This document shows positions 1 through 64,000 of a stretch of 64,000 bases of DNA, one piece after another. A model generated the notes under the pieces. The model saw only the letters and a list, made by a program, of their open reading frames with translations, was not told the DNA's origin and searched no databases. The stretch comes from a virus. The DNA lies in IMG/VR virus record IMGVR_UViG_3300042197_002234, positions 1 to 64,000 of that record. One strand, written 5' to 3'. Every line of letters starts with the position of its first letter. Position 1 is the stretch's first letter. The position numbers and the translations under genes were made by a program.

Positions 1-3000
1 ATAACTATTAGTTATTATTTTATTTTCAACTAATAAATCATCATTAACGTTTAATAAATATGTATTTATCCTACCTATGTCATATTGTAACTCAGCTAAA
101 GTATCACTACTTGTTTGACCAACTTGTTGCTGACTAGTCTTACTAGTACCAGTAATACCATAAATTAGTGGCGTCCCTTTTTCTGTTTTTTTACCGTCAA
201 AAGCAAATGGTGATGTTGTACTAGGACTACTACCCACACCTCCATTAATAATTTGAGTTTTAATTAAATCAATTACAAAGTTTTGTTGGTATGTTGAAAG
301 TTCACTAATTATAGTTTGAATATTATTAGAGTAATCGGTGTTAACTTGGTCCAAATATTTTTTCATATTTGTTTTAATATTGGACAATTCATTTGGTTCT
401 ATATTTTTGTAATCTATTTTTAAATTTGCGATTATTGGGTTAGATTCGTCGTCAATGTCTTTATTCGCCTGATTAAATAATTTTGTAAAAGCATTTTCTT
501 TGGTACCACCAGGTGTCTCTATTAATGGTTTACCGTATATAGGACATTCTGTTTTTGGTCCATTTGAGTAAGTACTACCACTAAAATAAACTCTATTTTG
601 ATTTAATAATTGTAAAACACCATAATTATATTTAAGAACAACACTTTCTAATTGATTTGTTATTGTTGTTAAATACTCAGGACAAGATTTTAACATTTTA
701 TCCATTATTGTTTTATAAGAAATTTCGCCAGTCTCACCGCCTTCAACTCTATTAAAATTAAGAATAGTACCAATAGTATCACCAAAAGCATTTTGTGGTG
801 TATCAGTGGCTGCGGCACCATCGGTTAAAGGTTCGTTTTGTAAAATTTGTTTTTCTAAATTAGCATCAATCTTTTTAAATGAATTATCAGTCCAAACCGA
901 CCTTTCATCATAAACTTCGGTATTAGCATAATAATTAAACGATAATGCGTTTTGTAATTGTTCAACAGGTTTCGCTAACCCTTGACCACCAATAAAATCA
1001 AAACTCATGGTCACATTAGCAATCATTGGTTGAACTCCAATACCTTCAGGGTTCATGTCATAAACTAATGGTTCATAAGTAAATGAAACACTCTTAGGTA
1101 CTATTTTAGTGTGGTAAAAATCACCAATACGTAAAACTAATATTGGGGGTGTACCAAAAGAAGTGTTTCTTGCATCATTATATTTTGGCTTACCATCAAC
1201 ATCAATAATTGGTATTGTTTCACCAGGTCTAACACATTGATTTAAAAACGTTAGTCTCGCATTTAAACCTTCAGGTGTCATAGAGTGAAAAGCAGGGTTA
1301 AAGTACTTTATTTTTTCTTTTATTGAGTCATACAACATTGGTACTTCTTTTTCAATAACCTCAAAATAATCACACTCCGAAAGTAATTGTCTTAATATTT
1401 TTTTACCAATACCTTCTTTTAGGTTTTTCTCAATCCTTACTGTTGGTTGTGGTTTTTTAACTTGTACTGTTTCATCAATTGTCTTAGGTTTTTCATCAAC
1501 TACTGTGGTGTTTTGTTGATTAGTATCTGTTTTAGTACCACCTTCAGGTATTGTAACACTAACTTTAATTTTTACTCGTCTACACGCCATTGCGTCAACA
1601 GAATAAATTTGTGAATTAGAGGTTACTTTACCTGTACTACCATCAATTATATCCTGACTACAATTAACTTGACTACCATTACCATTCTCAAAAGATTTAG
1701 GTATAACATTTTGTTCAGGTGAACCAGAAGAACCAGGTGTTTCACCCAAGTTTTTACCATTAATTGTTATTTTATCTTTGAATGGGTCTAGTTTTTTATT
1801 TTGTGCGTTTAATAAATATTGTCTAACAGAATCATTTCTTCTTGCGGACAAATTAACGTTATAACTGGCACTGGCGGGTGCAGATGCGGAACCGATTAAT
1901 TCAATATTAACTCTAGCGTTTTCTTCACTAACTAATTTAAAAATACCAGCAACTAAACCATCATTTTCATTAGTTATAGTATTATAGTTATTTAAAATAA
2001 CGCTATTCCAAAAATCATTAACTTTTGAATTTTTACTACAGTATTCTACATTATTTTTACAGTACGAAGAGTTCGGATTAAATATAGAATCGGCTTTTGA
2101 TTGGTATCCAGGGAAGAATGTGTTTTGATACTCATTAAAAGTCACGTCAAAACTTTGAGTTGATGTTGTACTATTAGAATTAGGATTAGGTCTATCGTTG
2201 TGAAAATAAAAAGCTAAATCGTTAAACTTACTTTCAAAAGCTTGTGCAGTTGTTGATTGAGTATCTTTTACTGCGTTAACACTACTACCCTCATTTTTAC
2301 CGTCACCTGTACTTTGAACTGTTTGGTCAACAGGAATGGTTCTTTTTACATTTCGTAATTCCTCAGGAGTTAATTGGGGGTTATTTAATATTTCTTGATA
2401 AGTATAAAGGTCTTTAGTTGGTATTGTATTGTACTTTAAGGCTAATTGATATATGTCATATTTGGTACATCCAGCAAAAAATGAATCAATTATAGAATTC
2501 ATTTTATCTTTGTTGGTTTTTAAATGTTTGTTAACTATAGTATTTAAAATTGATGGGTGGTCAACAATTATTTTCCAAGATAGGGTTCCTGTTCTAGAAG
2601 TGTCTTTATACGTATAAATTGGTTCAGGTCTACCTAAAAAGGATTGTTGATTCCAGTTAGCCGAACTTTGGTCACTAAATTTTAAATCATAAGGTGGAAA
2701 CCACATAACTCTACCACCATTAGGACCTTTCTCACAAACAGGTAACTCGTCATACGTAAATCCAGGTCTACTTGATGTTCTCCAAGCTAAATTTTCAATT
2801 GAGAACATGTATTTTTTGGCGTATCCTCCAAGACCTTGGGCGTTATTTGGTATAATGTTAGTTGAGCCAGGATTTTTTAATGGAGCGATGTTTAGATTGT
2901 ATGTATTATCTAATATTGAATAAGAAAAACTTCTACCTGATGTTGTTATACCATCAGTTTTCTGTAAGTCAGCATACGTATAATAAGGGGTATCTTTCGT

Positions 3001-4656
3001 AAATACACGACAATATTCAATACCCTCTTCAGAACCTGTCGTAAAATCTCTATATGAAACAACTTGAGAACCTTTTGTCATTTCTTTGTATCCATCATTG
3101 AATACTTTGGATACTTGATTAATTGCATTCCCCACATGTTTTAATCTTGATATTCCTGTAACATTATCGGCAGAATCAATTAATCTTTGTGTTTGGTCAA
3201 GAATTGAACCTTCTTTAAAGTCTAAGTTTGTTGATTCGTCTCTTGTGTAATAACTACTAACCTGATTAAACTCAGGGTCTAAACTACCTGTACCACCGCC
3301 AGGGGTTGCTTTAAAACCTGCGTTATTTTTGTATTTTGGTGATGTCCAAACAAACTGACCGTCTATTCCTCCTCCATCAGATAATGGTTTACCAGCTAAA
3401 CCAAAGTTTAATGTATCTTGATTACCTTCATATAAAATACCTAACTCTGAAGGTCCGTAAACAGGAGTTTCAACTTGTTGTCCATAAGGATTAACAGGTA
3501 TTTGATTTGCGGGTGATGTAATATTAGACGGTTCGGCGTTTCTACTACCAACATAGTAACCACCAACTAGCGTACCATTTGGGTTTATTAGACTTGTTAC
3601 TAAATTAACAATACCTTGAGCAACACCCAACAATCCACCAAATTGATTATACCCTGGTTGATATTTGTTATAATCAATATTTCTAAACAACGCAGACCTT
3701 TGAGCATTACCAGTATTTGCTAAAAATATTTCTGAAGGATTTCTTTTTAAATTTAATATCGGTCCTAAAAATCCACCAGTTAATTGATTAATAACATTAA
3801 GTGCGTTTGACACTTGTTGTGATTGACCATTCACTTCATTTTCGTTAAAGTAGTCACCAGGTATTGGTGATACAGGCCAATAAGCCCCACCTAATCTTGT
3901 AATAAAATCAGCGGCCGCAACTATTGGATTTTCAGCAACTGTAATTTGCCAATTCTGATAAACTAAAGGTTCTCTACCCGTAACAATTAAACTAGCCTCA
4001 AAAGGGTCTGATAGTGATTCTAAATTAACTAACCCAATTGTGTTTTGGAATATTTCAGCATCAACTCTTTTTTGAAATAAGAAGTTTAATTGTTCCGCAC
4101 CTAATTTGGCTAAATAAGAATCTTGTGACAATAATCCATTATCACCGACAGGATTTGAGGACAGTAATATACTATAAGGTGAATAAGATGATGGTACAAA
4201 CGTTGGGGGGTCCCAATATGGTTGATATATTTTATTATTATTCTGAATGTCAGTAATAATAACCATATCGTTAAATCCACCATCAGGTCCATATCTATTT
4301 TCAATGTATGCGACATCGATATAGAATTCATTAACTAAGTCTAATACAGTATCATTTGGACTATATTCACCTTGATTTGAATTTACTGGTAATGGTGGTC
4401 CGTTGTATGTAATATTTAAATTAAACCCACCATTAGGACCATATTCATTTAATGGGTATAGTTGATTTGAATAAACTCCGTCGGTAATTAAATTATCAGG
4501 AGAATCAATAACATTTAAATTTGATTGTTCAGTTTCATAAGCAATAGGTCCTGATGGTGGTGTGTATACACCTGGTACATCATAAGGTTCCAAATTTTTC
4601 GCCAATAAAGCGTTTCTAAAAGATGAACTATTTGCAAACGATAACGGACTTGGCAT
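1..4656 (-). CDS. Large baseplate/tail hub protein with OmpA-like segment (C-terminus cut by window edge)
   Basis: An open frame of more than 1550 codons starts at the ATG ending at 4656 and runs off the left edge. The N-terminus begins MPSPLSFANSSSF. Around residues 890-960 there is a stretch resembling an OmpA C-terminal peptidoglycan-binding fold (IELIGSASAPASASYNVNLS followed by ARRNDSVRQYL). Near residues 1190-1230 there is an FGTPPILVLRIGDFYHT segment followed by MNPEGIGVQPMIANV, a pattern I associate with baseplate or hub proteins of contractile tails. It follows the tape-measure candidate, the usual place for hub and baseplate genes. A TATTTATA element lies 13 bases upstream. The structural role is likely; the exact T4 counterpart is not recognised. 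Confidence 0.7.
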   Translation of the reverse strand, partial: MPSPLSFANSSSFRNALLAKNLEPYDVPGVYTPPSGPIAYETEQSNLNVIDSPDNLITDGVYSNQLYPLNEYGPNGGFNLNITYNGPPLPVNSNQGEYSPNDTVLDLVNEFYIDVAYIENRYGPDGGFNDMVIITDIQNNNKIYQPYWDPPTFVPSSYSPYSILLSSNPVGDNGLLSQDSYLAKLGAEQLNFLFQKRVDAEIFQNTIGLVNLESLSDPFEASLIVTGREPLVYQNWQITVAENPIVAAADFITRLGGAYWPVSPIPGDYFNENEVNGQSQQVSNALNVINQLTGGFLGPILNLKRNPSEIFLANTGNAQRSALFRNIDYNKYQPGYNQFGGLLGVAQGIVNLVTSLINPNGTLVGGYYVGSRNAEPSNITSPANQIPVNPYGQQVETPVYGPSELGILYEGNQDTLNFGLAGKPLSDGGGIDGQFVWTSPKYKNNAGFKATPGGGTGSLDPEFNQVSSYYTRDESTNLDFKEGSILDQTQRLIDSADNVTGISRLKHVGNAINQVSKVFNDGYKEMTKGSQVVSYRDFTTGSEEGIEYCRVFTKDTPYYTYADLQKTDGITTSGRSFSYSILDNTYNLNIAPLKNPGSTNIIPNNAQGLGGYAKKYMFSIENLAWRTSSRPGFTYDELPVCEKGPNGGRVMWFPPYDLKFSDQSSANWNQQSFLGRPEPIYTYKDTSRTGTLSWKIIVDHPSILNTIVNKHLKTNKDKMNSIIDSFFAGCTKYDIYQLALKYNTIPTKDLYTYQEILNNPQLTPEELRNVKRTIPVDQTVQSTGDGKNEGSSVNAVKDTQSTTAQAFESKFNDLAFYFHNDRPNPNSNSTTSTQSFDVTFNEYQNTFFPGYQSKADSIFNPNSSYCKNNVEYCSKNSKVNDFWNSVILNNYNTITNENDGLVAGIFKLVSEENARVNIELIGSASAPASASYNVNLSARRNDSVRQYLLNAQNKKLDPFKDKITINGKNLGETPGSSGSPEQNVIPKSFENGNGSQVNCSQDIIDGSTGKVTSNSQIYSVDAMACRRVKIKVSVTIPEGGTKTDTNQQNTTVVDEKPKTIDETVQVKKPQPTVRIEKNLKEGIGKKILRQLLSECDYFEVIEKEVPMLYDSIKEKIKYFNPAFHSMTPEGLNARLTFLNQCVRPGETIPIIDVDGKPKYNDARNTSFGTPPILVLRIGDFYHTKIVPKSVSFTYEPLVYDMNPEGIGVQPMIANVTMSFDFIGGQGLAKPVEQLQNALSFNYYANTEVYDERSVWTDNSFKKIDANLEKQILQNEPLTDGAAATDTPQNAFGDTIGTILNFNRVEGGETGEISYKTIMDKMLKSCPEYLTTITNQLESVVLKYNYGVLQLLNQNRVYFSGSTYSNGPKTECPIYGKPLIETPGGTKENAFTKLFNQANKDIDDESNPIIANLKIDYKNIEPNELSNIKTNMKKYLDQVNTDYSNNIQTIISELSTYQQNFVIDLIKTQIINGGVGSSPSTTSPFAFDGKKTEKGTPLIYGITGTSKTSQQQVGQTSSDTLAELQYDIGRINTYLLNVNDDLLVENKIITNSY

Positions 4657-4669
4657 ATTAGTTTTTTAA

Positions 4670-4677
4670 TATAAATA
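4670..4677 (-). promoter_or_regulatory. TATTTATA promoter-like element for the baseplate/hub gene
   Basis: On the minus strand the octamer TATTTATA ends 13 bases before the ATG at 4656. The same octamer precedes many first genes in this window, so it is read as a phage promoter element. No mapped transcript supports this. Confidence 0.5.
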
Positions 4678-4700
4678 GATACCAAATGATTTTTTTATCA

Positions 4701-6629
4701 TTATGCAACAGGAATACCAGTTAACCCAGTCGAGTTATTTGTAACTACCATTTGTCTTTGTGGGTTTGGATTTGTTGCTGATAAATTATCATTCATTCTG
4801 GCTTTATTCAAGGCTGTAACCATAGCTTCTCTAACACCTGTATCATTAAGTGCTATAACTAATTGATTTGTGTCTATATTTGGTGGTGCGGTTATGTTTA
4901 GGTTAATATCTACAGGAGAATTATTAGTTTGAGTATTTGTTTGATTAGGTTGATTACCCATTGGTGTATTCGTTGGGTTATTGACATTACCCATTTGTGG
5001 GTTAGTTGTTTGGGGTGGTAAAGGTGTTGGTGTTTGTGGTGTGTTTAAATTTTGGTCAGTCATGAACATTGTTTTAACTTTATTAGCAGAATTTAAAAGA
5101 ATGTCAATAAATTGGTTGTTAGCGCCTTCTAAATTTTTAATAGATTCTGTATATTTTACAGTCATTTCATCAGCATATTTAAAAGTAAAATTTTCAAATT
5201 GTTTTCCAACATCACTCATTGTTGTTAACAATTGAGTCATAGACCCTTCACCTGAGACTAATTTATTAATGTCTGTTAATATTTTATTAGCGCCTTCATC
5301 AATACCTTTTGTTAATTTTGTAATACTAAAACTTTCAGGTCCTGTAAGAACGTTTGAAGCTTCTCGAACAATTCTTGCAGGTGCCGCTAAAGCCCCTTTA
5401 GCGGCTCTAGTTCCCGCAATAGCCATAGGTAATTGATTACTCATGGATTCAAGATATTTTGCCATTTGTTCTGACATTTTTAATTGTTCTTCGGCTAGTT
5501 TTTCCATACTTTTTGGCTGTGCAGATTCTTTTAAAGCCTCTAATAGTTTTGGGTCGTCTCTGAATTTAACCATGGCCTCATCCAAGTCCAATTTTTCAGT
5601 ACCTACCTGAATTTTAAACTTTTTATCCTCACCCATTTCAGCCATTTGAGCAATGGCGTTTTTAGTGGCCTCATCAAAATCAAAACCAGCAAAATTAATT
5701 TGTTTAAGTTTTTCATCAAGTTCCTTGGTGCCAATTGCCATTTTGGTTAATGTCTCATATGGAATATTTAATGCTGACGATATTTCTCTTAATTGTCTTT
5801 TAGCACCAGGCATTATTTCAAATTGTCCGTCTTTGTTTAATTGAACAAATTGTTCTGTCATTTTGGCCAATTGATTTTGTAACTCAGCTGGGTCGTTTTG
5901 AGCCATGTCCATTAATCTTAATGGGTCTAACAATTCAGAATTGGCAACACCTAATCTTTGCATCGCGGCTGCAACTTCAATAGCTCCTTCAGGGTCAAAA
6001 ACTTTTTCAGCAAAATTTAAAGTTTCTTTCATGTTTATTCTTAATAAACTAGCTTGACCAGCCATTTTTGCTAAACCTTCAACACCTCCCGCAAAATTAT
6101 ATTTATTAAGAGCATCCATGTTTTGTAACACAACACCGCTTACCACTTGTGTATTAACACCCATTTGACGAGTAACATCAACCACTTTCTGCATTTGACC
6201 TGTAGCCTGATAAGCCGAAAAACCAGCGTCTTTAAAAAATGTAACAATGTCTTTAGCGCTTTGACCTGTTACTTCAGAAGCGGCAAAAAGTTTTTCATAC
6301 GAATCGGTGGTTAATATTAAGTTTCTACCTAATCCTTCACCAACTTCTTTTTGTATTTTAGCAATACTTTCAAAGTTACCTCCAAGCAATGTAACTTCTC
6401 TAACCGCACCAGCCATAGCTTGGGAAAGCCCTAAAACATTCTCTCTACCTTGACCAAAAGATTTTGCAATATTTACCGCAGCGTTGTCAACTTGTTCAAC
6501 CGCACTAGCGATTCTACCCGCATCAAAATTTGATAAATAAGCCTTTCCTGCCTCCTCAACAAAACTAACAGATTCTCTAAGTTTTTTTAGTAAGCTTGAA
6601 CTATCATCAGCATTTTTTTCTTCAAACAT
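4701..6629 (-). CDS. Tail tape-measure protein (putative)
   Basis: A 642-residue, mainly helical protein. Residues 1-480 are rich in Ala, Lys, Glu, Gln and Met with little Cys or Trp, and include repeated helical stretches such as GVEGLAKMAGQASLL and AMQRLGVANSELLDPLRL that are typical of tape-measure proteins. The last quarter is a low-complexity linker rich in Pro, Thr, Asn and Gln, followed by a short conserved-looking tail. It sits directly after the gp26-like gene and its frameshift extension and before the large baseplate/hub gene, the usual chaperone, tape measure, hub order. The assignment depends on composition and position. T4 gp29 is of similar length, but no clear sequence match is claimed. 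Confidence 0.65.
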   Translation of the reverse strand: MFEEKNADDSSSLLKKLRESVSFVEEAGKAYLSNFDAGRIASAVEQVDNAAVNIAKSFGQGRENVLGLSQAMAGAVREVTLLGGNFESIAKIQKEVGEGLGRNLILTTDSYEKLFAASEVTGQSAKDIVTFFKDAGFSAYQATGQMQKVVDVTRQMGVNTQVVSGVVLQNMDALNKYNFAGGVEGLAKMAGQASLLRINMKETLNFAEKVFDPEGAIEVAAAMQRLGVANSELLDPLRLMDMAQNDPAELQNQLAKMTEQFVQLNKDGQFEIMPGAKRQLREISSALNIPYETLTKMAIGTKELDEKLKQINFAGFDFDEATKNAIAQMAEMGEDKKFKIQVGTEKLDLDEAMVKFRDDPKLLEALKESAQPKSMEKLAEEQLKMSEQMAKYLESMSNQLPMAIAGTRAAKGALAAPARIVREASNVLTGPESFSITKLTKGIDEGANKILTDINKLVSGEGSMTQLLTTMSDVGKQFENFTFKYADEMTVKYTESIKNLEGANNQFIDILLNSANKVKTMFMTDQNLNTPQTPTPLPPQTTNPQMGNVNNPTNTPMGNQPNQTNTQTNNSPVDINLNITAPPNIDTNQLVIALNDTGVREAMVTALNKARMNDNLSATNPNPQRQMVVTNNSTGLTGIPVA

Positions 6630-6648
6630 AATTAACCATTATTTTAAA

Positions 6649-6656
6649 TATAAATA
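6649..6656 (-). promoter_or_regulatory. TATTTATA promoter-like element for the tape-measure gene
   Basis: Minus-strand TATTTATA lies 19 bases upstream of the ATG at 6629, in the gap after the small chaperone-extension frame. It matches the octamer found before the tube, sheath, neck, fibre and adhesin genes. Confidence 0.5.
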
Positions 6657-6673
6657 CATCAAATTATGTTTTA

Positions 6674-6832
6674 CTAACCATTTTTAGGTGTATTATCCTC
6701 AATCACCCTATCAATAATATACTTTCTGATGTATGTTGGCATATTCAGAAATTCAGAATATTGCATTCTGATAAATTTAGAAAGAAAATAAAACTCTTCT
6801 ATTAAAGTTTGTCGGTATTTAGAAGAAAGGGC
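6674..6832 (-). CDS. +1-frame extension of the tail-assembly chaperone (probably made by frameshifting)
   Basis: Downstream of the end of the gp26-like gene, the +1 frame stays open for 52 codons after a possible slip and ends at TAG 6674-6676. The encoded peptide (ALSSKYRQTLIEEFYFLSKF, then IRMQYSEFLNMPTYIRKYII) looks like the short second part of tail-assembly chaperones, with an aromatic helix, a YSEFLNMP turn and a basic helix. There is no suitable ATG before residue 23 of this stretch, so independent initiation is unlikely. It lies between the chaperone and the tape measure, exactly where lambda G/GT and P2 E/E' style extensions lie. I infer a fusion of roughly 300 residues; reinitiation remains possible. 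Confidence 0.55.
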   Translation of the reverse strand, partial: ALSSKYRQTLIEEFYFLSKFIRMQYSEFLNMPTYIRKYIIDRVIEDNTPKNG

Positions 6833-7580
6833 GAAAAAATTCAGCCCCGAAGGTGATACTAAAATTCACCAATTCTCCTGACGGGGCTTTTACTGTTTGG
6901 TTTAAATCTAAAGAAGGTACATTGTCCCTTAAAAAATTACGAATATGTTTTGAATCCATAATTGGTAATGAATTAACAAATTGAGATAAAATTTCAGGAG
7001 ATGTGTTACCATCCACTTCAATAACTTGTTTCATTAATCTCCAAGTTACTGTAGGTGCGACTCTACCTGCTGGATATTGTTCCGCCATTTTATTAATATC
7101 AATAACCTCTAAAAATGTTAAAGGTTTTAATTTAACGGTTGCTCCTGTTTTTGGTAATCTTGTTGTAAAAAAACCGTTTTCATCTGCTTTATGTTCACAC
7201 TTTTTAAGGTTTATCTCATCTAAAATAATAGTATGTTCAAATCTTTTGTCGGTTTTTGGGTCAATTAATGACACATTATATTCAGGACCAAATGAAGTAT
7301 TCCTTAAAAAAATTAAAATAGCTTCAATATCAGAATCTAACAACTCTTCAGGTCTTAAATCGTGTTCATAAATTTTACTTCTAAGTAATGACATAATAAT
7401 ACCTTCATTAGTACCCTGATTAGCGGATACTAATAGGTTCTCATCATTAGCGGTTAGATATCCAATCTTGATTGATTTCTTTTTAGATTTGTAAAAAATT
7501 CCACCAGTTGGTAGAGTTACCACATCATGTGGTAGGTTAAAATTTTGTGTTCCAGCTTCGTATACATTTGTTGGTTCCAT
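6819..7580 (-). CDS. T4 gp26-like baseplate hub / tail assembly protein
   Basis: A 253-residue protein with the opening block LPTGGIFYKSKKKSIKIGYL followed by TANDENLLVSANQG, which matches the T4_baseplate family that includes gp26. In many contractile phages this family lies just before the tape measure and acts in assembly of the hub or as a tail-assembly chaperone. Further blocks are DSDIEAILIFLRNTSFGPEY and KLKPLTFLEVIDINKMAEQY. The gene overlaps a +1 frame that continues for 52 codons past its stop, which supports the chaperone reading. A variant element ATATTTGT lies 17 bases upstream of the ATG at 7580. Confidence 0.75.
   Translation of the reverse strand: MEPTNVYEAGTQNFNLPHDVVTLPTGGIFYKSKKKSIKIGYLTANDENLLVSANQGTNEGIIMSLLRSKIYEHDLRPEELLDSDIEAILIFLRNTSFGPEYNVSLIDPKTDKRFEHTIILDEINLKKCEHKADENGFFTTRLPKTGATVKLKPLTFLEVIDINKMAEQYPAGRVAPTVTWRLMKQVIEVDGNTSPEILSQFVNSLPIMDSKHIRNFLRDNVPSLDLNQTVKAPSGELVNFSITFGAEFFRPFF
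6831..6842 (-). other. Candidate +1 ribosomal frameshift site
   Basis: In the gp26-like frame the codons read GAA TTT TTT CGC. A Phe tRNA on the second TTT can slide one base forward onto TTC and keep good pairing, which moves ribosomes into the open +1 frame that encodes the chaperone extension. The zero-frame stop follows only three codons after the CGC. No pseudoknot was worked out. Confidence 0.4.
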
Positions 7581-7597
7581 GATAATGTTCTTTTATT

Positions 7598-7605
7598 ACA
7601 AATAT
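7598..7605 (-). promoter_or_regulatory. Variant promoter-like element ATATTTGT for the gp26-like gene
   Basis: Minus-strand ATATTTGT lies 17 bases before the ATG at 7580. It departs from the common ATATTTAT form and resembles the TAnnTTTG element of Bacteroidota promoters. It is therefore either a variant of the phage element or a host-type promoter. Confidence 0.35.
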
Positions 7606-7636
7606 ATTAACACATTATTTTTTTTAAATAGTAAAT

Positions 7637-7665
7637 AAAAAATCCACACTTTTGGTGCGGATTTT
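7637..7665 (-). terminator. Rho-independent terminator after the tail tube gene
   Basis: On the minus strand AAATCCGCAC pairs with GTGTGGATTT across a five-base CAAAA loop, with one G-U pair, and is followed by a T run. It starts about 25 bases after the tail tube stop and separates that gene from the gp26-like gene. Confidence 0.75.
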
Positions 7666-7689
7666 CTTTATTTTATTACTGAAATAATA

Positions 7690-8178
7690 TCAATAAACAA
7701 GTATACAACGGTCCATTCTCAACGTAGCTGAGATTGAAGCTAAAGCGTCGGTGTTATACGCTAATGAGTCAAAGTTAACATCGGACAAGAAAGTACCTTC
7801 TAATATCCACTTTTCAACAACAACACCTGTTGGGTCTAACATTTCTAAGTCAACATTCTTTTTATAACCCGCAGCATAACCCATACGACCTGTAACTGAT
7901 TCCGCACAAAGACGAACCCACTCCATTAACGCTTGTGATGCGGAAGGTCCGATTGGGTCACGGAATTTAACGTTAATAGTTCCCCAAGTAAAACGACCCG
8001 CAACGTATGTTGAAGTGTTTAAGAAGGGAATCTCTACAGGGTTAATAGTAATATGTGGTCTAGCCGTTGATTCCACGAACCATTCGTTTATTCCCAAAGT
8101 AGTTGGGAAACGAAGTATAAACCTATTCTGTCTTTTAGGTTCATACGGTATCGGCATTTTCATTAGTAAATCAGCCAT
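7690..8178 (-). CDS. Tail tube protein, T4 gp19 family
   Basis: A 162-residue protein, the same size as T4 gp19 (163). It forms the inner tail tube through which DNA passes. Family features visible are PYEPKRQNRFILRFP near the N-terminus, a WFVESTARPHI segment, TYVAGRFTWGTINVKFRDPI and a C-terminal strand region ending with LRMDRCILVY. It is a single-gene unit with its own promoter-like element upstream and terminator downstream, suiting a protein needed in many copies. The HAD gene lies between it and the sheath gene. Confidence 0.92.
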   Translation of the reverse strand: MADLLMKMPIPYEPKRQNRFILRFPTTLGINEWFVESTARPHITINPVEIPFLNTSTYVAGRFTWGTINVKFRDPIGPSASQALMEWVRLCAESVTGRMGYAAGYKKNVDLEMLDPTGVVVEKWILEGTFLSDVNFDSLAYNTDALASISATLRMDRCILVY

Positions 8179-8216
8179 TTCAGTTTTTTTTTGTTATTTC
8201 TTGTTTATTAGTTTAT

Positions 8217-8224
8217 TATAAATA
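8217..8224 (-). promoter_or_regulatory. TATTTATA promoter-like element for the tail tube gene
   Basis: Minus-strand ATATTTATA lies 38 bases before the ATG at 8178, in the AT-rich gap behind the HAD gene. The longer spacing leaves room for a real leader on this transcript. Confidence 0.5.
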
Positions 8225-8277
8225 TCACCAAATAAATTTTTTCTCTTTACTTTATTTTTTTTTCAAATTATTCTTAA

Positions 8278-9099
8278 CTAGTAAGGTTTTTTTATTCCTC
8301 CTGCTGTAGAATAAGTTTTTATTATATTATCTGGTTCTTTTTCAAAATGAGATTTAACTTTTTCAACATTTCTTAAATCATCATCAGAAAAACCAATAGT
8401 TGGTAAAAATCTATTTGTTACTTTATTTTTTAAATAGGCTTTTTTGTTTATATATTTTGAAACTGATTTAACATAGTTAACAAAATCTTTTAAAGCTTTA
8501 ATTTTACCTTCTTCAGGATTGGCGGCAGAACCTTCACCAAAAGTTACAGGGTAAAATCTGCAAAGGTCTAAATATTCACGAATTATATCTTTTTTAGTTG
8601 TATTTTTATCCCCCACAATATCTCTATATTTTTCCATATTCTTAACAAGTTCATTAGAGTCTATACCATTATGGTTAGAAACTATCAAATTGTAAACAGA
8701 TTCTTTAATAACTTCGGGGTTATGTCCTCTTGCGGTCACTATTGAAAATATCGAGCCGTTATTAATAGCCTCTACAAAATCAGGCCAAGCAGGTCCTGGT
8801 TTTGCCATCATAGAATCAATTATAAATTGTTTGTTACCTTTTTCTCTAAAAAATCTAAAAGGTTCTTCAGCATAACCAACAATAGTGTGTCCCTCATATT
8901 CGAAAGGTTCTTTACCTATTTCAGTTCTATATTCCGCAAAATCCTCTGTGGACATACCAACTTCGTCACCGTCTTCATCTTTTAAAATAATTTTAGTCGG
9001 CATAATCATTATATTGTCATCCCAATCAAATGCGTAATACTTCATGTCGGGACTACCCGTTTCGTCAATACCTTCTCTGAATATATATTTTTTGTTCAT
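8278..9099 (-). CDS. HAD-superfamily phosphatase-like protein
   Basis: A 273-residue protein with the HAD motif I nucleophile block YYAFDWDDNIMIMPT (Asp25 and Asp27), a motif II-like IVTARGHNPEVI, and a motif IV-like GFSDDDLRNVEKV near residues 230-245. These are the aspartate clusters of Mg-dependent phosphohydrolases. The insert between motifs I and II is long. It sits between sheath and tube genes, so it is conserved in a structural setting although it looks enzymatic. Possible substrates are a nucleotide, a DNA 3' phosphate or a phosphoprotein; the sequence does not decide. It does not show the DRDGT-type motif of the heptose phosphatase GmhB. Confidence 0.75.
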   Translation of the reverse strand: MNKKYIFREGIDETGSPDMKYYAFDWDDNIMIMPTKIILKDEDGDEVGMSTEDFAEYRTEIGKEPFEYEGHTIVGYAEEPFRFFREKGNKQFIIDSMMAKPGPAWPDFVEAINNGSIFSIVTARGHNPEVIKESVYNLIVSNHNGIDSNELVKNMEKYRDIVGDKNTTKKDIIREYLDLCRFYPVTFGEGSAANPEEGKIKALKDFVNYVKSVSKYINKKAYLKNKVTNRFLPTIGFSDDDLRNVEKVKSHFEKEPDNIIKTYSTAGGIKKPY

Positions 9100-9116
9100 T
9101 TAAAATGATAAGGCTT

Positions 9117-9144
9117 AAAAAGGTGGGGATTAACTCCCCACCTT
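9117..9144 (-). terminator. Rho-independent terminator after the tail sheath gene
   Basis: A perfect nine-base stem AAGGTGGGG / CCCCACCTT with a seven-base loop, followed on the minus strand by a T run. It begins about ten bases after the sheath stop. The A run on the other side gives it symmetry, but the genes on both sides point left. Confidence 0.85.
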
Positions 9145-9153
9145 ATATAATTA

Positions 9154-12100
9154 TTAGATATTCTCAAATGACGCACCTGTAGGTGTAATATAGAATGTTA
9201 TATCAATAAATTCTAATGACCTAGTTGGTTTAATGTAAATTTTACCTGTCATTTGGTTTCTGTCTAAGTCAGCAACATCTGAAGATACTGTTACACGGAA
9301 GTCGTATAAACCACGGTCTCTTCTAATTGCGTCTAAGATAGGATTAACCGCATCTAAGAAATCTTGTCTAACTTTTTGGTCGTTTTGTTCAAACAATAAT
9401 CTAACCGAAACTGCTGAAATTAACTTACGAGCTTGTAATAACAATCTTCTAACGTTAATTCTATCAAGAGCCGACTGTCTAATTTGAAGTGTTTTGTTAC
9501 CCCAAATTACAGTACCGATATCTGAGAATGTTGCGATAGGGTTAATTCTACCTTGATATAATGTATCTCTATCTTCTTGAGTTAACTTCTTACGAGCTTT
9601 AATTGAGTTTACAATACCACGAGTGTAACCCGCCGCTGCGAACCATGGGAAAGCAATGTTATCTGTTAAAGCCAAGTTTCTTGTTACCTCAGCCGTTGGT
9701 GGTAAATAAATCTGAGTGTTATTTACACTGTCACGAGTTAATACCCAAGGATAATAAGTTGCCGTGTAGTTAGAATCGATACCAGTACCGTCTAAGTTAT
9801 CTACCGCTTCTTGAGGGTAAATTAAATCTAAATTACCTTGAGTTGATGGTACAAACATATTGTAGTCAGGTGTTGTACAGATATATAATGAGTCAGCTCT
9901 ATCATTTTCAATCATATCAATAGCACTTTCAACAAGGTCTGAATGGTTAACGTAATCAACACCAGGTGTAACAAATAGATTTATGTTAACCGCTTCAGGG
10001 TTAGCAAAAGTTCTTTGTCCTAACAAGTAAGCGTAGTAGTCAGTGTTTGCGTAGTCTTGTGTGTTATCACCAACAGTAATCTGTTTGAACGCCCCCCAAC
10101 CTGTTGCTGTCGGGTATTTAATTGAAGGACAAGCCCCATTTAAATAACCGTTTCTACCTAATTTAAACCTATCTTGGTTAGTTCTATATTCTCTGTATAT
10201 ATCCCAACCGTCAAAACCTCCTTGACACAATAAAGTAAATTTACGTGCAAAAAGTCTGTAGTATGGGTTTGATTCATTATCAGGGTCTGAAGTAAATGGT
10301 GCACTACCAACATAGAATGCTGGTGTACCACTTGTTACAAATGCGTTTGGTATTGTAATACCACTTGCGTTAATATCCATGTGGAAACCTCTACTTCTAA
10401 ACGCCCAATTTTCACCTGTAGAATCAGTACAAATATCTAAAGGTAATTGTTTACCTTTATATGAGTAGTAATCAACATCGATACCAACTGTGTCTGAAAT
10501 ACCTAAATAAGTTCTACGAACATTATCACCAGCACTTCTTGTAGCGTCATCAGCTCCTGAAGATAAACCAAATGGTGGGTTATATATAACTTCACCAGGG
10601 AAATCATATTTAGCCTTTATAATAGGGAATGGAGGTCTAACACCCGCATACTCTCTAAAATTAAATCCTTCAAAACCACAAGGTAATGCGTCAACTGGTG
10701 CGTCCTCATTAATCTCAATCATAATATACTTAGAGTTTAATTGATATTCACCATCAGTAGTACCAATTTTTTTAGCTATGAATGAGTTATCGTTAGGGTT
10801 CATACTACAATTTGTGAACTTTTCAATAACAACAGGATTCGAGTCAGAATCAAAGAAATCTCTAACTAAAACATCAAAAGTTCCGTTGTTAAATGAAATA
10901 TTTGCAATAGAAACTTTAACTTCAATATTTGCCGCTTCACCATCAGCAATTGTTGTAAATTTAAATAAGTTGTAAACTTTGTTACCTCTTAATTCAGAAA
11001 CAACCCAAGGTGATGTTGGTGATTGATATTGTTCTAAATACCAAGCAATTGATGTTGGGTCATTACCTTGTCTAGCATTTGGTAAAGCGGTTAAATCACA
11101 ACTTAAACCTCTGATAAATCCTTTTCTCCAACCATAGTTTAATAAAGCTTGGAATCTTTCTTCAACAAACAAAGGAACAACCGTTCTTGGTTTTGCGAAG
11201 TTTGAAGTACCAAATACTTTTGGTAGATATTCAGGGTCCGAGTTTTGGAATGATGTTTCAAAGAAGAAGTTTTCACCATCTTTATTAGTTACATTTAATC
11301 CAAAAGTTAAATATGGATTTTTAGTTACACCTGAGTATTGACCTGTACAATCCATAGTGACATCAGTTAAACCTGACACTTCGTATACTGGACCATTATC
11401 AGTACTATAAGTCGCTAAACCTCTTGAACGAAGAGTTGCAATTACTAAATCGTCATAGTCGGTATAAGCAGTTCCTGAGAAAACATATATTCTACCAATC
11501 AAAGTACCTGTATAACAATTAACAGGTGTTGCGGTAGTTGTAGTTGTCGTACTAGTCGAAGTTGGAGTAACACAAGGATTAGTTGTAGTTGTTGTAGTTG
11601 TTCCACTTGATGTTGTAGTTGTTGTTGTACTTGGTGGTGTTAAGGTTAAACCTGTAACAATACTCCAAAACGAATAACCTGTATATGAGGCATTTCCTAA
11701 ATTATCAAATAAAGCATAATACCATGGGTCATTTTGTGGTGCTGCGTAATTAATAACTGAAGCATCCACACTATCAACACCAAACACATTTGTTTCAGCA
11801 GTAAATACAGGACTAAATCCACTATACGTATCACCTGAAATTGCACCGTAATAGTAAATTGACGAGTTCTCTAAAGTATTATCGTTTAAAATATCAAATA
11901 TTTGGTCCTGCATATTTGTTCTTAAAGTAGATGTACTACCGTCAAACAATTCATAAGGAATATCAATTCTATTAGCAATAACTGCAGGAATCTGACTTGT
12001 ATCTGTAAATGATATTGAGTTTATACTGTTTGTACAACCTGAGAAATCTATCGCAAAATCAATGGTTAAGAAATCGTTACATGCTGGTTCACAGTTTACT

Positions 12101-12489
12101 ATAACAGGGTCTTCACAATAGAAGTCCACGGTAGCTGGGTCCACATTTGCTTTTGTGGTTATAGTCCACGATGGTCCAGCGTCGTAACCTGATAATCCTA
12201 ATATTCTTGTTACGAACAATTGATTAGATTGTTGTAAATAAGATTTAGCTATATAAGCTGCCTCATACTTAGGTATTTGAGTGTTAATGAATTTTTCTGG
12301 TGAAGTATCTCCAAAGTATGTAGAAAATTCATCAAAGTTTGTGATAAAAATAGGTTCAAATGCTGGTCCTTTTTGAGTTTCACCAACAATACCTAAGGTT
12401 GTTACCCCAACACTTTGAGCTACAAAACTTAAATCTACTTCAGATGTATACACACCAGGTGATACGAATACTTTACTGTTTGTTGCCAT
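9154..12489 (-). CDS. Contractile tail sheath protein, T4 gp18 family, with large insertion
   Basis: A 1111-residue sheath subunit. The N-terminus (FVSPGVYTSEVDLSFVAQSV) and the block IAKSYLQQSNQLFVTRILG are typical sheath sequences. The C-terminal 150 residues, with DTLYQGRINPIATFSDIGTV, INVRRLLLQARKLISAVS and LYDFRVTVSSDVADLDRNQM, are the conserved sheath core that builds the contractile lattice. T4 gp18 has 659 residues, so about 450 are added, mainly after residue 100. The insertion contains a Thr-rich tract at about residues 283-321 and several Cys. The gene forms its own unit with an upstream TATTTATTTATA element and a strong terminator. Confidence 0.93.
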   Translation of the reverse strand: MATNSKVFVSPGVYTSEVDLSFVAQSVGVTTLGIVGETQKGPAFEPIFITNFDEFSTYFGDTSPEKFINTQIPKYEAAYIAKSYLQQSNQLFVTRILGLSGYDAGPSWTITTKANVDPATVDFYCEDPVIVNCEPACNDFLTIDFAIDFSGCTNSINSISFTDTSQIPAVIANRIDIPYELFDGSTSTLRTNMQDQIFDILNDNTLENSSIYYYGAISGDTYSGFSPVFTAETNVFGVDSVDASVINYAAPQNDPWYYALFDNLGNASYTGYSFWSIVTGLTLTPPSTTTTTTSSGTTTTTTTNPCVTPTSTSTTTTTTATPVNCYTGTLIGRIYVFSGTAYTDYDDLVIATLRSRGLATYSTDNGPVYEVSGLTDVTMDCTGQYSGVTKNPYLTFGLNVTNKDGENFFFETSFQNSDPEYLPKVFGTSNFAKPRTVVPLFVEERFQALLNYGWRKGFIRGLSCDLTALPNARQGNDPTSIAWYLEQYQSPTSPWVVSELRGNKVYNLFKFTTIADGEAANIEVKVSIANISFNNGTFDVLVRDFFDSDSNPVVIEKFTNCSMNPNDNSFIAKKIGTTDGEYQLNSKYIMIEINEDAPVDALPCGFEGFNFREYAGVRPPFPIIKAKYDFPGEVIYNPPFGLSSGADDATRSAGDNVRRTYLGISDTVGIDVDYYSYKGKQLPLDICTDSTGENWAFRSRGFHMDINASGITIPNAFVTSGTPAFYVGSAPFTSDPDNESNPYYRLFARKFTLLCQGGFDGWDIYREYRTNQDRFKLGRNGYLNGACPSIKYPTATGWGAFKQITVGDNTQDYANTDYYAYLLGQRTFANPEAVNINLFVTPGVDYVNHSDLVESAIDMIENDRADSLYICTTPDYNMFVPSTQGNLDLIYPQEAVDNLDGTGIDSNYTATYYPWVLTRDSVNNTQIYLPPTAEVTRNLALTDNIAFPWFAAAGYTRGIVNSIKARKKLTQEDRDTLYQGRINPIATFSDIGTVIWGNKTLQIRQSALDRINVRRLLLQARKLISAVSVRLLFEQNDQKVRQDFLDAVNPILDAIRRDRGLYDFRVTVSSDVADLDRNQMTGKIYIKPTRSLEFIDITFYITPTGASFENI

Positions 12490-12521
12490 TAGTCTTTTTG
12501 TTTTCTTGTTTTATTTTATTT

Positions 12522-12534
12522 TATAAATAAATAT
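12522..12534 (-). promoter_or_regulatory. Double TATTTAT promoter-like element for the sheath gene
   Basis: On the minus strand ATATTTATTTATA contains two overlapping copies of the motif, ending 32 bases before the ATG at 12489. The sheath is one of the most abundant virion proteins, so an overlapping double element is notable. Confidence 0.5.
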
Positions 12535-12570
12535 CCACTAAAAAACCAAAATACTTTACATTATATGAAG

Positions 12571-12578
12571 TATTTATA
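12571..12578 (+). promoter_or_regulatory. TATTTATA promoter-like element for the small RHH-like gene
   Basis: Plus-strand GTATTTATAAATT lies 34 bases before the ATG at 12613. Together with the minus-strand element at 12522-12534 it makes a divergent promoter region. Confidence 0.4.
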
Positions 12579-12582
12579 AATT

Positions 12583-12607
12583 AGGCAGATTATTTTCTGC
12601 CTTTTTT
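12583..12607 (+). terminator. Hairpin plus T run in the leader of the RHH-like gene (attenuator-like)
   Basis: A seven-base stem AGGCAGA / TCTGCCT with a six-base loop is followed by six T residues on the plus strand. It looks like an intrinsic terminator, yet it lies between the promoter-like element and the ATG of the small plus-strand gene, with no plus-strand gene upstream. It could attenuate that gene or end stray antisense transcripts from the sheath region. Confidence 0.45.
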
Positions 12608-12612
12608 CTACC

Positions 12613-12777
12613 ATGAAACAGAACGAAAAGAAGATAAAAAATTTAAAGATTTCGGTTGAGGTTCACGATGTTTTAAAAACCTATTGTGAAAGGAGAGGTA
12701 TTAAGATGTATAAGTTTTTAGAGAAACTTATTCTTGAGAAGTGTAAAGGTAAACCTGATATCTACGGTGAGAATTAA
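12613..12777 (+). CDS. Small ribbon-helix-helix-like protein
   Basis: A 54-residue frame starting MKQNEKKIKNLKISVEVHDV. The pattern of a short basic strand (KNLKISVEVH), a helix (DVLKTYCERRG) and a second helix (KMYKFLEKLILEKC) is that of Arc/MetJ-type ribbon-helix-helix DNA-binding proteins. It is convergent with the tail-completion gene, and the two stop codons overlap within TTAA at 12774-12777. Its own promoter-like element and a terminator-like leader hairpin lie upstream. A DNA-binding regulator is inferred; the target is unknown. Confidence 0.6.
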   Translation: MKQNEKKIKNLKISVEVHDVLKTYCERRGIKMYKFLEKLILEKCKGKPDIYGEN

Positions 12778-13811
12778 ATAACTAAATTAATTAGTTGTAT
12801 AGTACTTTCTTGAGTATTGTCATTTTTGGTTACAACCAATCTTAAAACATCACCAGTATTTATTTGTATTTCACTAATATCAGAACCATAATAATCGTTA
12901 TTAATGAAAACATCAAAAGTATCAACATTTGAAATATCTCCAATTGTGATATCTGTAGTATAGTCAAATAATTGATTAACAGTGTTGTTACCAACAACAA
13001 ACAAAGCCTCTAATGATACTTTTTTATTGTCTACTAAAATCTTTTTTTGTTTTTTAGTTGAACCCAATTCAAATTCAACAACCTGTAATACTCTTGAAAC
13101 TGCAGGTGAAACTTCAAACTCATCTTCATCAATTAAAAAACCTAACATTGTGAATTCATAGTTTTGAATATAATATTTTCTTTTTTCTAATTCCATTACA
13201 GATTCGTCTGAAATATTATTCATTATTATTGGAATATAATGTCCTTTAATAGTTGAGTAGGCCTGTCTTGATGCAAATTTTTCTAAAACAATTTTATTAA
13301 ATTGATTTAATTCGCGCATTCTATTGCAAATAATTTTAACTTGATAAGTGATATCAACAGGAACTGGTTGGGGTATTTTATAAACATCCATACCATTTCT
13401 TTGTCCGTCCCATGTTGGAACTTGAGCATAAAAATATTGTCTCCTATTAGGTATGTTATAAAGTATTGCAGGATTTGTTCCAAATTTAACTTCAGGAATT
13501 CTAACAACTGTTATAAATGGTGGTTCAACGTTTTTATCTATATTTTGAAAATTCCAAGTTTCGGTAAACTGAGACCAATTTTGTGTTGTTACAATAATAT
13601 CAACCATTGGAATAGTTTTACCTTCAACAACGGTTTTTAATTCTTCTTTAACAAAATCTAAAAACCCTTTGTCCAAATCAGCATGTAATAAAGATTTGGG
13701 TAGAAAAGTACCATCTTTGTTAATTTTATCAAGAAGTTCTTGTCTTCTCGGTAACAAAGTTTTAGGACTTGTTAAAGGTATATGTTTTTTTATTTTTTTA
13801 GGTAATGGCAT
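12774..13811 (-). CDS. Virion structural protein, possible tail completion / sheath terminator (gp15-like)
   Basis: A 345-residue protein starting two bases downstream of the zinc-ribbon/nuclease gene, so in the same operon. The middle (PNRRQYFYAQVPTWDGQ, VPVDITYQVKIICNRMRELN, IPIIMNNISDESVMELEKRK) is a mixed beta structure with aromatic strands, resembling neck and tail-terminator proteins. The C-terminal 90 residues form a separate Asn/Asp-rich beta domain. The position between the gp14-like neck gene and the sheath suits a gp15-like or gp3-like role at the top of the tail. This is an inference from place and character; no diagnostic motif was recognised. Confidence 0.5.
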   Translation of the reverse strand: MPLPKKIKKHIPLTSPKTLLPRRQELLDKINKDGTFLPKSLLHADLDKGFLDFVKEELKTVVEGKTIPMVDIIVTTQNWSQFTETWNFQNIDKNVEPPFITVVRIPEVKFGTNPAILYNIPNRRQYFYAQVPTWDGQRNGMDVYKIPQPVPVDITYQVKIICNRMRELNQFNKIVLEKFASRQAYSTIKGHYIPIIMNNISDESVMELEKRKYYIQNYEFTMLGFLIDEDEFEVSPAVSRVLQVVEFELGSTKKQKKILVDNKKVSLEALFVVGNNTVNQLFDYTTDITIGDISNVDTFDVFINNDYYGSDISEIQINTGDVLRLVVTKNDNTQESTIQLINLVI

Positions 13812-13812
13812 A

Positions 13813-15318
13813 TTATTTTAGAATTATCGGGTCTTGTTTAAAAGAAACTTTGTTTTTAGACATAACTTTATAATTTTTATTATCAATAATTACACACTTA
13901 TTAATATTGGCAAATGCTATTTTATCAACTTTTTTCTTTGATGTATAATCCGACATCCCATAAGTACCTACAATATATTCGTCACCTTCGTTTTTAAAAA
14001 AAGTTAAAGGTTTTATTTGATAATTAATTCCGTCAACGGTAACATCGACACCTTGCCATCTATCCATTTTAGAACCATGTGGATAATATTTAATATTCGC
14101 AACACCTAATTTATTAATAAAACTATTAATTGCCTGTCTTTCTAATTTTAACCCATTCTCAATTGATGACCACTGTCTGTTGACTAACAATTTAGTAAAT
14201 TCGTCATCGTTTTCAAATAGATTTGACATCCAAACAACAATATCATCACCTTCACTAATTAAACCTTCCTTTAAATAATCGAAATATTTTAAATAAATTA
14301 ATGAGTGTATTTCAGGTTTTGTATCAAAATAGTTCATTATAGACCAATCTTCATCGGTACCTAATCTTTCACCTATTGTGTAAATACCTCTAAGACCTGA
14401 TGTAAATTCAGAAGATTCGTCAATCCACTCATTGGGAAACGCCAATTCTAAAGCTTTTCTAATATTAGCCGATGTAACACCAATTTTTTCGGATAGTCTT
14501 TCATTTTCTTTAAATTTAAATTTTGGATAAGATAAATCAAAATCTTGTTTTTCAATGTAGATTTTGTTATTTATACTATCAATTTTAATTACTTTTTCAT
14601 CAAAAACAAAATCACCATCACTACCAAAAACTTTTATTTTATTTGGAATTGGTGATTCGTCAGGGACTGATAAAACTTTATTAAAATAATATCTTTTTCT
14701 ACCCCATTTATCATAAAACCCCATAGTCGTATAGGTGTATTTTGTGGACTTTTCTTCAGATTCTTTTAGTACTGTAGATTTAACTTCGTTAATAACAAAT
14801 AATTTATTTTTTAAGTTAATCATATCAACTTCTTTAGCTGTATAAACAGGTTCTTTAGTATTCTTATATACAAAACTATCATGTTTATACGGATTATATG
14901 TTACTATTTTATCAGTCGGTTCTTGTGGTATATTTTCACAAGGATACTGACAATAATCAATTAAATTACCAATAACGAAGGCGTGAACATTTTTACTTTT
15001 TTCTTGTCTAACTCTTTCCTTACCACCTTTTCTAACTCTAAATTCAACATCAGAAAGTTTAACATAATCGGCATGTAAAATTACTTTGGATTTATATGTT
15101 ACAGAAAACGTATGTTTATGTAAGTTATAATAAACCATCACTCTTTTACCTATATACTCATCTTCAGCATTGTCATATCCACAATTATGACATAAATACG
15201 GGTCATCACCCCCATCGGATAATTCCCAATCCCAACCACAATTATCGCAAATAACTTTATCAGAATTTATTTTTTCTAATAATAATTTTATTTGTGATTC
15301 CGTTAAAACTATTTTCAT
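13813..15318 (-). CDS. Zinc-ribbon protein with C-terminal PD-(D/E)XK nuclease-like domain
   Basis: A 501-residue mosaic. Residues 1-15 (MKIVLTESQIKLLLE) are a short helix ending LLE, similar to T4 capsid-targeting peptides. Residues 24-46 form a zinc ribbon with two CxxC pairs (CDNCGW and CHNCGY). A beta-rich domain with KNVHAFVIGNLIDYC follows near residue 110. The C-terminal 110 residues hold E393, GVDVTVDG (Asp425) and NYQIKPL (Gln434, Lys436), the layout of a PD-(D/E)XK nuclease core. The same QIKP core ends the superoxide dismutase fusion at 17691-19229. The gene abuts the gp14-like gene upstream and lies two bases from the structural gene downstream. It could be an internal head protein injected with DNA; function is not known. 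Confidence 0.6.
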   Translation of the reverse strand: MKIVLTESQIKLLLEKINSDKVICDNCGWDWELSDGGDDPYLCHNCGYDNAEDEYIGKRVMVYYNLHKHTFSVTYKSKVILHADYVKLSDVEFRVRKGGKERVRQEKSKNVHAFVIGNLIDYCQYPCENIPQEPTDKIVTYNPYKHDSFVYKNTKEPVYTAKEVDMINLKNKLFVINEVKSTVLKESEEKSTKYTYTTMGFYDKWGRKRYYFNKVLSVPDESPIPNKIKVFGSDGDFVFDEKVIKIDSINNKIYIEKQDFDLSYPKFKFKENERLSEKIGVTSANIRKALELAFPNEWIDESSEFTSGLRGIYTIGERLGTDEDWSIMNYFDTKPEIHSLIYLKYFDYLKEGLISEGDDIVVWMSNLFENDDEFTKLLVNRQWSSIENGLKLERQAINSFINKLGVANIKYYPHGSKMDRWQGVDVTVDGINYQIKPLTFFKNEGDEYIVGTYGMSDYTSKKKVDKIAFANINKCVIIDNKNYKVMSKNKVSFKQDPIILK

Positions 15319-15833
15319 TATAATCCTCTAAATTCATTATCCACAACCGCAGAAGCTACTATTGTTCTATAATAAGGTTTAAACCCTGCGTAAGTGTGTT
15401 TATTGTCTGATATAACCCTTCCATCATTATTTACCGTGTAGTATCTAACCCTATCTTCAGTTTCGTAATATCCAATATAATCACCATAATTTATATCAAT
15501 ATTTAGTTCGTCCAATTGTTTTTGATAAACAGATATTCTAATGTTACCAGGTTCAAATTGCTCTATTTTAGAATTACCTAAATATTTATTTTCAGGTGCC
15601 ATGACTTGGACGTATGCTTTAAATTCTACAGGTGGTAAAAACTTAATTCCATCTTCAACTGTTTCACCATAAACATCATCAGTTTTAGTTTTATACCTAT
15701 CAACTCTATATAAAACCAAAGTAAAATTCATATCACCATATAACCATTCTTCACCCATAGATAGGTCAAGGTTATAATCTTCATAACCGAAAAATTTACC
15801 AATTCGTGTAATGGGTACTTTATTTGTTGACAT
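15318..15833 (-). CDS. Neck protein, T4 gp14-like
   Basis: A 171-residue protein. The ATG at 15833 (MSTNKVPITRIGKFFGYEDY) is preferred; a TTG five codons upstream lies inside the promoter-like element. Features include EEWLYGDMNFTLVLYRVDRY, a VYGETVEDG segment, and a C-terminal domain with INYGDYIGYYETEDRVRYY. They resemble the gp14-type neck or head-completion family, in which a VYGE-like strand and a GD-containing loop recur. It starts the operon gp14-like, zinc-ribbon/nuclease, gp15-like. T4 gp14 is longer (256 residues). Confidence 0.6.
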   Translation of the reverse strand: MSTNKVPITRIGKFFGYEDYNLDLSMGEEWLYGDMNFTLVLYRVDRYKTKTDDVYGETVEDGIKFLPPVEFKAYVQVMAPENKYLGNSKIEQFEPGNIRISVYQKQLDELNIDINYGDYIGYYETEDRVRYYTVNNDGRVISDNKHTYAGFKPYYRTIVASAVVDNEFRGL

Positions 15834-15837
15834 ATTG

Positions 15838-15845
15838 ATAAATAT
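15838..15845 (-). promoter_or_regulatory. ATATTTAT promoter-like element for the neck operon, inside an inverted repeat
   Basis: Minus-strand TTGATATTTATCAA (15835-15848) is an inverted repeat with a two-base centre and ends next to the ATG at 15833. Only four bases separate the octamer from the start codon, so a transcript starting 6-8 bases downstream would be leaderless or nearly so. Confidence 0.5.
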
Positions 15846-15882
15846 CAAAAAAATTATTATTATTCTAAATAAGGTTTGTCTT

Positions 15883-17652
15883 TTGGAAAATACAACAGGA
15901 AATACTAAACCCCTACTTGAAGTTAGGGCTCTACAAACACTTGATGAATATTCAGGTGCAAATAACTATATAATTAGATTAAAGAACCAAAAAGACGGTA
16001 ATAAAAAATTTTACCCCACTAGAGCTCAATCAGATTACATAATTAATTATCACTGTACTACACCAAAGGTCGCTAAAAAATGGGTTGATTTAGACCCCTA
16101 TTTTGCTAAAAAAATTGCAGATGAAAAACTTTTTACTTTTATACCCGAAAAAGTTTACGTTGAAAAACTATTGGTTGAGAAGGACAAGAGTTATCATATT
16201 TGGGGTTGTTTTTTAGAAAATGAACAACCTTATGATTTTTGGTTACCTAAAGGTGCATTAATTAAAACTCATACTATTGAAAAAGTAGAAATTAATTACG
16301 ATAAGTATTCTCATAGACCCCCGTTATCACATCAAAAAGAAGCTATAGAATTATTAGTCGGCTCTAAAAGATTTATTTTAGCCGATGACATGGGTTTGGG
16401 TAAAACAACATCAACCATAATTGCCGCTTTAGAAACGGGTATTAAAAAAATATTAATAATTTGCCCAGCATCTTTAAAGATAAATTGGCAAAGAGAAATT
16501 GAAAATTACACAGATAGAAGTGTGTATATTGCTGAAGGTAAAAATTTTTCATTGGAGCATGATTTTGTTATTGTAAATTATGATATTCTTAAAAACTTTT
16601 ATGATTTAAAGGATAAAGATAACTCACCAATAACAAAAGGTGAGTTTGATTTGATAATTATCGATGAAGCTCATTACATTCAAAACGCTCAAGCTCAGAG
16701 GACAAAATTAGTTAACAGTTTTGTTAAAAAAGTCAAAAGGTTATGGTTATTAACAGGAACCCCAATGACATCAAGACCTATGAATTATTTCAATCTTTTA
16801 AGCTTGATTGAAAGTCCTGTAGCTCAAAATTGGATGGCGTATGCAATTAGGTACTGTCAAGGATATCAGTTTAATGCGGGTAAAAGAAAAGTTTGGAATG
16901 TTACGGGGGCTTCTAATTTAGAAGAATTAAGAGATAGGACATCTAGACAAGTTTTAAGAAGATTAAAAACCGATGTGTTAGATTTACCAGATAAGATTAT
17001 ATCCCCAGTATACTTGAGATTAAAATCGAAACTATATGAAGGTTTGATGGGTGAGTACTATGATTGGTATGAAAACAAAACAAGTGAGTCTTCTTCTCTA
17101 ACTGTTCAGTTTAGTAAACTTATGAAAGTTAGACAAGTGATTGCCGAAGAAAAAATAAACAACACAATTGAATTAGCTGAAAACATAATTGAACAAGGTA
17201 AGAAGGTTATTATATTTACAAACTTCACTGAAACCTTGAATAAAATTGCCGACCACTTTGGCAAACAATCTGTTAGGTTAGATGGGTCAACATCTAAACC
17301 TCAAAGACAATACGCGGTCGACCAATTTCAAGAAAACGATAAAATAAAAGTCTTTGTTGGTAACCTTAAAGCCGCAGGAGTTGGATTGACATTAACCGCG
17401 GCTGAGGCTGTGATTATGAATGACTTATCGTTTGTTCCGTCTGACCATTCACAAGCGGAAGATAGAGCTTACAGATACGGTCAGAAATCTAATGTATCAA
17501 TATATTATCCAATATTTGAAAATACGATTGAGGGTGCTATTTACGACATTCTCATTAAAAAGAAAAATATATTTGAAACTGTTATGGGAGATAACTTAGA
17601 TAGGGGTGATTTTATAGAAGAGGTGATGAATAGAATTAATCAAAGGAGATAA
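15883..17652 (+). CDS. SNF2-family DNA helicase/translocase
   Basis: An SF2 ATPase of the SNF2/SMARCAL1-like type, about 589 residues. Visible motifs are Walker A ADDMGLGKTTSTI near residue 167, the DEAH box near 260, motif III LTGTPMTSRP near 290, and motif VI QAEDRAYRYGQ near 523. The N-terminal 140 residues form an accessory domain. In T4-like phages such proteins may remodel forks or recombination intermediates, a role T4 assigns to UvsW and Dda. An ATG exists at 15811, but it lies inside the divergent neck gene and would translate the promoter element, so the TTG at 15883 (LENTTGNTKPLL) is preferred. Start is uncertain. Confidence 0.88.
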   Translation: MENTTGNTKPLLEVRALQTLDEYSGANNYIIRLKNQKDGNKKFYPTRAQSDYIINYHCTTPKVAKKWVDLDPYFAKKIADEKLFTFIPEKVYVEKLLVEKDKSYHIWGCFLENEQPYDFWLPKGALIKTHTIEKVEINYDKYSHRPPLSHQKEAIELLVGSKRFILADDMGLGKTTSTIIAALETGIKKILIICPASLKINWQREIENYTDRSVYIAEGKNFSLEHDFVIVNYDILKNFYDLKDKDNSPITKGEFDLIIIDEAHYIQNAQAQRTKLVNSFVKKVKRLWLLTGTPMTSRPMNYFNLLSLIESPVAQNWMAYAIRYCQGYQFNAGKRKVWNVTGASNLEELRDRTSRQVLRRLKTDVLDLPDKIISPVYLRLKSKLYEGLMGEYYDWYENKTSESSSLTVQFSKLMKVRQVIAEEKINNTIELAENIIEQGKKVIIFTNFTETLNKIADHFGKQSVRLDGSTSKPQRQYAVDQFQENDKIKVFVGNLKAAGVGLTLTAAEAVIMNDLSFVPSDHSQAEDRAYRYGQKSNVSIYYPIFENTIEGAIYDILIKKKNIFETVMGDNLDRGDFIEEVMNRINQRR

Positions 17653-17667
17653 AATTAAATTTCAGCT

Positions 17668-17675
17668 TATTTATA
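17668..17675 (+). promoter_or_regulatory. TATTTATA promoter-like element for the SOD fusion gene
   Basis: Plus-strand TATTTATA lies 15 bases before the ATG at 17691. It sits within a wider inverted repeat GCTTATTT / AAATAAGC (17665-17686). Confidence 0.5.
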
Positions 17676-17690
17676 GTAAAATAAGCCAAA

Positions 17691-19229
17691 ATGAAAAAAC
17701 TAGAAAATAAAGTAAAAATCATAAAGGAGCAGATTGTTGAAGTTGAGAAAAACGAAAACAAAAAAATGTTCTTAAATGAAATGAAAAAAATTGGTATAGA
17801 AAAATTGCCATACGCCTATTCAGCATTAAAACAGTTTATTGATGCTGAAACTATGAGTTATCATTATAACAAACATTACAAGGGTTATGTTGATAAATTA
17901 AATAACGCGTTAAAAAAGAAAAAATACGGTGATTTAGAATTAGAACAAATTATTAAATCAATAAGTCGTTTCGATAAAACTATTAGAAACAATGCTGGTG
18001 GAGCTTTTAATCACGCTTTGTTTTGGAAAATGTTATCTCCTGAAACACAAAATCCCACAGGACCTATTTTAGAAAAAATAAAAAAAGATTTTAAAACTTA
18101 CCAAGAGTTTAAAAAGAAATTTGAAGAGATTGCTAAGGAAAGATTTGGTTCTGGTTGGGTGTGGTTAGTTTTAACCAAAAACAATAGATTAAAAGTAGTT
18201 TCAACCCCAAATCAAGATAATCCATTAATGAATGTGATTGAAGATGGTGGTTATCCTTTGTTAGGATTGGATTTATGGGAACACGCATATTATCTAAAAT
18301 ACAGAAATAAAAGAGACGAATACATTAAAAATTTTTGGAAGTGTGTTAATTGGGAGTTTGTTAACAAATTGTACACAATGAAAGTAGAGTCAAAGTTAAA
18401 CGAAAGTGTGACTTTAAAAACAATTCTTTCTGAAGGTAAATCCGAAAGATGTAGTAAAGAAGAAACTGAGGCAATTAGATTTGTGTTCAACGTAAACCCA
18501 ATAATTAAAGACACTTTTAAGTTATCTGTAAACAAAATATTAAAGGAAGTTTTTTCTGAAAATTACTTTGAGGGTGACGAATACGAGATTGGTGAAACCG
18601 CAGGTGTTTATAATTTAGAAAAAGAAGGTCGTTCAGTTATTAACAAACTAAACACTAACTACAGTTGTTTTTGTATAATTTTAAGTGATATTAATAAAGT
18701 TCTAAAAAGCGAAGGACTGGAAGAAATTAAAATAATTGGTTTAACACCCAAAGAACAACTAATACAAACTAAAAAATTGGTAAAACTAATAGATAAATAC
18801 AAGTTTAGAATCTTTGATAGAGAATCAAGTACTTTTCAAAATATCATGAGAGTATTAATTCAGACCGATAGTTGGGGTCAAAAAAGAGAAGATGAAACTA
18901 TTAAAATTTTAAAGAAAAAATTTGGTGAGGAGAATGTAATTGCTGTTGGTAAATTAGGTAGTAAAGAAGATATGATTGGTGGTATTGACTGTGAAATAAT
19001 TATAAAAGGTAGAAAGTTAACCTGTCAAATTAAACCCTTTACATCATTCAAAAAAATTGACAATGAATTGGTTATTTATGGTTCTGCAAATGTAAAAAAA
19101 TATAATACGGACTGGCTAATCTTCACAAAAAATAATAAAGAAGTTTTAATTTTTAGAAATCAAAATACTAAGATTGTTGGGGGTGATTATGTTTTTCCTG
19201 ATAATGATTTAATTTATACTCTATCATAA
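17691..19229 (+). CDS. Fe/Mn superoxide dismutase fused to PD-(D/E)XK nuclease-like domain
   Basis: Residues about 37-228 are a complete Fe/Mn superoxide dismutase. Metal ligands are His58 (SYHYNKHY), His108 (AFNHALFW), Asp194 and His198 (LDLWEHAYY). Gln175 in STPNQDNP and the GG at 103-104 follow the Mn-type pattern. The domain would convert superoxide to oxygen and peroxide. Residues 235-249 are a linker peptide ending TILSEG, similar to capsid-targeting/prohead-protease sites. The C-terminal domain contains E400/E402, GGIDCEIIIKG (Asp433) and TCQIKPF (Gln446, Lys448), a PD-(D/E)XK core like that of the protein at 13813-15318. Residues 250-390 are not recognised. The fusion is one uninterrupted frame of 512 codons with a promoter-like element upstream. 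I know of no characterised SOD-nuclease fusion. Confidence 0.88.
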   Translation: MKKLENKVKIIKEQIVEVEKNENKKMFLNEMKKIGIEKLPYAYSALKQFIDAETMSYHYNKHYKGYVDKLNNALKKKKYGDLELEQIIKSISRFDKTIRNNAGGAFNHALFWKMLSPETQNPTGPILEKIKKDFKTYQEFKKKFEEIAKERFGSGWVWLVLTKNNRLKVVSTPNQDNPLMNVIEDGGYPLLGLDLWEHAYYLKYRNKRDEYIKNFWKCVNWEFVNKLYTMKVESKLNESVTLKTILSEGKSERCSKEETEAIRFVFNVNPIIKDTFKLSVNKILKEVFSENYFEGDEYEIGETAGVYNLEKEGRSVINKLNTNYSCFCIILSDINKVLKSEGLEEIKIIGLTPKEQLIQTKKLVKLIDKYKFRIFDRESSTFQNIMRVLIQTDSWGQKREDETIKILKKKFGEENVIAVGKLGSKEDMIGGIDCEIIIKGRKLTCQIKPFTSFKKIDNELVIYGSANVKKYNTDWLIFTKNNKEVLIFRNQNTKIVGGDYVFPDNDLIYTLS

Positions 19230-19237
19230 TATTTATA
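19230..19237 (+). promoter_or_regulatory. TATTTATA promoter-like element for the gp13-like operon
   Basis: Plus-strand TATTTATA begins directly after the SOD-fusion stop codon and lies 13 bases before the ATG at 19251. Confidence 0.5.
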
Positions 19238-19250
19238 TAGAAAAGATATT

Positions 19251-20372
19251 ATGGCTATAATACCACAAAACGAAAGAGAATCTCTTTATAAAAAAGTTAG
19301 ACACATTTTAGGGGCACCACTTCGCTCGGTTGAGTTAGAAGATGAACAAATGGATTCGTTACTTGAATTTGCCATTGACGATTACTCACAATATGTTCAA
19401 AATTGGTTAATAGAATCACAATGGGCTAGTTTGTGGAATTTAAATTTAGACACTCAGTCACTATCAAGAGCATTTTTAACTAAAAGTTTAGATTTTGAAA
19501 CAAGATATACATACGCTTATTCTAAAATTGTTGGATTACAAGCGGGCGGAGATTGGGTTTTAAAGAAAGATTATATTCAATTAGTTCCAAACCAACAAAT
19601 ATATGAAATTCCTGCTGGTAGAGAATTAAACGAATTATTATGGTTTACACCATCAGAACTTAATAACTTGTTATTTGACCCTTGGACTTTCGGAGCCTTG
19701 GGTGGTGCTGGATTAGGTGGTCCTGCGGGATATTCTCAAATGGGATATTCAGGTTCTTATTTTATGATGCCAGCATTTGACATGTTATTGAGGATGCAAG
19801 AAATTAACATACAAAGAAGAATTATTGCGGGTGATTTAACTTATCGTGTAACCGCTTTACCTGATGGTAAAAAGGGTATTCACCTTATGAATACACCTGG
19901 TGGTAAATTTGACTTTGGTAATGCAACATTAATGAGAGGTAAAGTTTGGTATTGGTATTATGATGTTGGTCCTGACGATAGAGATAAATGTTTAAAAGAC
20001 AATCCTGACATTATTAAATTACCCTCTGATGTTCCATTTGATAAAATATCTTGGATTGATTTAAATAATCCCGCACAACAATGGGTTAGAAGATATTTTA
20101 TCGCTAGTTGTAAAGAAACTTTGGGTCGTGTTAGAGGTAAGTTTAGTGGTAATATAAAAACACCTGATAGCGAATTAACAATGGATTATCAAAGTTTATT
20201 AACTGAAGGTAAAGACGAAAAATTAAAATTAGTTGAGGAATTAATCGGTGCTGAAGGTACTTTAGCCAGATTAAAACCTGATAAAGTTATGGAAAGAGAA
20301 GCTTTATTGGCCGAAAATTTAAATAAACAACTCAAGTTCAGAGCAATGCCTCGTCAAATATATGTAATTTAA
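19251..20372 (+). CDS. Neck protein, T4 gp13-like
   Basis: A 373-residue protein. The N-terminal helical part (LYKKVRHILGAPLRSVELED, followed by MDSLLEFAIDDYSQYVQNW) and the C-terminal block QQWVRRYFIASCKETLGRVR with KFSGNIKTPDSELTMDY resemble the gp13 neck family, which with gp14 closes the filled head and joins the tail. T4 gp13 has 309 residues; the extra length is a Gly/Met-rich loop around residues 140-175 (GALGGAGLGGPAGYSQMGYS). The following small gene starts one base after the stop. Confidence 0.75.
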   Translation: MAIIPQNERESLYKKVRHILGAPLRSVELEDEQMDSLLEFAIDDYSQYVQNWLIESQWASLWNLNLDTQSLSRAFLTKSLDFETRYTYAYSKIVGLQAGGDWVLKKDYIQLVPNQQIYEIPAGRELNELLWFTPSELNNLLFDPWTFGALGGAGLGGPAGYSQMGYSGSYFMMPAFDMLLRMQEINIQRRIIAGDLTYRVTALPDGKKGIHLMNTPGGKFDFGNATLMRGKVWYWYYDVGPDDRDKCLKDNPDIIKLPSDVPFDKISWIDLNNPAQQWVRRYFIASCKETLGRVRGKFSGNIKTPDSELTMDYQSLLTEGKDEKLKLVEELIGAEGTLARLKPDKVMEREALLAENLNKQLKFRAMPRQIYVI

Positions 20373-20373
20373 T

Positions 20374-20754
20374 ATGTCATCTTTTAGAAGAAATTTAGGT
20401 AGAAAACAAGTTAGTGATAAAAATTATTTATTTGATTTAGAAACTTTAAATCAAATAAAAAAAATAGAACCAGTTAGTAATAACACTAAGATTGTCCATA
20501 CAGAACAATATAGTGTTACTAACGAAGATTTATTATTGGTTAAAACTAAAGATTCTGCAACAATTTATTTAAATGAAAATAGTAGTGATTTTATAATAAT
20601 CAAATCATTAACCAACACCACAATTAAACCTACTAATTCAAAAATTGATGAACTATATGATGAATTAAGTATTGGTGTAGGAGCTTGTGTTGAACTTCAG
20701 AAAATTGAAAATAGTTGGTACGTAATGTCTTCTGACGGTGTTAAGGTTGGTTAA
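20374..20754 (+). CDS. Small beta-rich protein, probable virion component
   Basis: A 126-residue protein one base downstream of the neck gene and clearly cotranscribed. After a basic N-terminus (MSSFRRNLGRKQVSDKNYLF), the rest is short beta strands, with KDSATIYLNENSSDFIIIKS, LTNTTIKPTNSKIDELYDEL and a final VELQKIENSWYVMSSDG. This alternation and the C-terminal ENSWYV strand resemble small capsid-decoration or neck-associated beta domains. No family was recognised. It ends four bases inside the convergent DNA polymerase gene. Confidence 0.55.
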   Translation: MSSFRRNLGRKQVSDKNYLFDLETLNQIKKIEPVSNNTKIVHTEQYSVTNEDLLLVKTKDSATIYLNENSSDFIIIKSLTNTTIKPTNSKIDELYDELSIGVGACVELQKIENSWYVMSSDGVKVG

Positions 20755-23465
20755 ATAACATGTTCCTCCCATCCAGGTTCCGCTAAGTCATATATATAAT
20801 CAGGACTCATTCCTCTTTTTTCCCAATACCTTAATTCGGATTCACTAATATCTAAAACATCTTCCTTTAATCTGTCTTGGTCACCTTCCTTAAACGGTAA
20901 ACCATTTATAAGTTCACATTGGTCTTTAGTGAAGAGCCCTCTTTGTTCAGGGTCAGTCACCAATAAGGATTCTCTAATCTCTTCTTTAAACACAACAAGT
21001 AGAGGTTCAATTCGTTTGTTAAATGTAACTATTGCTCGAGGAACATTATAATCACCTTTCATTTCAGGATTATTCTCAATCTCACTTTGGTCTAACATAT
21101 AACAATTTAAAACAATATCCTCTTTCTTTTTTTGAACATCACCATGAGAGGCTCTACTACCATTATTAACATAATGTATAACATCACCTAACTGTACATT
21201 TAACCCATGGTGTATTGCAAGTTCCATATGAGCCATTCTACTCATTAATGAACCACCCTTAGTTTTTTGAGTACATCGTAATCTATAATCTTCTAAAGAT
21301 AATTTAACTTTAGCTCTTTGAGCGATTTTCATTAATGGGATATCTTTATTAAAAATTTTTGTAAGATATTCGTAATACCACTCAACAAATTCCTGACCTT
21401 TACCCTCTAATAATTGTTTAATCCCCTTATCTAAGAAGTCCTCAATGTATAATGGAAGTTTTTTAGATTTAATGGTGTTACCAGTAAGTTTAATTTTACC
21501 ACTTGCTTCCATAACCGCATAGTTTTTACGGGCTAAGTTAATACATGATGGCCAAGTTCCGTCAGTATCTAAAGCCATCTCACCTCTCATAAATAAATCA
21601 TTAAACTCGGCAACATCAGCATCGTCACCCGTATATTCTTCACCCTTTTTAACTTTCCAATTTAAACCTTTACCTATGTAACGTCTATTCTCCCATCCAT
21701 CGGGTTTAGAGAAGTTTACACCGTCAGTATCCATCACAAGTGGTGTATAACCACGTTTCATGAAAAACTTAATCATCTGACGAAGATATTGGCGACCTGT
21801 ACAAGTAATCTGTTCACCCATATACATATCACCCCACGCAAACACCTGTGGTGCAGATAACGCGCCGAACATTGAGTTAATAAAAATCTTAATCGGTAGT
21901 TGTTTACGGTCATAAGAAAGTGACTTCTTTTTATCTTTATCATACCACTCAGATGCCAAGTTTTTATACATGATACGAGCGTTACGGAAATAAGATAACA
22001 TTCCTTTCATACCACCAAGAACGTCACACTTAGGGAATACGTCATGAACCAACTGAATTGATGGGTATAGTGACGAGTAGTCAAGTTTTAGTACGTTTCT
22101 TGAATAACCTACCTTAAGTAGTCGTGAAAGACCGCCAACAAATTCTGTTTTACTTTCTTTTTCAGGTATAGCAAGTTTGTGTTTGTAACTCCAAGCCAAC
22201 ATAATCATTTTCCATAGAGTTGCTGTACCCATAGTACTAACTCTTTCATATGTTGTTGGTACCATTGATGCCAGTAGAAACGTACCCTGATTAAATTCTT
22301 CATCTACTGCCAAGGTTTCTTCTAAGTCATCATCAAGATATCTCTCAACTATATTGTCACCTGTAACTTTTATATAAGTACCTGGGAATCTTTTGTCTAA
22401 ATCTTTAAACTCAGGTTTGTCGGTTTTTTTGTATTTACCGTTTTTAACATTTAACCAATACTCATTCTTATCTTTATACATAGAACCAATATCCTCATGA
22501 GCTATGTAAACTCGGTCAGGAGCTTCAGCTTCAATATATTGTGTAATATATTTCAAACCCGCAGATTTTATTGATGAATTAATTGCTTGAGCACGTCTAA
22601 CGGAATGAATAATATCAACAACATTATAACCCCATATACTTGTCTGAGTATATTTTTCAACCTCATTTGCAAGTTTTAACATACCATCTTTTTGAGTGAT
22701 GGTTCTTTGGGGGTTTAATGATTTACAAATTCTTTTAATGTCAATATTGAGTGATTTACATCTCTCAACAATCCAGTACCAGTCGAAGTTAAATGAGTTA
22801 TATCCACCAATAATCGATGGTTTAATATCATCAAGTACATTGAAAAACTCAACCAAACCTCTTCTTTCTTCATCCTCATTTGAACACTCAATAACCTTTT
22901 GATACCCTTTATTAGTTTTAATTCCAATCATGAATATACGACCGTCTTTAGGTTCTAGTGCGGTCGTCTCTAAGTCGAATACAAACCTTGTTAGGTCATT
23001 ATATTCTTCATACCCTTTGAATAATCTTTTTTCTCTTTGTATTAGATATTGTTCAACGGGTGGTAAAACTAAAATTTTATCTTTAACCCTTTCCGACCAA
23101 GGGTCTATTCCTCCATCTCTAAAAAACTGAATTAATGAACGATACCCTCTTAGAGATTTAACTAAAAATTTTAAACCTTTTTCTAATCTTTCATCACCCT
23201 TTGTTTCTAATTTATCTATGACAATACCATATTTGGTCATGGATTGTTTTTGTAAATCTTTTGAGGTTTGATAAAAGTTTAATCCTCTTAGGTCTCCAAC
23301 CCAAGCAAATGCGGTAAAGGTGTCTTTTTTAATAACCTTACCTGTACCAGGAATTTCTTTAATTTTGTAAATGGAATCTGTGACATAATCGAACTCTATA
23401 GCCACAATGTGTTCTTCAGGGTCATTACCCTCAAGAAAAGATTTAATTTCTTCTTGACTAATCAT
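20751..23465 (-). CDS. Family B DNA polymerase, T4 gp43-like
   Basis: A 904-residue replicative polymerase; T4 gp43 has 898. Exonuclease motifs are FVFDLETTALEP near residue 163, IIGGYNSFNFDWYW near 215, and a VVDIIHSVRR region. Polymerase motifs are KLDYSSLYPSIQ near 461 (motif A), KQLPIKIFINSMFGALSAP near 527 (motif B) and LVMDTDGVNFS near 578 (motif C). All catalytic carboxylates appear present. The C-terminus (GMSPDYIYDLAEPGWEEHVI) is where T4-type polymerases bind the sliding clamp. The leader is long for this window (60 bases after the promoter-like element) and holds a seven-codon open frame. Confidence 0.96.
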   Translation of the reverse strand: MISQEEIKSFLEGNDPEEHIVAIEFDYVTDSIYKIKEIPGTGKVIKKDTFTAFAWVGDLRGLNFYQTSKDLQKQSMTKYGIVIDKLETKGDERLEKGLKFLVKSLRGYRSLIQFFRDGGIDPWSERVKDKILVLPPVEQYLIQREKRLFKGYEEYNDLTRFVFDLETTALEPKDGRIFMIGIKTNKGYQKVIECSNEDEERRGLVEFFNVLDDIKPSIIGGYNSFNFDWYWIVERCKSLNIDIKRICKSLNPQRTITQKDGMLKLANEVEKYTQTSIWGYNVVDIIHSVRRAQAINSSIKSAGLKYITQYIEAEAPDRVYIAHEDIGSMYKDKNEYWLNVKNGKYKKTDKPEFKDLDKRFPGTYIKVTGDNIVERYLDDDLEETLAVDEEFNQGTFLLASMVPTTYERVSTMGTATLWKMIMLAWSYKHKLAIPEKESKTEFVGGLSRLLKVGYSRNVLKLDYSSLYPSIQLVHDVFPKCDVLGGMKGMLSYFRNARIMYKNLASEWYDKDKKKSLSYDRKQLPIKIFINSMFGALSAPQVFAWGDMYMGEQITCTGRQYLRQMIKFFMKRGYTPLVMDTDGVNFSKPDGWENRRYIGKGLNWKVKKGEEYTGDDADVAEFNDLFMRGEMALDTDGTWPSCINLARKNYAVMEASGKIKLTGNTIKSKKLPLYIEDFLDKGIKQLLEGKGQEFVEWYYEYLTKIFNKDIPLMKIAQRAKVKLSLEDYRLRCTQKTKGGSLMSRMAHMELAIHHGLNVQLGDVIHYVNNGSRASHGDVQKKKEDIVLNCYMLDQSEIENNPEMKGDYNVPRAIVTFNKRIEPLLVVFKEEIRESLLVTDPEQRGLFTKDQCELINGLPFKEGDQDRLKEDVLDISESELRYWEKRGMSPDYIYDLAEPGWEEHVI

Positions 23466-23488
23466 ATTTTATAATTTTAAGTGGTGTA

Positions 23489-23512
23489 TTAGCTGCCGTA
23501 CCAAGACGACAT
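23489..23512 (-). promoter_or_regulatory. Seven-codon upstream open frame in the DNA polymerase leader
   Basis: Minus-strand ATG TCG TCT TGG TAC GGC AGC TAA encodes MSSWYGS and stops 23 bases before the polymerase ATG. Its ATG is 13 bases from the promoter-like octamer, the spacing used by real genes here. It could be a leader peptide tuning polymerase translation, or chance. T4 gp43 is autoregulated in its leader, but no matching hairpin was proven here. Confidence 0.25.
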
Positions 23513-23525
23513 TTACCTTACCCTA

Positions 23526-23533
23526 ATAAATAT
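23526..23533 (-). promoter_or_regulatory. ATATTTAT promoter-like element for DNA polymerase
   Basis: Minus-strand TATATTTATTAGGG lies 60 bases before the polymerase ATG and 13 bases before the small leader frame. Confidence 0.45.
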
Positions 23534-23573
23534 AAAACTATAAAACAATTATGTCAAACATGAAGAATAAATT

Positions 23574-24314
23574 TTACGGTGTTGTTACTCCTCTTTTTGA
23601 GACTACTTTGGAACTCATTTCATTTGCAAAAGTCATAGATTTTGGAACATCTTGGGTTTCATAATATTTTAAAATAAAAGAAGCGGTAAATGTATCGCCA
23701 GCACCACTAACATCAATTGTTTCTTTTGGGTTTAGAACTGGATATAAAACTTTATCGTATGTTGAACCTTTAGAACCTAGTGTCGCAATTATATTTTTAA
23801 ATGATGAAAAATTTTTATTATTATTCATTTCATTTTCATTTAATTTTACAAAAGTAAATGACTCTATAATTTCTTCATTTAGTTTTCTCTTGGAATCTAA
23901 AATTGAAAGTTTTGAGTTCTTACCAATAAAAACTAAATCTTCGTCAGTTAAAAATCCTTTGTTGTAATCACTAACTATTACAATATCAAATGAGTTTATA
24001 TATTTACCATCACTAAACTCAATACTGATAGGTTTTATTTTGTACTCACCTTCATCAAGCCTAATAAACATGTGATTACTTTTGGACTCAACAAATCTTG
24101 TTTTAGTTATTTGTTCTGTTTGGAACCAATGTATAATGTCCAAATCTTTAGATAACGATTTTAAATTTTCAACTACGTTGCCCGACATACCACTATTTTC
24201 AATAGTATTCATTGGTTTTAATACAGGTACAGGAGCTTCAGGGCAAACTCTAGTTACTTCAGAATATATAAATCTATCTAAACAAGATTCTCCAATTACT
24301 AATATTTTTATCAT
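23574..24314 (-). CDS. PfkB-family sugar kinase, heptose-7-phosphate kinase-like (HldE N-domain type)
   Basis: A 246-residue ribokinase-family protein. The N-terminus GESCLDRFIYSEVTRVCPEA followed by PVPVL closely resembles the RfaE/HldE kinase domain (LDRYxxGxxxRxSPEAPVPV), which phosphorylates D-glycero-D-manno-heptose-7-phosphate on the way to ADP-heptose. GMSGNVVENLKSL matches the GGAANVA sugar-binding block. VSGAGDTFTASF is the PfkB signature with catalytic Asp. It is shorter than bacterial HldE kinase domains (about 315 residues), mostly in the middle. No adenylyltransferase domain is attached. It is followed two bases later by a cupin gene. Substrate identity is inferred from motif similarity. 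Confidence 0.75.
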   Translation of the reverse strand: MIKILVIGESCLDRFIYSEVTRVCPEAPVPVLKPMNTIENSGMSGNVVENLKSLSKDLDIIHWFQTEQITKTRFVESKSNHMFIRLDEGEYKIKPISIEFSDGKYINSFDIVIVSDYNKGFLTDEDLVFIGKNSKLSILDSKRKLNEEIIESFTFVKLNENEMNNNKNFSSFKNIIATLGSKGSTYDKVLYPVLNPKETIDVSGAGDTFTASFILKYYETQDVPKSMTFANEMSSKVVSKRGVTTP

Positions 24315-24316
24315 AA

Positions 24317-24709
24317 TTATAAATTATTTTGAGAGTCGCCTTTCCATACTCTATATGAATCAGAATTAAAGTGTTCTGTCGAAACCTCGAAAATAACACC
24401 ATCAGTCAATGCTTCTAATTGATGTGGTTGACCAGGATATTGACGGACGGTATCACCAGGGTTTAAAGTTATTTCATTAACTTCTGCGGTTTCGGTATCA
24501 ATCCATCTATAAATAAAATAACCTTCATTTACATACCAAGTTTCATCTTTAATCATATGGTAGTGCATAGAAAATTTACAACCTTTTTTAAAGTTTAACA
24601 ATTTACCACAATATAATTCATTGTTTTCAAATATAATTTCATGTCCCCACCCTTTTGGAATATTACATTCTTTACACTCAAAGGCATTATAAATTATAGG
24701 TTTTTCCAT
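24317..24709 (-). CDS. Cupin, sugar-phosphate isomerase-like
   Basis: A 130-residue single cupin domain. Metal-site residues appear in FSMHYHMIKDETWYV (two His and Glu) and in GQPHQLEAL (His). The PKGWGHEIIFENNELYCGKL block resembles type II phosphomannose isomerase and related sugar-isomerase or epimerase cupins. It starts an operon with the heptose-kinase-like gene downstream (two-base gap), so a role in preparing an activated sugar is inferred. The exact reaction is not known. Confidence 0.65.
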   Translation of the reverse strand: MEKPIIYNAFECKECNIPKGWGHEIIFENNELYCGKLLNFKKGCKFSMHYHMIKDETWYVNEGYFIYRWIDTETAEVNEITLNPGDTVRQYPGQPHQLEALTDGVIFEVSTEHFNSDSYRVWKGDSQNNL

Positions 24710-24743
24710 ACCTAAATTTAATAACCAAAATAAAATAAGTAAA

Positions 24744-25301
24744 TTAAATAGTTGTTGTTGTAGTTGTTACTGGTATTGTTGTGGTAGTCGTAACAGGTGA
24801 TGTTGTTGTAGTTGTTATTGGAATTGTTGTAGTGGTAGATGTACAAGGACAACATTCTGTGGTTGTGGTTGTAGTAAAAGGTCCATTAACACAACATGGA
24901 AACTCGGAAGTATAACAAGCGTTATATTCTAAATCATCAGCAATGAATGATTCTTGTACATTTATTAGTAATTTTTCTCTAATTGGTAATATAAGAACAC
25001 CATCATCGTTTCTAAGCATAAATTGACCTTCATATCTACCAACCCTGTTAGTATCTTTTGGGGTAAACTGATAATAAATGTAATATTCTGGTTCTGCGTT
25101 TGGGTCTAAAAAAGTTTTTTCAACAAATCCTGCAGGTCTTGAACTTATTTTTGGAACGCCAGTTTCAATATCAACCATAGAAAAGAAAATGGCTGATAAT
25201 TCAATAGTTTTCATAAAACTATAATAATCACTTCTACCATCTTTAACTACTTGTAATTTTAATACAGGTAATGTTGCGTTCTTTTTGATGAAAAAATCCA
25301 T
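24744..25301 (-). CDS. BppU-like virion protein with Thr-rich mucin-like tail
   Basis: A 185-residue protein. Residues 1-125 form an Ig-like beta domain beginning MDFFIKKNATLPVLKLQVVK, with an RVGRYEGQFMLRND strand pair, resembling the N-terminal domain of baseplate upper proteins that anchor receptor-binding proteins. The last 50 residues are almost entirely Thr with Pro, Ile and a few Cys (for example CCPCTSTTTTIP), a mucin-like tract. Such Thr runs are good candidates for O-glycosylation by the nearby transferases. It is monocistronic with a TATTTATA element 15 bases upstream. Confidence 0.6.
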   Translation of the reverse strand: MDFFIKKNATLPVLKLQVVKDGRSDYYSFMKTIELSAIFFSMVDIETGVPKISSRPAGFVEKTFLDPNAEPEYYIYYQFTPKDTNRVGRYEGQFMLRNDDGVLILPIREKLLINVQESFIADDLEYNACYTSEFPCCVNGPFTTTTTTECCPCTSTTTTIPITTTTTSPVTTTTTIPVTTTTTTI

Positions 25302-25316
25302 TGAATGTTTTTATTC

Positions 25317-25324
25317 TATAAATA
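25317..25324 (-). promoter_or_regulatory. TATTTATA promoter-like element for the BppU-like gene
   Basis: Minus-strand GTATTTATAGAATAAAAAC has the octamer 15 bases before the ATG at 25301. The same TATTTATAGAATAAAA string occurs upstream of the giant fibre gene at 50795. Confidence 0.5.
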
Positions 25325-25349
25325 CTTTACTTTACAGAAATAAATAATA

Positions 25350-27023
25350 TTAGGACTCTTTTCTTAACTTTCCATCATAATGGTCGAATCTATCGTGTTC
25401 TGTTGGTGTTAATAAAAGTAAACCAGGGTTTAACTCGCCCTTTTTAGTTAATTGATACATATGTGACATCCATGTTTGTTCAAACGGATGAGCCCAAGTA
25501 GTTTCCAAAAACATTTTTTTATTACCTGTTCTTGATACTATCTGAGGCCAATTGCAATAATATATTTCACCTTTAACATATGGTATACCACCATAAGAAT
25601 TAATTGAAGTTATTTTTGTTTTGGGCGCGTTTGGGTCCAACCCTTGTTTTGGTAACATTGGTTTTTCGGGCCAATACTCTTCTCTAATATTTTGAGGTAC
25701 ATTATACCATGACCATTGAGTTGAGTTATCACCATAAAACTCGGTAAAATTTAACTTTAAAAAATCAAAATTATTTTTTTTGGTTATCATTAAACTTTTA
25801 TCGTACAATCCGTCAATATACCTATTAAACCCGTTTTTACATGTTTCACCTTTATTAGGATAAAAAAACATATCGTCTTCAAAAAACAAATAATAATCTA
25901 AGTCTGTTGACTCAAAGTGTTCCGCAATAAATTGTCTACCACCACATATACCTAAATTTTCTTTTTTAATATGTTCAAAACCATATTCTTCACAAATTTT
26001 AGTATATTCATCATTTGTTGATAAATCTGTAGAATTATTTAATAAAAATTTTTTAGTTTTATTAATATAATTTGAATCATACTCCAACATAGATGTGATA
26101 AGAGTTTTGAACTGTTTAGGACTATTAAATGTTATTACATATAACCCCACTTTATTTGGGTCTAAGTTATTTTCAATAACGACAGGACTTTCGTTTTTTA
26201 TTTTTAAATTATCGTTCTTTAAATCTTCAAAAAATTTCCACACCATACCATCACCATTAATATCAAAATAATTTATAATATCTGAATGTTTATAACACAT
26301 TATACTGAATATAGATTCTTCAGTACCCATAAAACCTTCGTCTAATGTTGATGAAAGTAGCCCATAATAAATTGAGTTAATATCTGATACTGTGTTTTTA
26401 GGTCCACCAAAAAAACCACCTCTAGCAACTTTGGTAACTTTTTTACCTGACAGTTCATTTAATTTTTGATAATTAAAACCATGAATTTCTGTATTTGCTT
26501 CATAAGGAAAACAAACAAAAGAAAATTTATTAATATATTTTGGTAGTTTTTCAAAAACTTTATCATGTGTAAAATATCCAGGGTGTACTGTATTTGTTAA
26601 TCCAGCATCAATCCAAAAAAGATATTCTGAATTAAATTTATCAAGAATTTTTGCATCATGTAGTAAAAAAACTTTTGACATAACAAGTGGATTATACATT
26701 TCAAGTTTTGCTTGTGTGGAGTCTTTTAACCACCCTGTTTGATTATACCAAAATTCTTTATTTCTAATAGTCTGAATTTTATTGTAAAATTCATTGTTTT
26801 TAAACCAATTAATATCTCTAACGATAAATTGAGTATTCTCAACATTTCTTTTTTTGAATACAAATTCTTGTAATTCTTTATCACCAAAAATAATCATGTT
26901 ATTTGGTGTATCTAATAACTGATTAAACTTATCTAAATAATGTTGGTATGTTCTTGACCATCCTTCGGATAAATAACCTCTACCAATATCCCATAATCCT
27001 GTAACTAAAGTAACCCCCTTCAT
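25350..27023 (-). CDS. Two-domain glycosyltransferase (HtrL/YibB-like plus GT2-like)
   Basis: A 557-residue protein. Residues 1-275 begin VTLVTGLWDIGRGYLSEGWS and contain YLFWIDAGLTNTVHPGYFT and ARGGFFGGPKNTVSD, a pattern like the HtrL/YibB family found in glycan loci. Residues 290-557 (VGLYVITFNSPKQFKTLITS, then LDYYLFFEDDMFFYPN) look like a second GT-A glycosyltransferase with a DD motif for the metal and nucleotide-sugar. It overlaps the end of the upstream gene by one base (start at 27023), so it is translated with the minus-strand glycan operon. Donor and acceptor are unknown. Confidence 0.65.
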   Translation of the reverse strand: MKGVTLVTGLWDIGRGYLSEGWSRTYQHYLDKFNQLLDTPNNMIIFGDKELQEFVFKKRNVENTQFIVRDINWFKNNEFYNKIQTIRNKEFWYNQTGWLKDSTQAKLEMYNPLVMSKVFLLHDAKILDKFNSEYLFWIDAGLTNTVHPGYFTHDKVFEKLPKYINKFSFVCFPYEANTEIHGFNYQKLNELSGKKVTKVARGGFFGGPKNTVSDINSIYYGLLSSTLDEGFMGTEESIFSIMCYKHSDIINYFDINGDGMVWKFFEDLKNDNLKIKNESPVVIENNLDPNKVGLYVITFNSPKQFKTLITSMLEYDSNYINKTKKFLLNNSTDLSTNDEYTKICEEYGFEHIKKENLGICGGRQFIAEHFESTDLDYYLFFEDDMFFYPNKGETCKNGFNRYIDGLYDKSLMITKKNNFDFLKLNFTEFYGDNSTQWSWYNVPQNIREEYWPEKPMLPKQGLDPNAPKTKITSINSYGGIPYVKGEIYYCNWPQIVSRTGNKKMFLETTWAHPFEQTWMSHMYQLTKKGELNPGLLLLTPTEHDRFDHYDGKLRKES

Positions 27024-27769
27024 TATTTTTCTAAATAACCTAATTTATACCATGTATCAGCATTGTCGTTTACATTTTCATTTCTAAACCAAAAACACCC
27101 ACCTTTTTCATTAGGTAAGTGACCTACAATAGGGAACGATTCCACTCTAGGTCTGAAGTCGGTGTCTTTATCGTAATTCATTACTATTTTTTGGATATTG
27201 TGTTTACCTAAGTATGATGATAATAATATGTCATCACTCCAAGATTTACCGACAAATTCCTCAAAAAAATCTTGTCTAAAAAAATTATTTTTATATGAAA
27301 TTGTTTTATAACCTTCTAATATTTTCACTTTAGTGTCTTTATTTATTGTAGTACAAAAATGACAACTACCGTCCAATGCCGACAAACCAGCGAACCCTAA
27401 AGCTGAGTTAGGATAAAGTTTTCTTTTTTTCAAATGATACTCAATAAAACCATCAATGTATTCCAAGTCATCATCAATTGTTATTAGAATTGTTTCATCA
27501 TTTCTATCTAACCTCATAATTGTTGGTAAAATTTTAGTTAAAGACCCATAATCCTCGGTTCTAAAAATTTTAAGTTTTGTATTACTAATTAAAATTAACC
27601 ATTCTGGTATAACATATTTTTCGTTTGTTTTATTACACAAATAGGGAATATTTAGGTGTATCTCATAATTTTGATATGTTAAATTTAATAACTTGTCAAT
27701 CACAATTTTGAATGAGTTATTGATTAGTCTATTAGGTATTGTTGTTAAAGTTAAAATTACTTTGTCCAT
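27023..27769 (-). CDS. GT-A glycosyltransferase
   Basis: A 248-residue protein starting MDKVILTLTTIPNRLINNSF. TILITIDDDLEYIDGFIEYH carries the DxD metal-binding motif of GT-A fold enzymes. A C-terminal GKSWSDDILLSSYLGKH resembles the catalytic ED/DD loop and is followed by an FPIVGHLPNEKGG segment. It overlaps the methyltransferase gene by 13 bases and the next transferase by one, showing translational coupling. It probably adds one sugar of the phage-modified glycan; specificity cannot be read from sequence. Confidence 0.7.
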   Translation of the reverse strand: MDKVILTLTTIPNRLINNSFKIVIDKLLNLTYQNYEIHLNIPYLCNKTNEKYVIPEWLILISNTKLKIFRTEDYGSLTKILPTIMRLDRNDETILITIDDDLEYIDGFIEYHLKKRKLYPNSALGFAGLSALDGSCHFCTTINKDTKVKILEGYKTISYKNNFFRQDFFEEFVGKSWSDDILLSSYLGKHNIQKIVMNYDKDTDFRPRVESFPIVGHLPNEKGGCFWFRNENVNDNADTWYKLGYLEK

Positions 27770-28440
27770 TTTAAAAAAAGTGTTTGTCTACCATTAAATA
27801 ATGGGGTATAATCGTGCTCAATTAAAAAAGGTGATAATAAATTATCTTTACCACCATCAGATGTTAAGTAATCAGTATCATCAATTAGAATTAAATGTGT
27901 GTCTGAAAGTTTATCTTTAGCGGCTAAATAAGCTTCTAAATGTTTTTCCGCATATTTTGGAGTCCCTTTATCCCACCCATCTAAAAAAAGAACATCAATT
28001 TTTTTATCAAATTCGTTTAAAAATTCAATACCGTCCTTAGGTATGTTTATATTAATATTACTCGGTAATGTTCGATTTAAATTCGAATATGACCATTTTA
28101 TTCCGTTTATACAATTTGTATCAATATCTACAGTGTAGACCTCAAAACCTGATTCGGCCCAAAAAAAACCACCATGGCCGTCACAACAACAAGGGGGTGA
28201 TAGATACGCATTATTTTTTTCATTATAATAATCAATACATTTTTGTGTTACGGCAAACCTAGTTGAGCCAATTTCAACAACGGTATTTAAACCCAATACT
28301 TTTGCAATCTCAATAGAAGTTTTTAAATACGGTGCAGGTTTTGAGCGTTTGATGTCATAATCTTCACCTGTTAGATTATCATAAGTCCAAAATTTTTTAT
28401 CTATTTTAAAATTATGTATTATTTTGTATATTTCTTTCAT
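27757..28440 (-). CDS. Class I SAM-dependent methyltransferase
   Basis: A 227-residue protein with a Rossmann methyltransferase core: VVEIGSTRFAVTQKC (motif I), GFEVYTVDIDTNC (acidic ribose contact), KIDVLFLDGWDKGTPKY, and a C-terminal LILIDDTDY strand. The order resembles Methyltransf_24-type enzymes in sugar and cell-surface loci. A CCCDGHGG segment after motif I could bind metal. It lies one base after the GT60-like gene and overlaps the next glycosyltransferase, so it likely methylates a sugar of the same product. Confidence 0.7.
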   Translation of the reverse strand: MKEIYKIIHNFKIDKKFWTYDNLTGEDYDIKRSKPAPYLKTSIEIAKVLGLNTVVEIGSTRFAVTQKCIDYYNEKNNAYLSPPCCCDGHGGFFWAESGFEVYTVDIDTNCINGIKWSYSNLNRTLPSNININIPKDGIEFLNEFDKKIDVLFLDGWDKGTPKYAEKHLEAYLAAKDKLSDTHLILIDDTDYLTSDGGKDNLLSPFLIEHDYTPLFNGRQTLFLKWTK

Positions 28441-28441
28441 A

Positions 28442-29689
28442 TTACAAATTACCTGTTATTCTATCACACCAACCTTTTGATTCTGAGTGAGGCCAAACAA
28501 CCCAATATTTTGGTTTATGTGTTGTTTGAAAATCTCTCCAAATTTTACAATAACCATCAGGGTCGGTCTTCATTCTTTTTATTTCATTTTTATCAGCGTC
28601 TTTCCTAAAGATAGTTTCGTCTTTATCGTCATGAAACGCAACCACCCAAAAATCATAGTCATCTTCAGGTACTTGTGAAAAACTTACATCTATACAGTGT
28701 TTGAATATTGATGCAAAACTATTTTCCCACACCTCTTCAGTTTCATATATTGTAGGATTGGGTGGGTAATGTTTGTCTAATGTGTATTGTTGAACGGCTC
28801 TTCTTGAAAACTTTAATCCCGCATAAATTTCATATTCTTTTAAAGTTCTAACAGAACCGAAACCATAAGGACCTTCATGACCTTCTTGAATTTCACCGTC
28901 CATACCAAATAATTTTCTGTTTGTTAAATGAGAGTGGTTATTTTTATTAACCCACTCTTTATCATCATCCCACTGTTTGGTTCTTCCTTTACGAGTATAT
29001 TCATGCCAAATCAAAACTTTATGTGGATGAAACAAATCATAACCCCAAGTGTAAGCACGTACCGCAATAGATATCTCCTCACCATGAAAATAGTATTCAG
29101 GGTTGTGTTGTACTTCTTTACTAAACTGACCTAATGTAAAACAAAAATGAGCAGAATAAAACCTGGCAGGGACAGGTTCTGTCATTTCTTGCCAACCAGG
29201 AATTGTTTCGGGTAAAAAGAAAACAGCCCCTTCGGGAATGAATCTATCAAAAGACATTCTCCAAGGTTCTCTAACTCTACCCTCGGGGTCGTTATCGGGG
29301 TCAAATGAAGAAACATATGCGGTTAATAAAGGTTTCTCAAAACCTTTTTCCTGTAATTGTTTAATCATTTTGATAAATTCAATATCCCACTCTTTTTCAA
29401 ATCGCATGTGGGAGTCTATTTGAAGGGTGTATTCTTCACCATCATATAGTTGTTGTACTTGATTTCTCGCCCAACAAACACCTTTTGATTCTGTGTATAA
29501 AACATCTAAGACTCTAAATCTATCATCATTTTTATATTTGTCTAAGTTGTCAAAACCATCTTCAGGATGATACTGACGACAAATACCAATACGTAAGTTC
29601 TTTGGAAACTTAGCGTATTTTAACATTGATTCAATTGTTGGAATAAGTTGCGGGTCCCTATACGAGGCTATTTGAACAAATATTTTCAT
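28442..29689 (-). CDS. Polypeptide alpha-GlcNAc-transferase-like protein (GT60 / GlcNAc family)
   Basis: A 415-residue protein. The N-terminal 110 residues (KIFVQIASYRDPQLIPTIES, then GVCWARNQVQQLYDGEEYTL and QIDSHMRFEKEWD) match the GlcNAc family, whose founding member is the Skp1 hydroxyproline GlcNAc-transferase; relatives modify Ser/Thr of mucin-like proteins. FHGEEISIAVRAYTWGYDLF holds the conserved catalytic-side Glu pair. Family members act on polypeptide hydroxyl groups, which is striking because the phage encodes Ser/Thr-rich virion proteins. It heads the minus-strand operon GT60, methyltransferase, GT, two-domain GT. The protein substrate is inferred from family knowledge only. Confidence 0.8.
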   Translation of the reverse strand: MKIFVQIASYRDPQLIPTIESMLKYAKFPKNLRIGICRQYHPEDGFDNLDKYKNDDRFRVLDVLYTESKGVCWARNQVQQLYDGEEYTLQIDSHMRFEKEWDIEFIKMIKQLQEKGFEKPLLTAYVSSFDPDNDPEGRVREPWRMSFDRFIPEGAVFFLPETIPGWQEMTEPVPARFYSAHFCFTLGQFSKEVQHNPEYYFHGEEISIAVRAYTWGYDLFHPHKVLIWHEYTRKGRTKQWDDDKEWVNKNNHSHLTNRKLFGMDGEIQEGHEGPYGFGSVRTLKEYEIYAGLKFSRRAVQQYTLDKHYPPNPTIYETEEVWENSFASIFKHCIDVSFSQVPEDDYDFWVVAFHDDKDETIFRKDADKNEIKRMKTDPDGYCKIWRDFQTTHKPKYWVVWPHSESKGWCDRITGNL

Positions 29690-29733
29690 AGACTTTCTTT
29701 TTATTGAAAAATAGATAAAAAAATAAAAAAGTT

Positions 29734-29749
29734 AAGATTAATAAATCTT
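29734..29749 (-). terminator. Weak AT-rich hairpin with T runs, possible terminator
   Basis: Minus-strand AAGATT TATT AATCTT is followed by AACTTTTTTATTTTTTT. It lies about 70 bases after the stop of the small Ig-like gene and before the GT60-like gene. The stem is only A-T plus one G-C pair per arm, so strength is doubtful. Confidence 0.35.
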
Positions 29750-29818
29750 GTTTAAAACAAAAATATCCGAATAGATTGAGTTTAATGGACTACTAGAACT
29801 AAATTGGGCAGTAACATC

Positions 29819-30343
29819 TTAAGGTAAACCTGGTGTATTTGATGGTGTTGGGGTCGATGTTGGTGTTAATAAAGGTGGTGGACATGTATTACCGACACAA
29901 GGTAAACCAATACTAATTACTACTTCTGGGTCCGCACTTGGTAATTTACCACAATAATAAACCGACGTGCCTGAATATACCACAGAATACAATATGGTCC
30001 CATCGCATTGAGTTAAACTAAAGTTATAATCAGTCACACCTGTTAAATTATCAAATGTGATACAATTACAATCAACAACCATACTTGGTGTAGGAGTTGG
30101 GGTAAGTGTTGGTGTAGGTGTGGGTGTGACACAGGTATATAATTGAAAGTGTTCACATCCATAAGCATCAACAAGTTTTACTATTAGTTGTTGTATACCT
30201 GATAATGGTGATGGTACATTTACTGTGATAGGTAGTGATGATACTCCTGTAGCAACCAAATAACAATATGTTAATGTTATATCACATATTGTAATACTAA
30301 ATGGCGTTGTTCCAGTAAATGATGTAATTTCAATAGTATACAT
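29819..30343 (-). CDS. Small Ig-like virion protein with Thr-Pro linker
   Basis: A 174-residue protein. Residues 1-72 (MYTIEITSFTGTTPFSITIC, then a second strand set ending DAYGCEHFQLYTC) are clearly paralogous to the 100-residue protein at 50840-51142. A TPTPTPTLTPTPTP linker follows, then a second beta domain and a second Thr-Pro tail. Several Cys are spaced as in disulfide- or metal-stabilised beta domains. It resembles fibre or adhesin accessory proteins. It is monocistronic, and the TATTTATA element ends three bases before the ATG. Confidence 0.6.
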   Translation of the reverse strand: MYTIEITSFTGTTPFSITICDITLTYCYLVATGVSSLPITVNVPSPLSGIQQLIVKLVDAYGCEHFQLYTCVTPTPTPTLTPTPTPSMVVDCNCITFDNLTGVTDYNFSLTQCDGTILYSVVYSGTSVYYCGKLPSADPEVVISIGLPCVGNTCPPPLLTPTSTPTPSNTPGLP

Positions 30344-30346
30344 TCC

Positions 30347-30354
30347 TATAAATA
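30347..30354 (-). promoter_or_regulatory. TATTTATA promoter-like element immediately before the Ig-like gene
   Basis: Minus-strand TATATTTATAGGAATG has the octamer ending three bases before the ATG at 30343. If it acts as a -10/-7 element, transcription would start at or near the A of the ATG. Confidence 0.5.
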
Positions 30355-30435
30355 TAACACGATACCGTTTACCATAAATAGATAATTAGTTAAACTTGGT
30401 ATGTAATTTTTGTCTTTTTTATTTATTATTCATGT

Positions 30436-31377
30436 ATGAAAAAGGTTTGTTTAAATTTAAGTGAGTCTAACGCTATTGGCGATACCTTATGTTCAACACC
30501 TGTTTTAAGAAAATTGTATCAATCATACAATTCAAAAATCATTGTTGTTACAAAATATCCCGAATTATTTAAACACAATCCTTATGTTGAAAAAGTTTAC
30601 GAATCAAATTCAATTAATTTAGATTATATTAATGAAAATTTTATAACACATAATTCATTTTACGAAAACGGTCAAAAAAATAATCGTGGTGTTGAATATA
30701 AACATAACACAATTGATATTAGACAATATCACGCAATCAAACTTGGTTTCATGTTAACCAAAGATGAAATGGAATTAGATTATATTCCTGACGAATTTGA
30801 ACAAATTAAAAATCTACCCGAAAAATATATTTTAATTCATCCAGTTCAGAATTGGCCAAGTAGAACATGGTCAGCATCTAATTGGATGGAGCTAACTAAA
30901 AGATTAAATGATAACAATATTAATGTTGTATCAGTAGGTAAAGACTCAAGTGAAACAGGATTTTTTAATGTTAAAAAACCAATTTTCAACTTTAAAATTG
31001 ATAAAGGTTTTAATTTGATGAACAAAACTAGTTTAAGTCAAAGTTGGCATCTAATTCAAAAGTCTTCTTGTTTTGTCACTATGGATTCTGGTTTATTACA
31101 TTTAGCGGGAACTACAGATGCTAATATAATACAATTAGGTAGTTCAATAAATCCTGAATTTAGAGCACCATATAGAAATGGTGGACAAACATATAAATAC
31201 CACTACGTTGGTGGTACATGTCCTTTAATGTGTGCTTCTGATATGAAATATGGTGTTAAAGAATGGGGTGACATACAGGGAGTTCCACCATTGATTGGGT
31301 GTTTAGAAGGTAAAAAAACTTTTGAATGTCACCCGTCTGTAGATAAAGTTTTTGAAAAAATAATGGAAATTATATGA
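30436..31377 (+). CDS. GT9-family glycosyltransferase, heptosyltransferase-like
   Basis: A 313-residue GT-B enzyme of the ADP-heptosyltransferase family. Visible are the N-terminal SNAIGDTLCSTPVLRKLYQ, the donor-site region IHPVQNWPSRTWSASNW, and VTMDSGLLHLAGTTDANIIQ near residue 215. The C-terminus has four Cys (262, 266, 289, 298) ending FECHPSV, like the FECHKSI end of the TibC-like protein at 38252-40357, so it may carry a similar metal finger. It is the first gene of the plus-strand glycan operon and overlaps the next gene by four bases. Confidence 0.8.
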   Translation: MKKVCLNLSESNAIGDTLCSTPVLRKLYQSYNSKIIVVTKYPELFKHNPYVEKVYESNSINLDYINENFITHNSFYENGQKNNRGVEYKHNTIDIRQYHAIKLGFMLTKDEMELDYIPDEFEQIKNLPEKYILIHPVQNWPSRTWSASNWMELTKRLNDNNINVVSVGKDSSETGFFNVKKPIFNFKIDKGFNLMNKTSLSQSWHLIQKSSCFVTMDSGLLHLAGTTDANIIQLGSSINPEFRAPYRNGGQTYKYHYVGGTCPLMCASDMKYGVKEWGDIQGVPPLIGCLEGKKTFECHPSVDKVFEKIMEII

Positions 31378-32408
31378 AGATAGGTATTTTATTTTCTGCT
31401 TATAACTCTGAAAAATATATTGATGGGTGTTTAACGCCATGGTTTAATTTAAAAAATGAATTTGACATTGTTATTGGATGTAATAGTGGAATGTATTCCG
31501 ACTATGTTAATTTTGGTATAGAACCTAAAAACAAATCGACCTTAAAAAAATTGGTTGAGTATGATTTGGATTTTTTAATCTCCACAGGTCCTAAATCATT
31601 ATTAGATGAGAATTCTAGTAAAAATTCAGTACTACATGTTTTAAAGAATTCTTGCGATATCATATGGATTTTAGACTCTGATGAATTTTACACTGAAAAT
31701 GAAATTAGAAATATTATAACATATATACAAAGAACCCCTGAATATGATTGGTATACTGTTAATTTTAAAAATTTAACTTTAACCGATAGAATGTTTATGG
31801 ACGGATTTAATCGCCCTAGAATTTTTAGAACAGACAGAAATGGGGGTATTAATGAATTTTATTTTGATAATCATATCACATATAACGATGGTGAGACTTT
31901 TGAATCCAAACCTCACACATCAATACCAAGAACGGTTGCTTGGGTAGCTCATTACTCTTGGTTGAATGGGGATGTTAGGTCTAAAGAAAAAATAACATAT
32001 CAAAATAATAGATTTTTAAATGGTTGCTCTTTTGAGTGGGATAGCGAAAACAACAAGTTAAGATTTTCTAAAGATTTTTATAATAGAGTTAATTTAGATA
32101 TACCAATTTTACATGAAGAAATTGATATTTTTTCTGATGAGTTTACAATTGATTTTAAAAGAAGTGAAAATAAATTTTATGTACAAAACATAGTAAAACC
32201 ACAAACTTTAACATTTAAAATATATGATTGTATTACTGGTGGATTAATATATGAAACAACCATGGAATTAATTCCTCAATATAATTATTTCATTTATCCA
32301 TCACAAAATAACTTTGATAGTGATGAGAATTTTAAAAAATTTAGAGTTGAGGTCTTGAAAGAAAATCAAATAATACATAATGAATTTATACATTTAAAAT
32401 ATGAATAA
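31374..32408 (+). CDS. GT-A glycosyltransferase with C-terminal beta domain
   Basis: A 344-residue protein. Residues 1-240 start KIGILFSAYNSEKYIDGCLT and contain IIWILDSDEFYTENE with the DxD motif, plus RPRIFRTDRNGG, as in GT2-like enzymes. Residues about 250-344 are a beta-sandwich domain (FTIDFKRSENKFYVQNIVKP) resembling beta domains in four other proteins of this operon. The gene overlaps both neighbours (4 and 8 bases), giving strict coupling. Sugar specificity is unknown. Confidence 0.7.
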   Translation: MKIGILFSAYNSEKYIDGCLTPWFNLKNEFDIVIGCNSGMYSDYVNFGIEPKNKSTLKKLVEYDLDFLISTGPKSLLDENSSKNSVLHVLKNSCDIIWILDSDEFYTENEIRNIITYIQRTPEYDWYTVNFKNLTLTDRMFMDGFNRPRIFRTDRNGGINEFYFDNHITYNDGETFESKPHTSIPRTVAWVAHYSWLNGDVRSKEKITYQNNRFLNGCSFEWDSENNKLRFSKDFYNRVNLDIPILHEEIDIFSDEFTIDFKRSENKFYVQNIVKPQTLTFKIYDCITGGLIYETTMELIPQYNYFIYPSQNNFDSDENFKKFRVEVLKENQIIHNEFIHLKYE

Positions 32409-33345
32409 TGTTTTTAAAATAGTTAATATAGAACCTGAAGGTAAAATACATTTTGTTTTTTCAGGGGATGAGTCGGAATGTGAAATATCCATAATAGATA
32501 AAAACACAGATTTAGTTGTTCACAAGACAAATATTTGGTTAACCCAAGATGTGACTTACTGGATTTCAACAGGTGAAAAAAATGCTAAAAGATTAAAAAA
32601 TGTGATTTTTAGAGTTAATTACAACGGTAAAAATTATGATGAGGAATTAAATTTTTCTGGTGAGAATAGATTTTTAGTTATTAATTCTGAACAAATAAAA
32701 CTTAACAATTGTGGTGATGATTTATTTCCAATAGTGTGTGAAATATTTTACGATAAAGTTTATGAAAGAGATTTTGTAAAAGTAGGAATTGATGATATAG
32801 TTGTTGATATTGGGGCTAACTATGGAGTTTTTTCATTGTACACTCAAATGTTCAAACCAAAAAAAGTATATTCTGTAGAACCTGTTAGAACCACCTTTAA
32901 ACAAATGAAAAAAAATTTAGACAAATATGGTGTTGTATGTATCAACAAATCAATAAGTTCAGAAAACGGTTATGAGTCTTTTGCTATTACCGATGTTAAT
33001 GGTAATAACTACGCATTGAAAAATATTGATGGGTATCACCCATCGTCTATAAAAAACCAAGAAATTGTTGAGACAACCACAATAAACCAATTAATATCTG
33101 ATTATGATATACCTCACATAAATTTCTTAAAAGTAGATTGTGAAGGTGGTGAGTATGATTTATTTACAACAATAGATAAAGAATATTTAAAAAATAAAAT
33201 ACAGAAAACCGCAATAGAATACCACTCAAGTAATATTAAAGATACTGTGGTTTCAACACTTTTGGAAAACGGGTTTGTTGTTGAAGATATCATAGGTGAA
33301 CCTGAAATAGGATTAATATACGCATACAACAAAAACTTTAATTAA
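32401..33345 (+). CDS. FkbM-family methyltransferase with N-terminal beta domain
   Basis: A 314-residue protein. Residues 1-95 form a beta domain (VNIEPEGKIHFVFSGDESEC) like that of the adjacent transferases. From about residue 130 it is an FkbM-type methyltransferase: IVVDIGANYGVFSLYTQMFK (motif I), YSVEPVRTTFKQMKKNL, and INFLKVDCEGGEYDLF. FkbM proteins O-methylate sugars and other hydroxyls in glycan and antibiotic loci. It overlaps the upstream gene by eight bases. Methylation of a fibre glycan is an attractive but unproven role. Confidence 0.8.
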   Translation: MNNVFKIVNIEPEGKIHFVFSGDESECEISIIDKNTDLVVHKTNIWLTQDVTYWISTGEKNAKRLKNVIFRVNYNGKNYDEELNFSGENRFLVINSEQIKLNNCGDDLFPIVCEIFYDKVYERDFVKVGIDDIVVDIGANYGVFSLYTQMFKPKKVYSVEPVRTTFKQMKKNLDKYGVVCINKSISSENGYESFAITDVNGNNYALKNIDGYHPSSIKNQEIVETTTINQLISDYDIPHINFLKVDCEGGEYDLFTTIDKEYLKNKIQKTAIEYHSSNIKDTVVSTLLENGFVVEDIIGEPEIGLIYAYNKNFN

Positions 33346-33346
33346 T

Positions 33347-36031
33347 ATGGTAAAGAAAAAACTTTTAGTTGTTACGCCTCACTTAAGTACTGGTGGTGCC
33401 CCTCAAGTTACTTTAAATAAAATAAAATTGTTGATAAATGATTATGAAATTAAGTGTGTTGAGCACGATTTTGTTGCGTGGAGTTTTGTTGTGCAAAGAA
33501 ACCAAATTCAAGAAATGTTGGGTGAAAATTTTATTTCATTAGGTCAAGATAAGTCTCAACTATTATCAATTATTGATGAGTTTAAACCTGATGTAATTTA
33601 TATGGAGGAGTTTCCTGAATTTTTTATGCCAGACGATGTTACAAAAATAATATATTCAAAAGATAGAAAATATACTATTTTAGAAACAACACATGACTCC
33701 AGTTTTCCTGTAAACTCAAAAAGGTGGTTTCCTGATAAATTTATTTTTGTAAGTGCGTTTAATGGTTTTAGATATTCGGTCTATGATGTACCATATGAAA
33801 TTGTTGAGTATCCTGTAGATTATAAAGAAAAAAATAAAACAGAAAATCAAAACTTATTGAATTTTGACCCGTCATATAAACATGTGTTAAATGTTGGTCT
33901 GTTTACGAGGAGAAAAAATCAAAGTTATATTTTTGAAATTGCAAAACTATTAAAAAACTATAAAATAAAATTTCACTTTTTAGGTAATCAAGCCGATAAC
34001 TTTAAAGATTATTGGGAACCTTTAATTAATGACAAACCTGAAAATTGTGTAGTATGGGGAGAAAGAAAAGACGTTCAAAGTTTTATTGAGGCATCAGATT
34101 TATTCTTTTTTGCGTCAAAGGGGGACAGACATAATAAAGAATTAAACCCTATAGCATTAAAAGAGGCTTTAGAATATAAAATACCTATGATGATGCACAA
34201 TTTAGATGTGTATTGTGGTAAGTATAACAATTACGATAATATAACATTTTTAACTGGTGATGTGAACAAAGATAGTCAAAAATTATTGGAACTATTAAAA
34301 CCATATAAAGAAAATTATGAAAACGAGTTGGTCATGATTGGTACTTATCCTAACACCAAATCAAGAGAAAAACTAACTTTAGATTGTATTGATTCTGTTA
34401 AAAAATTAGGTAGAAAAGTTATGTTAGTGTCTCACTACACTGTTTCATCCGAAATTCAAGAAAAGGTCGATTACTATGTGTATGACAAATATAATCCAAC
34501 AACTGAACATTCATACTATACAAGATTTTATAATTACAAACATGATTTTGATGTCGAAATAAATATTAATGGTTTAAAAAATACAAACCAATCTTTACCC
34601 GTACTAACAAATTTAATTAATGGTTTTAGAGCCGCAAAAGATTTAAACTTTGAAAAAGTATTTTACATAACTTACGATGTTATTTTAAACCCTAACGACA
34701 TTGAACACGTTAACAATTCATTTATTGAGGTTGATAGTCACAACGCATATCTATGTACATTACCAACCCCTTTTGGATATGGTATTGAAACTACCGCAAT
34801 GACTTTTAAAACTGATTATTTCTTGCAAAAATTAGAACATATTAGAACACCTAATGATTATAAATTATCAGTTAATAAATTTAATTGTCATAACTTTTTA
34901 GAGGATTTTTTTTGGAATGTATTTTCAAATGAGAATAATGTTAAAATTATCACAAATGAACAAAGCACATTTTTGATAAATTCAGGTAAAGGAGTTTCAT
35001 CTAATTCAGAATATTACTCTATCGTACCAATTAAAAATACAACAGATAAATGGGTGTTTTATTTTTATACCTATAATATTGATAATAGATGTGTTAATGT
35101 TGAGGTTATTGAAAATGGTGATATTTCTTTTTCTAAAAAATTTAAGATTTCAGAACAAAGGGAGTTTTTAAAAGAATTAAAATATAATGGAAATCAGATA
35201 GAAATTACATTAACTTTTTATGAAGATAATATTGTTTATAAAACAGAAAAATATGTTTTAAATAATCAAACAATAACCCAACATAAAAATAACGGATGGT
35301 TTAAATATAAAAAACTACCAAATATTAAATTAGTTCATATACAGACAACTAATAACGATGAGAGAGAACAACTCTCAAGACAATCACTACAACAAGTTAT
35401 TCCACACGGAATTAAATATACTTTACATACTAATGAATTATATAAATCACTTCCACCATCACATAATTGTGTGAGACCTCAATGCGTTTCAATGGAGTTA
35501 TTTGATGAAGAACAGGTTAAACAATTTGGTACCGCTCTAACACCCGCTCACTACGGTTGTTATGAATCTTTTAAAAATGCGATACTGTCTGAATTTGATG
35601 ACGATTTAGATTTTCTAATAGTTTGCGAAGGTGATTGTATTATTGAAGTACCAATTGATGATTTTATTCAAAAATTAAATCAGTCATGTGAAATAATTAG
35701 CCAAGCAAATATTGAGTATTTTTCTTTTGGTGATACTAAAACTTTAGATTTTGGTTGGCATCAGTCAAATGTTATTGAGGATATCCCAAATCAAGATTTA
35801 TTATTTATTACCGATAAAATAATTGGGTTACAGTGTATTATGTTTCCTCGTAAAACTAAAGAATTTTTACATCAACAATTAAGAACTCATAAGTGGGATT
35901 GTGCCGACACTTATTTTAATATGATTTTTGCTGAATATGGTTTAAAAATGGGTATACTAAAAAATAGAATAACTACACAGGCTGACGGTGTATCGTTAAT
36001 AGATAAAGAATATAAAACATTTATAAAATAA
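33347..36031 (+). CDS. Multidomain glycosyltransferase (GT4-like, GT-A-like, beta domain, GT25-like)
   Basis: An 894-residue enzyme with at least three catalytic-type units. Residues 1-325 are a GT4-like GT-B domain (LVVTPHLSTGGAPQVTLNKI, HVLNVGLFTRRKNQSYIFEI). Residues 327-560 (LVMIGTYPNTKSREKLTLDC) are paralogous to the whole protein at 36031-37011. Residues about 563-640 are a beta domain. Residues 659-894 (IKLVHIQTTNNDEREQ, LTPAHYGCYESFKNAI, FLIVCEGDCII) resemble a GT25-like unit with an acidic motif. Such fusions suggest several consecutive sugars are added by one polypeptide. Its stop overlaps the next ATG (TAATG). Confidence 0.7.
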   Translation: MVKKKLLVVTPHLSTGGAPQVTLNKIKLLINDYEIKCVEHDFVAWSFVVQRNQIQEMLGENFISLGQDKSQLLSIIDEFKPDVIYMEEFPEFFMPDDVTKIIYSKDRKYTILETTHDSSFPVNSKRWFPDKFIFVSAFNGFRYSVYDVPYEIVEYPVDYKEKNKTENQNLLNFDPSYKHVLNVGLFTRRKNQSYIFEIAKLLKNYKIKFHFLGNQADNFKDYWEPLINDKPENCVVWGERKDVQSFIEASDLFFFASKGDRHNKELNPIALKEALEYKIPMMMHNLDVYCGKYNNYDNITFLTGDVNKDSQKLLELLKPYKENYENELVMIGTYPNTKSREKLTLDCIDSVKKLGRKVMLVSHYTVSSEIQEKVDYYVYDKYNPTTEHSYYTRFYNYKHDFDVEININGLKNTNQSLPVLTNLINGFRAAKDLNFEKVFYITYDVILNPNDIEHVNNSFIEVDSHNAYLCTLPTPFGYGIETTAMTFKTDYFLQKLEHIRTPNDYKLSVNKFNCHNFLEDFFWNVFSNENNVKIITNEQSTFLINSGKGVSSNSEYYSIVPIKNTTDKWVFYFYTYNIDNRCVNVEVIENGDISFSKKFKISEQREFLKELKYNGNQIEITLTFYEDNIVYKTEKYVLNNQTITQHKNNGWFKYKKLPNIKLVHIQTTNNDEREQLSRQSLQQVIPHGIKYTLHTNELYKSLPPSHNCVRPQCVSMELFDEEQVKQFGTALTPAHYGCYESFKNAILSEFDDDLDFLIVCEGDCIIEVPIDDFIQKLNQSCEIISQANIEYFSFGDTKTLDFGWHQSNVIEDIPNQDLLFITDKIIGLQCIMFPRKTKEFLHQQLRTHKWDCADTYFNMIFAEYGLKMGILKNRITTQADGVSLIDKEYKTFIK

Positions 36032-37011
36032 TGAAAAAATTAATTGTTATTGGGGCTTACCCAAATACACCAAAAAAGAAAGAAGTTTTAGTTGATGAAA
36101 TAAAATCGTTAAAATCTTTAGATTTTGATTTTATGTTGGTCACACATTATCCTACTCCTGTATATATACAGGAAATGTTTGATTACTACATTTATGATAA
36201 AAATCAAACTTTAACACCATTAGATAAAACAACATATTTTTGGTTTAATAGTGGTTCTTTTCTTGTTAGAATAAATAACTCAAGGCACGCTTTACCTATA
36301 AGTCAAAGTATGTTTAACGCTTTTAAATTTTCTGAAATAAAAAACTATGATTTTGTTTATTTTATTGAAAACGATAATTGGTTTTCAGAGAATGATTCTA
36401 AAAAACTTTCTGATTTGGTTACCACTATGTTTGAAAATAACAAAAAATGTATTTTTTTTAAACCTGAAAGTTATAGAGACAATGGTTCTTACGTTTACGA
36501 AACTCAGTTATTTGGAATAACCCCAAAATATTTTAATCAAGTTTTTAATTTACCTATAACAGAAGAAGAGTACTTTTCACATCCAACATATCCCGTTAGT
36601 TTAGAGTTAGGTTTTTATCAAAAACTTTCTGAGTTTGAAGATGATTTTTTAATAATAAATGAACACTCCTATCAATATTTTAATGAAAGTAAAATTAATA
36701 TTTTTAGGGTTGAAAATTTATTAATAGATTTAGTTTATAATAGTAAAAATCCTGCTCAACCTGTTTTGTTTTGTTATGGTAATAGAGTTTTTGACGACTT
36801 ATATAGAGTAATTGTAAGGTTAAATAACATTATAATTAATGATAGAAATTTACATTCAAACAATTGGTTTTATCAAACATTTGATTTGGATGGTAGTAAT
36901 TTGGTTTTTGAAATTTATAACAATGATGTACTACAAGAAAAAAAATCTTATACTTTAGATGAACACTTAATAGATAATTTAAAAGATAAAGGTATAATAG
37001 ATTTTAATTAA
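36031..37011 (+). CDS. Putative glycosyltransferase, paralogue of the middle domain of the preceding gene
   Basis: A 326-residue protein. The start KKLIVIGAYPNTPKKKEVLV parallels VMIGTYPNTKSREKL of the upstream multidomain protein; both continue with a VTHYPTP or VSHYTVS strand and a YYIYDK or YYVYDK block, then a helix and an acidic strand (FVYFIENDNWFSENDS here). The C-terminal 85 residues form a beta domain of the cluster type. It probably arose by duplication. The family is not a named one I can identify with certainty; a GT-A fold is inferred from the acidic END motif and context. Confidence 0.55.
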   Translation: MKKLIVIGAYPNTPKKKEVLVDEIKSLKSLDFDFMLVTHYPTPVYIQEMFDYYIYDKNQTLTPLDKTTYFWFNSGSFLVRINNSRHALPISQSMFNAFKFSEIKNYDFVYFIENDNWFSENDSKKLSDLVTTMFENNKKCIFFKPESYRDNGSYVYETQLFGITPKYFNQVFNLPITEEEYFSHPTYPVSLELGFYQKLSEFEDDFLIINEHSYQYFNESKINIFRVENLLIDLVYNSKNPAQPVLFCYGNRVFDDLYRVIVRLNNIIINDRNLHSNNWFYQTFDLDGSNLVFEIYNNDVLQEKKSYTLDEHLIDNLKDKGIIDFN

Positions 37012-37012
37012 T

Positions 37013-37558
37013 ATGGCACACAACCAACAACAAAATTTTTACGGTAGGGTTAAAAATAAATTTCCAAAATATTTTAGAGATGTTAAAGTACTTGATATAG
37101 GTTCTTTAGACATAAATGGTAATACAAAACATTTTTTTTCACATCCACTATATTATGTCGGTGTGGACCTTTCAGAAGGTAATAACGTAAATGTGGTTTG
37201 TCCTGGTCACCTTTATGATTCAGGATTCCAATTTGATGTTGTAATGTCTTCTGAGTGTTTTGAACATGATATGTATTACCCAAGGACAATATCAAATATG
37301 ATTAAACTATTAAAACCAAATGGATTAATGATATTTACTTGCGCATCTACAGGAAGACCTGAACATGGTACATTAAGGTCAAATCCTACCGACGCACCAT
37401 TTTTACAAAATATTGATGAAAAATGGGCGAATTATTATAAAAATTTAACAGAGGATGACATTAGAGCAATTATAAATGTTGAAGACATTTTCAGTGATTA
37501 CGGTTTTGAATATGAACCATCTTCATGTGATTTATATTTTTGGGGAATTAAAAAATAA
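37013..37558 (+). CDS. SAM-dependent methyltransferase (Methyltransf_11-like)
   Basis: A 181-residue class I methyltransferase: VKVLDIGSLDINGNTKHFF (motif I), YYVGVDLSEGNNVNVV (acidic loop), FDVVMSSECFEHDMYYPRTI, and LLKPNGLMIFTCASTGRPEH. It lies one base after the upstream transferase. It is short but holds the complete Rossmann core. It may methylate the glycan made by the surrounding enzymes. Confidence 0.8.
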   Translation: MAHNQQQNFYGRVKNKFPKYFRDVKVLDIGSLDINGNTKHFFSHPLYYVGVDLSEGNNVNVVCPGHLYDSGFQFDVVMSSECFEHDMYYPRTISNMIKLLKPNGLMIFTCASTGRPEHGTLRSNPTDAPFLQNIDEKWANYYKNLTEDDIRAIINVEDIFSDYGFEYEPSSCDLYFWGIKK

Positions 37559-37564
37559 TAATTA

Positions 37565-38251
37565 ATGAATGTTGATGTAATTTGTTTAACTAACACATAC
37601 GATTACAGTATGTTTGAAGTAACAAAAAGAGTTATTAAGTCATTACATTTGTCTGAAAAAAATATTAAGTTTAATATTATTCTATTAGAAAGCAATAAAA
37701 ACAATCCATATGTATATACGGATGTTGATTTTTATATAAAACCTGAAGAAGATTTTAATTATAACAAATATTTAAATATCGCAAATAAATACCTAACATC
37801 AGATTGGGTTTTGATTACAAATAATGATGTAATCTATCAAAGAAATTGGTTTTCAAAAATATTAGAGATATATAATAAACGACCTGATATAGAATCTTTC
37901 TCACCTAAAGAAGTACTTTTTTATTCAACAATATACGGAGACCATTTTGATTCTGACGATGAATATTGGGAAAATTATAAAGTAACCGAAGGTCTTTTAG
38001 GATGGTCTTTATTAATGAAAAAAAAAGTTTGGGATGAGGTTTATCCGTGGGACGAACAATTCGATTTTTTTTATCAAGATAATGATTATGCAAAAATAAT
38101 AGAATCAAAAGGTATTAAACACGCAATAGTTAGAGATTCATTGACTTTACATATAGGTAATTTAAATTTCTTTAAAGATGTTGTTGACCACGAAAGAAAT
38201 ACAAAAATGAAAGAAGGGTATAATAAATTTTTAAATAAATGGGGTAATTAA
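37565..38251 (+). CDS. GT2-like glycosyltransferase
   Basis: A 228-residue single-domain protein. VDVICLTNTYDYSMFEVTKR opens the GT-A fold; DWVLITNNDVIYQRNWFSKI carries the NND metal motif; GLLGWSLLMKKKVWDEVYPW followed by FFYQDNDYAKIIESKG is the usual acceptor-side and catalytic ED/DND region of GT2 enzymes. The C-terminus is short and has no membrane segment, so it acts on a soluble acceptor in the cytoplasm. The next gene starts directly after its stop. Confidence 0.8.
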   Translation: MNVDVICLTNTYDYSMFEVTKRVIKSLHLSEKNIKFNIILLESNKNNPYVYTDVDFYIKPEEDFNYNKYLNIANKYLTSDWVLITNNDVIYQRNWFSKILEIYNKRPDIESFSPKEVLFYSTIYGDHFDSDDEYWENYKVTEGLLGWSLLMKKKVWDEVYPWDEQFDFFYQDNDYAKIIESKGIKHAIVRDSLTLHIGNLNFFKDVVDHERNTKMKEGYNKFLNKWGN

Positions 38252-40357
38252 ATGAGAATAATACACGTAACACCAGGAATGATACCAATCCCACCTAATG
38301 GATGGGGTGCGGTAGAAAAAATAATTTGGGAATACCATAAAAATTTACAGAAGTTAGGTTATGAATCTGAAATTAGATACCTAAATGAGGTTAACTATAA
38401 AGATGGTGACATCGTACACATCCACATAGCCAATTTAGCTTTGGAGACATATGAAAGAGGAATACCATATATTTTCTCATTACATGACCACCATGTGGTA
38501 TATAATGGAAAAGATTCTTTTAATTATAAACAAAACTTAGAAGCAATTAAAAAATCAGTAGTTTCATTCTGTCACGCAGAATATTTGGTTGATTATTTTG
38601 ATGAAACCGATAAGTTGTTTTATTTGTCGCATGGTGTAAACACAGATTTCTTTAAAGTAGAAAATCCATACAGAAGTGAACATCGTTTATTGTGTTTAGC
38701 TAATAACGGAATCGGTGGTGATTCATCTTATGATAGGAAAGGTTTCAGATATGCAATTGAAGCTGCAAAAAAATTAAATTTACCAATCACTGTCGCGGGC
38801 CCCGATAACAACAAAAACTTCTTTCAACACCATTTAGATTTAATGGATTATGATAAACTAACATTGTTGTTTGATAATCCAAATGAAGACAGTATTTTAG
38901 AGTTGTATAAAAATCACTCAATATTTTTACACCCATCTTCATTAGAAGCTGGTCATCCAAATTTAACATTATTAGAGGCGATATCTTGTAATCTACCAAT
39001 AGTTGGAACTTACGAAGGTAATAGAAAAATACACGGTATGATTGTGACTGAAAGAGATTCAAATCGTGTTGCAAACTCAATTCAAGAAATAATATCAAAT
39101 TATGAATATTATGTTAATGAAACTTTTAAAAATAAAGAAAATTTTGATTGGTCTACAATAACAAATAGATTATCAAAAATGTACAATTTAGTTAGTATTA
39201 TTAAAAAAGAGTATAATTCTGAAGAAACAAAAAGTTTATTAATTAATAATATTGAAAATACATCAAGGTTTGATTATAAAAAAGATAATAACTTAACATT
39301 TAATGTTCATTTTGTAAACAACCCGTTTTTTGAAATTTTAGGTGATTCAGATAAAGAATATAATGTTCTTTTTTATGATAATGATGAACTAATTTATTCA
39401 ACAAAACTTAGAGCCAATATGTGGTCAAAACTTAATAGGTCATATTATACAAATTGGATAATTGAGGTTTACGATGAAGACAAATTAATTTATAGATACA
39501 CAACTAACTTTACAGGTAAAAGAGTTTTTATTTCATTTGACTCAAAGTCATTAGGGGATAATGTATCTTGGATACCGTATGTGTTAGAATTTAAGAAAAA
39601 ACACAATTGTAATGTTGTTGTTTCAACATTTTGGAATAAACTATTTAAGGATGTGTATCCCGAACTCGAGTTTGTTGAGCCAGGTAGTGTTGTGGATGAT
39701 TTAGTCGCAATGTATAGAATAGGATGGTTTTATGATAATAATCAAGAACCAGTTTTACCAAGTACTATTCCACTACAAAAAGCAATTACAAATATTTTGG
39801 GATTAGAGTTTGAGGAAATAAGACCAAGAATTCACTTTGAACCAAAAGAAAGATTGTTTGAGGAAAAGTATATCACAATCGCAAATGAATCTACTGCAGG
39901 TTTAAAGTTATGGAACAATCCTAATGGTTGGCCAGAATTAGTATCATATTTAAAATCAAAAGGTTATAGAGTGGTTAATGTATCTAAAAATGGTGAAAGA
40001 TTAAAAGGTGTTACACAACTAAAAGACACGTCAATTGAAAATACCATGAATGCTATTTATCATAGTGAGTTCTTTATTGGTTTATCTAGTGGGTTGTCTT
40101 GGTTAACATGGGGGTTAGGTAAACATGTAGTTATGATTTCAAACTTCACTGAGTATGACCATGAATTTACTTCAAACTGCACAAGAATTACAAACCCATC
40201 TGTCTGTCATGGATGTTGGAATAACCCTATGTTTAAGTTTGATAAGGGTGATTGGAATTGGTGTCCTGAGCATAAAGGAACTGAAAGACATTTTGAATGT
40301 CATAAATCAATAACTGCGGAAATGGTTATAGAAAAAATAAAACATTTATTACAATGA
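38252..40357 (+). CDS. GT4 glycosyltransferase fused to TibC-like protein O-heptosyltransferase
   Basis: A 701-residue bifunctional enzyme. Residues 1-320 are a GT4 GT-B domain (MIPIPPNGWGAVEKIIWEYH, YDRKGFRYAIEAAKKLNLPI, SLEAGHPNLTLLEAISCNLP). Residues about 343-701 match the autotransporter O-heptosyltransferase family of TibC and Aah: a beta domain (VHFVNNPFFEILGDSDKEYN), the segment VFISFDSKSLGDNVSWIPYV, YRIGWFYDNNQ, and a C-terminal finger with Cys652, 655, 671 and 683 (CHGCWNNP, NWCPEHKG, FECHKSI), as expected for the Fe-binding finger of that family. TibC-type enzymes transfer heptose from ADP-heptose to Ser of repetitive surface proteins. The next gene but one is a giant Ser/Thr repeat fibre. 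The fusion to GT4 may add a second sugar. Confidence 0.85.
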   Translation: MRIIHVTPGMIPIPPNGWGAVEKIIWEYHKNLQKLGYESEIRYLNEVNYKDGDIVHIHIANLALETYERGIPYIFSLHDHHVVYNGKDSFNYKQNLEAIKKSVVSFCHAEYLVDYFDETDKLFYLSHGVNTDFFKVENPYRSEHRLLCLANNGIGGDSSYDRKGFRYAIEAAKKLNLPITVAGPDNNKNFFQHHLDLMDYDKLTLLFDNPNEDSILELYKNHSIFLHPSSLEAGHPNLTLLEAISCNLPIVGTYEGNRKIHGMIVTERDSNRVANSIQEIISNYEYYVNETFKNKENFDWSTITNRLSKMYNLVSIIKKEYNSEETKSLLINNIENTSRFDYKKDNNLTFNVHFVNNPFFEILGDSDKEYNVLFYDNDELIYSTKLRANMWSKLNRSYYTNWIIEVYDEDKLIYRYTTNFTGKRVFISFDSKSLGDNVSWIPYVLEFKKKHNCNVVVSTFWNKLFKDVYPELEFVEPGSVVDDLVAMYRIGWFYDNNQEPVLPSTIPLQKAITNILGLEFEEIRPRIHFEPKERLFEEKYITIANESTAGLKLWNNPNGWPELVSYLKSKGYRVVNVSKNGERLKGVTQLKDTSIENTMNAIYHSEFFIGLSSGLSWLTWGLGKHVVMISNFTEYDHEFTSNCTRITNPSVCHGCWNNPMFKFDKGDWNWCPEHKGTERHFECHKSITAEMVIEKIKHLLQ

Positions 40358-40734
40358 AAATAGAAGTATCAATTGGTGAGATTGTTGACAAATTAACAAT
40401 TTTGGAAATTAAAAAAGATAAAATAAAGGATGAAAATAAATTGGTTGATATCTTAAAAGAGTATAACTATTTAAAAGATGTTGTAACAAATGAAATTGGA
40501 TTTTCATTAGAATCCGAAGAATATAAAGATTTATTGGAAACAAATAAAAAACTTTGGGATATTGAAGACCATATTAGAAATAAAGAAAAAAGAAAATCTT
40601 TTGATATTGAATTTATTGAGTTGGCTAGAAATGTGTATATTACAAATGATGTTAGAGCATCACAAAAAAAAGATATAAATCTGAAACTTAATTCAGAATT
40701 TATAGAACACAAATCATATTCTGACTATAAATAA
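40354..40734 (+). CDS. DUF6165 family protein
   Basis: A 126-residue protein matching the DUF6165 pattern: IEVSIGEIVDKLTILEIKKD at the start, LWDIEDHIRNKEKRKSFDIE in the middle, and FIELARNVYITNDVRASQKK. It overlaps the TibC-like gene by four bases (ATGA), so it is coupled to it. Members occur in lipopolysaccharide and capsule loci; their biochemical role is not known to me. The fused coupling suggests an accessory or regulatory partner of the heptosyltransferase. Confidence 0.8.
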   Translation: MKIEVSIGEIVDKLTILEIKKDKIKDENKLVDILKEYNYLKDVVTNEIGFSLESEEYKDLLETNKKLWDIEDHIRNKEKRKSFDIEFIELARNVYITNDVRASQKKDINLKLNSEFIEHKSYSDYK

Positions 40735-40765
40735 AAAAAGGGGGGTTTTAAAACTCCCTTTTTTT
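40733..40765. terminator. Bidirectional terminator between glycan operon and giant fibre gene
   Basis: A seven-A run and GGGGG pair with CTCCC and a seven-T run around a short T/A loop. A run on one side and T run on the other let it work for both converging transcripts. Its T tract runs into the fibre gene stop codon at 40764. Confidence 0.85.
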
Positions 40766-43700
40766 ATAATGGGTCATTACATTCGTTATAAACTAATGTG
40801 TATGTAAAATATCTAGGACCCGCATTAGTACCATCTGAGTTAAAACCAACTATAATGTTTGTGTTACATTCAAGTATTTCGTCCTGTAATGTAAGGGTAA
40901 AACAAGCCACGCCAGCGGCGTTAAATGAGGTAACATCACTTGCTATTTCAGTTATAGTAAATGTAGATGATGTTAAATCATCACATTCGTATTTAAAAAG
41001 ATATGCGGTTACACTATTAGCCAAACCATCAACAGGACTTGTTACAGTACCACACAATTTTATAGTTCCAGAACTTAACATGTCGATAGGTACTGGTACA
41101 CCTATAAATCCTTGTGTTCTGGTATCGAAGGGTGATATTCCATCCCAAGCGATATCCCAAGGACATCCATTCCAACCACAAGTATTATTGGCGATGTAAA
41201 CGTCAGTATCATTAGGTCCTTGTGTCCAACTACCTGAATTTGATGCTAATAAAAATTGTCTTTTAATGTTAATTGTTGCATCACCTGTAGTGCCTTCAAC
41301 AATACCACAAGACCCCGCAACTGTTAAACCTGTGACACTAGTTACCGTAGTAGCACCATCGGTGACAGTTAAAGAACCACCACCACTTGATGTACCCGAA
41401 CTACCCGAGGTTCCTGATGAACCTGTTTGACCTGCAGTACCTGAACTACCTGAACTACCACTTGAACCTGAGGTACCGCTAGCCCCACTAACACCACTTG
41501 TGCCCGCAGTTCCATTAGCTCCGCTAGTACCTGAAGTTCCTTTAGTTCCTGAGGTTCCACTAGACCCTGAAGTACCCGAACTACCTGAAGAACCACTTGA
41601 ACCTGATGTTCCACTTGTTCCTGAAGTACCGTTAACTCCTGAAGTACCACTTGTACCATTAACTCCTGAAGTACCACTTGTACCAATCGAACCATCACAA
41701 CCATTACAACATACTTTGAAACATAATACATCACCATAAGAGAATGGACTTGCGGAACTTGAAGATGCGAATATCGGACCTTCAATAAAGAAGGAAGTAG
41801 AATTCAATCTTCCAACACCAGACCAATCTGAATAGTGTACAAATTTTGTTGGGTCTGCTTGATTATATATTGTTAAATTTCCACCACAAATACATTTGTT
41901 GAAAACTTCATATTGATTTACACCATTGTTATCAAAATCATAGAAGTGTAAATATGTTGCTGCCGATACAGTTAACGTAGTTGCTGAAGAACCTGTGATA
42001 AACGCAAATTCACCATTAGAATCAGGAGTACTATCGTTTGTTAACGTATATGGTAAACAATAAGCTGATACCCCACTAGTTCCTGATGTTCCACTTGTTC
42101 CTGAACTACCTGACGTTCCTCTAGTTCCTGATGTTCCTGAAGAGCCGCTGCTGCCACTTGAGCCCGAAGAACCCGACGTTCCACTTGTTCCTGATGAACC
42201 ACTTGAACCTGAACTACCTGATGTTCCACTTGAACCTGAAGAACCTGAACTTCCTGATGAACCACTGCTACCACTAGTACCAGATGTACCCGAACTACCT
42301 GATGAACCACTTGAACCTGAAGAACCGCTACTTCCACTTGTGCCTGATGTACCTGAGCTACCTGATGTTCCGCTAGTTCCTGAACTACCTGATGAGCCGC
42401 TTGAACCTGACGAACCACTAGTGCCTGATGTTCCTGAAGAACCACTACTTCCACTAGAACCTGAACTTCCTGAAGAACCACTTGTGCCCGAAGTACCACT
42501 ACTTCCGCTAGACCCTGAACTTCCGCTCGAACCTGAAGTACCCGAAGAACCGCTACTACCGCTTGTTCCTGATGTTCCACTTGAGCCTGACGTTCCGCTA
42601 GTCCCTGAAGAACCACTTATACCTGAAGTTCCTGAACTACCTGATGTTCCTGAAGAGCCAGATGACCCCGAAGAACCTGAGCTACCTGATGAACCGCTAG
42701 ACCCACTTGTACCCGCAGTCCCTGAACTTCCTGATGTTCCACTTGTTCCTGATGAGCCACTTGTACCGCTCGAACCTGAGGAACCACTATTTCCACTTGA
42801 ACCCGACGTTCCACTTGTTCCTGAAGAACCACTACTACCGCTTGAGCCCGAGCTACCTGAAGTACCACTAGTTCCTGAACTTCCTGAAGAGCCGCTACTA
42901 CCACTTGACCCTGAAGAACCGCTACTACCGCTTGTTCCTGAAGTTCCACTATTTCCTGAAGAACCACTTGAACCACTACTACCGCTAGAACCCGATGTTC
43001 CACTAGTTCCTGAACTTCCTGAAGAGCCGCTACTACCACTTGACCCTGATGTTCCGCTAGTCCCTGAAGAACCTGAAGTACCACTTGTACCACTAGTTCC
43101 CGAACTACCTGATGAACCACTACTACCGCTAGAACCTGATGAACCGCTAGTTCCACTTGAACCTGAAGAGCCAGAACTTCCTGAAGAACCACTACTACCG
43201 CTCGAACCTGAACTACCTGATGTCCCACTTGTACCTGAAGAACCGCTTGTACCTGACGTGCCGCTTGAGCCTGATGACCCACTACTTCCTGAACTACCGC
43301 TAGAACCTGAAGTTCCTGAACTGCCAGAAGAACCACTACTACCGCTAGAACCTGAAGTTCCTGAAGAACCTGATGTTCCGCTAGTACCTGATGACCCTGA
43401 ACTTCCACTACTACCTGAAGAACCGCTTGTACCGCTAGTACCCGAACTACCTGAAGTTCCACTTGTTCCTGATGACCCTGAACTTCCACTACTACCGCTA
43501 GAACCTGATGTTCCACTAGTTCCCGAAGAGCCGCTTGTACCGCTTGTTCCTGAACTACCCGAAGAACCACTACTACCGCTTGAGCCCGAGCTACCTGAAG
43601 TTCCGCTTGTTCCTGACGAGCCGCTACTACCCGAACTTCCACTACTACCCGATGTTCCACTCGTTCCTGATGAGCCACTTGTGCCACTAGAACCTGAGCT

Positions 43701-46700
43701 ACCTGAAGAACCGCTAATTCCACTTGTTCCCGAAGAACCTGAACTTCCTGAAGAACCACTACTTCCTGATGTACCGCTAGTACCGCTAGTACCTGAACTA
43801 CCGCTAGAACCTGAACTTCCTGAAGAACCGCTGCTACCACTAGAGCCTGATGTGCCGCTAGTTCCCGAACTTCCACTTGTACCGCTAGTTCCTGAAGAAC
43901 CTGAACTACCACTAGAACCCGAAGCACCGCTTGTACCTGATGAGCCGCTTGAACCTGAAGAGCCTGATGAACCACTACTACCGCTAGTTCCTGATGTACC
44001 ACTTGACCCACTACTACCGCTTGAACCTGAACTTCCTGATGAGCCTGATGTACCGCTTGTTCCTGAAGAACCACTTGAGCCTGAACTTCCCGATGAACCA
44101 CTACTACCGCTAGTTCCTGATGAGCCACTACTACCACTTGTACCAGATGTACCTGAACTTCCTGAAGTACCACTAGTTCCTGATGTTCCCGAACTACCAC
44201 TCGTACCCGAACTTCCTGAAGAACCGCTAGTACCTGCAGTACCTGAAGAACCCGATGTTCCACTTGAACCTGAGCTACCTGATGAACCGCTACTACCGCT
44301 AGTTCCTGATGAACCACTAGTACCGCTAGTACCTGAACTACCGCTTGAACCTGAAGAACCACTACTTCCACTTGTGCCGCTAGTACCTACAGTTCCTGAT
44401 GAACCACTAGTACCGCTAGTACCTGAACTACCGCTTGAACCTGAAGAACCACTACTTCCACTAGTACCCGAAGTACCTGAACTTCCTGATGTACCGCTTG
44501 AGCCTGAACTACCCGATGTTCCACTAGTTCCTGAAGAACCACTAGACCCTGAACTACCTGAAGTTCCGCTAGTTCCTGAAGAACCTGATGTTCCGCTAGT
44601 TCCTGAAGAACCACTAGACCCTGAACTACCTGAAGTTCCGCTAGTTCCACTTGAGCCTGATGACCCTGAACTTCCACTACTACCTGAAGAACCACTTGTA
44701 CCGCTAGTACCCGAACTACCTGAAGTTCCACTTGTTCCTGAAGAGCCTGATGAACCACTACTACCGCTTGAGCCCGAGCTACCTGAAGAGCCGCTTGTTC
44801 CTGCAGTTCCTGAACTACCTGAAGAACCACTACTACCTGATGTTCCACTAGTTCCTGATGAACCACTTGTACCGCTAGTTCCACTTGAACCACTACTACC
44901 TGAAGTACCTGAAGAGCCACTAGACCCTGAACTTCCGCTACTACCGCTTGAACCCGATGTTCCACTTGTACCGCTAGTTCCTGATGTTCCTGAAGAACCT
45001 GATGTTCCGCTTGTTCCTGAACTACCTGATGAACCACTACTACCACTAGTCCCTGAAGTACCACTAGTTCCTGAAGTACCACTAGTTCCCGAACTTCCTG
45101 AAGACCCTGATGTTCCGCTAGTACCTACAGTACCTGATGTTCCTGAAGAACCACTTGTACCGCTTGTACCTGACGAACCACTAGACCCACTAGAACCTGA
45201 ACTACCACTTGTTCCTGAACTTCCTGAAGTCCCACTAGTACCTGATGAACCTGATGTTCCACTAGTTCCACTTGAACCTGAACTTCCTGAAGAGCCACTT
45301 GTACCGCTAGTTCCTGATGTTCCACTAGACCCTGAACTTCCTGATGAACCCGAAGTTCCACTAGTTCCTACAGTACCACTACTTCCGCTAGACCCTGAAC
45401 TTCCGCTCGAACCTGAAGTACCCGAAGAACCGCTACTACCGCTTGTTCCTGATGTACCTGACGAGCCTGATGTTCCACTAGACCCTGAACTTCCTGAAGT
45501 CCCACTAGTACCAGAACTTCCTGATGTTCCGCTAGTTCCTGAACTACCGCTTGTTCCTGATGTACCTGACGAGCCTGATGTTCCACTAGACCCTGAACTT
45601 CCTGATGTTCCGCTAGTACCACTTGTACCCACAGTTCCTGAGCTTCCTGACGTACCGCTTGAGCCTGAGCTTCCTGAAGTCCCACTAGTACCAGAACTTC
45701 CTGATGTTCCGCTAGTTCCTGATGAACCGCTTGAACCTGAGCTACCTGAAGAACCTGATGTTCCACTTGTACCCGAACTTCCTGAAGACCCTGAACTTCC
45801 ACTACTACCGCTAGAACCTGATGTTCCACTAGTTCCCGAAGAGCCGCTTGTACCGCTTGTTCCTGAAGTTCCACTTGAACCTGAAGTACCGCTAGAACCA
45901 GAAGAGCCGCTACTACCACTAGAACCTGATGTTCCACTTGTACCCGCAGTACCTGAGCTTCCTGATGAACCGCTACTACCTGATGAGCCACTTGTACCGC
46001 TTGTTCCTGAACTACCCGAAGAACCACTACTACCGCTAGAACCTGATGTTCCACTTGTACCCGAAGTACCTGAGCTTCCTGACGTTCCACTAGTTCCCGA
46101 AGAACCACTAGACCCTGAAGAGCCTGAACTACCTGAAGTTCCACTAGTTCCTGATGAGCCACTTGTGCCCGAAGTTCCACTTGAACCTGAACTTCCTGAT
46201 GAACCGCTACTACCTGATGTCCCACTTGTACCTGAAGAACCACTAGTTCCTGATGAACCACTACTACCACTTGTACCAGATGTACCTGAACTACCACTTG
46301 TACCTGATGTTCCTGAAGAACCGCTTGACCCTGAAGAACCTGAGCTACCTGAAGTTCCGCTTGTTCCCGAAGAGCCTGATGTACCACTTGTGCCTGAAGT
46401 TCCACTTGAACCTGAACTTCCTGATGAACCTGACGTACCGCTAGTTCCTGAAGAACCACTACTTCCGCTTGAACCTGAGGTTCCACTTGTACCTACAGTC
46501 CCTGATGTACCTGAACTACCTGATGTTCCGCTACTTCCACTAGAACCTGAACTTCCGCTTGTTCCTGATGTTCCTGAACTACCACTTGTACCGCTAGTTC
46601 CTGATGAACCACTTGAACCCGAACTTCCTGATGAACCACTACTACCGCTAGTACCATTAGTTCCACTTGTTCCCGAAGAACCTGATGTTCCACTTGACCC

Positions 46701-49700
46701 ACTACTACCACTTGTACCTGATGTTCCTGAAGAACCGCTTGACCCTGAAGAACCTGAGCTACCTGAAGTTCCGCTTGTACCGCTTGTTCCCGAACTTCCT
46801 GATGTACCGCTAGTTCCTGAAGAACCACTTGTTCCTGAAGTTCCACTTGAACCTGAACTTCCTGATGAGCCACTACTACCGCTTGAACCTGAGGAACCGC
46901 TACTACCGCTAGTTCCTGATGAACCACTACTTCCACTAGAACCTGATGTTCCGCTAGTACCTGAACTACCGCTCGAGCCTGATGTACCGCTAGTACCCGA
47001 ACTACCTGATGAACCACTACTACCACTTGAACCTGAGCTACCTGATGTTCCGCTAGTTCCAGAAGAACCACTAGACCCTGAACTTCCACTACTTCCTGAT
47101 GAACCTGATGTTCCACTAGTACCTACAGTCCCACTTGAGCCAGATGTACCCGAACTACCTGACGAACCACTAGAACCTGAACTACCACTTGTTCCGCTAG
47201 TTCCTGATGTTCCACTTGTTCCTGAAGTCCCACTAGTACCTGATGAACCTGATGTTCCACTTGTTCCCGAAGAGCCTGATGTACCACTTGAGCCTGAACT
47301 ACCAGAAGACCCCGATGTACCACTACTTCCACTTGTGCCGCTAGTTCCTGATGAACCATCTGTTCCACTAGTACCTGAGCTACCTGAAGTGCCGCTAGTT
47401 CCTGATGAACCACTTGACCCTGATGTTCCGCTAGTTCCTGAAGTTCCGCTAATACCCGAAGTACCACTTGTACCGCTAGTACCTGATGTTCCTGAAGAAC
47501 CATCAGTTCCACTTGTTCCTGAAGTACCACTACTACCATCTGTTCCTGATGTTCCACTTGACCCTGATGTACCCGAAGTTCCTGAGCTACCATCAGTACC
47601 TGAAGTTCCGCTTGAACCCGATGTTCCTGATGAACCACTAGTTCCTGATGAACCACTAGTTCCTGATGAACCACTAGTTCCGCTAGTTCCTGATGAGCCA
47701 TCAGTACCACTACTACCGTCTGTACCACTAGAACCTGATGTTCCGTTAGTTCCACTTGTACCATTACTACCGTCAGTACCTGAACTCCCACTAGAACCTG
47801 ATGTTCCGCTAGTTCCACTTGTACCATTACTACCGTCAGTACCTGAAGTTCCGCTTGTTCCCGAACTACCACTAGTACCTGATGTTCCACTAGTTCCTGA
47901 CGAACCACTGCTACCACTAGTACCTGATGTGCCATTACTACCATCAGTTCCTGATGAACCTGAAGTTCCACTAGTTCCGCTACTACCATCTGTTCCGCTT
48001 GTTCCTGAAGTACCGCTTGAACCTGATGTTCCACTTGTTCCTGAAGTACCGCTTGAACCTGAAGTTCCACTTGTTCCTGAAGAACCTGAGGTACCACTAC
48101 TTCCGTCAGTACCGCTACTACCATCTGTTCCGCTTGTTCCCGATGAACCACTTATACCTGAAGTACCGCTACTACCATCTGTTCCACTAGTTCCTGAAGT
48201 ACCACTACTACCATCAGTTCCGCTAGTTCCACTTGTTCCTGATGAACCATCTGTTCCGCTAGTTCCGCTTGAACCTGAAGTTCCGCTAGTTCCCGAAGAA
48301 CCTGATGTACCACTAGTACCACTACTACCATCTGTTCCTGATGTACCACTAGTTCCTGAAGTACCATTACTTCCATCAGTTCCGCTTGAACCTGATGTAC
48401 CACTTGTTCCTTTAGAACCATTTACACCGCTAATACCTGAAGAACCTGATGTACCATTAGTTCCTGAAGTTCCACTTGTTCCTGATGAACCATCTGTTCC
48501 GCTAGTTCCACTTGAACCATCTGTTCCGCTAGTTCCACTTGTTCCTGATGAACCGCTTGTTCCTGAGGTTCCACTTGTTCCAGAACTTCCATCAGTACCA
48601 CTTGTTCCTGAAGTTCCTGATGAACCATCTGTTCCGCTAGTACCTGATGTTCCTGAAGAGCCATCCGTTCCGCTATTACCCGAAGTTCCCGATGAACCAT
48701 CTGTTCCTGAATTTCCGCTAGTTCCCGATGAACCATCTGTTCCTGAAGTTCCGCTAGTTCCGCTTGAACCATCTGTTCCTGAAGTTCCGCTAGTTCCGCT
48801 TGAACCATCCGTACCTGAAGTTCCACTAGTTCCCGATGAACCATCTGTACCTGAAGTTCCACTAGTTCCCGATGAACCATCCGTTCCGCTAGTACCCGAA
48901 GTTCCCGATGAACCATCCGTTCCGCTAGTACCACTAGTTCCTGATGAACCATCTGTTCCGCTAGTACCACTAGTTCCTGATGAACCATCTGTTCCTGACG
49001 TACCACTAGTTCCTGATGAACCATCTGTTCCACTGGTTCCTGAAGAACCGCTTGTCCCACTACTACCATCCGTACCTGAACTACCACTTGTTCCTGAAGT
49101 GCCGCTACTACCATCAGTACCTGAAGTTCCACTAGTACCACTTGAGCCATCAGTACCTGATGAACCATCCGTACCACTAGTACCACTAGTTCCTGAAGTT
49201 CCGCTTGAACCTGATGTTCCACTAGTTCCTGAAGTACCATTACTTCCGTCAGTTCCGCTTGAACCTGATGTTCCACTAGTTCCTGAACTTCCATCAGTAC
49301 CACTTGTTCCTGAAGAACCATCAGTTCCGCTAGTACCTGAAGTTCCACTTGTTCCTGAAGAACCGTCTGTCCCACTAAAACCACTTGTCCCTGAAGTTCC
49401 ATTTGAACCATCTGTACCTGAAGTACCACTTGTTCCTGAAGAACCACTAGTACCCGAAGAACCGTCAGTTCCGCTTGAACCTGATGTGCCGCTACTACCA
49501 TCAGTCCCTGAACTACCATCAGTCCCTGAACTACCATCAGTCCCTGAACTACCATCAGTCCCTGAACTACCTGACGTACCACTAGTTCCTGATGTACCAT
49601 TAGAACCATCCACACCACTTATTCCTGAAGAACCTGAAGAACCACTTGTTCCTGAAGAACCGTTTGTCCCACTAGAACCACTTGTCCCTGAACTTCCATC

Positions 49701-50795
49701 TGTACCACTAGAACCACTTGTCCCTGAACTTCCATCTGTACCACTAGTACCACTTGTTCCTGAAGAACCGTCTGTTCCACTCGAGCCACTTGTTCCTGAA
49801 GAACCGTCTGTTCCACTAGAGCCACTTGTGCCTGAACTTCCATCTGTTCCTGACGAACCATCAGTACCTGAACTTCCACTTGTCCCTGAACTTCCATCCG
49901 TACCTGATGAACCATCAGTACCTGAACTTCCTGAAGAACCACTAGTTCCTGAACTACCATCAGTACCTGAACTTCCATCAGTTCCGCTTGTACCTGAAGA
50001 ACCACTTGTACCTGAAGAACCACTTGTACCTGAACTTCCGCTTGTTCCTGATGAACCTGAAGTTCCTGATGAACCACTTGAGCCTGAACTTCCTGATGTA
50101 CCTGAACTTCCTGATGTACCGCTAGTTCCTGATGACCCACTTGAACCTGAAGTTCCGCTTGTTCCTGAACTACCATCTTGACCGCTAGTCCCTGATGTAC
50201 CATCTTGACCGCTAGTACCTGAACTACCATTTGTACCTGAAGACCCACTACTTCCGCTAGACCCTGAACTACCGCTACTACCTGAACTACCGCTACTACC
50301 TGAACTTCCTGAAGTTCCACTAGTACCTGAACTACCATCTTGACCGCTAGTCCCTGATGTGCCATCTTGACCGCTAGTACCTGAACTACCTGGAGAGCCA
50401 GTACCGCTTGTTCCCGAAGACCCACTACTACCTGGAGAGCCAGTACCGCTTGTTCCCGAAGACCCACTACTACCTGAAGTTCCTGACGAACCACTATTTC
50501 CACTTAAACCTGAACTACCTGAAGTACCGCTACTACCCGAAGACCCACTTGTACCTGAACTACCATCAGTACCTGATGTGCCATCAACACCACTTGTTCC
50601 TGAGCTACCGTCAATACCACTTGTTCCTGAAGTTCCACCTAAAGCCAAAGCATCTGCAACTTGTTTTATGGTTGCTTTATATGATGAGCCTGCAGGATTT
50701 TGGGAAGTGTCCCCTGTTATTACTATGTGGATTACGTCGTTTTCCGAAACTCCTGTTGCTAGTACCCTGTCTGTAAGTCTTTGATAATTCGGCAT
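40764..50795 (-). CDS. Giant collagen-like Gly-Ser/Thr repeat fibre protein
   Basis: A 3343-residue protein. Residues 1-52 (MPNYQRLTDRVLATGVSEND) form a small N-terminal domain of the kind that attaches fibres to the virion. Residues about 52-2907 are roughly 950 Gly-X-Y triplets, almost all G-T-S, G-S-S or G-T-D with no proline. Residues 2908-3031 are a Cys-containing beta domain (VSAYCLPYTLTNDSTPDSNG). A second repeat block covers 3032-3131. Residues 3132-3343 are a C-terminal beta domain with several Cys (IANNTCGWNGCPWDIAWDG), likely the trimerisation or receptor tip. Collagen-like phage fibres are known; this size and lack of Pro are unusual. It faces the glycosyltransferase operon tail to tail. 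Confidence 0.9.
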   Translation of the reverse strand: MPNYQRLTDRVLATGVSENDVIHIVITGDTSQNPAGSSYKATIKQVADALALGGTSGTSGIDGSSGTSGVDGTSGTDGSSGTSGSSGSSGTSGSSGLSGNSGSSGTSGSSGSSGTSGTGSPGSSGSSGTSGTGSPGSSGTSGQDGTSGTSGQDGSSGTSGTSGSSGSSGSSGSSGSSGSSGSSGSSGTNGSSGTSGQDGTSGTSGQDGSSGTSGTSGSSGSSGTSGTSGSSGTSGSSGSSGSSGTSGSSGTSGSSGTSGSSGTSGSSGTSGTDGSSGTDGSSGTSGSSGSSGTDGSSGTDGSSGTSGSSGTDGSSGTDGSSGTSGSSGTDGSSGTSGSSGTDGSSGTSGTSGTDGSSGTSGSSGTDGSSGTSGSSGTNGSSGTSGSSGSSGISGVDGSNGTSGTSGTSGSSGTDGSSGTDGSSGTDGSSGTDGSSGTSGSSGTDGSSGTSGSSGTSGTSGTDGSNGTSGTSGFSGTDGSSGTSGTSGTSGTDGSSGTSGTDGSSGTSGTSGSSGTDGSNGTSGTSGTSGSSGTSGTSGTSGTDGSSGTDGSSGTSGTSGTDGSSGTSGTSGSSGTDGSSGTSGSSGTSGTDGSSGTSGTSGTDGSSGTSGTSGTDGSSGTSGTSGTDGSSGTSGTSGTDGSSGTSGTSGTDGSSGTSGTSGTDGSSGTSGTSGTDGSSGTSGTSGTDGSSGTSGNSGTDGSSGTSGNSGTDGSSGTSGTSGTDGSSGTSGTSGTDGSSGTSGTSGTSGSSGTSGTSGTDGSSGTSGTDGSSGTSGTSGTNGTSGSSGISGVNGSKGTSGTSGSSGTDGSNGTSGTSGTSGTDGSSGTSGTSGSSGTSGTSGSSGTSGTDGSSGTSGTSGTDGSSGTSGTSGTDGSSGTSGISGSSGTSGTDGSSGTDGSSGTSGSSGTSGTSGSSGTSGTSGTSGSSGTSGTSGTDGSSGTSGTSGSSGTDGSNGTSGTSGSSGSSGTSGTSGTSGSSGTSGTSGTDGSNGTSGTSGTSGSSGSSGTDGSNGTSGTNGTSGSSGTDGSSGTDGSSGTSGTSGSSGTSGSSGTSGSSGTSGSSGTSGTDGSSGTSGTSGSSGTSGTDGSSGTSGTSGTDGSSGTSGTSGTSGTSGISGTSGTSGTSGSSGSSGTSGTSGSSGTSGTDGSSGTSGTSGSSGTSGSSGSSGSSGTSGSSGTSGTSGSSGTSGTSGTSGTSGTSGTSGSSGSSGSSGSSGTSGSSGTVGTSGTSGSSGSSGSSGSSGSSGTSGTSGSSGSSGSSGSSGSSGTSGTSGSSGSSGTSGTSGSSGSSGSSGTSGSSGSSGSSGSSGSSGSSGSSGTSGTSGSSGTSGTSGSSGTSGTSGTSGSSGSSGSSGSSGTSGTSGSSGSSGTSGSSGTSGTNGTSGSSGSSGSSGSSGSSGTSGTSGSSGTSGTSGSSGSSGSSGTSGSSGTSGTVGTSGTSGSSGSSGSSGTSGTSGSSGSSGSSGTSGTSGTSGSSGTSGTSGSSGSSGSSGSSGTSGTSGSSGTSGTSGSSGSSGTSGSSGTSGTSGSSGSSGSSGSSGTSGTSGSSGTSGTSGSSGSSGSSGSSGTSGTSGSSGTSGTSGTSGSSGSSGSSGSSGTSGTSGSSGSSGSSGSSGTAGTSGTSGSSGSSGSSGSSGTSGSSGTSGTSGTSGSSGTSGTSGSSGSSGSSGSSGSSGTSGTSGSSGSSGSSGSSGTSGTSGSSGTSGTSGSSGSSGTSGSSGTVGTSGTSGTSGSSGSSGTSGSSGTSGTSGSSGTSGTSGSSGTSGTSGSSGSSGTSGSSGTSGTSGSSGSSGTSGSSGSSGSSGSSGTVGTSGTSGSSGSSGSSGTSGTSGTSGSSGSSGSSGTSGTSGSSGTSGTSGSSGTSGSSGSSGSSGSSGTSGTSGSSGTSGTVGTSGTSGSSGSSGTSGTSGTSGTSGTSGSSGSSGSSGTSGTSGSSGTSGTSGTSGTSGSSGSSGSSGSSGSSGTSGSSGSSGTSGTSGSSGTSGTSGSSGSSGSSGTAGTSGSSGSSGSSGSSGSSGSSGTSGTSGSSGTSGTSGSSGSSGSSGSSGSSGTSGTSGSSGSSGSSGTSGTSGSSGTSGTSGSSGSSGSSGTSGTSGSSGSSGTSGSSGTSGTSGSSGSSGSSGSSGTSGTSGSSGTVGTSGTSGSSGSSGSSGSSGTSGTSGSSGTSGSSGSSGSSGSSGTSGSSGTAGTSGSSGSSGTSGSSGTSGTSGTSGSSGTSGTSGSSGSSGTSGSSGSSGSSGSSGSSGTSGTSGSSGSSGSSGSSGSSGTSGTSGSSGSSGSSGSSGSSGTSGASGSSGSSGSSGTSGTSGSSGTSGTSGSSGSSGSSGSSGSSGSSGTSGTSGTSGSSGSSGSSGSSGTSGISGSSGSSGSSGTSGSSGTSGTSGSSGSSGSSGSSGTSGTSGSSGSSGSSGSSGSSGTSGTSGSSGTSGTSGSSGSSGSSGSSGTSGTSGSSGTSGTSGSSGSSGSSGSSGTSGTSGSSGTSGSSGSSGSSGSSGTSGSSGSSGSSGSSGSSGTSGTSGSSGTSGTSGSSGSSGSSGSSGSSGSSGSSGTSGSSGSSGSSGSSGSSGTSGTSGTSGSSGTSGTSGSSGSSGSSGSSGTSGTSGSSGSSGSSGSSGNSGTSGTSGSSGSSGSSGSSGSSGSSGTSGTSGSSGSSGSSGSSGTSGTSGSSGNSGSSGSSGTSGSSGTSGTSGSSGTAGTSGSSGSSGSSGSSGSSGSSGTSGSSGTSGISGSSGTSGTSGSSGTSGTSGSSGSSGTSGSSGSSGSSGSSGTSGTSGSSGSSGSSGSSGSSGTSGTSGSSGSSGSSGSSGTSGTSGSSGTSGTSGSSGSSGSSGSSGSSGTSGTSGSSGSSGSSGSSGSSGTSGSSGSSGSSGTSGTSGSSGSSGSSGSSGTSGTRGTSGSSGTSGTSGTSGVSAYCLPYTLTNDSTPDSNGEFAFITGSSATTLTVSAATYLHFYDFDNNGVNQYEVFNKCICGGNLTIYNQADPTKFVHYSDWSGVGRLNSTSFFIEGPIFASSSSASPFSYGDVLCFKVCCNGCDGSIGTSGTSGVNGTSGTSGVNGTSGTSGTSGSSGSSGSSGTSGSSGTSGTKGTSGTSGANGTAGTSGVSGASGTSGSSGSSGSSGTAGQTGSSGTSGSSGTSSGGGSLTVTDGATTVTSVTGLTVAGSCGIVEGTTGDATINIKRQFLLASNSGSWTQGPNDTDVYIANNTCGWNGCPWDIAWDGISPFDTRTQGFIGVPVPIDMLSSGTIKLCGTVTSPVDGLANSVTAYLFKYECDDLTSSTFTITEIASDVTSFNAAGVACFTLTLQDEILECNTNIIVGFNSDGTNAGPRYFTYTLVYNECNDPL
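41400..41697 (-). repeat. Second short Gly-X-Y repeat block
   Basis: About 33 triplets between the two C-terminal globular domains of the giant fibre (residues about 3032-3131). It contains more variety than the main block, with G-V-N, G-T-K, G-A-N and G-Q-T triplets. Confidence 0.85.
42074..50640 (-). repeat. Main Gly-X-Y repeat tract of about 950 nine-base units
   Basis: Nine-base units encode G-(T/S/D/N)-(S/D). Units carrying Asp or Asn (G-T-D-G-S-S, often as a twelve-residue period) occupy the N-terminal third, bases about 47360-50640. The remaining bases 42074-47360 hold almost only G-T-S and G-S-S. Gly, Ser and Thr codons vary between units, so the DNA repeats are not exact copies. Confidence 0.93.
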
Positions 50796-50807
50796 TTTAT
50801 TTTATTC

Positions 50808-50815
50808 TATAAATA
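50808..50815 (-). promoter_or_regulatory. TATTTATA promoter-like element for the giant fibre gene
   Basis: Minus-strand TATATTTATAGAATAAAA lies 12 bases before the ATG at 50795 and shares TATTTATAGAATAAAA with the element upstream of the BppU-like gene at 25301. Confidence 0.5.
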
Positions 50816-50839
50816 TAAAAGGTATTGTTTTTAATGGTA

Positions 50840-51142
50840 TTATTGACCTTCAAATATATAAATATTAGCATCCATGAAAATGAATATCTCACCGTCTTGA
50901 TAAATCTTAGCTTTTTCATCACAATATATAATTCCGAATTTTTCACAACCAATAGAATCAATTAATTTTAACCCCAATGCGGGGGCGGTGTTAAATTGAA
51001 TTGGTAGTGTAATAACTAATGATGGTGGTATTGAGGTGTTTATAGTGGCAATTAAAACACATTGATTTCCATACACATCACACGCGAATAGATTGAATGG
51101 TAATGATACCCCTGTTACTGATGTAATTTCTATTTGAGTCAT
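50840..51142 (-). CDS. Small Ig-like virion protein
   Basis: A 100-residue protein that starts MTQIEITSVTGVSLPFNLFA. Residues 1-71 are paralogous to the start of the protein at 29819-30343 (shared IEITS, TG, PF, C, DxxGCE, YC positions). The C-terminal 25 residues (AKIYQDGEIFIFMDANIYIF) are extra beta strands. It lies between the giant fibre and the Cys-rich adhesin and probably links or caps fibres. The promoter-like octamer ends five bases before the ATG. Confidence 0.6.
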   Translation of the reverse strand: MTQIEITSVTGVSLPFNLFACDVYGNQCVLIATINTSIPPSLVITLPIQFNTAPALGLKLIDSIGCEKFGIIYCDEKAKIYQDGEIFIFMDANIYIFEGQ

Positions 51143-51147
51143 ACATC

Positions 51148-51155
51148 AATAAATA
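51148..51155 (-). promoter_or_regulatory. TATTTATT promoter-like element immediately before the Ig-like gene
   Basis: Minus-strand GTATTTATTGATGTATG places the octamer five bases before the ATG at 51142, another near-leaderless arrangement. Confidence 0.45.
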
Positions 51156-51168
51156 CTCAATAATTTAT

Positions 51169-53838
51169 TTAACAACTACCAACCGAAGGTGATGGTGTTG
51201 GAGTTTGTGTTGGAGTTTTACTTGGTTTTGGGGTTTTACTTGGGTCAGGACAACCGCATGGATTTGTACAAGTTACTGACGGTGTAGGGGTATTTGTTGA
51301 AGTAGGGGTTTGAGTCATTGTTGGTGTTGGTGTTGGACTTGGAACTTTACAAGGGTCAAAAGAAGGTGTTGGGGTTACAGTTGGAGTAACTGTAGGTGTA
51401 GGTGTTTTAGTAGTTGTTGGTGTTGGGGTTGGTGTAGGTGTTGGTCTATTAACATATAAAACAAAATTGCATGTTGGGTCACAACTACCTGGTACAGTAG
51501 TTAATGTATAAGAACCATAAACCTCTCTTGGTGGAACTAACAAATACGGTCTAAATAAAAATGGTATTGTATGTTCACCTAAATTAATTATTATATCTTC
51601 ATTATCAGGTTTAAAAATAATGTTCATTAATTCACCATCATAGTTATTACTATCAATAATAATTTCATTAGTCGAACCTGAACTACCTGATATTACATAC
51701 GTAAAATCATCTTCTAAACATTCTGTAGTACAATCGGGACAATCAGGGTTAAACATCCTGAATGTATTTTTTAATAAATTAAAATTGTGTTTAACCTCAG
51801 GTGCGGATAGAGGTGTTACATACATTCTAAATTGTGATATACCACCTTCAAACGTCCCTGCAAAATTTTGTTCTATTAATATATGGTTATCCATACCATT
51901 AAATGTTGTACCTGTTAAATCATTAACAGGAAAACATTCAGGGTCTTGAATGTATGGTCCGTTTGGTAAAGTTGTTGATGAAAAAACAAGATTTTCTCTT
52001 AACCCTTGTGTTCCGCCACCCCAAGAAATATTAAATGGTACCCCAACTTGTCGTTCTTTATCAGTGTTTAAAGCTCTTGGAATTATCTCTTCAAAATCTT
52101 CTATGGTATGAAATAATTTACCGTTAATGTAAATTTTTAATCTACCACTTCTCATTTTCTTTTCTAACAACCATTTGTCATTTAAATTGACAATTTGAAT
52201 TGTTTCAGGTGTTTTACCGTTAATATTAGTGTATGGTATTGTTATTAATGACGCTGCGTTATTGGCTAAACTTTCCAAATGTAGTGTTTCGGTAATGTCA
52301 CCCAATCCACCTCTATACCACAAATCACAAACATCTAACCATGTGTATCGTTCCCAAACCGCATCAAACTGAAACCATCTTTCAATATCTAACCATGATG
52401 GACAAACTTCTGCACAGAACGGGTATATTGGTGTAGTACAATAATCAAATATTGTATATCCTGTTGTGAATGTTGTTCCTGTATTTTCACAAGAACCCGT
52501 AGTTGTACAATCACCAGTAAATCTTAAAACTCTAATACCTATTGATGGATTCTTTGGGTCACCACATAATCTAAACGACATTGCGTTAGACATTGAATCG
52601 TATAACGGGTCTTTTTCACACGTATTTTCTATTGAGGTAAAACCTGTATAACAATCCACACAATCATCACAAGTATCACAATTTGTACATGTTGGAGTAC
52701 AAGTTGGTTCTGGTTTCCAACAATCAGGAGTAGGACTTGGTGTCGGTGTAGGCGTGGGGGTTGGTATTATTATATTTGCACACTCATGTTTTTGACATTC
52801 CCAACCACAAGTTTCACAAGGATAATCATTACAATCACATCCACAACTTATTGTTTTTTGTGGGTCACCTTTACAAAAATCACAACCGTAATTTACATGA
52901 GGGTCATGAATGTTATTTACTGACCTTGGTGGGTAAACATAGATACATCTACTATTTGTTATAGTTCTATTACAACAAGCACAAGTTTCAAGTTTTGTTA
53001 AACCTGAAGTAACTCTATTATAGTTTGGGAAACATTTTGGGTTACCATCAGCGTGATGCCAAAATTTATTTTCCGACCTCGTTCCAAAATAAAAGAAAGT
53101 ATTTTTATTGTTTGGATATATTTCATTTAAAGTTGTTTCATTAGGTCCTGGTGTATATTCATTAACCAATCTAGGTTTTAATAACATTTCAATAGCCCAA
53201 CCTTTGTTTGTCCTTTCAGGAAAAACCTCATAATCATACCCAAATAATTTATAAAATCCTTGATAAAATCCACCATATAATTCATGATACATTCCTTCAT
53301 ACGGACTAGTTTTTGACACAACTTCATATAATACAGTTTTGTTAAAACCCGAAAATCTAACATTGGGTGAAGTACTCGTATATCCAGTGACTTGGAAAAG
53401 TTTCAGTCTTCTGTCAAAATACAACCTATTAAATTTTAGAAAATCACTAAACAATCCTTCAGTAAAGGTTATAGTTTCACCTGTTAATTTGGTTACTAAT
53501 CCGTTATCAGTACCAACTAATCCTATATCACAAGATGTGTTTGCCGAAAAACAAGCTAAATCTTTATTTTCAGGATTATAATAATTTTGAGAAACAAAAA
53601 TATTGTTGTAATTATATTGTTTATAATTTAATGTTAATTTTTGTGATGTTAATGGATTGTTGGTATCAAAATATATAGGTAATCTATTCCCATATGTTTG
53701 AGCGATTAAATACGGTGAGAATATTACTTCTTCATTATAATCTCTTTCATCGGTAGACAATGACATATCATTGGACTCTAAACTAAAACTTAAAGACCAA
53801 TTCGGACGAGGATATTGATTAATATTTTGACTCGGCAT
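51169..53838 (-). CDS. Cys-rich LamG-like adhesin/virion protein with Thr-Pro repeats
   Basis: An 889-residue protein. After an N-terminal region ([20 protein letters not shown]), a jelly-roll/concanavalin-like domain is split by an insertion: [16 protein letters not shown] on one side and [20 protein letters not shown] with [20 protein letters not shown] on the other, as in LamG domains that bind glycans. The insertion, residues about 285-400, is very rich in Cys ([19 protein letters not shown]) and includes a [12 protein letters not shown] linker. The last 90 residues are mostly Thr-Pro repeats with Cys pairs. It is probably a receptor-binding or decoration protein. It is followed downstream by the small Ig-like gene and the giant fibre. 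Confidence 0.65.
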
Positions 53839-53847
53839 CTTTTTTAT

Positions 53848-53855
53848 GATAAATA
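53848..53855 (-). promoter_or_regulatory. TATTTATC promoter-like element for the adhesin gene
   Basis: Minus-strand ACTATTTATCATAAAAAAG places the octamer nine bases before the ATG at 53838. It is back to back with the plus-strand element at 53869-53876. Confidence 0.45.
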
Positions 53856-53868
53856 GTATAAAACGAAG

Positions 53869-53876
53869 TATTTATT
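53869..53876 (+). promoter_or_regulatory. TATTTATT promoter-like element for the plus-strand operon at 53889
   Basis: Plus-strand AGTATTTATTGTTAAAAGC lies 12 bases before the ATG at 53889 in the 50-base divergent gap. Confidence 0.45.
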
Positions 53877-53888
53877 GTTAAAAGCATC

Positions 53889-54737
53889 ATGATAACTTTT
53901 AATAAAGAGTACTTTGGTAATAATTATTATTTCTTCTTGAAAGAATCAGAAGAAAAGATAAGTTTATATTACTCTGTTGCCGAAACTTTAACGGAATCGA
54001 GAAAAAAAGATAAAAAAATGGATTTTGATAAAAGAGACGATAAAAAAATTAAAAAAATTGTGGACGACCTTTTAAATTCAAAAGACAAACCATCATTGAA
54101 AAAAGTTGAGGATAAACTTAAATCGGTAAAGAAAAAAGGTGAAATTGAAGAATTGGTTGATTATGATGGCACAATGTTGAGTTCAAGAATACCATTTTTA
54201 AATTTAACTTTAACACCGAGAAAAACTATGGACCAAACGGTTGCTATGTCAAGAGTAACTAACGACCCTGTAACTAGAGGTTACCGTGTTTATTGGGGTG
54301 AAAGTGAAGATAAAGAAGATGATGTTTTGTCCGAAGTTGATTTTTCAGATGCTTTTGGGTATGAAGAAACTGAATTTAAAGATTTTAAAGATTCAGTAAA
54401 AACATTAAAAGATATGGGTGTTGATAATCCTGTTGAAAGAACTTTAGACTTTGGTAAAATAAAAGGTGAAAAAGTTAAAAAAAACAGAAAAGGACAAAAA
54501 GTTTTAAAACAAAGGTTATCTGAAAAAGATTCAATTGAAGAACAACAAAGACAGGAAATGATTAAAATGGTTGAGGATATGTTAGCCAAAAAATCAAAGT
54601 CAGATTCTGATGTTGTAGGTAAAGAAAAACCAATTAGTAAAATATTAACTAAAAATTTAGAATCAATTAAAAAAATTGCTGATAAAGAAGGTATTAGTAT
54701 TAATAAATTAATAAACATTCTTAAAAAAGGTGAATAA
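53889..54737 (+). CDS. Highly charged protein of unknown function, possible scaffold/core protein
   Basis: A 282-residue protein dominated by Lys, Asp and Glu. The N-terminus has YYFFLKESEEKISLYYSVAE and TLTESRKK, both giving LxE|S sequences like T4 prohead-protease sites. A central segment (FLNLTLTPRKTMDQTVAMSR, VTRGYRVYWGESEDKEDD) is less charged and may fold. The C-terminal half is predicted coil or helix (EEQQRQEMIKMVEDMLAKKS). Composition recalls prohead core or scaffold proteins, but no family was recognised. It leads an operon of five small genes and overlaps the next by eight bases. Confidence 0.55.
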   Translation: MITFNKEYFGNNYYFFLKESEEKISLYYSVAETLTESRKKDKKMDFDKRDDKKIKKIVDDLLNSKDKPSLKKVEDKLKSVKKKGEIEELVDYDGTMLSSRIPFLNLTLTPRKTMDQTVAMSRVTNDPVTRGYRVYWGESEDKEDDVLSEVDFSDAFGYEETEFKDFKDSVKTLKDMGVDNPVERTLDFGKIKGEKVKKNRKGQKVLKQRLSEKDSIEEQQRQEMIKMVEDMLAKKSKSDSDVVGKEKPISKILTKNLESIKKIADKEGISINKLINILKKGE

Positions 54738-55200
54738 AGATTTATACGGACATAAAGTACCACTACCTGAAGATGTTGTAACTTATTTAGAACAATGTTA
54801 TAACGCAGCGTCTAATGCCGACGAAACAACTGAAGGGTATAAAAGAAATAAAGAATTAAGGGATTCTAAAGAAGTTACATACCAACAATTAAAAAGAATG
54901 AAAAATTGGTTTGATTCTTTTGATGGAAATGAAAATGATTTACCTTATATATTAAATGGTGGTCACTATGTTAAAAATTGGGTAGACAATACTTTAGGGT
55001 CTATGAGAAATAATGTTGATATGGGTAAAAAAATAAAATCTGAAGTTTTACCAAACCAATATATTAAAAATCACGAAAAGGGTGATTTAAGAAATATGCA
55101 CAGACCCAGTAAAAGTCACAAATCCTCGGTAGAAAAATACGATACAGCAGTTACTGAAAGCCTAAAAAGAATAAACGAACTAATAAAAAAAATAATTTAA
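54730..55200 (+). CDS. Conserved phage protein of unknown function
   Basis: A 156-residue protein with a GTG start overlapping the previous stop (GGTGAATAAAG). Features are YKRNKELRDSKEVTYQQLKR followed by a WFDSFDGNE helix, and NGGHYVKNWVDNTLGSMRNN. This recurs, in my memory, as a small helical protein in T4-like environmental phages, but I cannot name the family. The C-terminus is basic and could bind DNA. Operon position near other small proteins suggests a structural or packaging accessory. Confidence 0.55.
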   Translation: MNKDLYGHKVPLPEDVVTYLEQCYNAASNADETTEGYKRNKELRDSKEVTYQQLKRMKNWFDSFDGNENDLPYILNGGHYVKNWVDNTLGSMRNNVDMGKKIKSEVLPNQYIKNHEKGDLRNMHRPSKSHKSSVEKYDTAVTESLKRINELIKKII

Positions 55201-55204
55201 AAAT

Positions 55205-55498
55205 ATGGCAACACAAGAACCATTAAATTTTGAACAACCCGCAAATGAACTTTCGGCTATCGCTGAAATGGAAAGAGCTAAATTGTTACCAAAAAACGAT
55301 TTTAAACCAACAAACCAATATTCGTCCGTAAACCCTGACGCTTTAGCTGATGGTGATGACATGGGTAAAGGTACTGGTGAGTTTTTAGATGTATACAATC
55401 AAAATGCGGGGGCTATCCAAGACATTCTTGAAAGAAAGGCTGAAATAGTTATTAACGAATATCAACCAAACAAACCGTACACAACACCGAGCGCGTAA
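55205..55498 (+). CDS. Small acidic protein of unknown function
   Basis: A 97-residue protein starting four bases after the previous stop (MATQEPLNFEQPANELSAIA). It has two helices (ELSAIAEMERAKLL and AGAIQDILERKAEIVINEY) around a Gly-rich turn (DGDDMGKGTGEF). No family recognised. The next gene starts inside its stop codon (TAATG), so both are coupled. Confidence 0.5.
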   Translation: MATQEPLNFEQPANELSAIAEMERAKLLPKNDFKPTNQYSSVNPDALADGDDMGKGTGEFLDVYNQNAGAIQDILERKAEIVINEYQPNKPYTTPSA

Positions 55499-55887
55499 TG
55501 AAACTTTACAACACAGTTAAATCTCTTATCTTAGAAGTAGCATCAGTAGACTCTATTGTTAAAGCTATTAAAAATAAAGATAAAGTAATAATTTACTATG
55601 ATGGTGATGAACCAGGCGGTAGAGGTTTACGCGAGATTGAACCTGTTTGTTTTGGTTATAGTAAAGCTAATAACCCTGTTCTTAGAGCTTGGGATAACGA
55701 AGGGGCTTCTCACACAGGTTACAAAGGTGAACAACCGTTACCTGGTTGGAGATTATTTAGGGTTGATAAAATCTTATCTTTTAAGCCTACGGGTGAAAAA
55801 TTTGCACAGATGAAACCAAATTATAATCCTAATGGGGACAAGAGTATGAATAGGGTAATAATAAACGCAGTTTTTGAAAATCAATAA
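55498..55887 (+). CDS. WYL-like single-domain protein with N-terminal LxE-type peptide
   Basis: A 129-residue protein. Residues 1-13 (MKLYNTVKSLILE) look like a T4 capsid-targeting sequence ending IxE. The remainder resembles a WYL domain: KVIIYYDGDEPGGRGLREIE followed by PVCFGY, then PVLRAWDNEG and GWRLFRVDKILSFKP. WYL domains bind nucleic acids or nucleotides and regulate partners. A free-standing phage copy could be an internal head protein or a modulator of host defence; both are speculation. Confidence 0.6.
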   Translation: MKLYNTVKSLILEVASVDSIVKAIKNKDKVIIYYDGDEPGGRGLREIEPVCFGYSKANNPVLRAWDNEGASHTGYKGEQPLPGWRLFRVDKILSFKPTGEKFAQMKPNYNPNGDKSMNRVIINAVFENQ

Positions 55888-55895
55888 TATTAAAT

Positions 55896-56489
55896 ATGTC
55901 ATCAGAAAATGAATTAATTAAAAAACTAATGGTATCTAAAGCCATTATGGATAAACACAAAGAAATACCAAGAACTGGTAATTCTTCGGGGGTGATTAAT
56001 ACCCCTGCGGTAGAATCTTTTAACGCTCCTGAGGCAAAATACAATTTACCTTCAGAATTTTTAGAAGAAAGTACACCTAAAAAAGTTGTTAAAAATGAAA
56101 TACCAACAACAGATAGAATAATGTCATCAAAACTACCTGATGAAATTAAACGATTAATGATTGAGCATCCAATAACCCAATCAAACCCAATGACAGGTCC
56201 AACTTTATCAAATGATTTAATTGATAAAGCAGCTAGATTAATGAATGTCGATGCTAGCGGTAAACAAGTAGGTGAAATTCCTAAAAGAAAACCTCAAGGA
56301 CAAAATGTCTTTGAGAATGTCTCTGAAACATCAAATTTAAAGAGTTTATTAAAAGAGGTTGTTGAGGAAGTTTTATTAGAAAATGGTATACTATCTGAAT
56401 CAAGTCAAAGAACTAATGATGTTTTTAGTTTTAAGGTGGGTAAACATATTTTTGAAGGTAAAGTTACAAAAATTAAAAAGATTAAATAA
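55896..56489 (+). CDS. Protein of unknown function with C-terminal amphipathic helix
   Basis: A 197-residue protein. The N-terminal half is a mix of helix and Pro/Asn-rich linker (MSSENELIKKLMVSKAIMDK). A helix NLKSLLKEVVEEVLLENG sits near residue 145, followed by a small beta domain (DVFSFKVGKHIFEGKVTKIK). It ends the operon before a strong terminator. No family recognised; a scaffold or virion role fits the operon. Confidence 0.5.
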   Translation: MSSENELIKKLMVSKAIMDKHKEIPRTGNSSGVINTPAVESFNAPEAKYNLPSEFLEESTPKKVVKNEIPTTDRIMSSKLPDEIKRLMIEHPITQSNPMTGPTLSNDLIDKAARLMNVDASGKQVGEIPKRKPQGQNVFENVSETSNLKSLLKEVVEEVLLENGILSESSQRTNDVFSFKVGKHIFEGKVTKIKKIK

Positions 56490-56510
56490 TTTTAAAAATA
56501 GTATTTTTCT

Positions 56511-56538
56511 AAACCCTCCATTTAATGGGGGGTTTTTT
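56511..56538 (+). terminator. Rho-independent terminator ending the small-protein operon
   Basis: AAACCCTCCA pairs with TGGGGGGTTT across a five-base loop (one T-G pair) and runs into six T residues. It lies 21 bases after the stop at 56489. Confidence 0.85.
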
Positions 56539-56571
56539 ATTTTACCACAGTTACCTTTTGATAGAACGGGA

Positions 56572-56579
56572 TATTTATA
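56572..56579 (+). promoter_or_regulatory. TATTTATA promoter-like element directly before the endonuclease gene
   Basis: Plus-strand GATATTTATATTTATG places the octamer three bases before the ATG at 56583. Confidence 0.45.
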
Positions 56580-56582
56580 TTT

Positions 56583-57344
56583 ATGGATGGAAAAACAAGA
56601 AAAAAAATTATTTCAGAATACAAGAAAGGTAAAAGTAGTTTAGATATTGTTAAAATAGTTAAACTATCAAAACCAACAATTCTTAAAGTTTTAAATGAAG
56701 AGGGATTAGTTAGAAAAAGAGATAGGTGTTCTAAATTAAAGATAGATAAGGTTGGTAAGAATTATGTTGTTAATAGAACTTGTCCAAAATGCGGTAAGTT
56801 TATTAAAACAAAATCTAAGGATAAGATAATCGCTTGTAGAAATCATTTTAACAAACTGAATAATTCTTCATTATGTAAACCATGTTCTTTAAAATTACAG
56901 GTGGGTGAGGGAAATCCTTTTTACGGTAAAAAACATACTAAAGATAGTTTGATAAAAATGACTAAAACTTTAACAAATTCACCAAGAAAATTTAGTTCAT
57001 CATCAAAACCTGAAAAAGTTATATATAATATTTTAAAAGAATTAAATTATTCCGTAAAAAAATCATACCGAATTGATAGGTATATTTGTGATATATTCAT
57101 AGAAAAGTTAAATCTAATTATAGAATATAATGGTGATTACTGGCATTGTAATCCAAAAAAATATGACAGAAATTATATACATCCACATAAAAAAAAGACG
57201 GCATATAAAATTTGGGAAGAAGACAATATTAGGATTGATAATTTAAGGAATATGGGTTATACTTTAATTGTTATATGGGAATCGGAATTTGATTCCATTA
57301 ACACAATTAAAAGTATATTAAAAGAATATGACACAAAAGATTAA
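56583..57344 (+). CDS. Free-standing homing endonuclease (NUMOD3 plus Vsr/EDxHD-like nuclease)
   Basis: A 253-residue mobile endonuclease. Residues 1-45 form a helix-turn-helix (KGKSSLDIVKIVKLSKPTIL). A treble-clef-like zinc motif has TCPKCGKF and LCKPCSLK. A NUMOD3 DNA-binding block follows (GEGNPFYGKKHTKDSLIKMT). The C-terminal nuclease has YICDIFIEKLNLIIEYNGDY and WHCNP with GYTLIVIWESEF, as in Vsr-like PD-(D/E)XK enzymes. It makes double-strand breaks that promote its own spread. It lies between a terminator and a glycosyltransferase gene, overlaps the latter by 17 bases and splits no gene that I can see. Confidence 0.85.
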   Translation: MDGKTRKKIISEYKKGKSSLDIVKIVKLSKPTILKVLNEEGLVRKRDRCSKLKIDKVGKNYVVNRTCPKCGKFIKTKSKDKIIACRNHFNKLNNSSLCKPCSLKLQVGEGNPFYGKKHTKDSLIKMTKTLTNSPRKFSSSSKPEKVIYNILKELNYSVKKSYRIDRYICDIFIEKLNLIIEYNGDYWHCNPKKYDRNYIHPHKKKTAYKIWEEDNIRIDNLRNMGYTLIVIWESEFDSINTIKSILKEYDTKD

Positions 57345-58548
57345 CGTATTAGTTCTCCCAAGCGACAAAACTGGGTGTGGTAAGTTTAGGTCCGTAGAAC
57401 CTCACATCTTCTTACAAAATCTTTATCCAAATGATTTTCATGTTGATATAGATTATGAACCAAAAATAAACGATATAAACTATTGGAAGAAATACCAAAT
57501 AGTTCATGTGCATAGAAGTATTGGGAGTAACTATGACGCATCACCAGCAATAATTAAAGGTTTAAAACAATTAGGTATTCAGGTTGTTGTTGATATTGAT
57601 GATTATTGGTTACCCACCAAAGAACATCCAATACATCAATTAATTGTTAAAGAACAAATTGATAAAAAAATTATTGCAAATTTAAAAGAAGCGTCATATG
57701 TAACAACAACTACTAATTTATTTGCCAACGAAATAAAAAAAATAAACAAAAATGTTGTTGTATTTCCAAACGCCATTAATCCAAACGAAGGTCAGTTTAA
57801 TCAAAAAACAGAATCTTCAGATAAGATTAGAGTTGGTTGGTTAGGTGGGTCATCTCACTTACATGATTTAAAACTATTAGAAGGTTTTATATCAAAAAAC
57901 GGTTCAGAATTAAATAACAAATTACAATATGTTATTTGTGGGTTTGATACTAGAGGTGTTGTAACTGAAATAAATCCACAAACAGGAGAACAAAGAAGAA
58001 GAGATATTTTACCACACGAGACCGTATGGGCGAGATACGAAGAAATATTTACAGACAACTACAGAATTGTTGACGATAACTATAAAAATTTCTTACTTCA
58101 ATATAAAGAAGAAGAATATAAGAGTACTGAAGAATTACCTTATGTTCGTGTTTGGACAAAACCAGTTACATCATACGCCATGAACTATTCTAAATTTGAC
58201 ATTTCATTAGCACCTATTAAAAACCACATGTTTAACAGAATGAAATCTCAACTTAAAGTAATTGAAGCTGGTTTCTATAAAAAAGCGTTAATCGCGTCAG
58301 ATATTGGTCCGTATACTATTGATTTAAAACACTGTTTGAAAAATGGTGAATTTGTTGACGGTAATGCGATGTTAGTGTCTGAAAATAGAAATCATAGTGA
58401 TTGGGCTAAATTTATTAAAAGATTAGTTAATAACCCAAACCTAATTACTGACATGGGTGAACGTCTTTACGAAACAGTTAAAAATAAATACGACCTTTCT
58501 ATTGTGTCTAAAAATAGAGCAGAATTTTACAAAACAATAATTAAATAA
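57328..58548 (+). CDS. GT4-like glycosyltransferase
   Basis: A 406-residue GT-B protein. LVLPSDKTGCGKFRSVEPHI opens the acceptor domain, QVVVDIDDYWLPTKEHPIHQ follows, and IRVGWLGGSSHLHDLKLLEG begins the donor domain; QLKVIEAGFYKKALIASDIG is the usual nucleotide-sugar contact region. A longer insertion at residues 210-275 is rich in charged residues. It opens the right-hand glycan operon and starts inside the end of the homing endonuclease gene. Confidence 0.8.
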   Translation: MTQKINVLVLPSDKTGCGKFRSVEPHIFLQNLYPNDFHVDIDYEPKINDINYWKKYQIVHVHRSIGSNYDASPAIIKGLKQLGIQVVVDIDDYWLPTKEHPIHQLIVKEQIDKKIIANLKEASYVTTTTNLFANEIKKINKNVVVFPNAINPNEGQFNQKTESSDKIRVGWLGGSSHLHDLKLLEGFISKNGSELNNKLQYVICGFDTRGVVTEINPQTGEQRRRDILPHETVWARYEEIFTDNYRIVDDNYKNFLLQYKEEEYKSTEELPYVRVWTKPVTSYAMNYSKFDISLAPIKNHMFNRMKSQLKVIEAGFYKKALIASDIGPYTIDLKHCLKNGEFVDGNAMLVSENRNHSDWAKFIKRLVNNPNLITDMGERLYETVKNKYDLSIVSKNRAEFYKTIIK

Positions 58549-58550
58549 TC

Positions 58551-59282
58551 ATGATTAATATTCCAATTACTAAAATTTTATTTTTGGACATTGAGACCGT
58601 TGGTAGGTGTCCTGACTATGAATCTTGTCAAAAATTTAGTCCTGAAATTGCGGACCAATTTGAAAAGTATTACGATTGGTTTCAAAAAAGATTTCCAGAA
58701 GACCATTTAACGACACCTAAAAACATTAAAGAATCTGAAACAAAAAAAGATGAAGTTTTTAGAAAAAGAGCGGCTTTAGTACCTGAATTTGCAAAAATAG
58801 TTTGCGTGTCAATGGCTTTCGTTATGGATAGTGGTGATATCAAAAAACAAACATTTTCAGGTGACGATGAGAAAAAATTGTTAACCGATGTTAGAAATCT
58901 TCTTGACCGTTGTCATAAATTGGATTTCTTTTTGTGTGGACATAATTTAAAAAACTTTGATATCCCTATGTTAGCTAAACGTATGATAATTAACGGTATT
59001 ATGCCGTCAAAGATTCTTCCATCCTATGATACCAAGCCTTGGGAGGTTAAAGCTATTGATACAAAAGAAATTTGGCAATACGGTGCTTACAGTTCTATAG
59101 GGTCTCTTGATTTAGTTTGTTCCACTATGGGAATTCCAACACCAAAAGAAGGTGAAGTTACAGGGGCGACAGTTCATGAGTCATATTGGGAAAAACAAAT
59201 GTTATCAAAAATTGCGGAATATTGTGAAAAGGATGTTGAGGTTTTAATTGATTTTATAAAAAAATTAAAGGATTTAAAATGA
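58551..59282 (+). CDS. PolB-like 3'-5' exonuclease
   Basis: A 243-residue DEDD nuclease of the predicted 3'-5' exonuclease type related to polymerase B. ILFLDIETVG is Exo I, FFLCGHNLKNFDIPMLAKRM is Exo II and IAEYCEKDVEVLIDF is Exo III. It degrades DNA (or RNA) from 3' ends and may proofread or repair alongside the phage polymerase, which has its own exonuclease. Its stop overlaps the dUTPase start by four bases. A DNA-metabolism pair inside a sugar operon is notable. Confidence 0.85.
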   Translation: MINIPITKILFLDIETVGRCPDYESCQKFSPEIADQFEKYYDWFQKRFPEDHLTTPKNIKESETKKDEVFRKRAALVPEFAKIVCVSMAFVMDSGDIKKQTFSGDDEKKLLTDVRNLLDRCHKLDFFLCGHNLKNFDIPMLAKRMIINGIMPSKILPSYDTKPWEVKAIDTKEIWQYGAYSSIGSLDLVCSTMGIPTPKEGEVTGATVHESYWEKQMLSKIAEYCEKDVEVLIDFIKKLKDLK

Positions 59283-59890
59283 TAGATAAATTAAAAGATT
59301 TAGGGTCTTTAAAAGACATGGCCGACAAATTAGAGCAAATGCTTAAAGAAAATAATGCGGATGAGTTAAGTTTAGATAAAATTTACGATGAGTTTGGTTT
59401 AGACATTAAAAAACTTGATGAAGATATGAGGAACTATAAACCTAAACTTTATTTAGGTTTTACAAAACTACATCCTGATGCTTTTACCCCTAAGTACAAC
59501 TATTCATCTGACTCAGGATTTGATTTACATTCAGTTGAGGATGTAACTATAGGTCCTTTTGGTAGAGCTTTGGTACCAACAGGATTATCTTTCGATATTA
59601 AAGACGGGTATGAAATTCAAGTACGCTCAAAAAGCGGTTTAGCGATTAACCAAGGACTCATGGTTTTAAATTCACCAGGTACTGTTGATAACGGGTATAC
59701 TGGTGAAGTAAAAGTTATAGTATTTAATACTAACAATAATGAAGTTAACATAACTAAAGGTATGAAAATTGCTCAAGCCGTTTTATGTCCTGTGGTTAAC
59801 GGTGGATGGGTTGATTTAGAAGAAAACGATACTGTAGAAAACAAAGATAGAGGAAATAAAGGATTTGGTTCAACTGGAATATTTGCATGA
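59279..59890 (+). CDS. dut: dUTPase with N-terminal helical extension
   Basis: A 203-residue trimeric-type dUTP diphosphatase. The five motifs are SGFDLHS, VRSKSGLA, GTVDNGYTGEVKV, GMKIAQAVLCPV and RGNKGFGSTG. It hydrolyses dUTP to dUMP and pyrophosphate, keeping uracil out of phage DNA and feeding dTMP synthesis. About 60 residues precede the catalytic domain (MIDKLKDLGSLKDMADKLEQ), not usual for the family (about 150 residues). It overlaps the exonuclease before and the glycosyltransferase after by four bases each. Confidence 0.93.
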   Translation: MIDKLKDLGSLKDMADKLEQMLKENNADELSLDKIYDEFGLDIKKLDEDMRNYKPKLYLGFTKLHPDAFTPKYNYSSDSGFDLHSVEDVTIGPFGRALVPTGLSFDIKDGYEIQVRSKSGLAINQGLMVLNSPGTVDNGYTGEVKVIVFNTNNNEVNITKGMKIAQAVLCPVVNGGWVDLEENDTVENKDRGNKGFGSTGIFA

Positions 59891-61401
59891 TAACAATAAT
59901 TTACTCAACACACAAAGATGAAAATTACAATAACAAATTTAGACAACATTTGTTAAAAACTGTTGGGTTAAAAAATGTGCAAATATTACAGTATATTAAT
60001 CATAATCAATACAGTTTATCTGAATTATATAATAAAGGAATTGAAGAATCTGAGTTTGATATTGTTGTTTGTTGTCACAATGATATTAAACTTGACAATG
60101 GTTGGGGTAAAAAATTATTTAGGGATTTTGAAAATAACCCTAATTATGCTATTATAGGTAAAGCGGGTTCGTGTTATTTTCCTGAATCAGGAATATATTG
60201 GGAAAGAATGGGTCAGACCATGGTAGGTCAAGTTTATCACCAACCTGAAGGCGTTAAAAAATGGTTGAGTCCTTATTCATCTAAATTTTCGTTTTTGATT
60301 CCTGTTGTCACGATAGATGGTTTATTCATATCTTTTAACAAAACAAAAATTAAACACGGATTTGATGAAACTATTGGTAAGTTTCATTTTTATGACCATC
60401 CATTCTGTTTATCAAATTATTTGGATGGTGTTAATATAGGTGTGACAAGTTCATTTGAAATAACTCACGAATCTGTTGGTAGACCAAATGAAGAGTTTTT
60501 TAAATCAAAAGAAAAATTTTTAGAAAAATACGGTAAAAATTTACCTTTGGATTTACCACCAACAGAAATATACTTTGAGGTTTCAAAAGAAAAACCAATC
60601 AAAAAAATAGGTAAAATAGCGATTATAATACCAACAAAAGGTAAAATTGAAATGTTGTTTGATTGCGTAAACTCATTTTATGAACACTGTAATCCTGAGT
60701 TATTTGATATTTTTATTGCGGATACGGGTTCATCTGAAAGTGAAAAAGAATGGATTAAATCTAATATTCTCAATTTAGGTAATATTAAACTACTCGAGTA
60801 TGATTACTACAATTTTGCAAAAATAAATAATGACGTTGTAAAAAATCATATTGATAACAAATACGAATTTTTATTATTTTGTAATAATGATATTAAAATT
60901 ATTAATAATGTTATTTATGAAATGTTAAAAGTTTACCAAACAAATCATAGAGTAGGCACTGTGGGTGCTAGATTACATTTTAAAAATAATACAGTACAAC
61001 ATAGCGGTATTGTTATATTTTATTCTAATAAAACAAAAGAAATTGGTATTAATCATTTAGGTATAAATTCTTATTATAATTATAATAAGAATGTTAATGA
61101 GGTTATTGGGAATACTGCGGCTCTTTTAATGATTAAGAAATATTTATTTTTAAAATCAGGTATGTTTAATGAAAGTTACATTGGTTGTTTTGAGGATGTC
61201 GAATTAAATTTAAAATGTGTTATTTTGGGATATAAGAATTATTTTGCAGGTAACGCGGTTTCATATCATTATGAATCACAAACAAGAAATGAAGATGATG
61301 AAAATTTAAAAAAACAAAAATATGATTATAATAATGTTTTACTTCCTTTTATAATTGAAAATTTAGAAAAAATAAAAAAAAATATAAAAATAATGAATTA
61401 A
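59887..61401 (+). CDS. Tandem GT2-type glycosyltransferase
   Basis: A 504-residue protein with two GT-A domains. Residues 1-235 (ITIIYSTHKDENYNNKFRQH, DIVVCCHNDIKLDNGWGKKL) resemble the Glyco_tranf_2_5 type. Residues 245-504 (IAIIIPTKGKIEMLFDCVNS, FLLFCNNDIKIINNVIYEML, GCFEDVELNLKCVILGYKNY) are a standard GT2 domain with the NND metal motif and ED catalytic loop. Two active sites in one chain suggest two successive or alternating sugars. No membrane helix is seen. Confidence 0.85.
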   Translation: MITIIYSTHKDENYNNKFRQHLLKTVGLKNVQILQYINHNQYSLSELYNKGIEESEFDIVVCCHNDIKLDNGWGKKLFRDFENNPNYAIIGKAGSCYFPESGIYWERMGQTMVGQVYHQPEGVKKWLSPYSSKFSFLIPVVTIDGLFISFNKTKIKHGFDETIGKFHFYDHPFCLSNYLDGVNIGVTSSFEITHESVGRPNEEFFKSKEKFLEKYGKNLPLDLPPTEIYFEVSKEKPIKKIGKIAIIIPTKGKIEMLFDCVNSFYEHCNPELFDIFIADTGSSESEKEWIKSNILNLGNIKLLEYDYYNFAKINNDVVKNHIDNKYEFLLFCNNDIKIINNVIYEMLKVYQTNHRVGTVGARLHFKNNTVQHSGIVIFYSNKTKEIGINHLGINSYYNYNKNVNEVIGNTAALLMIKKYLFLKSGMFNESYIGCFEDVELNLKCVILGYKNYFAGNAVSYHYESQTRNEDDENLKKQKYDYNNVLLPFIIENLEKIKKNIKIMN

Positions 61402-61412
61402 TACACAATAAA

Positions 61413-62066
61413 ATGGCACAAGGAGTACACAAAATAACAGAGGACTTTGAGAGGAAGTTGTCTGAGTACACGGGAGCGAAATATGTCGTAACTGTCGATA
61501 ATCAAAGTAATGCACTATTTTTAGCACTGTATTACGAAAATCACATTAAAAATAGTATCGGAGAGAGTGTTATTATACCCTCAAGAACTTACCCATCAGT
61601 ACCTTGCGAAATTATCCATGCAGGACTTGAGGTTAAATTTTACCCTGTTAGTGGTGAAACAATTAAAGGTGCTTATCAGTTATTAGGTAGTAATGTTTAT
61701 GATTCGGCACTTAGATTCACTTCAAATATGTATATACCTGAAACTCATATGTGCGTTTCATTCACTGGTCCATACAAACATTTAAAATTAGGTAAGGGTG
61801 GGGCTATATTAACAGATAGTGAAGATGCTTATAAATGGTTTAAAAAAGCAAGATTTAGTGGTAGAGATGAATGTAGTTATCATGATGATAATTTTGATAT
61901 TAATCCTGTTGTTGGTTGGAATTTCTACATGATGCCAGAAATATCCGCGAGAGGTTTATTATTAATTTCTCAATTTTATGATAGTAATGGGAATCCAAAA
62001 CATAATGAGGATTTAGAATTACCATACCCTGATTTATCAAAATTTCAAATCTATAATTCTAATTAA
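61413..62066 (+). CDS. DegT/DnrJ/EryC1-type sugar aminotransferase, short form
   Basis: A 217-residue protein holding the large PLP domain of the DegT family: NQSNALFLALYYENHIKN, VIIPSRTYPSVPCEIIHAG, NVYDSALRFTSNM (Asp near the PLP nitrogen), and FTGPYKHLKLGKGGAILTD with the candidate Schiff-base Lys. Such enzymes aminate keto-sugar nucleotides. Usual family length is 370-400, so the small C-terminal domain is missing; the end (DLSKFQIYNSN) is a normal stop, with no continuing frame seen. It may be a minimal enzyme, a partner-dependent form or a decayed gene. Confidence 0.75.
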   Translation: MAQGVHKITEDFERKLSEYTGAKYVVTVDNQSNALFLALYYENHIKNSIGESVIIPSRTYPSVPCEIIHAGLEVKFYPVSGETIKGAYQLLGSNVYDSALRFTSNMYIPETHMCVSFTGPYKHLKLGKGGAILTDSEDAYKWFKKARFSGRDECSYHDDNFDINPVVGWNFYMMPEISARGLLLISQFYDSNGNPKHNEDLELPYPDLSKFQIYNSN

Positions 62067-62068
62067 AA

Positions 62069-62194
62069 ATGAAACCAAAAATTTTATGTGTTCTTAATGT
62101 TTTCATGAATTACGAACATTATGAATGGAAAAAAAATAATCAGTGGGTACTTACCGCACATAGAAAAGAGACAAAATTTAATCAAGTGATATGA
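62069..62194 (+). CDS. 41-residue protein of unknown function
   Basis: A short frame (MKPKILCVLNVFMNYEHYEW, then NNQWVLTAHRKET) starting two bases after the aminotransferase stop and ending in an ATGA overlap with the WbqC gene. This tight coupling on both sides suggests it is translated. Sequence gives no family; it could be a remnant of a longer gene. It fills what would otherwise be a 124-base gap. Confidence 0.4.
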   Translation: MKPKILCVLNVFMNYEHYEWKKNNQWVLTAHRKETKFNQVI

Positions 62195-62859
62195 AAGTAG
62201 CGATAATGCAACCTTATTTTTTCCCCTATATTGGATATTTTCAACTAATTAAAAGTGTTGATGTTTATATTAACTTAGACCACGTTTCATTTATGAAACG
62301 CAGTTACATGACAAGAAATGAATTAAAAAATAAAACAAGTATAAATTTGAATGTAACTAAAGGAAGTCAAAATAAAAGTTGTATTGAAACATTTGTTAAT
62401 GTTGATGAAGATTATATTAATAAATTCAAAAAAACTTTATATCATTTATACGGTAAGACATCCCATTATGACGAAATTATAAATGAAATTATTAATCCGT
62501 GTTTTACAGTTGGAAATGTAAATATTTCCACGTTCAATTTGAAAGTATTAAAAAAAATTTGTTCTTTTTTAGAAATAAACACAAAAATTGTTGATTCATC
62601 ATTCGGTATGACAGAAAGAAAAAAAGGTGATGGTATTATCGACATTATAAAGAAATTTAATTCTACCGAATACATTAACGCTATTGGGGGTAAAAAATTA
62701 TACAACAAAGAATACTTTAAAAACAATGGAATTAATTTATATTTTATAGAAATGTTAGACGTAAATTTTGAAAATCCGTATTCATCAATACTTGACTTAT
62801 TATTCACGTACGAAAAAAAACACATAATTCAAAATTTAGACAAGTATAAATTGACATGA
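62191..62859 (+). CDS. WbqC-like family protein
   Basis: A 222-residue protein with the WbqC signature MKVAIMQPYFFPYIGYFQLI followed by SVDVYINLDHVSFMKRSYMT and RNELKNK. The family occurs in O-antigen and amino-sugar biosynthesis loci and is thought to act on nucleotide-activated amino sugars. FGMTERKKGDGIIDIIKKFN and INAIGGKKLYNKEYFKNNGI are further conserved-looking blocks. With the adjacent DegT-type aminotransferase and PglD-like acyltransferase it would fit synthesis of an acylated amino sugar. It overlaps both neighbours by four bases. Confidence 0.85.
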   Translation: MKVAIMQPYFFPYIGYFQLIKSVDVYINLDHVSFMKRSYMTRNELKNKTSINLNVTKGSQNKSCIETFVNVDEDYINKFKKTLYHLYGKTSHYDEIINEIINPCFTVGNVNISTFNLKVLKKICSFLEINTKIVDSSFGMTERKKGDGIIDIIKKFNSTEYINAIGGKKLYNKEYFKNNGINLYFIEMLDVNFENPYSSILDLLFTYEKKHIIQNLDKYKLT

Positions 62860-63470
62860 AATATTTGGAAATAGCTAAACATTATCAAGAATGTTTTAAA
62901 AAACACGGTGACAATAATTTTGGTGTTGATTGGCCAAACTTCGAAGATACTTTAACTAGACATCAAATTATGTTTGAAATTACCAAACATACGGACAATA
63001 ATATTTCTTTTTTAGATTTTGGATGTGGTTTAGGACATTTTAAAGAATGGCTAAATAAAAATTCACAGTCAAATATTAACTATTTTGGGTTAGACATTAA
63101 TAAAGACTTTACCGATTTATGTCAAAAAAAATTTCCTGACTCTAAATTTTATTGTAAAGACATTTTAATTGATGACAAAATACCTAATTTTGATTACATT
63201 ATATGTAATGGTACTTTTACAGAAAAAAGAAATTTAACTCAACTTGAAATGATGAGTTATTTTCAAGAAATAATTAAAAAACTATGGAATAAATGTGATA
63301 AAGGGATTTCATTTAATCTTATGTCGAAATACGTAGATTGGGAAAGAGAAGATTTATTTCATGTTTCATTAGATGAACTTAGTTGGTTTTTAACAAAAAA
63401 TTTATCAAGAAATTTTGTATATAGAAACGACTATAAATTATACGAATTTACAACATATGTCTATAAATAA
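62856..63470 (+). CDS. SAM-dependent methyltransferase
   Basis: A 204-residue class I methyltransferase. ISFLDFGCGLGHFKEWLNKN is motif I with the Gly loop, INYFGLDINKDFTDLCQKKF the acidic second strand, and FDYIICNGTFTEKRNLTQLE the motif IV region. It follows the WbqC-like gene with an ATGA overlap, and the next gene starts 14 bases before its stop. It probably methylates a sugar intermediate. Confidence 0.8.
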   Translation: MKYLEIAKHYQECFKKHGDNNFGVDWPNFEDTLTRHQIMFEITKHTDNNISFLDFGCGLGHFKEWLNKNSQSNINYFGLDINKDFTDLCQKKFPDSKFYCKDILIDDKIPNFDYIICNGTFTEKRNLTQLEMMSYFQEIIKKLWNKCDKGISFNLMSKYVDWEREDLFHVSLDELSWFLTKNLSRNFVYRNDYKLYEFTTYVYK

Positions 63471-64000
63471 AAAAGTAATAATTTTTGGAGTTAAAGATTT
63501 GGCCGAATTAGCACATTATTATTTAACAAATGACAGCGATTATGAAGTCATTGCATTCACAATAAATAAAAGTTATTTAAATTCAACAATATTTATCCCA
63601 AAAGGGTCGGATACTGAATATCCTGTTGTTGAATTTGAAACCATCGAAAAAATTTATCCTCCAACTGAATATAGTTTATTTGCACCAATGACAGGTGTAA
63701 ATATGAACCAATCAAGAAAAAAAATATTTGAAGATGGTAAAAGTAAAGGGTACCAGTTTATATCTTATATTTCATCAAAATCGACCAGTTTTAATAATAA
63801 AATAGGTGAAAATTGTTTTATATTAGAAGATAATACTTTACAACCTTTTACAGAAATTGGTAATAATGTTGTTATGTGGAGCGGTAATCACATTGGTCAC
63901 CATGGTAAAATTGAAGACCATGTTTTTTTCACATCCCATGTCGTGTTATCAGGTCATTGTCACGTTAAAGAAAGAGCTTGGTTTGGTGTCAATTCTACAA
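63457..64000 (+). CDS. PglD/NeuD-like sugar acyltransferase (C-terminus cut by window edge)
   Basis: An open frame from ATG 63457 to the right edge, 181 codons visible. Residues 1-30 (NKKVIIFGVKDLAELAHYYL) form the Rossmann-like N-domain of PglD/NeuD-type acyltransferases. From about residue 120 the left-handed beta-helix hexapeptide pattern is visible (IGENCFILEDNTLQPFTEIG, IGNNVVMWSGNHIGHHGKIE). The His in NHIGHHG is the likely catalytic base. These enzymes use acetyl-CoA to N-acylate amino sugar nucleotides, suiting the DegT and WbqC neighbours. Confidence 0.85.
   Translation, partial: MSINKKVIIFGVKDLAELAHYYLTNDSDYEVIAFTINKSYLNSTIFIPKGSDTEYPVVEFETIEKIYPPTEYSLFAPMTGVNMNQSRKKIFEDGKSKGYQFISYISSKSTSFNNKIGENCFILEDNTLQPFTEIGNNVVMWSGNHIGHHGKIEDHVFFTSHVVLSGHCHVKERAWFGVNST

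Follow-up and report, generated by a model that had tools for sequence, protein, structure and literature searches.

Enzymes of the TibC/Aah type, referred to here as the BAHT family, act in the cytoplasm in the cases known. The described members glycosylate Ser-rich proteins, and their acceptors are beta-helical autotransporters of the cell surface, not G-x-x rods (PMC4358343). In TibC, Asp110 serves as the catalytic base, Thr226, Lys230, Arg286 and Trp305 contact the donor, four cysteines form an iron finger, and a beta-hairpin 'thumb' makes the contact that is required for the active dodecameric ring (PMC4358343). Arg286 contacts the adenine, and the corresponding alanine mutant is dead or weak. 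The relative Aah is known to use both ADP-heptose isomers (PMC4358343).

Phage-encoded glycosylation of virion proteins has been described for mycobacteriophages (Freeman 2023, as cited in PMC12619734), and the moraphages, large aquatic phages with mostly Bacteroidota hosts, carry four core glycosyltransferase groups (PMC12619734). The cuticle collagen of Riftia contains galactosyl-threonine, with glycosylated Thr in place of hydroxyproline (Mann 1996 and Bann 2000, as cited in PMC10141479). Among open-licence papers, we found none on a phage BAHT enzyme or on the type of fibre described below. In the locus studied here, a BAHT domain is encoded beside a collagen-like protein that is nearly free of proline, and we consider it likely that the phage uses this domain to O-glycosylate its own putative fibre.

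Results

Genes of the locus

The window analysed is a stretch of 64,000 nucleotides, bases 1–64000 of a 195,527-bp virus record. It encodes a T4-like contractile tail (sheath, tube, baseplate hub and head-tail adaptor), and the phage is a T4-like myophage, a large tailed phage. All open reading frames named in an initial annotation of this DNA were recovered at the same positions, and the features of the locus are collected in Table 1. Further along the window, 61413–62066 (+) encodes a short, probably partial DegT/DnrJ-type aminotransferase (217 aa) followed by a WbqC-like protein (62191–62859), and the product of 56583–57344 (+), with NUMOD3 and DUF559-like domains, resembles a homing endonuclease.

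Table 1. Features of the glycosyltransferase and fibre region, with window positions and the basis of each assignment
Position	Strand	Feature	Basis
23574..24314	-	PfkB sugar kinase, short, nearest HldE/RfaE domain I	PF00294 48.4 bits; TIGR02198 114 bits
24317..24709	-	Cupin protein adjoining PfkB gene	PF07883 30.1 bits; PF07385 22.3 bits
25350..27023	-	HtrL/YibB-like glycosyltransferase	PF09612 70.3 bits, cut-off 24.1
28442..29689	-	GT60-family protein, core gene of lineage, second candidate protein-O-glycosyltransferase	PF11397 224.8 bits, cut-off 21; PHROG 24687 558.8 bits
29819..30343	-	Thr/Pro-rich (mucin-like) protein, candidate GT60 acceptor	Sequence; directly upstream of GT60 gene
30436..31377	+	GT9-family protein, first gene of glycosyltransferase operon	PF01075 63.6 bits
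31374..32408	+	GT2-like glycosyltransferase	PF00535 19.6 bits, under cut-off 23.3
32401..33345	+	FkbM-type methyltransferase	PF05050 56 bits
33347..36031	+	894-aa protein with GT4 domain	PF00534 37.9 bits
36031..37011	+	326-aa operon protein, no family	No Pfam match; distantly similar to 33347–36031 protein (BLAST kinship in relatives)
37013..37558	+	SAM methyltransferase	PF13489 33.7 bits
37565..38251	+	GT2-like glycosyltransferase	PF00535 19.9 bits, under cut-off 23.3
38252..40357	+	GT4-BAHT fusion, 701 aa	N-terminal GT4 (residues 1 to ~320); TibC/Aah-like O-glycosyltransferase (BAHT) domain (residues 371–698)
40354..40734	+	DUF6165-like, 126 aa; 3' end of operon, between BAHT gene and fibre	PF19662 38.3 bits, cut-off 27
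40764..50795	-	Collagen-like protein, putative fibre, proposed acceptor, 3343 aa	Triplet counts; PF01391; composition in relatives

A BAHT domain that lacks two family features

The initial annotation had read the C-terminal part of the 38252–40357 product as a TibC-like domain of the O-heptosyltransferase family, and this assignment is well supported. The TIGR04414 (TibC/Aah) profile scores 286.6 bits over residues 372–698 (cut-off 200), and residues 371–693 match the solved TibC structure in the PDB with an E-value of 1e-49. An AF2 model built from a 39-row alignment (pLDDT 89.5) superimposes on TibC with a TM-score of 0.87 (E 2e-32), but reaches only 0.37–0.53 with the LPS heptosyltransferases WaaC and WaaF and another GT9 structure. 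The N-terminal domain matches Pfam GT4 with 39.6 bits.

The donor site is kept in part. The catalytic base Asp110 of TibC corresponds to Asp436, and Thr226, Lys230 and Trp305 correspond to Thr548, Lys552 and Trp617, but Arg286 is replaced by Thr598. All four iron-finger cysteines (Cys339, 342, 358 and 370 in TibC) are retained as Cys652, 655, 671 and 683, and the position of Pro300 is occupied by Ser, as in Aah. The beta-hairpin thumb is absent, since the span measures about 27 residues rather than 37 and the model contains no hairpin. In a 129-row alignment, the catalytic Asp and the four cysteines are present in all 49 phage rows, whereas Arg286 is kept in 78/79 bacterial rows and only 1/49 phage rows. 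Similarly, the thumb span is 37 residues long in 77 of the 79 bacterial rows and 26–28 residues in 45 of the 49 phage rows.

More distant phage enzymes, found later, retain the catalytic Asp in 25/25 cases, and a few of them (L595, L600 and L601) retain both the Arg and a span of thumb length. With or without these distant enzymes, every phage BAHT row falls on one side of a branch with 100% support, although the sampling of this tree is not neutral because the bacterial rows were picked by peptide patterns taken from the phage enzymes. The best bacterial identity is about 40%. The loss of Arg286 and of the thumb therefore points to a divergent phage branch of the BAHT family whose donor sugar is uncertain, and the absence of both in this enzyme, with Arg286 lost in most phage relatives, counts against the fibre reading. 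In three loci (L270, L599 and L612), two BAHT domains are adjacent.

Relatives L012 and L272 have the counterpart of the GT2-like gene 37565–38251 fused with their BAHT gene, and the DUF6165-like gene stays adjacent to the BAHT gene in L003, L270 and L272.

A collagen-like protein nearly without proline

The protein of 3343 residues made of G-T-S and G-S-S triplets, as the initial annotation had described it, was verified by counting. Its 982 G-x-x triplets fall into three runs. The longest extends over residues 133–2910 and has 926 triplets without a break; 463 are GSS, 403 GTS and 57 GTD, such that the rod is almost entirely G-S/T-S and has nearly no proline. Pfam Collagen (PF01391) matches with 56.8 bits (cut-off 27.2). 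The 278-kDa protein, with 1927 Ser and Thr residues, can be divided into an N-terminal part of about 53 aa, the rod, a globular insert (~2911–3031), a short repeat and a C-terminal head of about 200 aa. The rise of a collagen helix is 0.286 nm per residue, and the main run would thus be about 0.8 micrometre long if it forms such a helix.

The reading frame is the real one: synonymous variation runs through its codons for Gly, Ser and Thr, and relatives share the same amino-acid repeat. The longest exact DNA repeat in the gene is 84 bp, with none reaching 100 bp; short reads could therefore resolve the gene, and its length is no obvious assembly artefact. A P-x-x open frame of 2613 aa that runs antisense to the fibre gene (42340–50181, +) is a consequence of how the G-S/T-S repeat is encoded and probably does not represent a gene. 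The fibre head has no Pfam or PHROG match, tblastn with the C-terminus gave no match among cultured phages, and the remaining 131 kb of the record hold no further Gxx protein.

BAHT genes accompany proline-free Ser/Thr rods

Viral contigs were fetched by DNA patterns for either G-[S/T]-[S/T] or G-P-x repeats, with the enzyme playing no part in the selection; these patterns also match other two-letter codons, which a translation filter takes out. A TIGR04414 match is present in 23 of 50 contigs with Pro-free G-S/T-S/T repeats and in 0 of 48 with G-P-x repeats (p = 9e-9). When only contigs of 20–80 kb are considered, the counts are 14/38 and 0/35. A control family, GT2, occurs in 7/25 and 4/25 contigs of the two kinds, respectively, while BAHT occurs in 8/25 and 0/25 of the same records. 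The BAHT difference therefore does not reflect a general richness in glycosyltransferases. Lineage and base composition, which were only partly controlled, may still confound the comparison. No BAHT domain was seen in 27 of the 50 S/T-rod contigs, many of which are fragments. The rod lies within about 8 kb of the BAHT gene in 16 of the 23 co-occurring contigs. The arrangement varies: the two genes may be convergent, the rod may lie upstream on the same strand, or both may overlap on one strand, as in L600.

The same association is evident when the enzyme is taken as the starting point. An S/T-type G-x-x open reading frame is located no more than 10 kb from 27 of 47 non-redundant phage BAHT loci, the other 20 having none in the available DNA; it lies downstream at 26 of the 27, always convergent, as in the window. 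Within the lineage, this 10-kb test finds such a frame at 4 of 33 loci for GT60 (p 5e-5) and at 1 of 38 for DNA polymerase (p 2e-8). Bacterial BAHT loci give 0/45. The rods of relatives carry Ser or Thr at position X in about 71–99% of triplets and at position Y in 67–100%. Pro is nearly absent from them, except for a Pro-type rod in L270 and one L064 rod with 10% Pro. The co-occurrence in relatives that the initial annotation had anticipated is thus borne out, and BAHT is tied strongly and specifically to Pro-free S/T rods across unrelated viral sequences.

A set of 30 records picked by DNA polymerase or GT60 contains BAHT in 7, S/T repeats in 12 and both in 4, but these counts are uninformative because most of the rod contigs without BAHT break off within the rods, on the side where the enzyme gene would lie. 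The contigs of the relatives G008, G009, G010, G011, G021 and G023 start inside G-x-x repeat genes, so that the flank with BAHT is concealed by the assembly break.

Two examples outside this record show the same neighbourhood. In the cultured Microcystis phage Mel-JY01, a BAHT domain resides in a 1226-aa protein annotated as 'methyltransferase FkbM', and it is adjoined by a plus-strand open frame of 1016 aa, 528 aa of which are G-x-x repeat. The public record (PP395634; L353 2–3049) annotates minus-strand genes over this collagen-like frame, and since it starts inside the repeat, the genome may be incomplete there. In a 735-kb uncultured phage, BAHT and a G-x-x repeat are within ~4 kb of each other.

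These data bear on the possibility that the operon alters the envelope of the infected host (LPS or capsule), perhaps as a protection from superinfection, with the BAHT-like protein adding sugar to a lipid-linked glycan and the fibre gene adjoining it through a shared variable host-interaction region. GT9, GT4, FkbM, HtrL/YibB, WbqC and DegT genes are indeed typical of envelope glycan loci, and PfkB/nucleotidyltransferase heptose genes are carried by cyanophages. We nevertheless regard this explanation as quite unlikely. By family, the domain is one of the protein-specific TibC/Aah enzymes and not an LPS transferase. It accompanies Pro-free S/T rods and is missing where the rods are G-P-x, a bias that GT2 does not share, and GT60 of the same lineage exhibits no tie to the fibre.

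GT60 and its mucin-like neighbours

The initial annotation had also enlisted the GT60-like protein as a modifier of the fibre. Its family assignment is confirmed (Table 1), and it is a core gene, being conserved like DNA polymerase (identity ~74–81% in the top 80 relatives). Cultured phages with relatives of this gene are Xanthomonas and Stenotrophomonas jumbo phages. A PDB search with the protein sequence gave no match; its model is modest (pLDDT 74.9), with polypeptide GalNAc-transferases as the best PDB matches (E 1e-9, TM about 0.41–0.48). The proposed role on the fibre was abandoned, as the neighbourhood test (4/33 loci) does not support it and the gene has mucin-like neighbours instead. 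A Thr/Pro or poly-Thr frame is located directly upstream on the same strand at 18/33 non-redundant GT60 loci, compared with 6/38 polymerase and 0/47 BAHT loci (p 9e-4 and 3e-9, respectively, against GT60). Judged from these sequences, GT60 probably acts on mucin-like Thr/Pro segments rather than on the fibre, which makes a second, separate protein-glycosylation pair plausible.

Mucin-like Pro/Thr or poly-Thr segments are present in 51169–53838, 29819–30343 and 24744–25301 (-). The tail sheath protein (9154–12489, -) carries an insert with runs of 6–7 Thr, another possible O-glycosylation site.

Such runs are what would be expected if the BAHT-like enzyme glycosylated some other protein, whether the sheath insert, the Thr/Pro-rich virion proteins or a host adhesin, and were linked to the fibre only indirectly. 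The cell-surface nature of the known acceptors and the 20 BAHT loci without a visible S/T rod fit this alternative as well. However, mucin-like frames directly upstream are a property of GT60 and not of BAHT loci, and the link with S/T rods is specific and turns up again in loci whose genes are ordered differently, so that we judge another main acceptor to be unlikely. An autotransporter in particular was dismissed, because TIGR04415, the repeat of known BAHT acceptors, is absent from the 195-kb record.

The donor sugar

Heptose, the sugar named in the initial annotation, is a first guess that is based on the BAHT family and the retained residues. The phage relatives of the PfkB protein are cyanophage 'heptose kinase' genes, and its nearest family is RfaE domain I, as had been suggested, but its score is far under the TIGR02198 equivalog cut-off of 345; a contribution to donor supply is possible. 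Searches of the 195-kb record for the HldE C-domain (TIGR02199), a GmhA-type SIS_2 protein and a nucleotidyltransferase with an HxGH motif yielded no match, and synthesis of ADP-heptose by the phage itself was rejected on these grounds. The donor sugar, and thus heptose, is therefore uncertain, given these results and the loss of Arg286. Likewise, the heptosyltransferase-like protein 30436–31377 does belong to GT9, yet it is weak to all LPS-heptosyltransferase equivalogs and below every one of their cut-offs. No tie to the fibre could be made for either the GT9 or the PfkB gene.

The record also contains a thymidylate-synthase gene, which might suggest that the glycosyltransferases hypermodify phage DNA. 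Asn or Asp at one motif separates dTMP synthase from dCMP hydroxymethylase, and this protein has the GLPFN motif of the former and not the Asp of the latter; it looks like an ordinary dTMP synthase. TibC/Aah and GT60 are, moreover, protein-acting families. Although glycosyltransferases of some phages do modify DNA (PMC12619734), we consider this role highly improbable here.

Discussion

The proposal of the initial annotation that a phage-encoded protein-O-glycosyltransferase acts on the phage's own Ser/Thr fibre stands in its core, with most donor and catalytic residues kept and the genes co-occurring, while the sugar has become doubtful and the parts given to GT60, GT9 and PfkB are not supported. 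What the sequences show directly is the homology and fold of the BAHT domain, its catalytic and metal-site residues, the composition of the fibre and the specific genomic co-occurrence. Besides the lost Arg286 and thumb, several points weigh against the proposal: the autotransporter acceptors of known BAHT enzymes, the rod contigs and BAHT loci in which the partner was not seen, and a phage donor pathway that is incomplete in the record.

We infer the donor sugar, the acceptor, the timing, the triple helix of the rod and the benefit as follows. The C-terminal BAHT domain would be a cytoplasmic protein-O-glycosyltransferase with the Ser/Thr array of the fibre as its main acceptor. During infection, it would attach a sugar, probably heptose or a related one drawn mainly from the host nucleotide-sugar pool, to Ser (possibly Thr) in the G-S/T-S triplets, either while the fibre is being assembled or earlier. 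The fused GT4 domain and the operon's remaining glycosyltransferases and methyltransferases would then extend or decorate this sugar. The sugars may stabilise a triple helix that is devoid of proline and hydroxyproline, and they could coat the rod with a hydrophilic layer that resists proteases.

More tentatively, this pairing might hold across viruses, with BAHT-like enzymes turning otherwise unstable Pro-free G-S/T-S/T collagens into stable glycosylated triple helices of up to ~0.8 micrometres in which glycosylated Ser/Thr replaces hydroxyproline. Enzymes that lack the thumb would then assemble into small oligomers rather than a ring like that of TibC, and their donor might not be ADP-heptose.

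If the fibre is indeed glycosylated in this manner, large aquatic phages would gain a named enzyme and acceptor for the glycosylation of their proteins, and the TibC/Aah family would extend from bacterial adhesins to viral fibres. It would also suggest how extended collagen-like rods can fold without Pro, and would provide an annotation rule by which a BAHT-like enzyme is to be expected close to a Pro-free G-S/T-S/T repeat. Mel-JY01, being in culture, would allow the idea to be tested.

Compared with TibC/Aah (TIGR04414; PDB 4RAP and 4RB4; PMC4358343), the phage enzyme has the same fold with an N-terminal beta-barrel, the catalytic Asp, the Thr226/Lys230/Trp305 set and the Cys4 iron finger. 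It differs in that it is phage-encoded, is fused to a GT4 domain, lacks the thumb and Arg286, and adjoins a G-x-x rod where TibC/Aah have an autotransporter as partner. The GT60 protein has PF11397 in common with the polypeptide alpha-GlcNAc-transferases of Dictyostelium and Trypanosoma cruzi (PMC3188802, PMC6939170, PMC3769586), a group defined by transfer from UDP-GlcNAc to Thr/Ser or hydroxyproline. Its model and its mucin-like neighbour gene fit such a candidate role; unlike those enzymes, it is encoded by a phage core gene. The moraphages resemble this phage in being large aquatic tailed phages, and the paper describing them (PMC12619734) names no heptosyltransferase or collagen-like fibre. 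In mycobacteriophages, according to the same citing source, the C-termini of capsid and tail-tube proteins are glycosylated, whereas the present case, known from genes, pairs a BAHT-like enzyme with a collagen-like fibre. Riftia collagen, as summarised in the citing paper, is like the phage rod a G-x-x protein with hydroxy amino acids instead of hydroxyproline. It offers an earlier case of a collagen stabilised through glycosylated Thr, although it is an animal protein and glycosylation of the phage fibre is a prediction. Glycosylation of phage virions in general is already known; what is likely new here is a BAHT-like enzyme that fails two features of its family, together with a new kind of likely acceptor.
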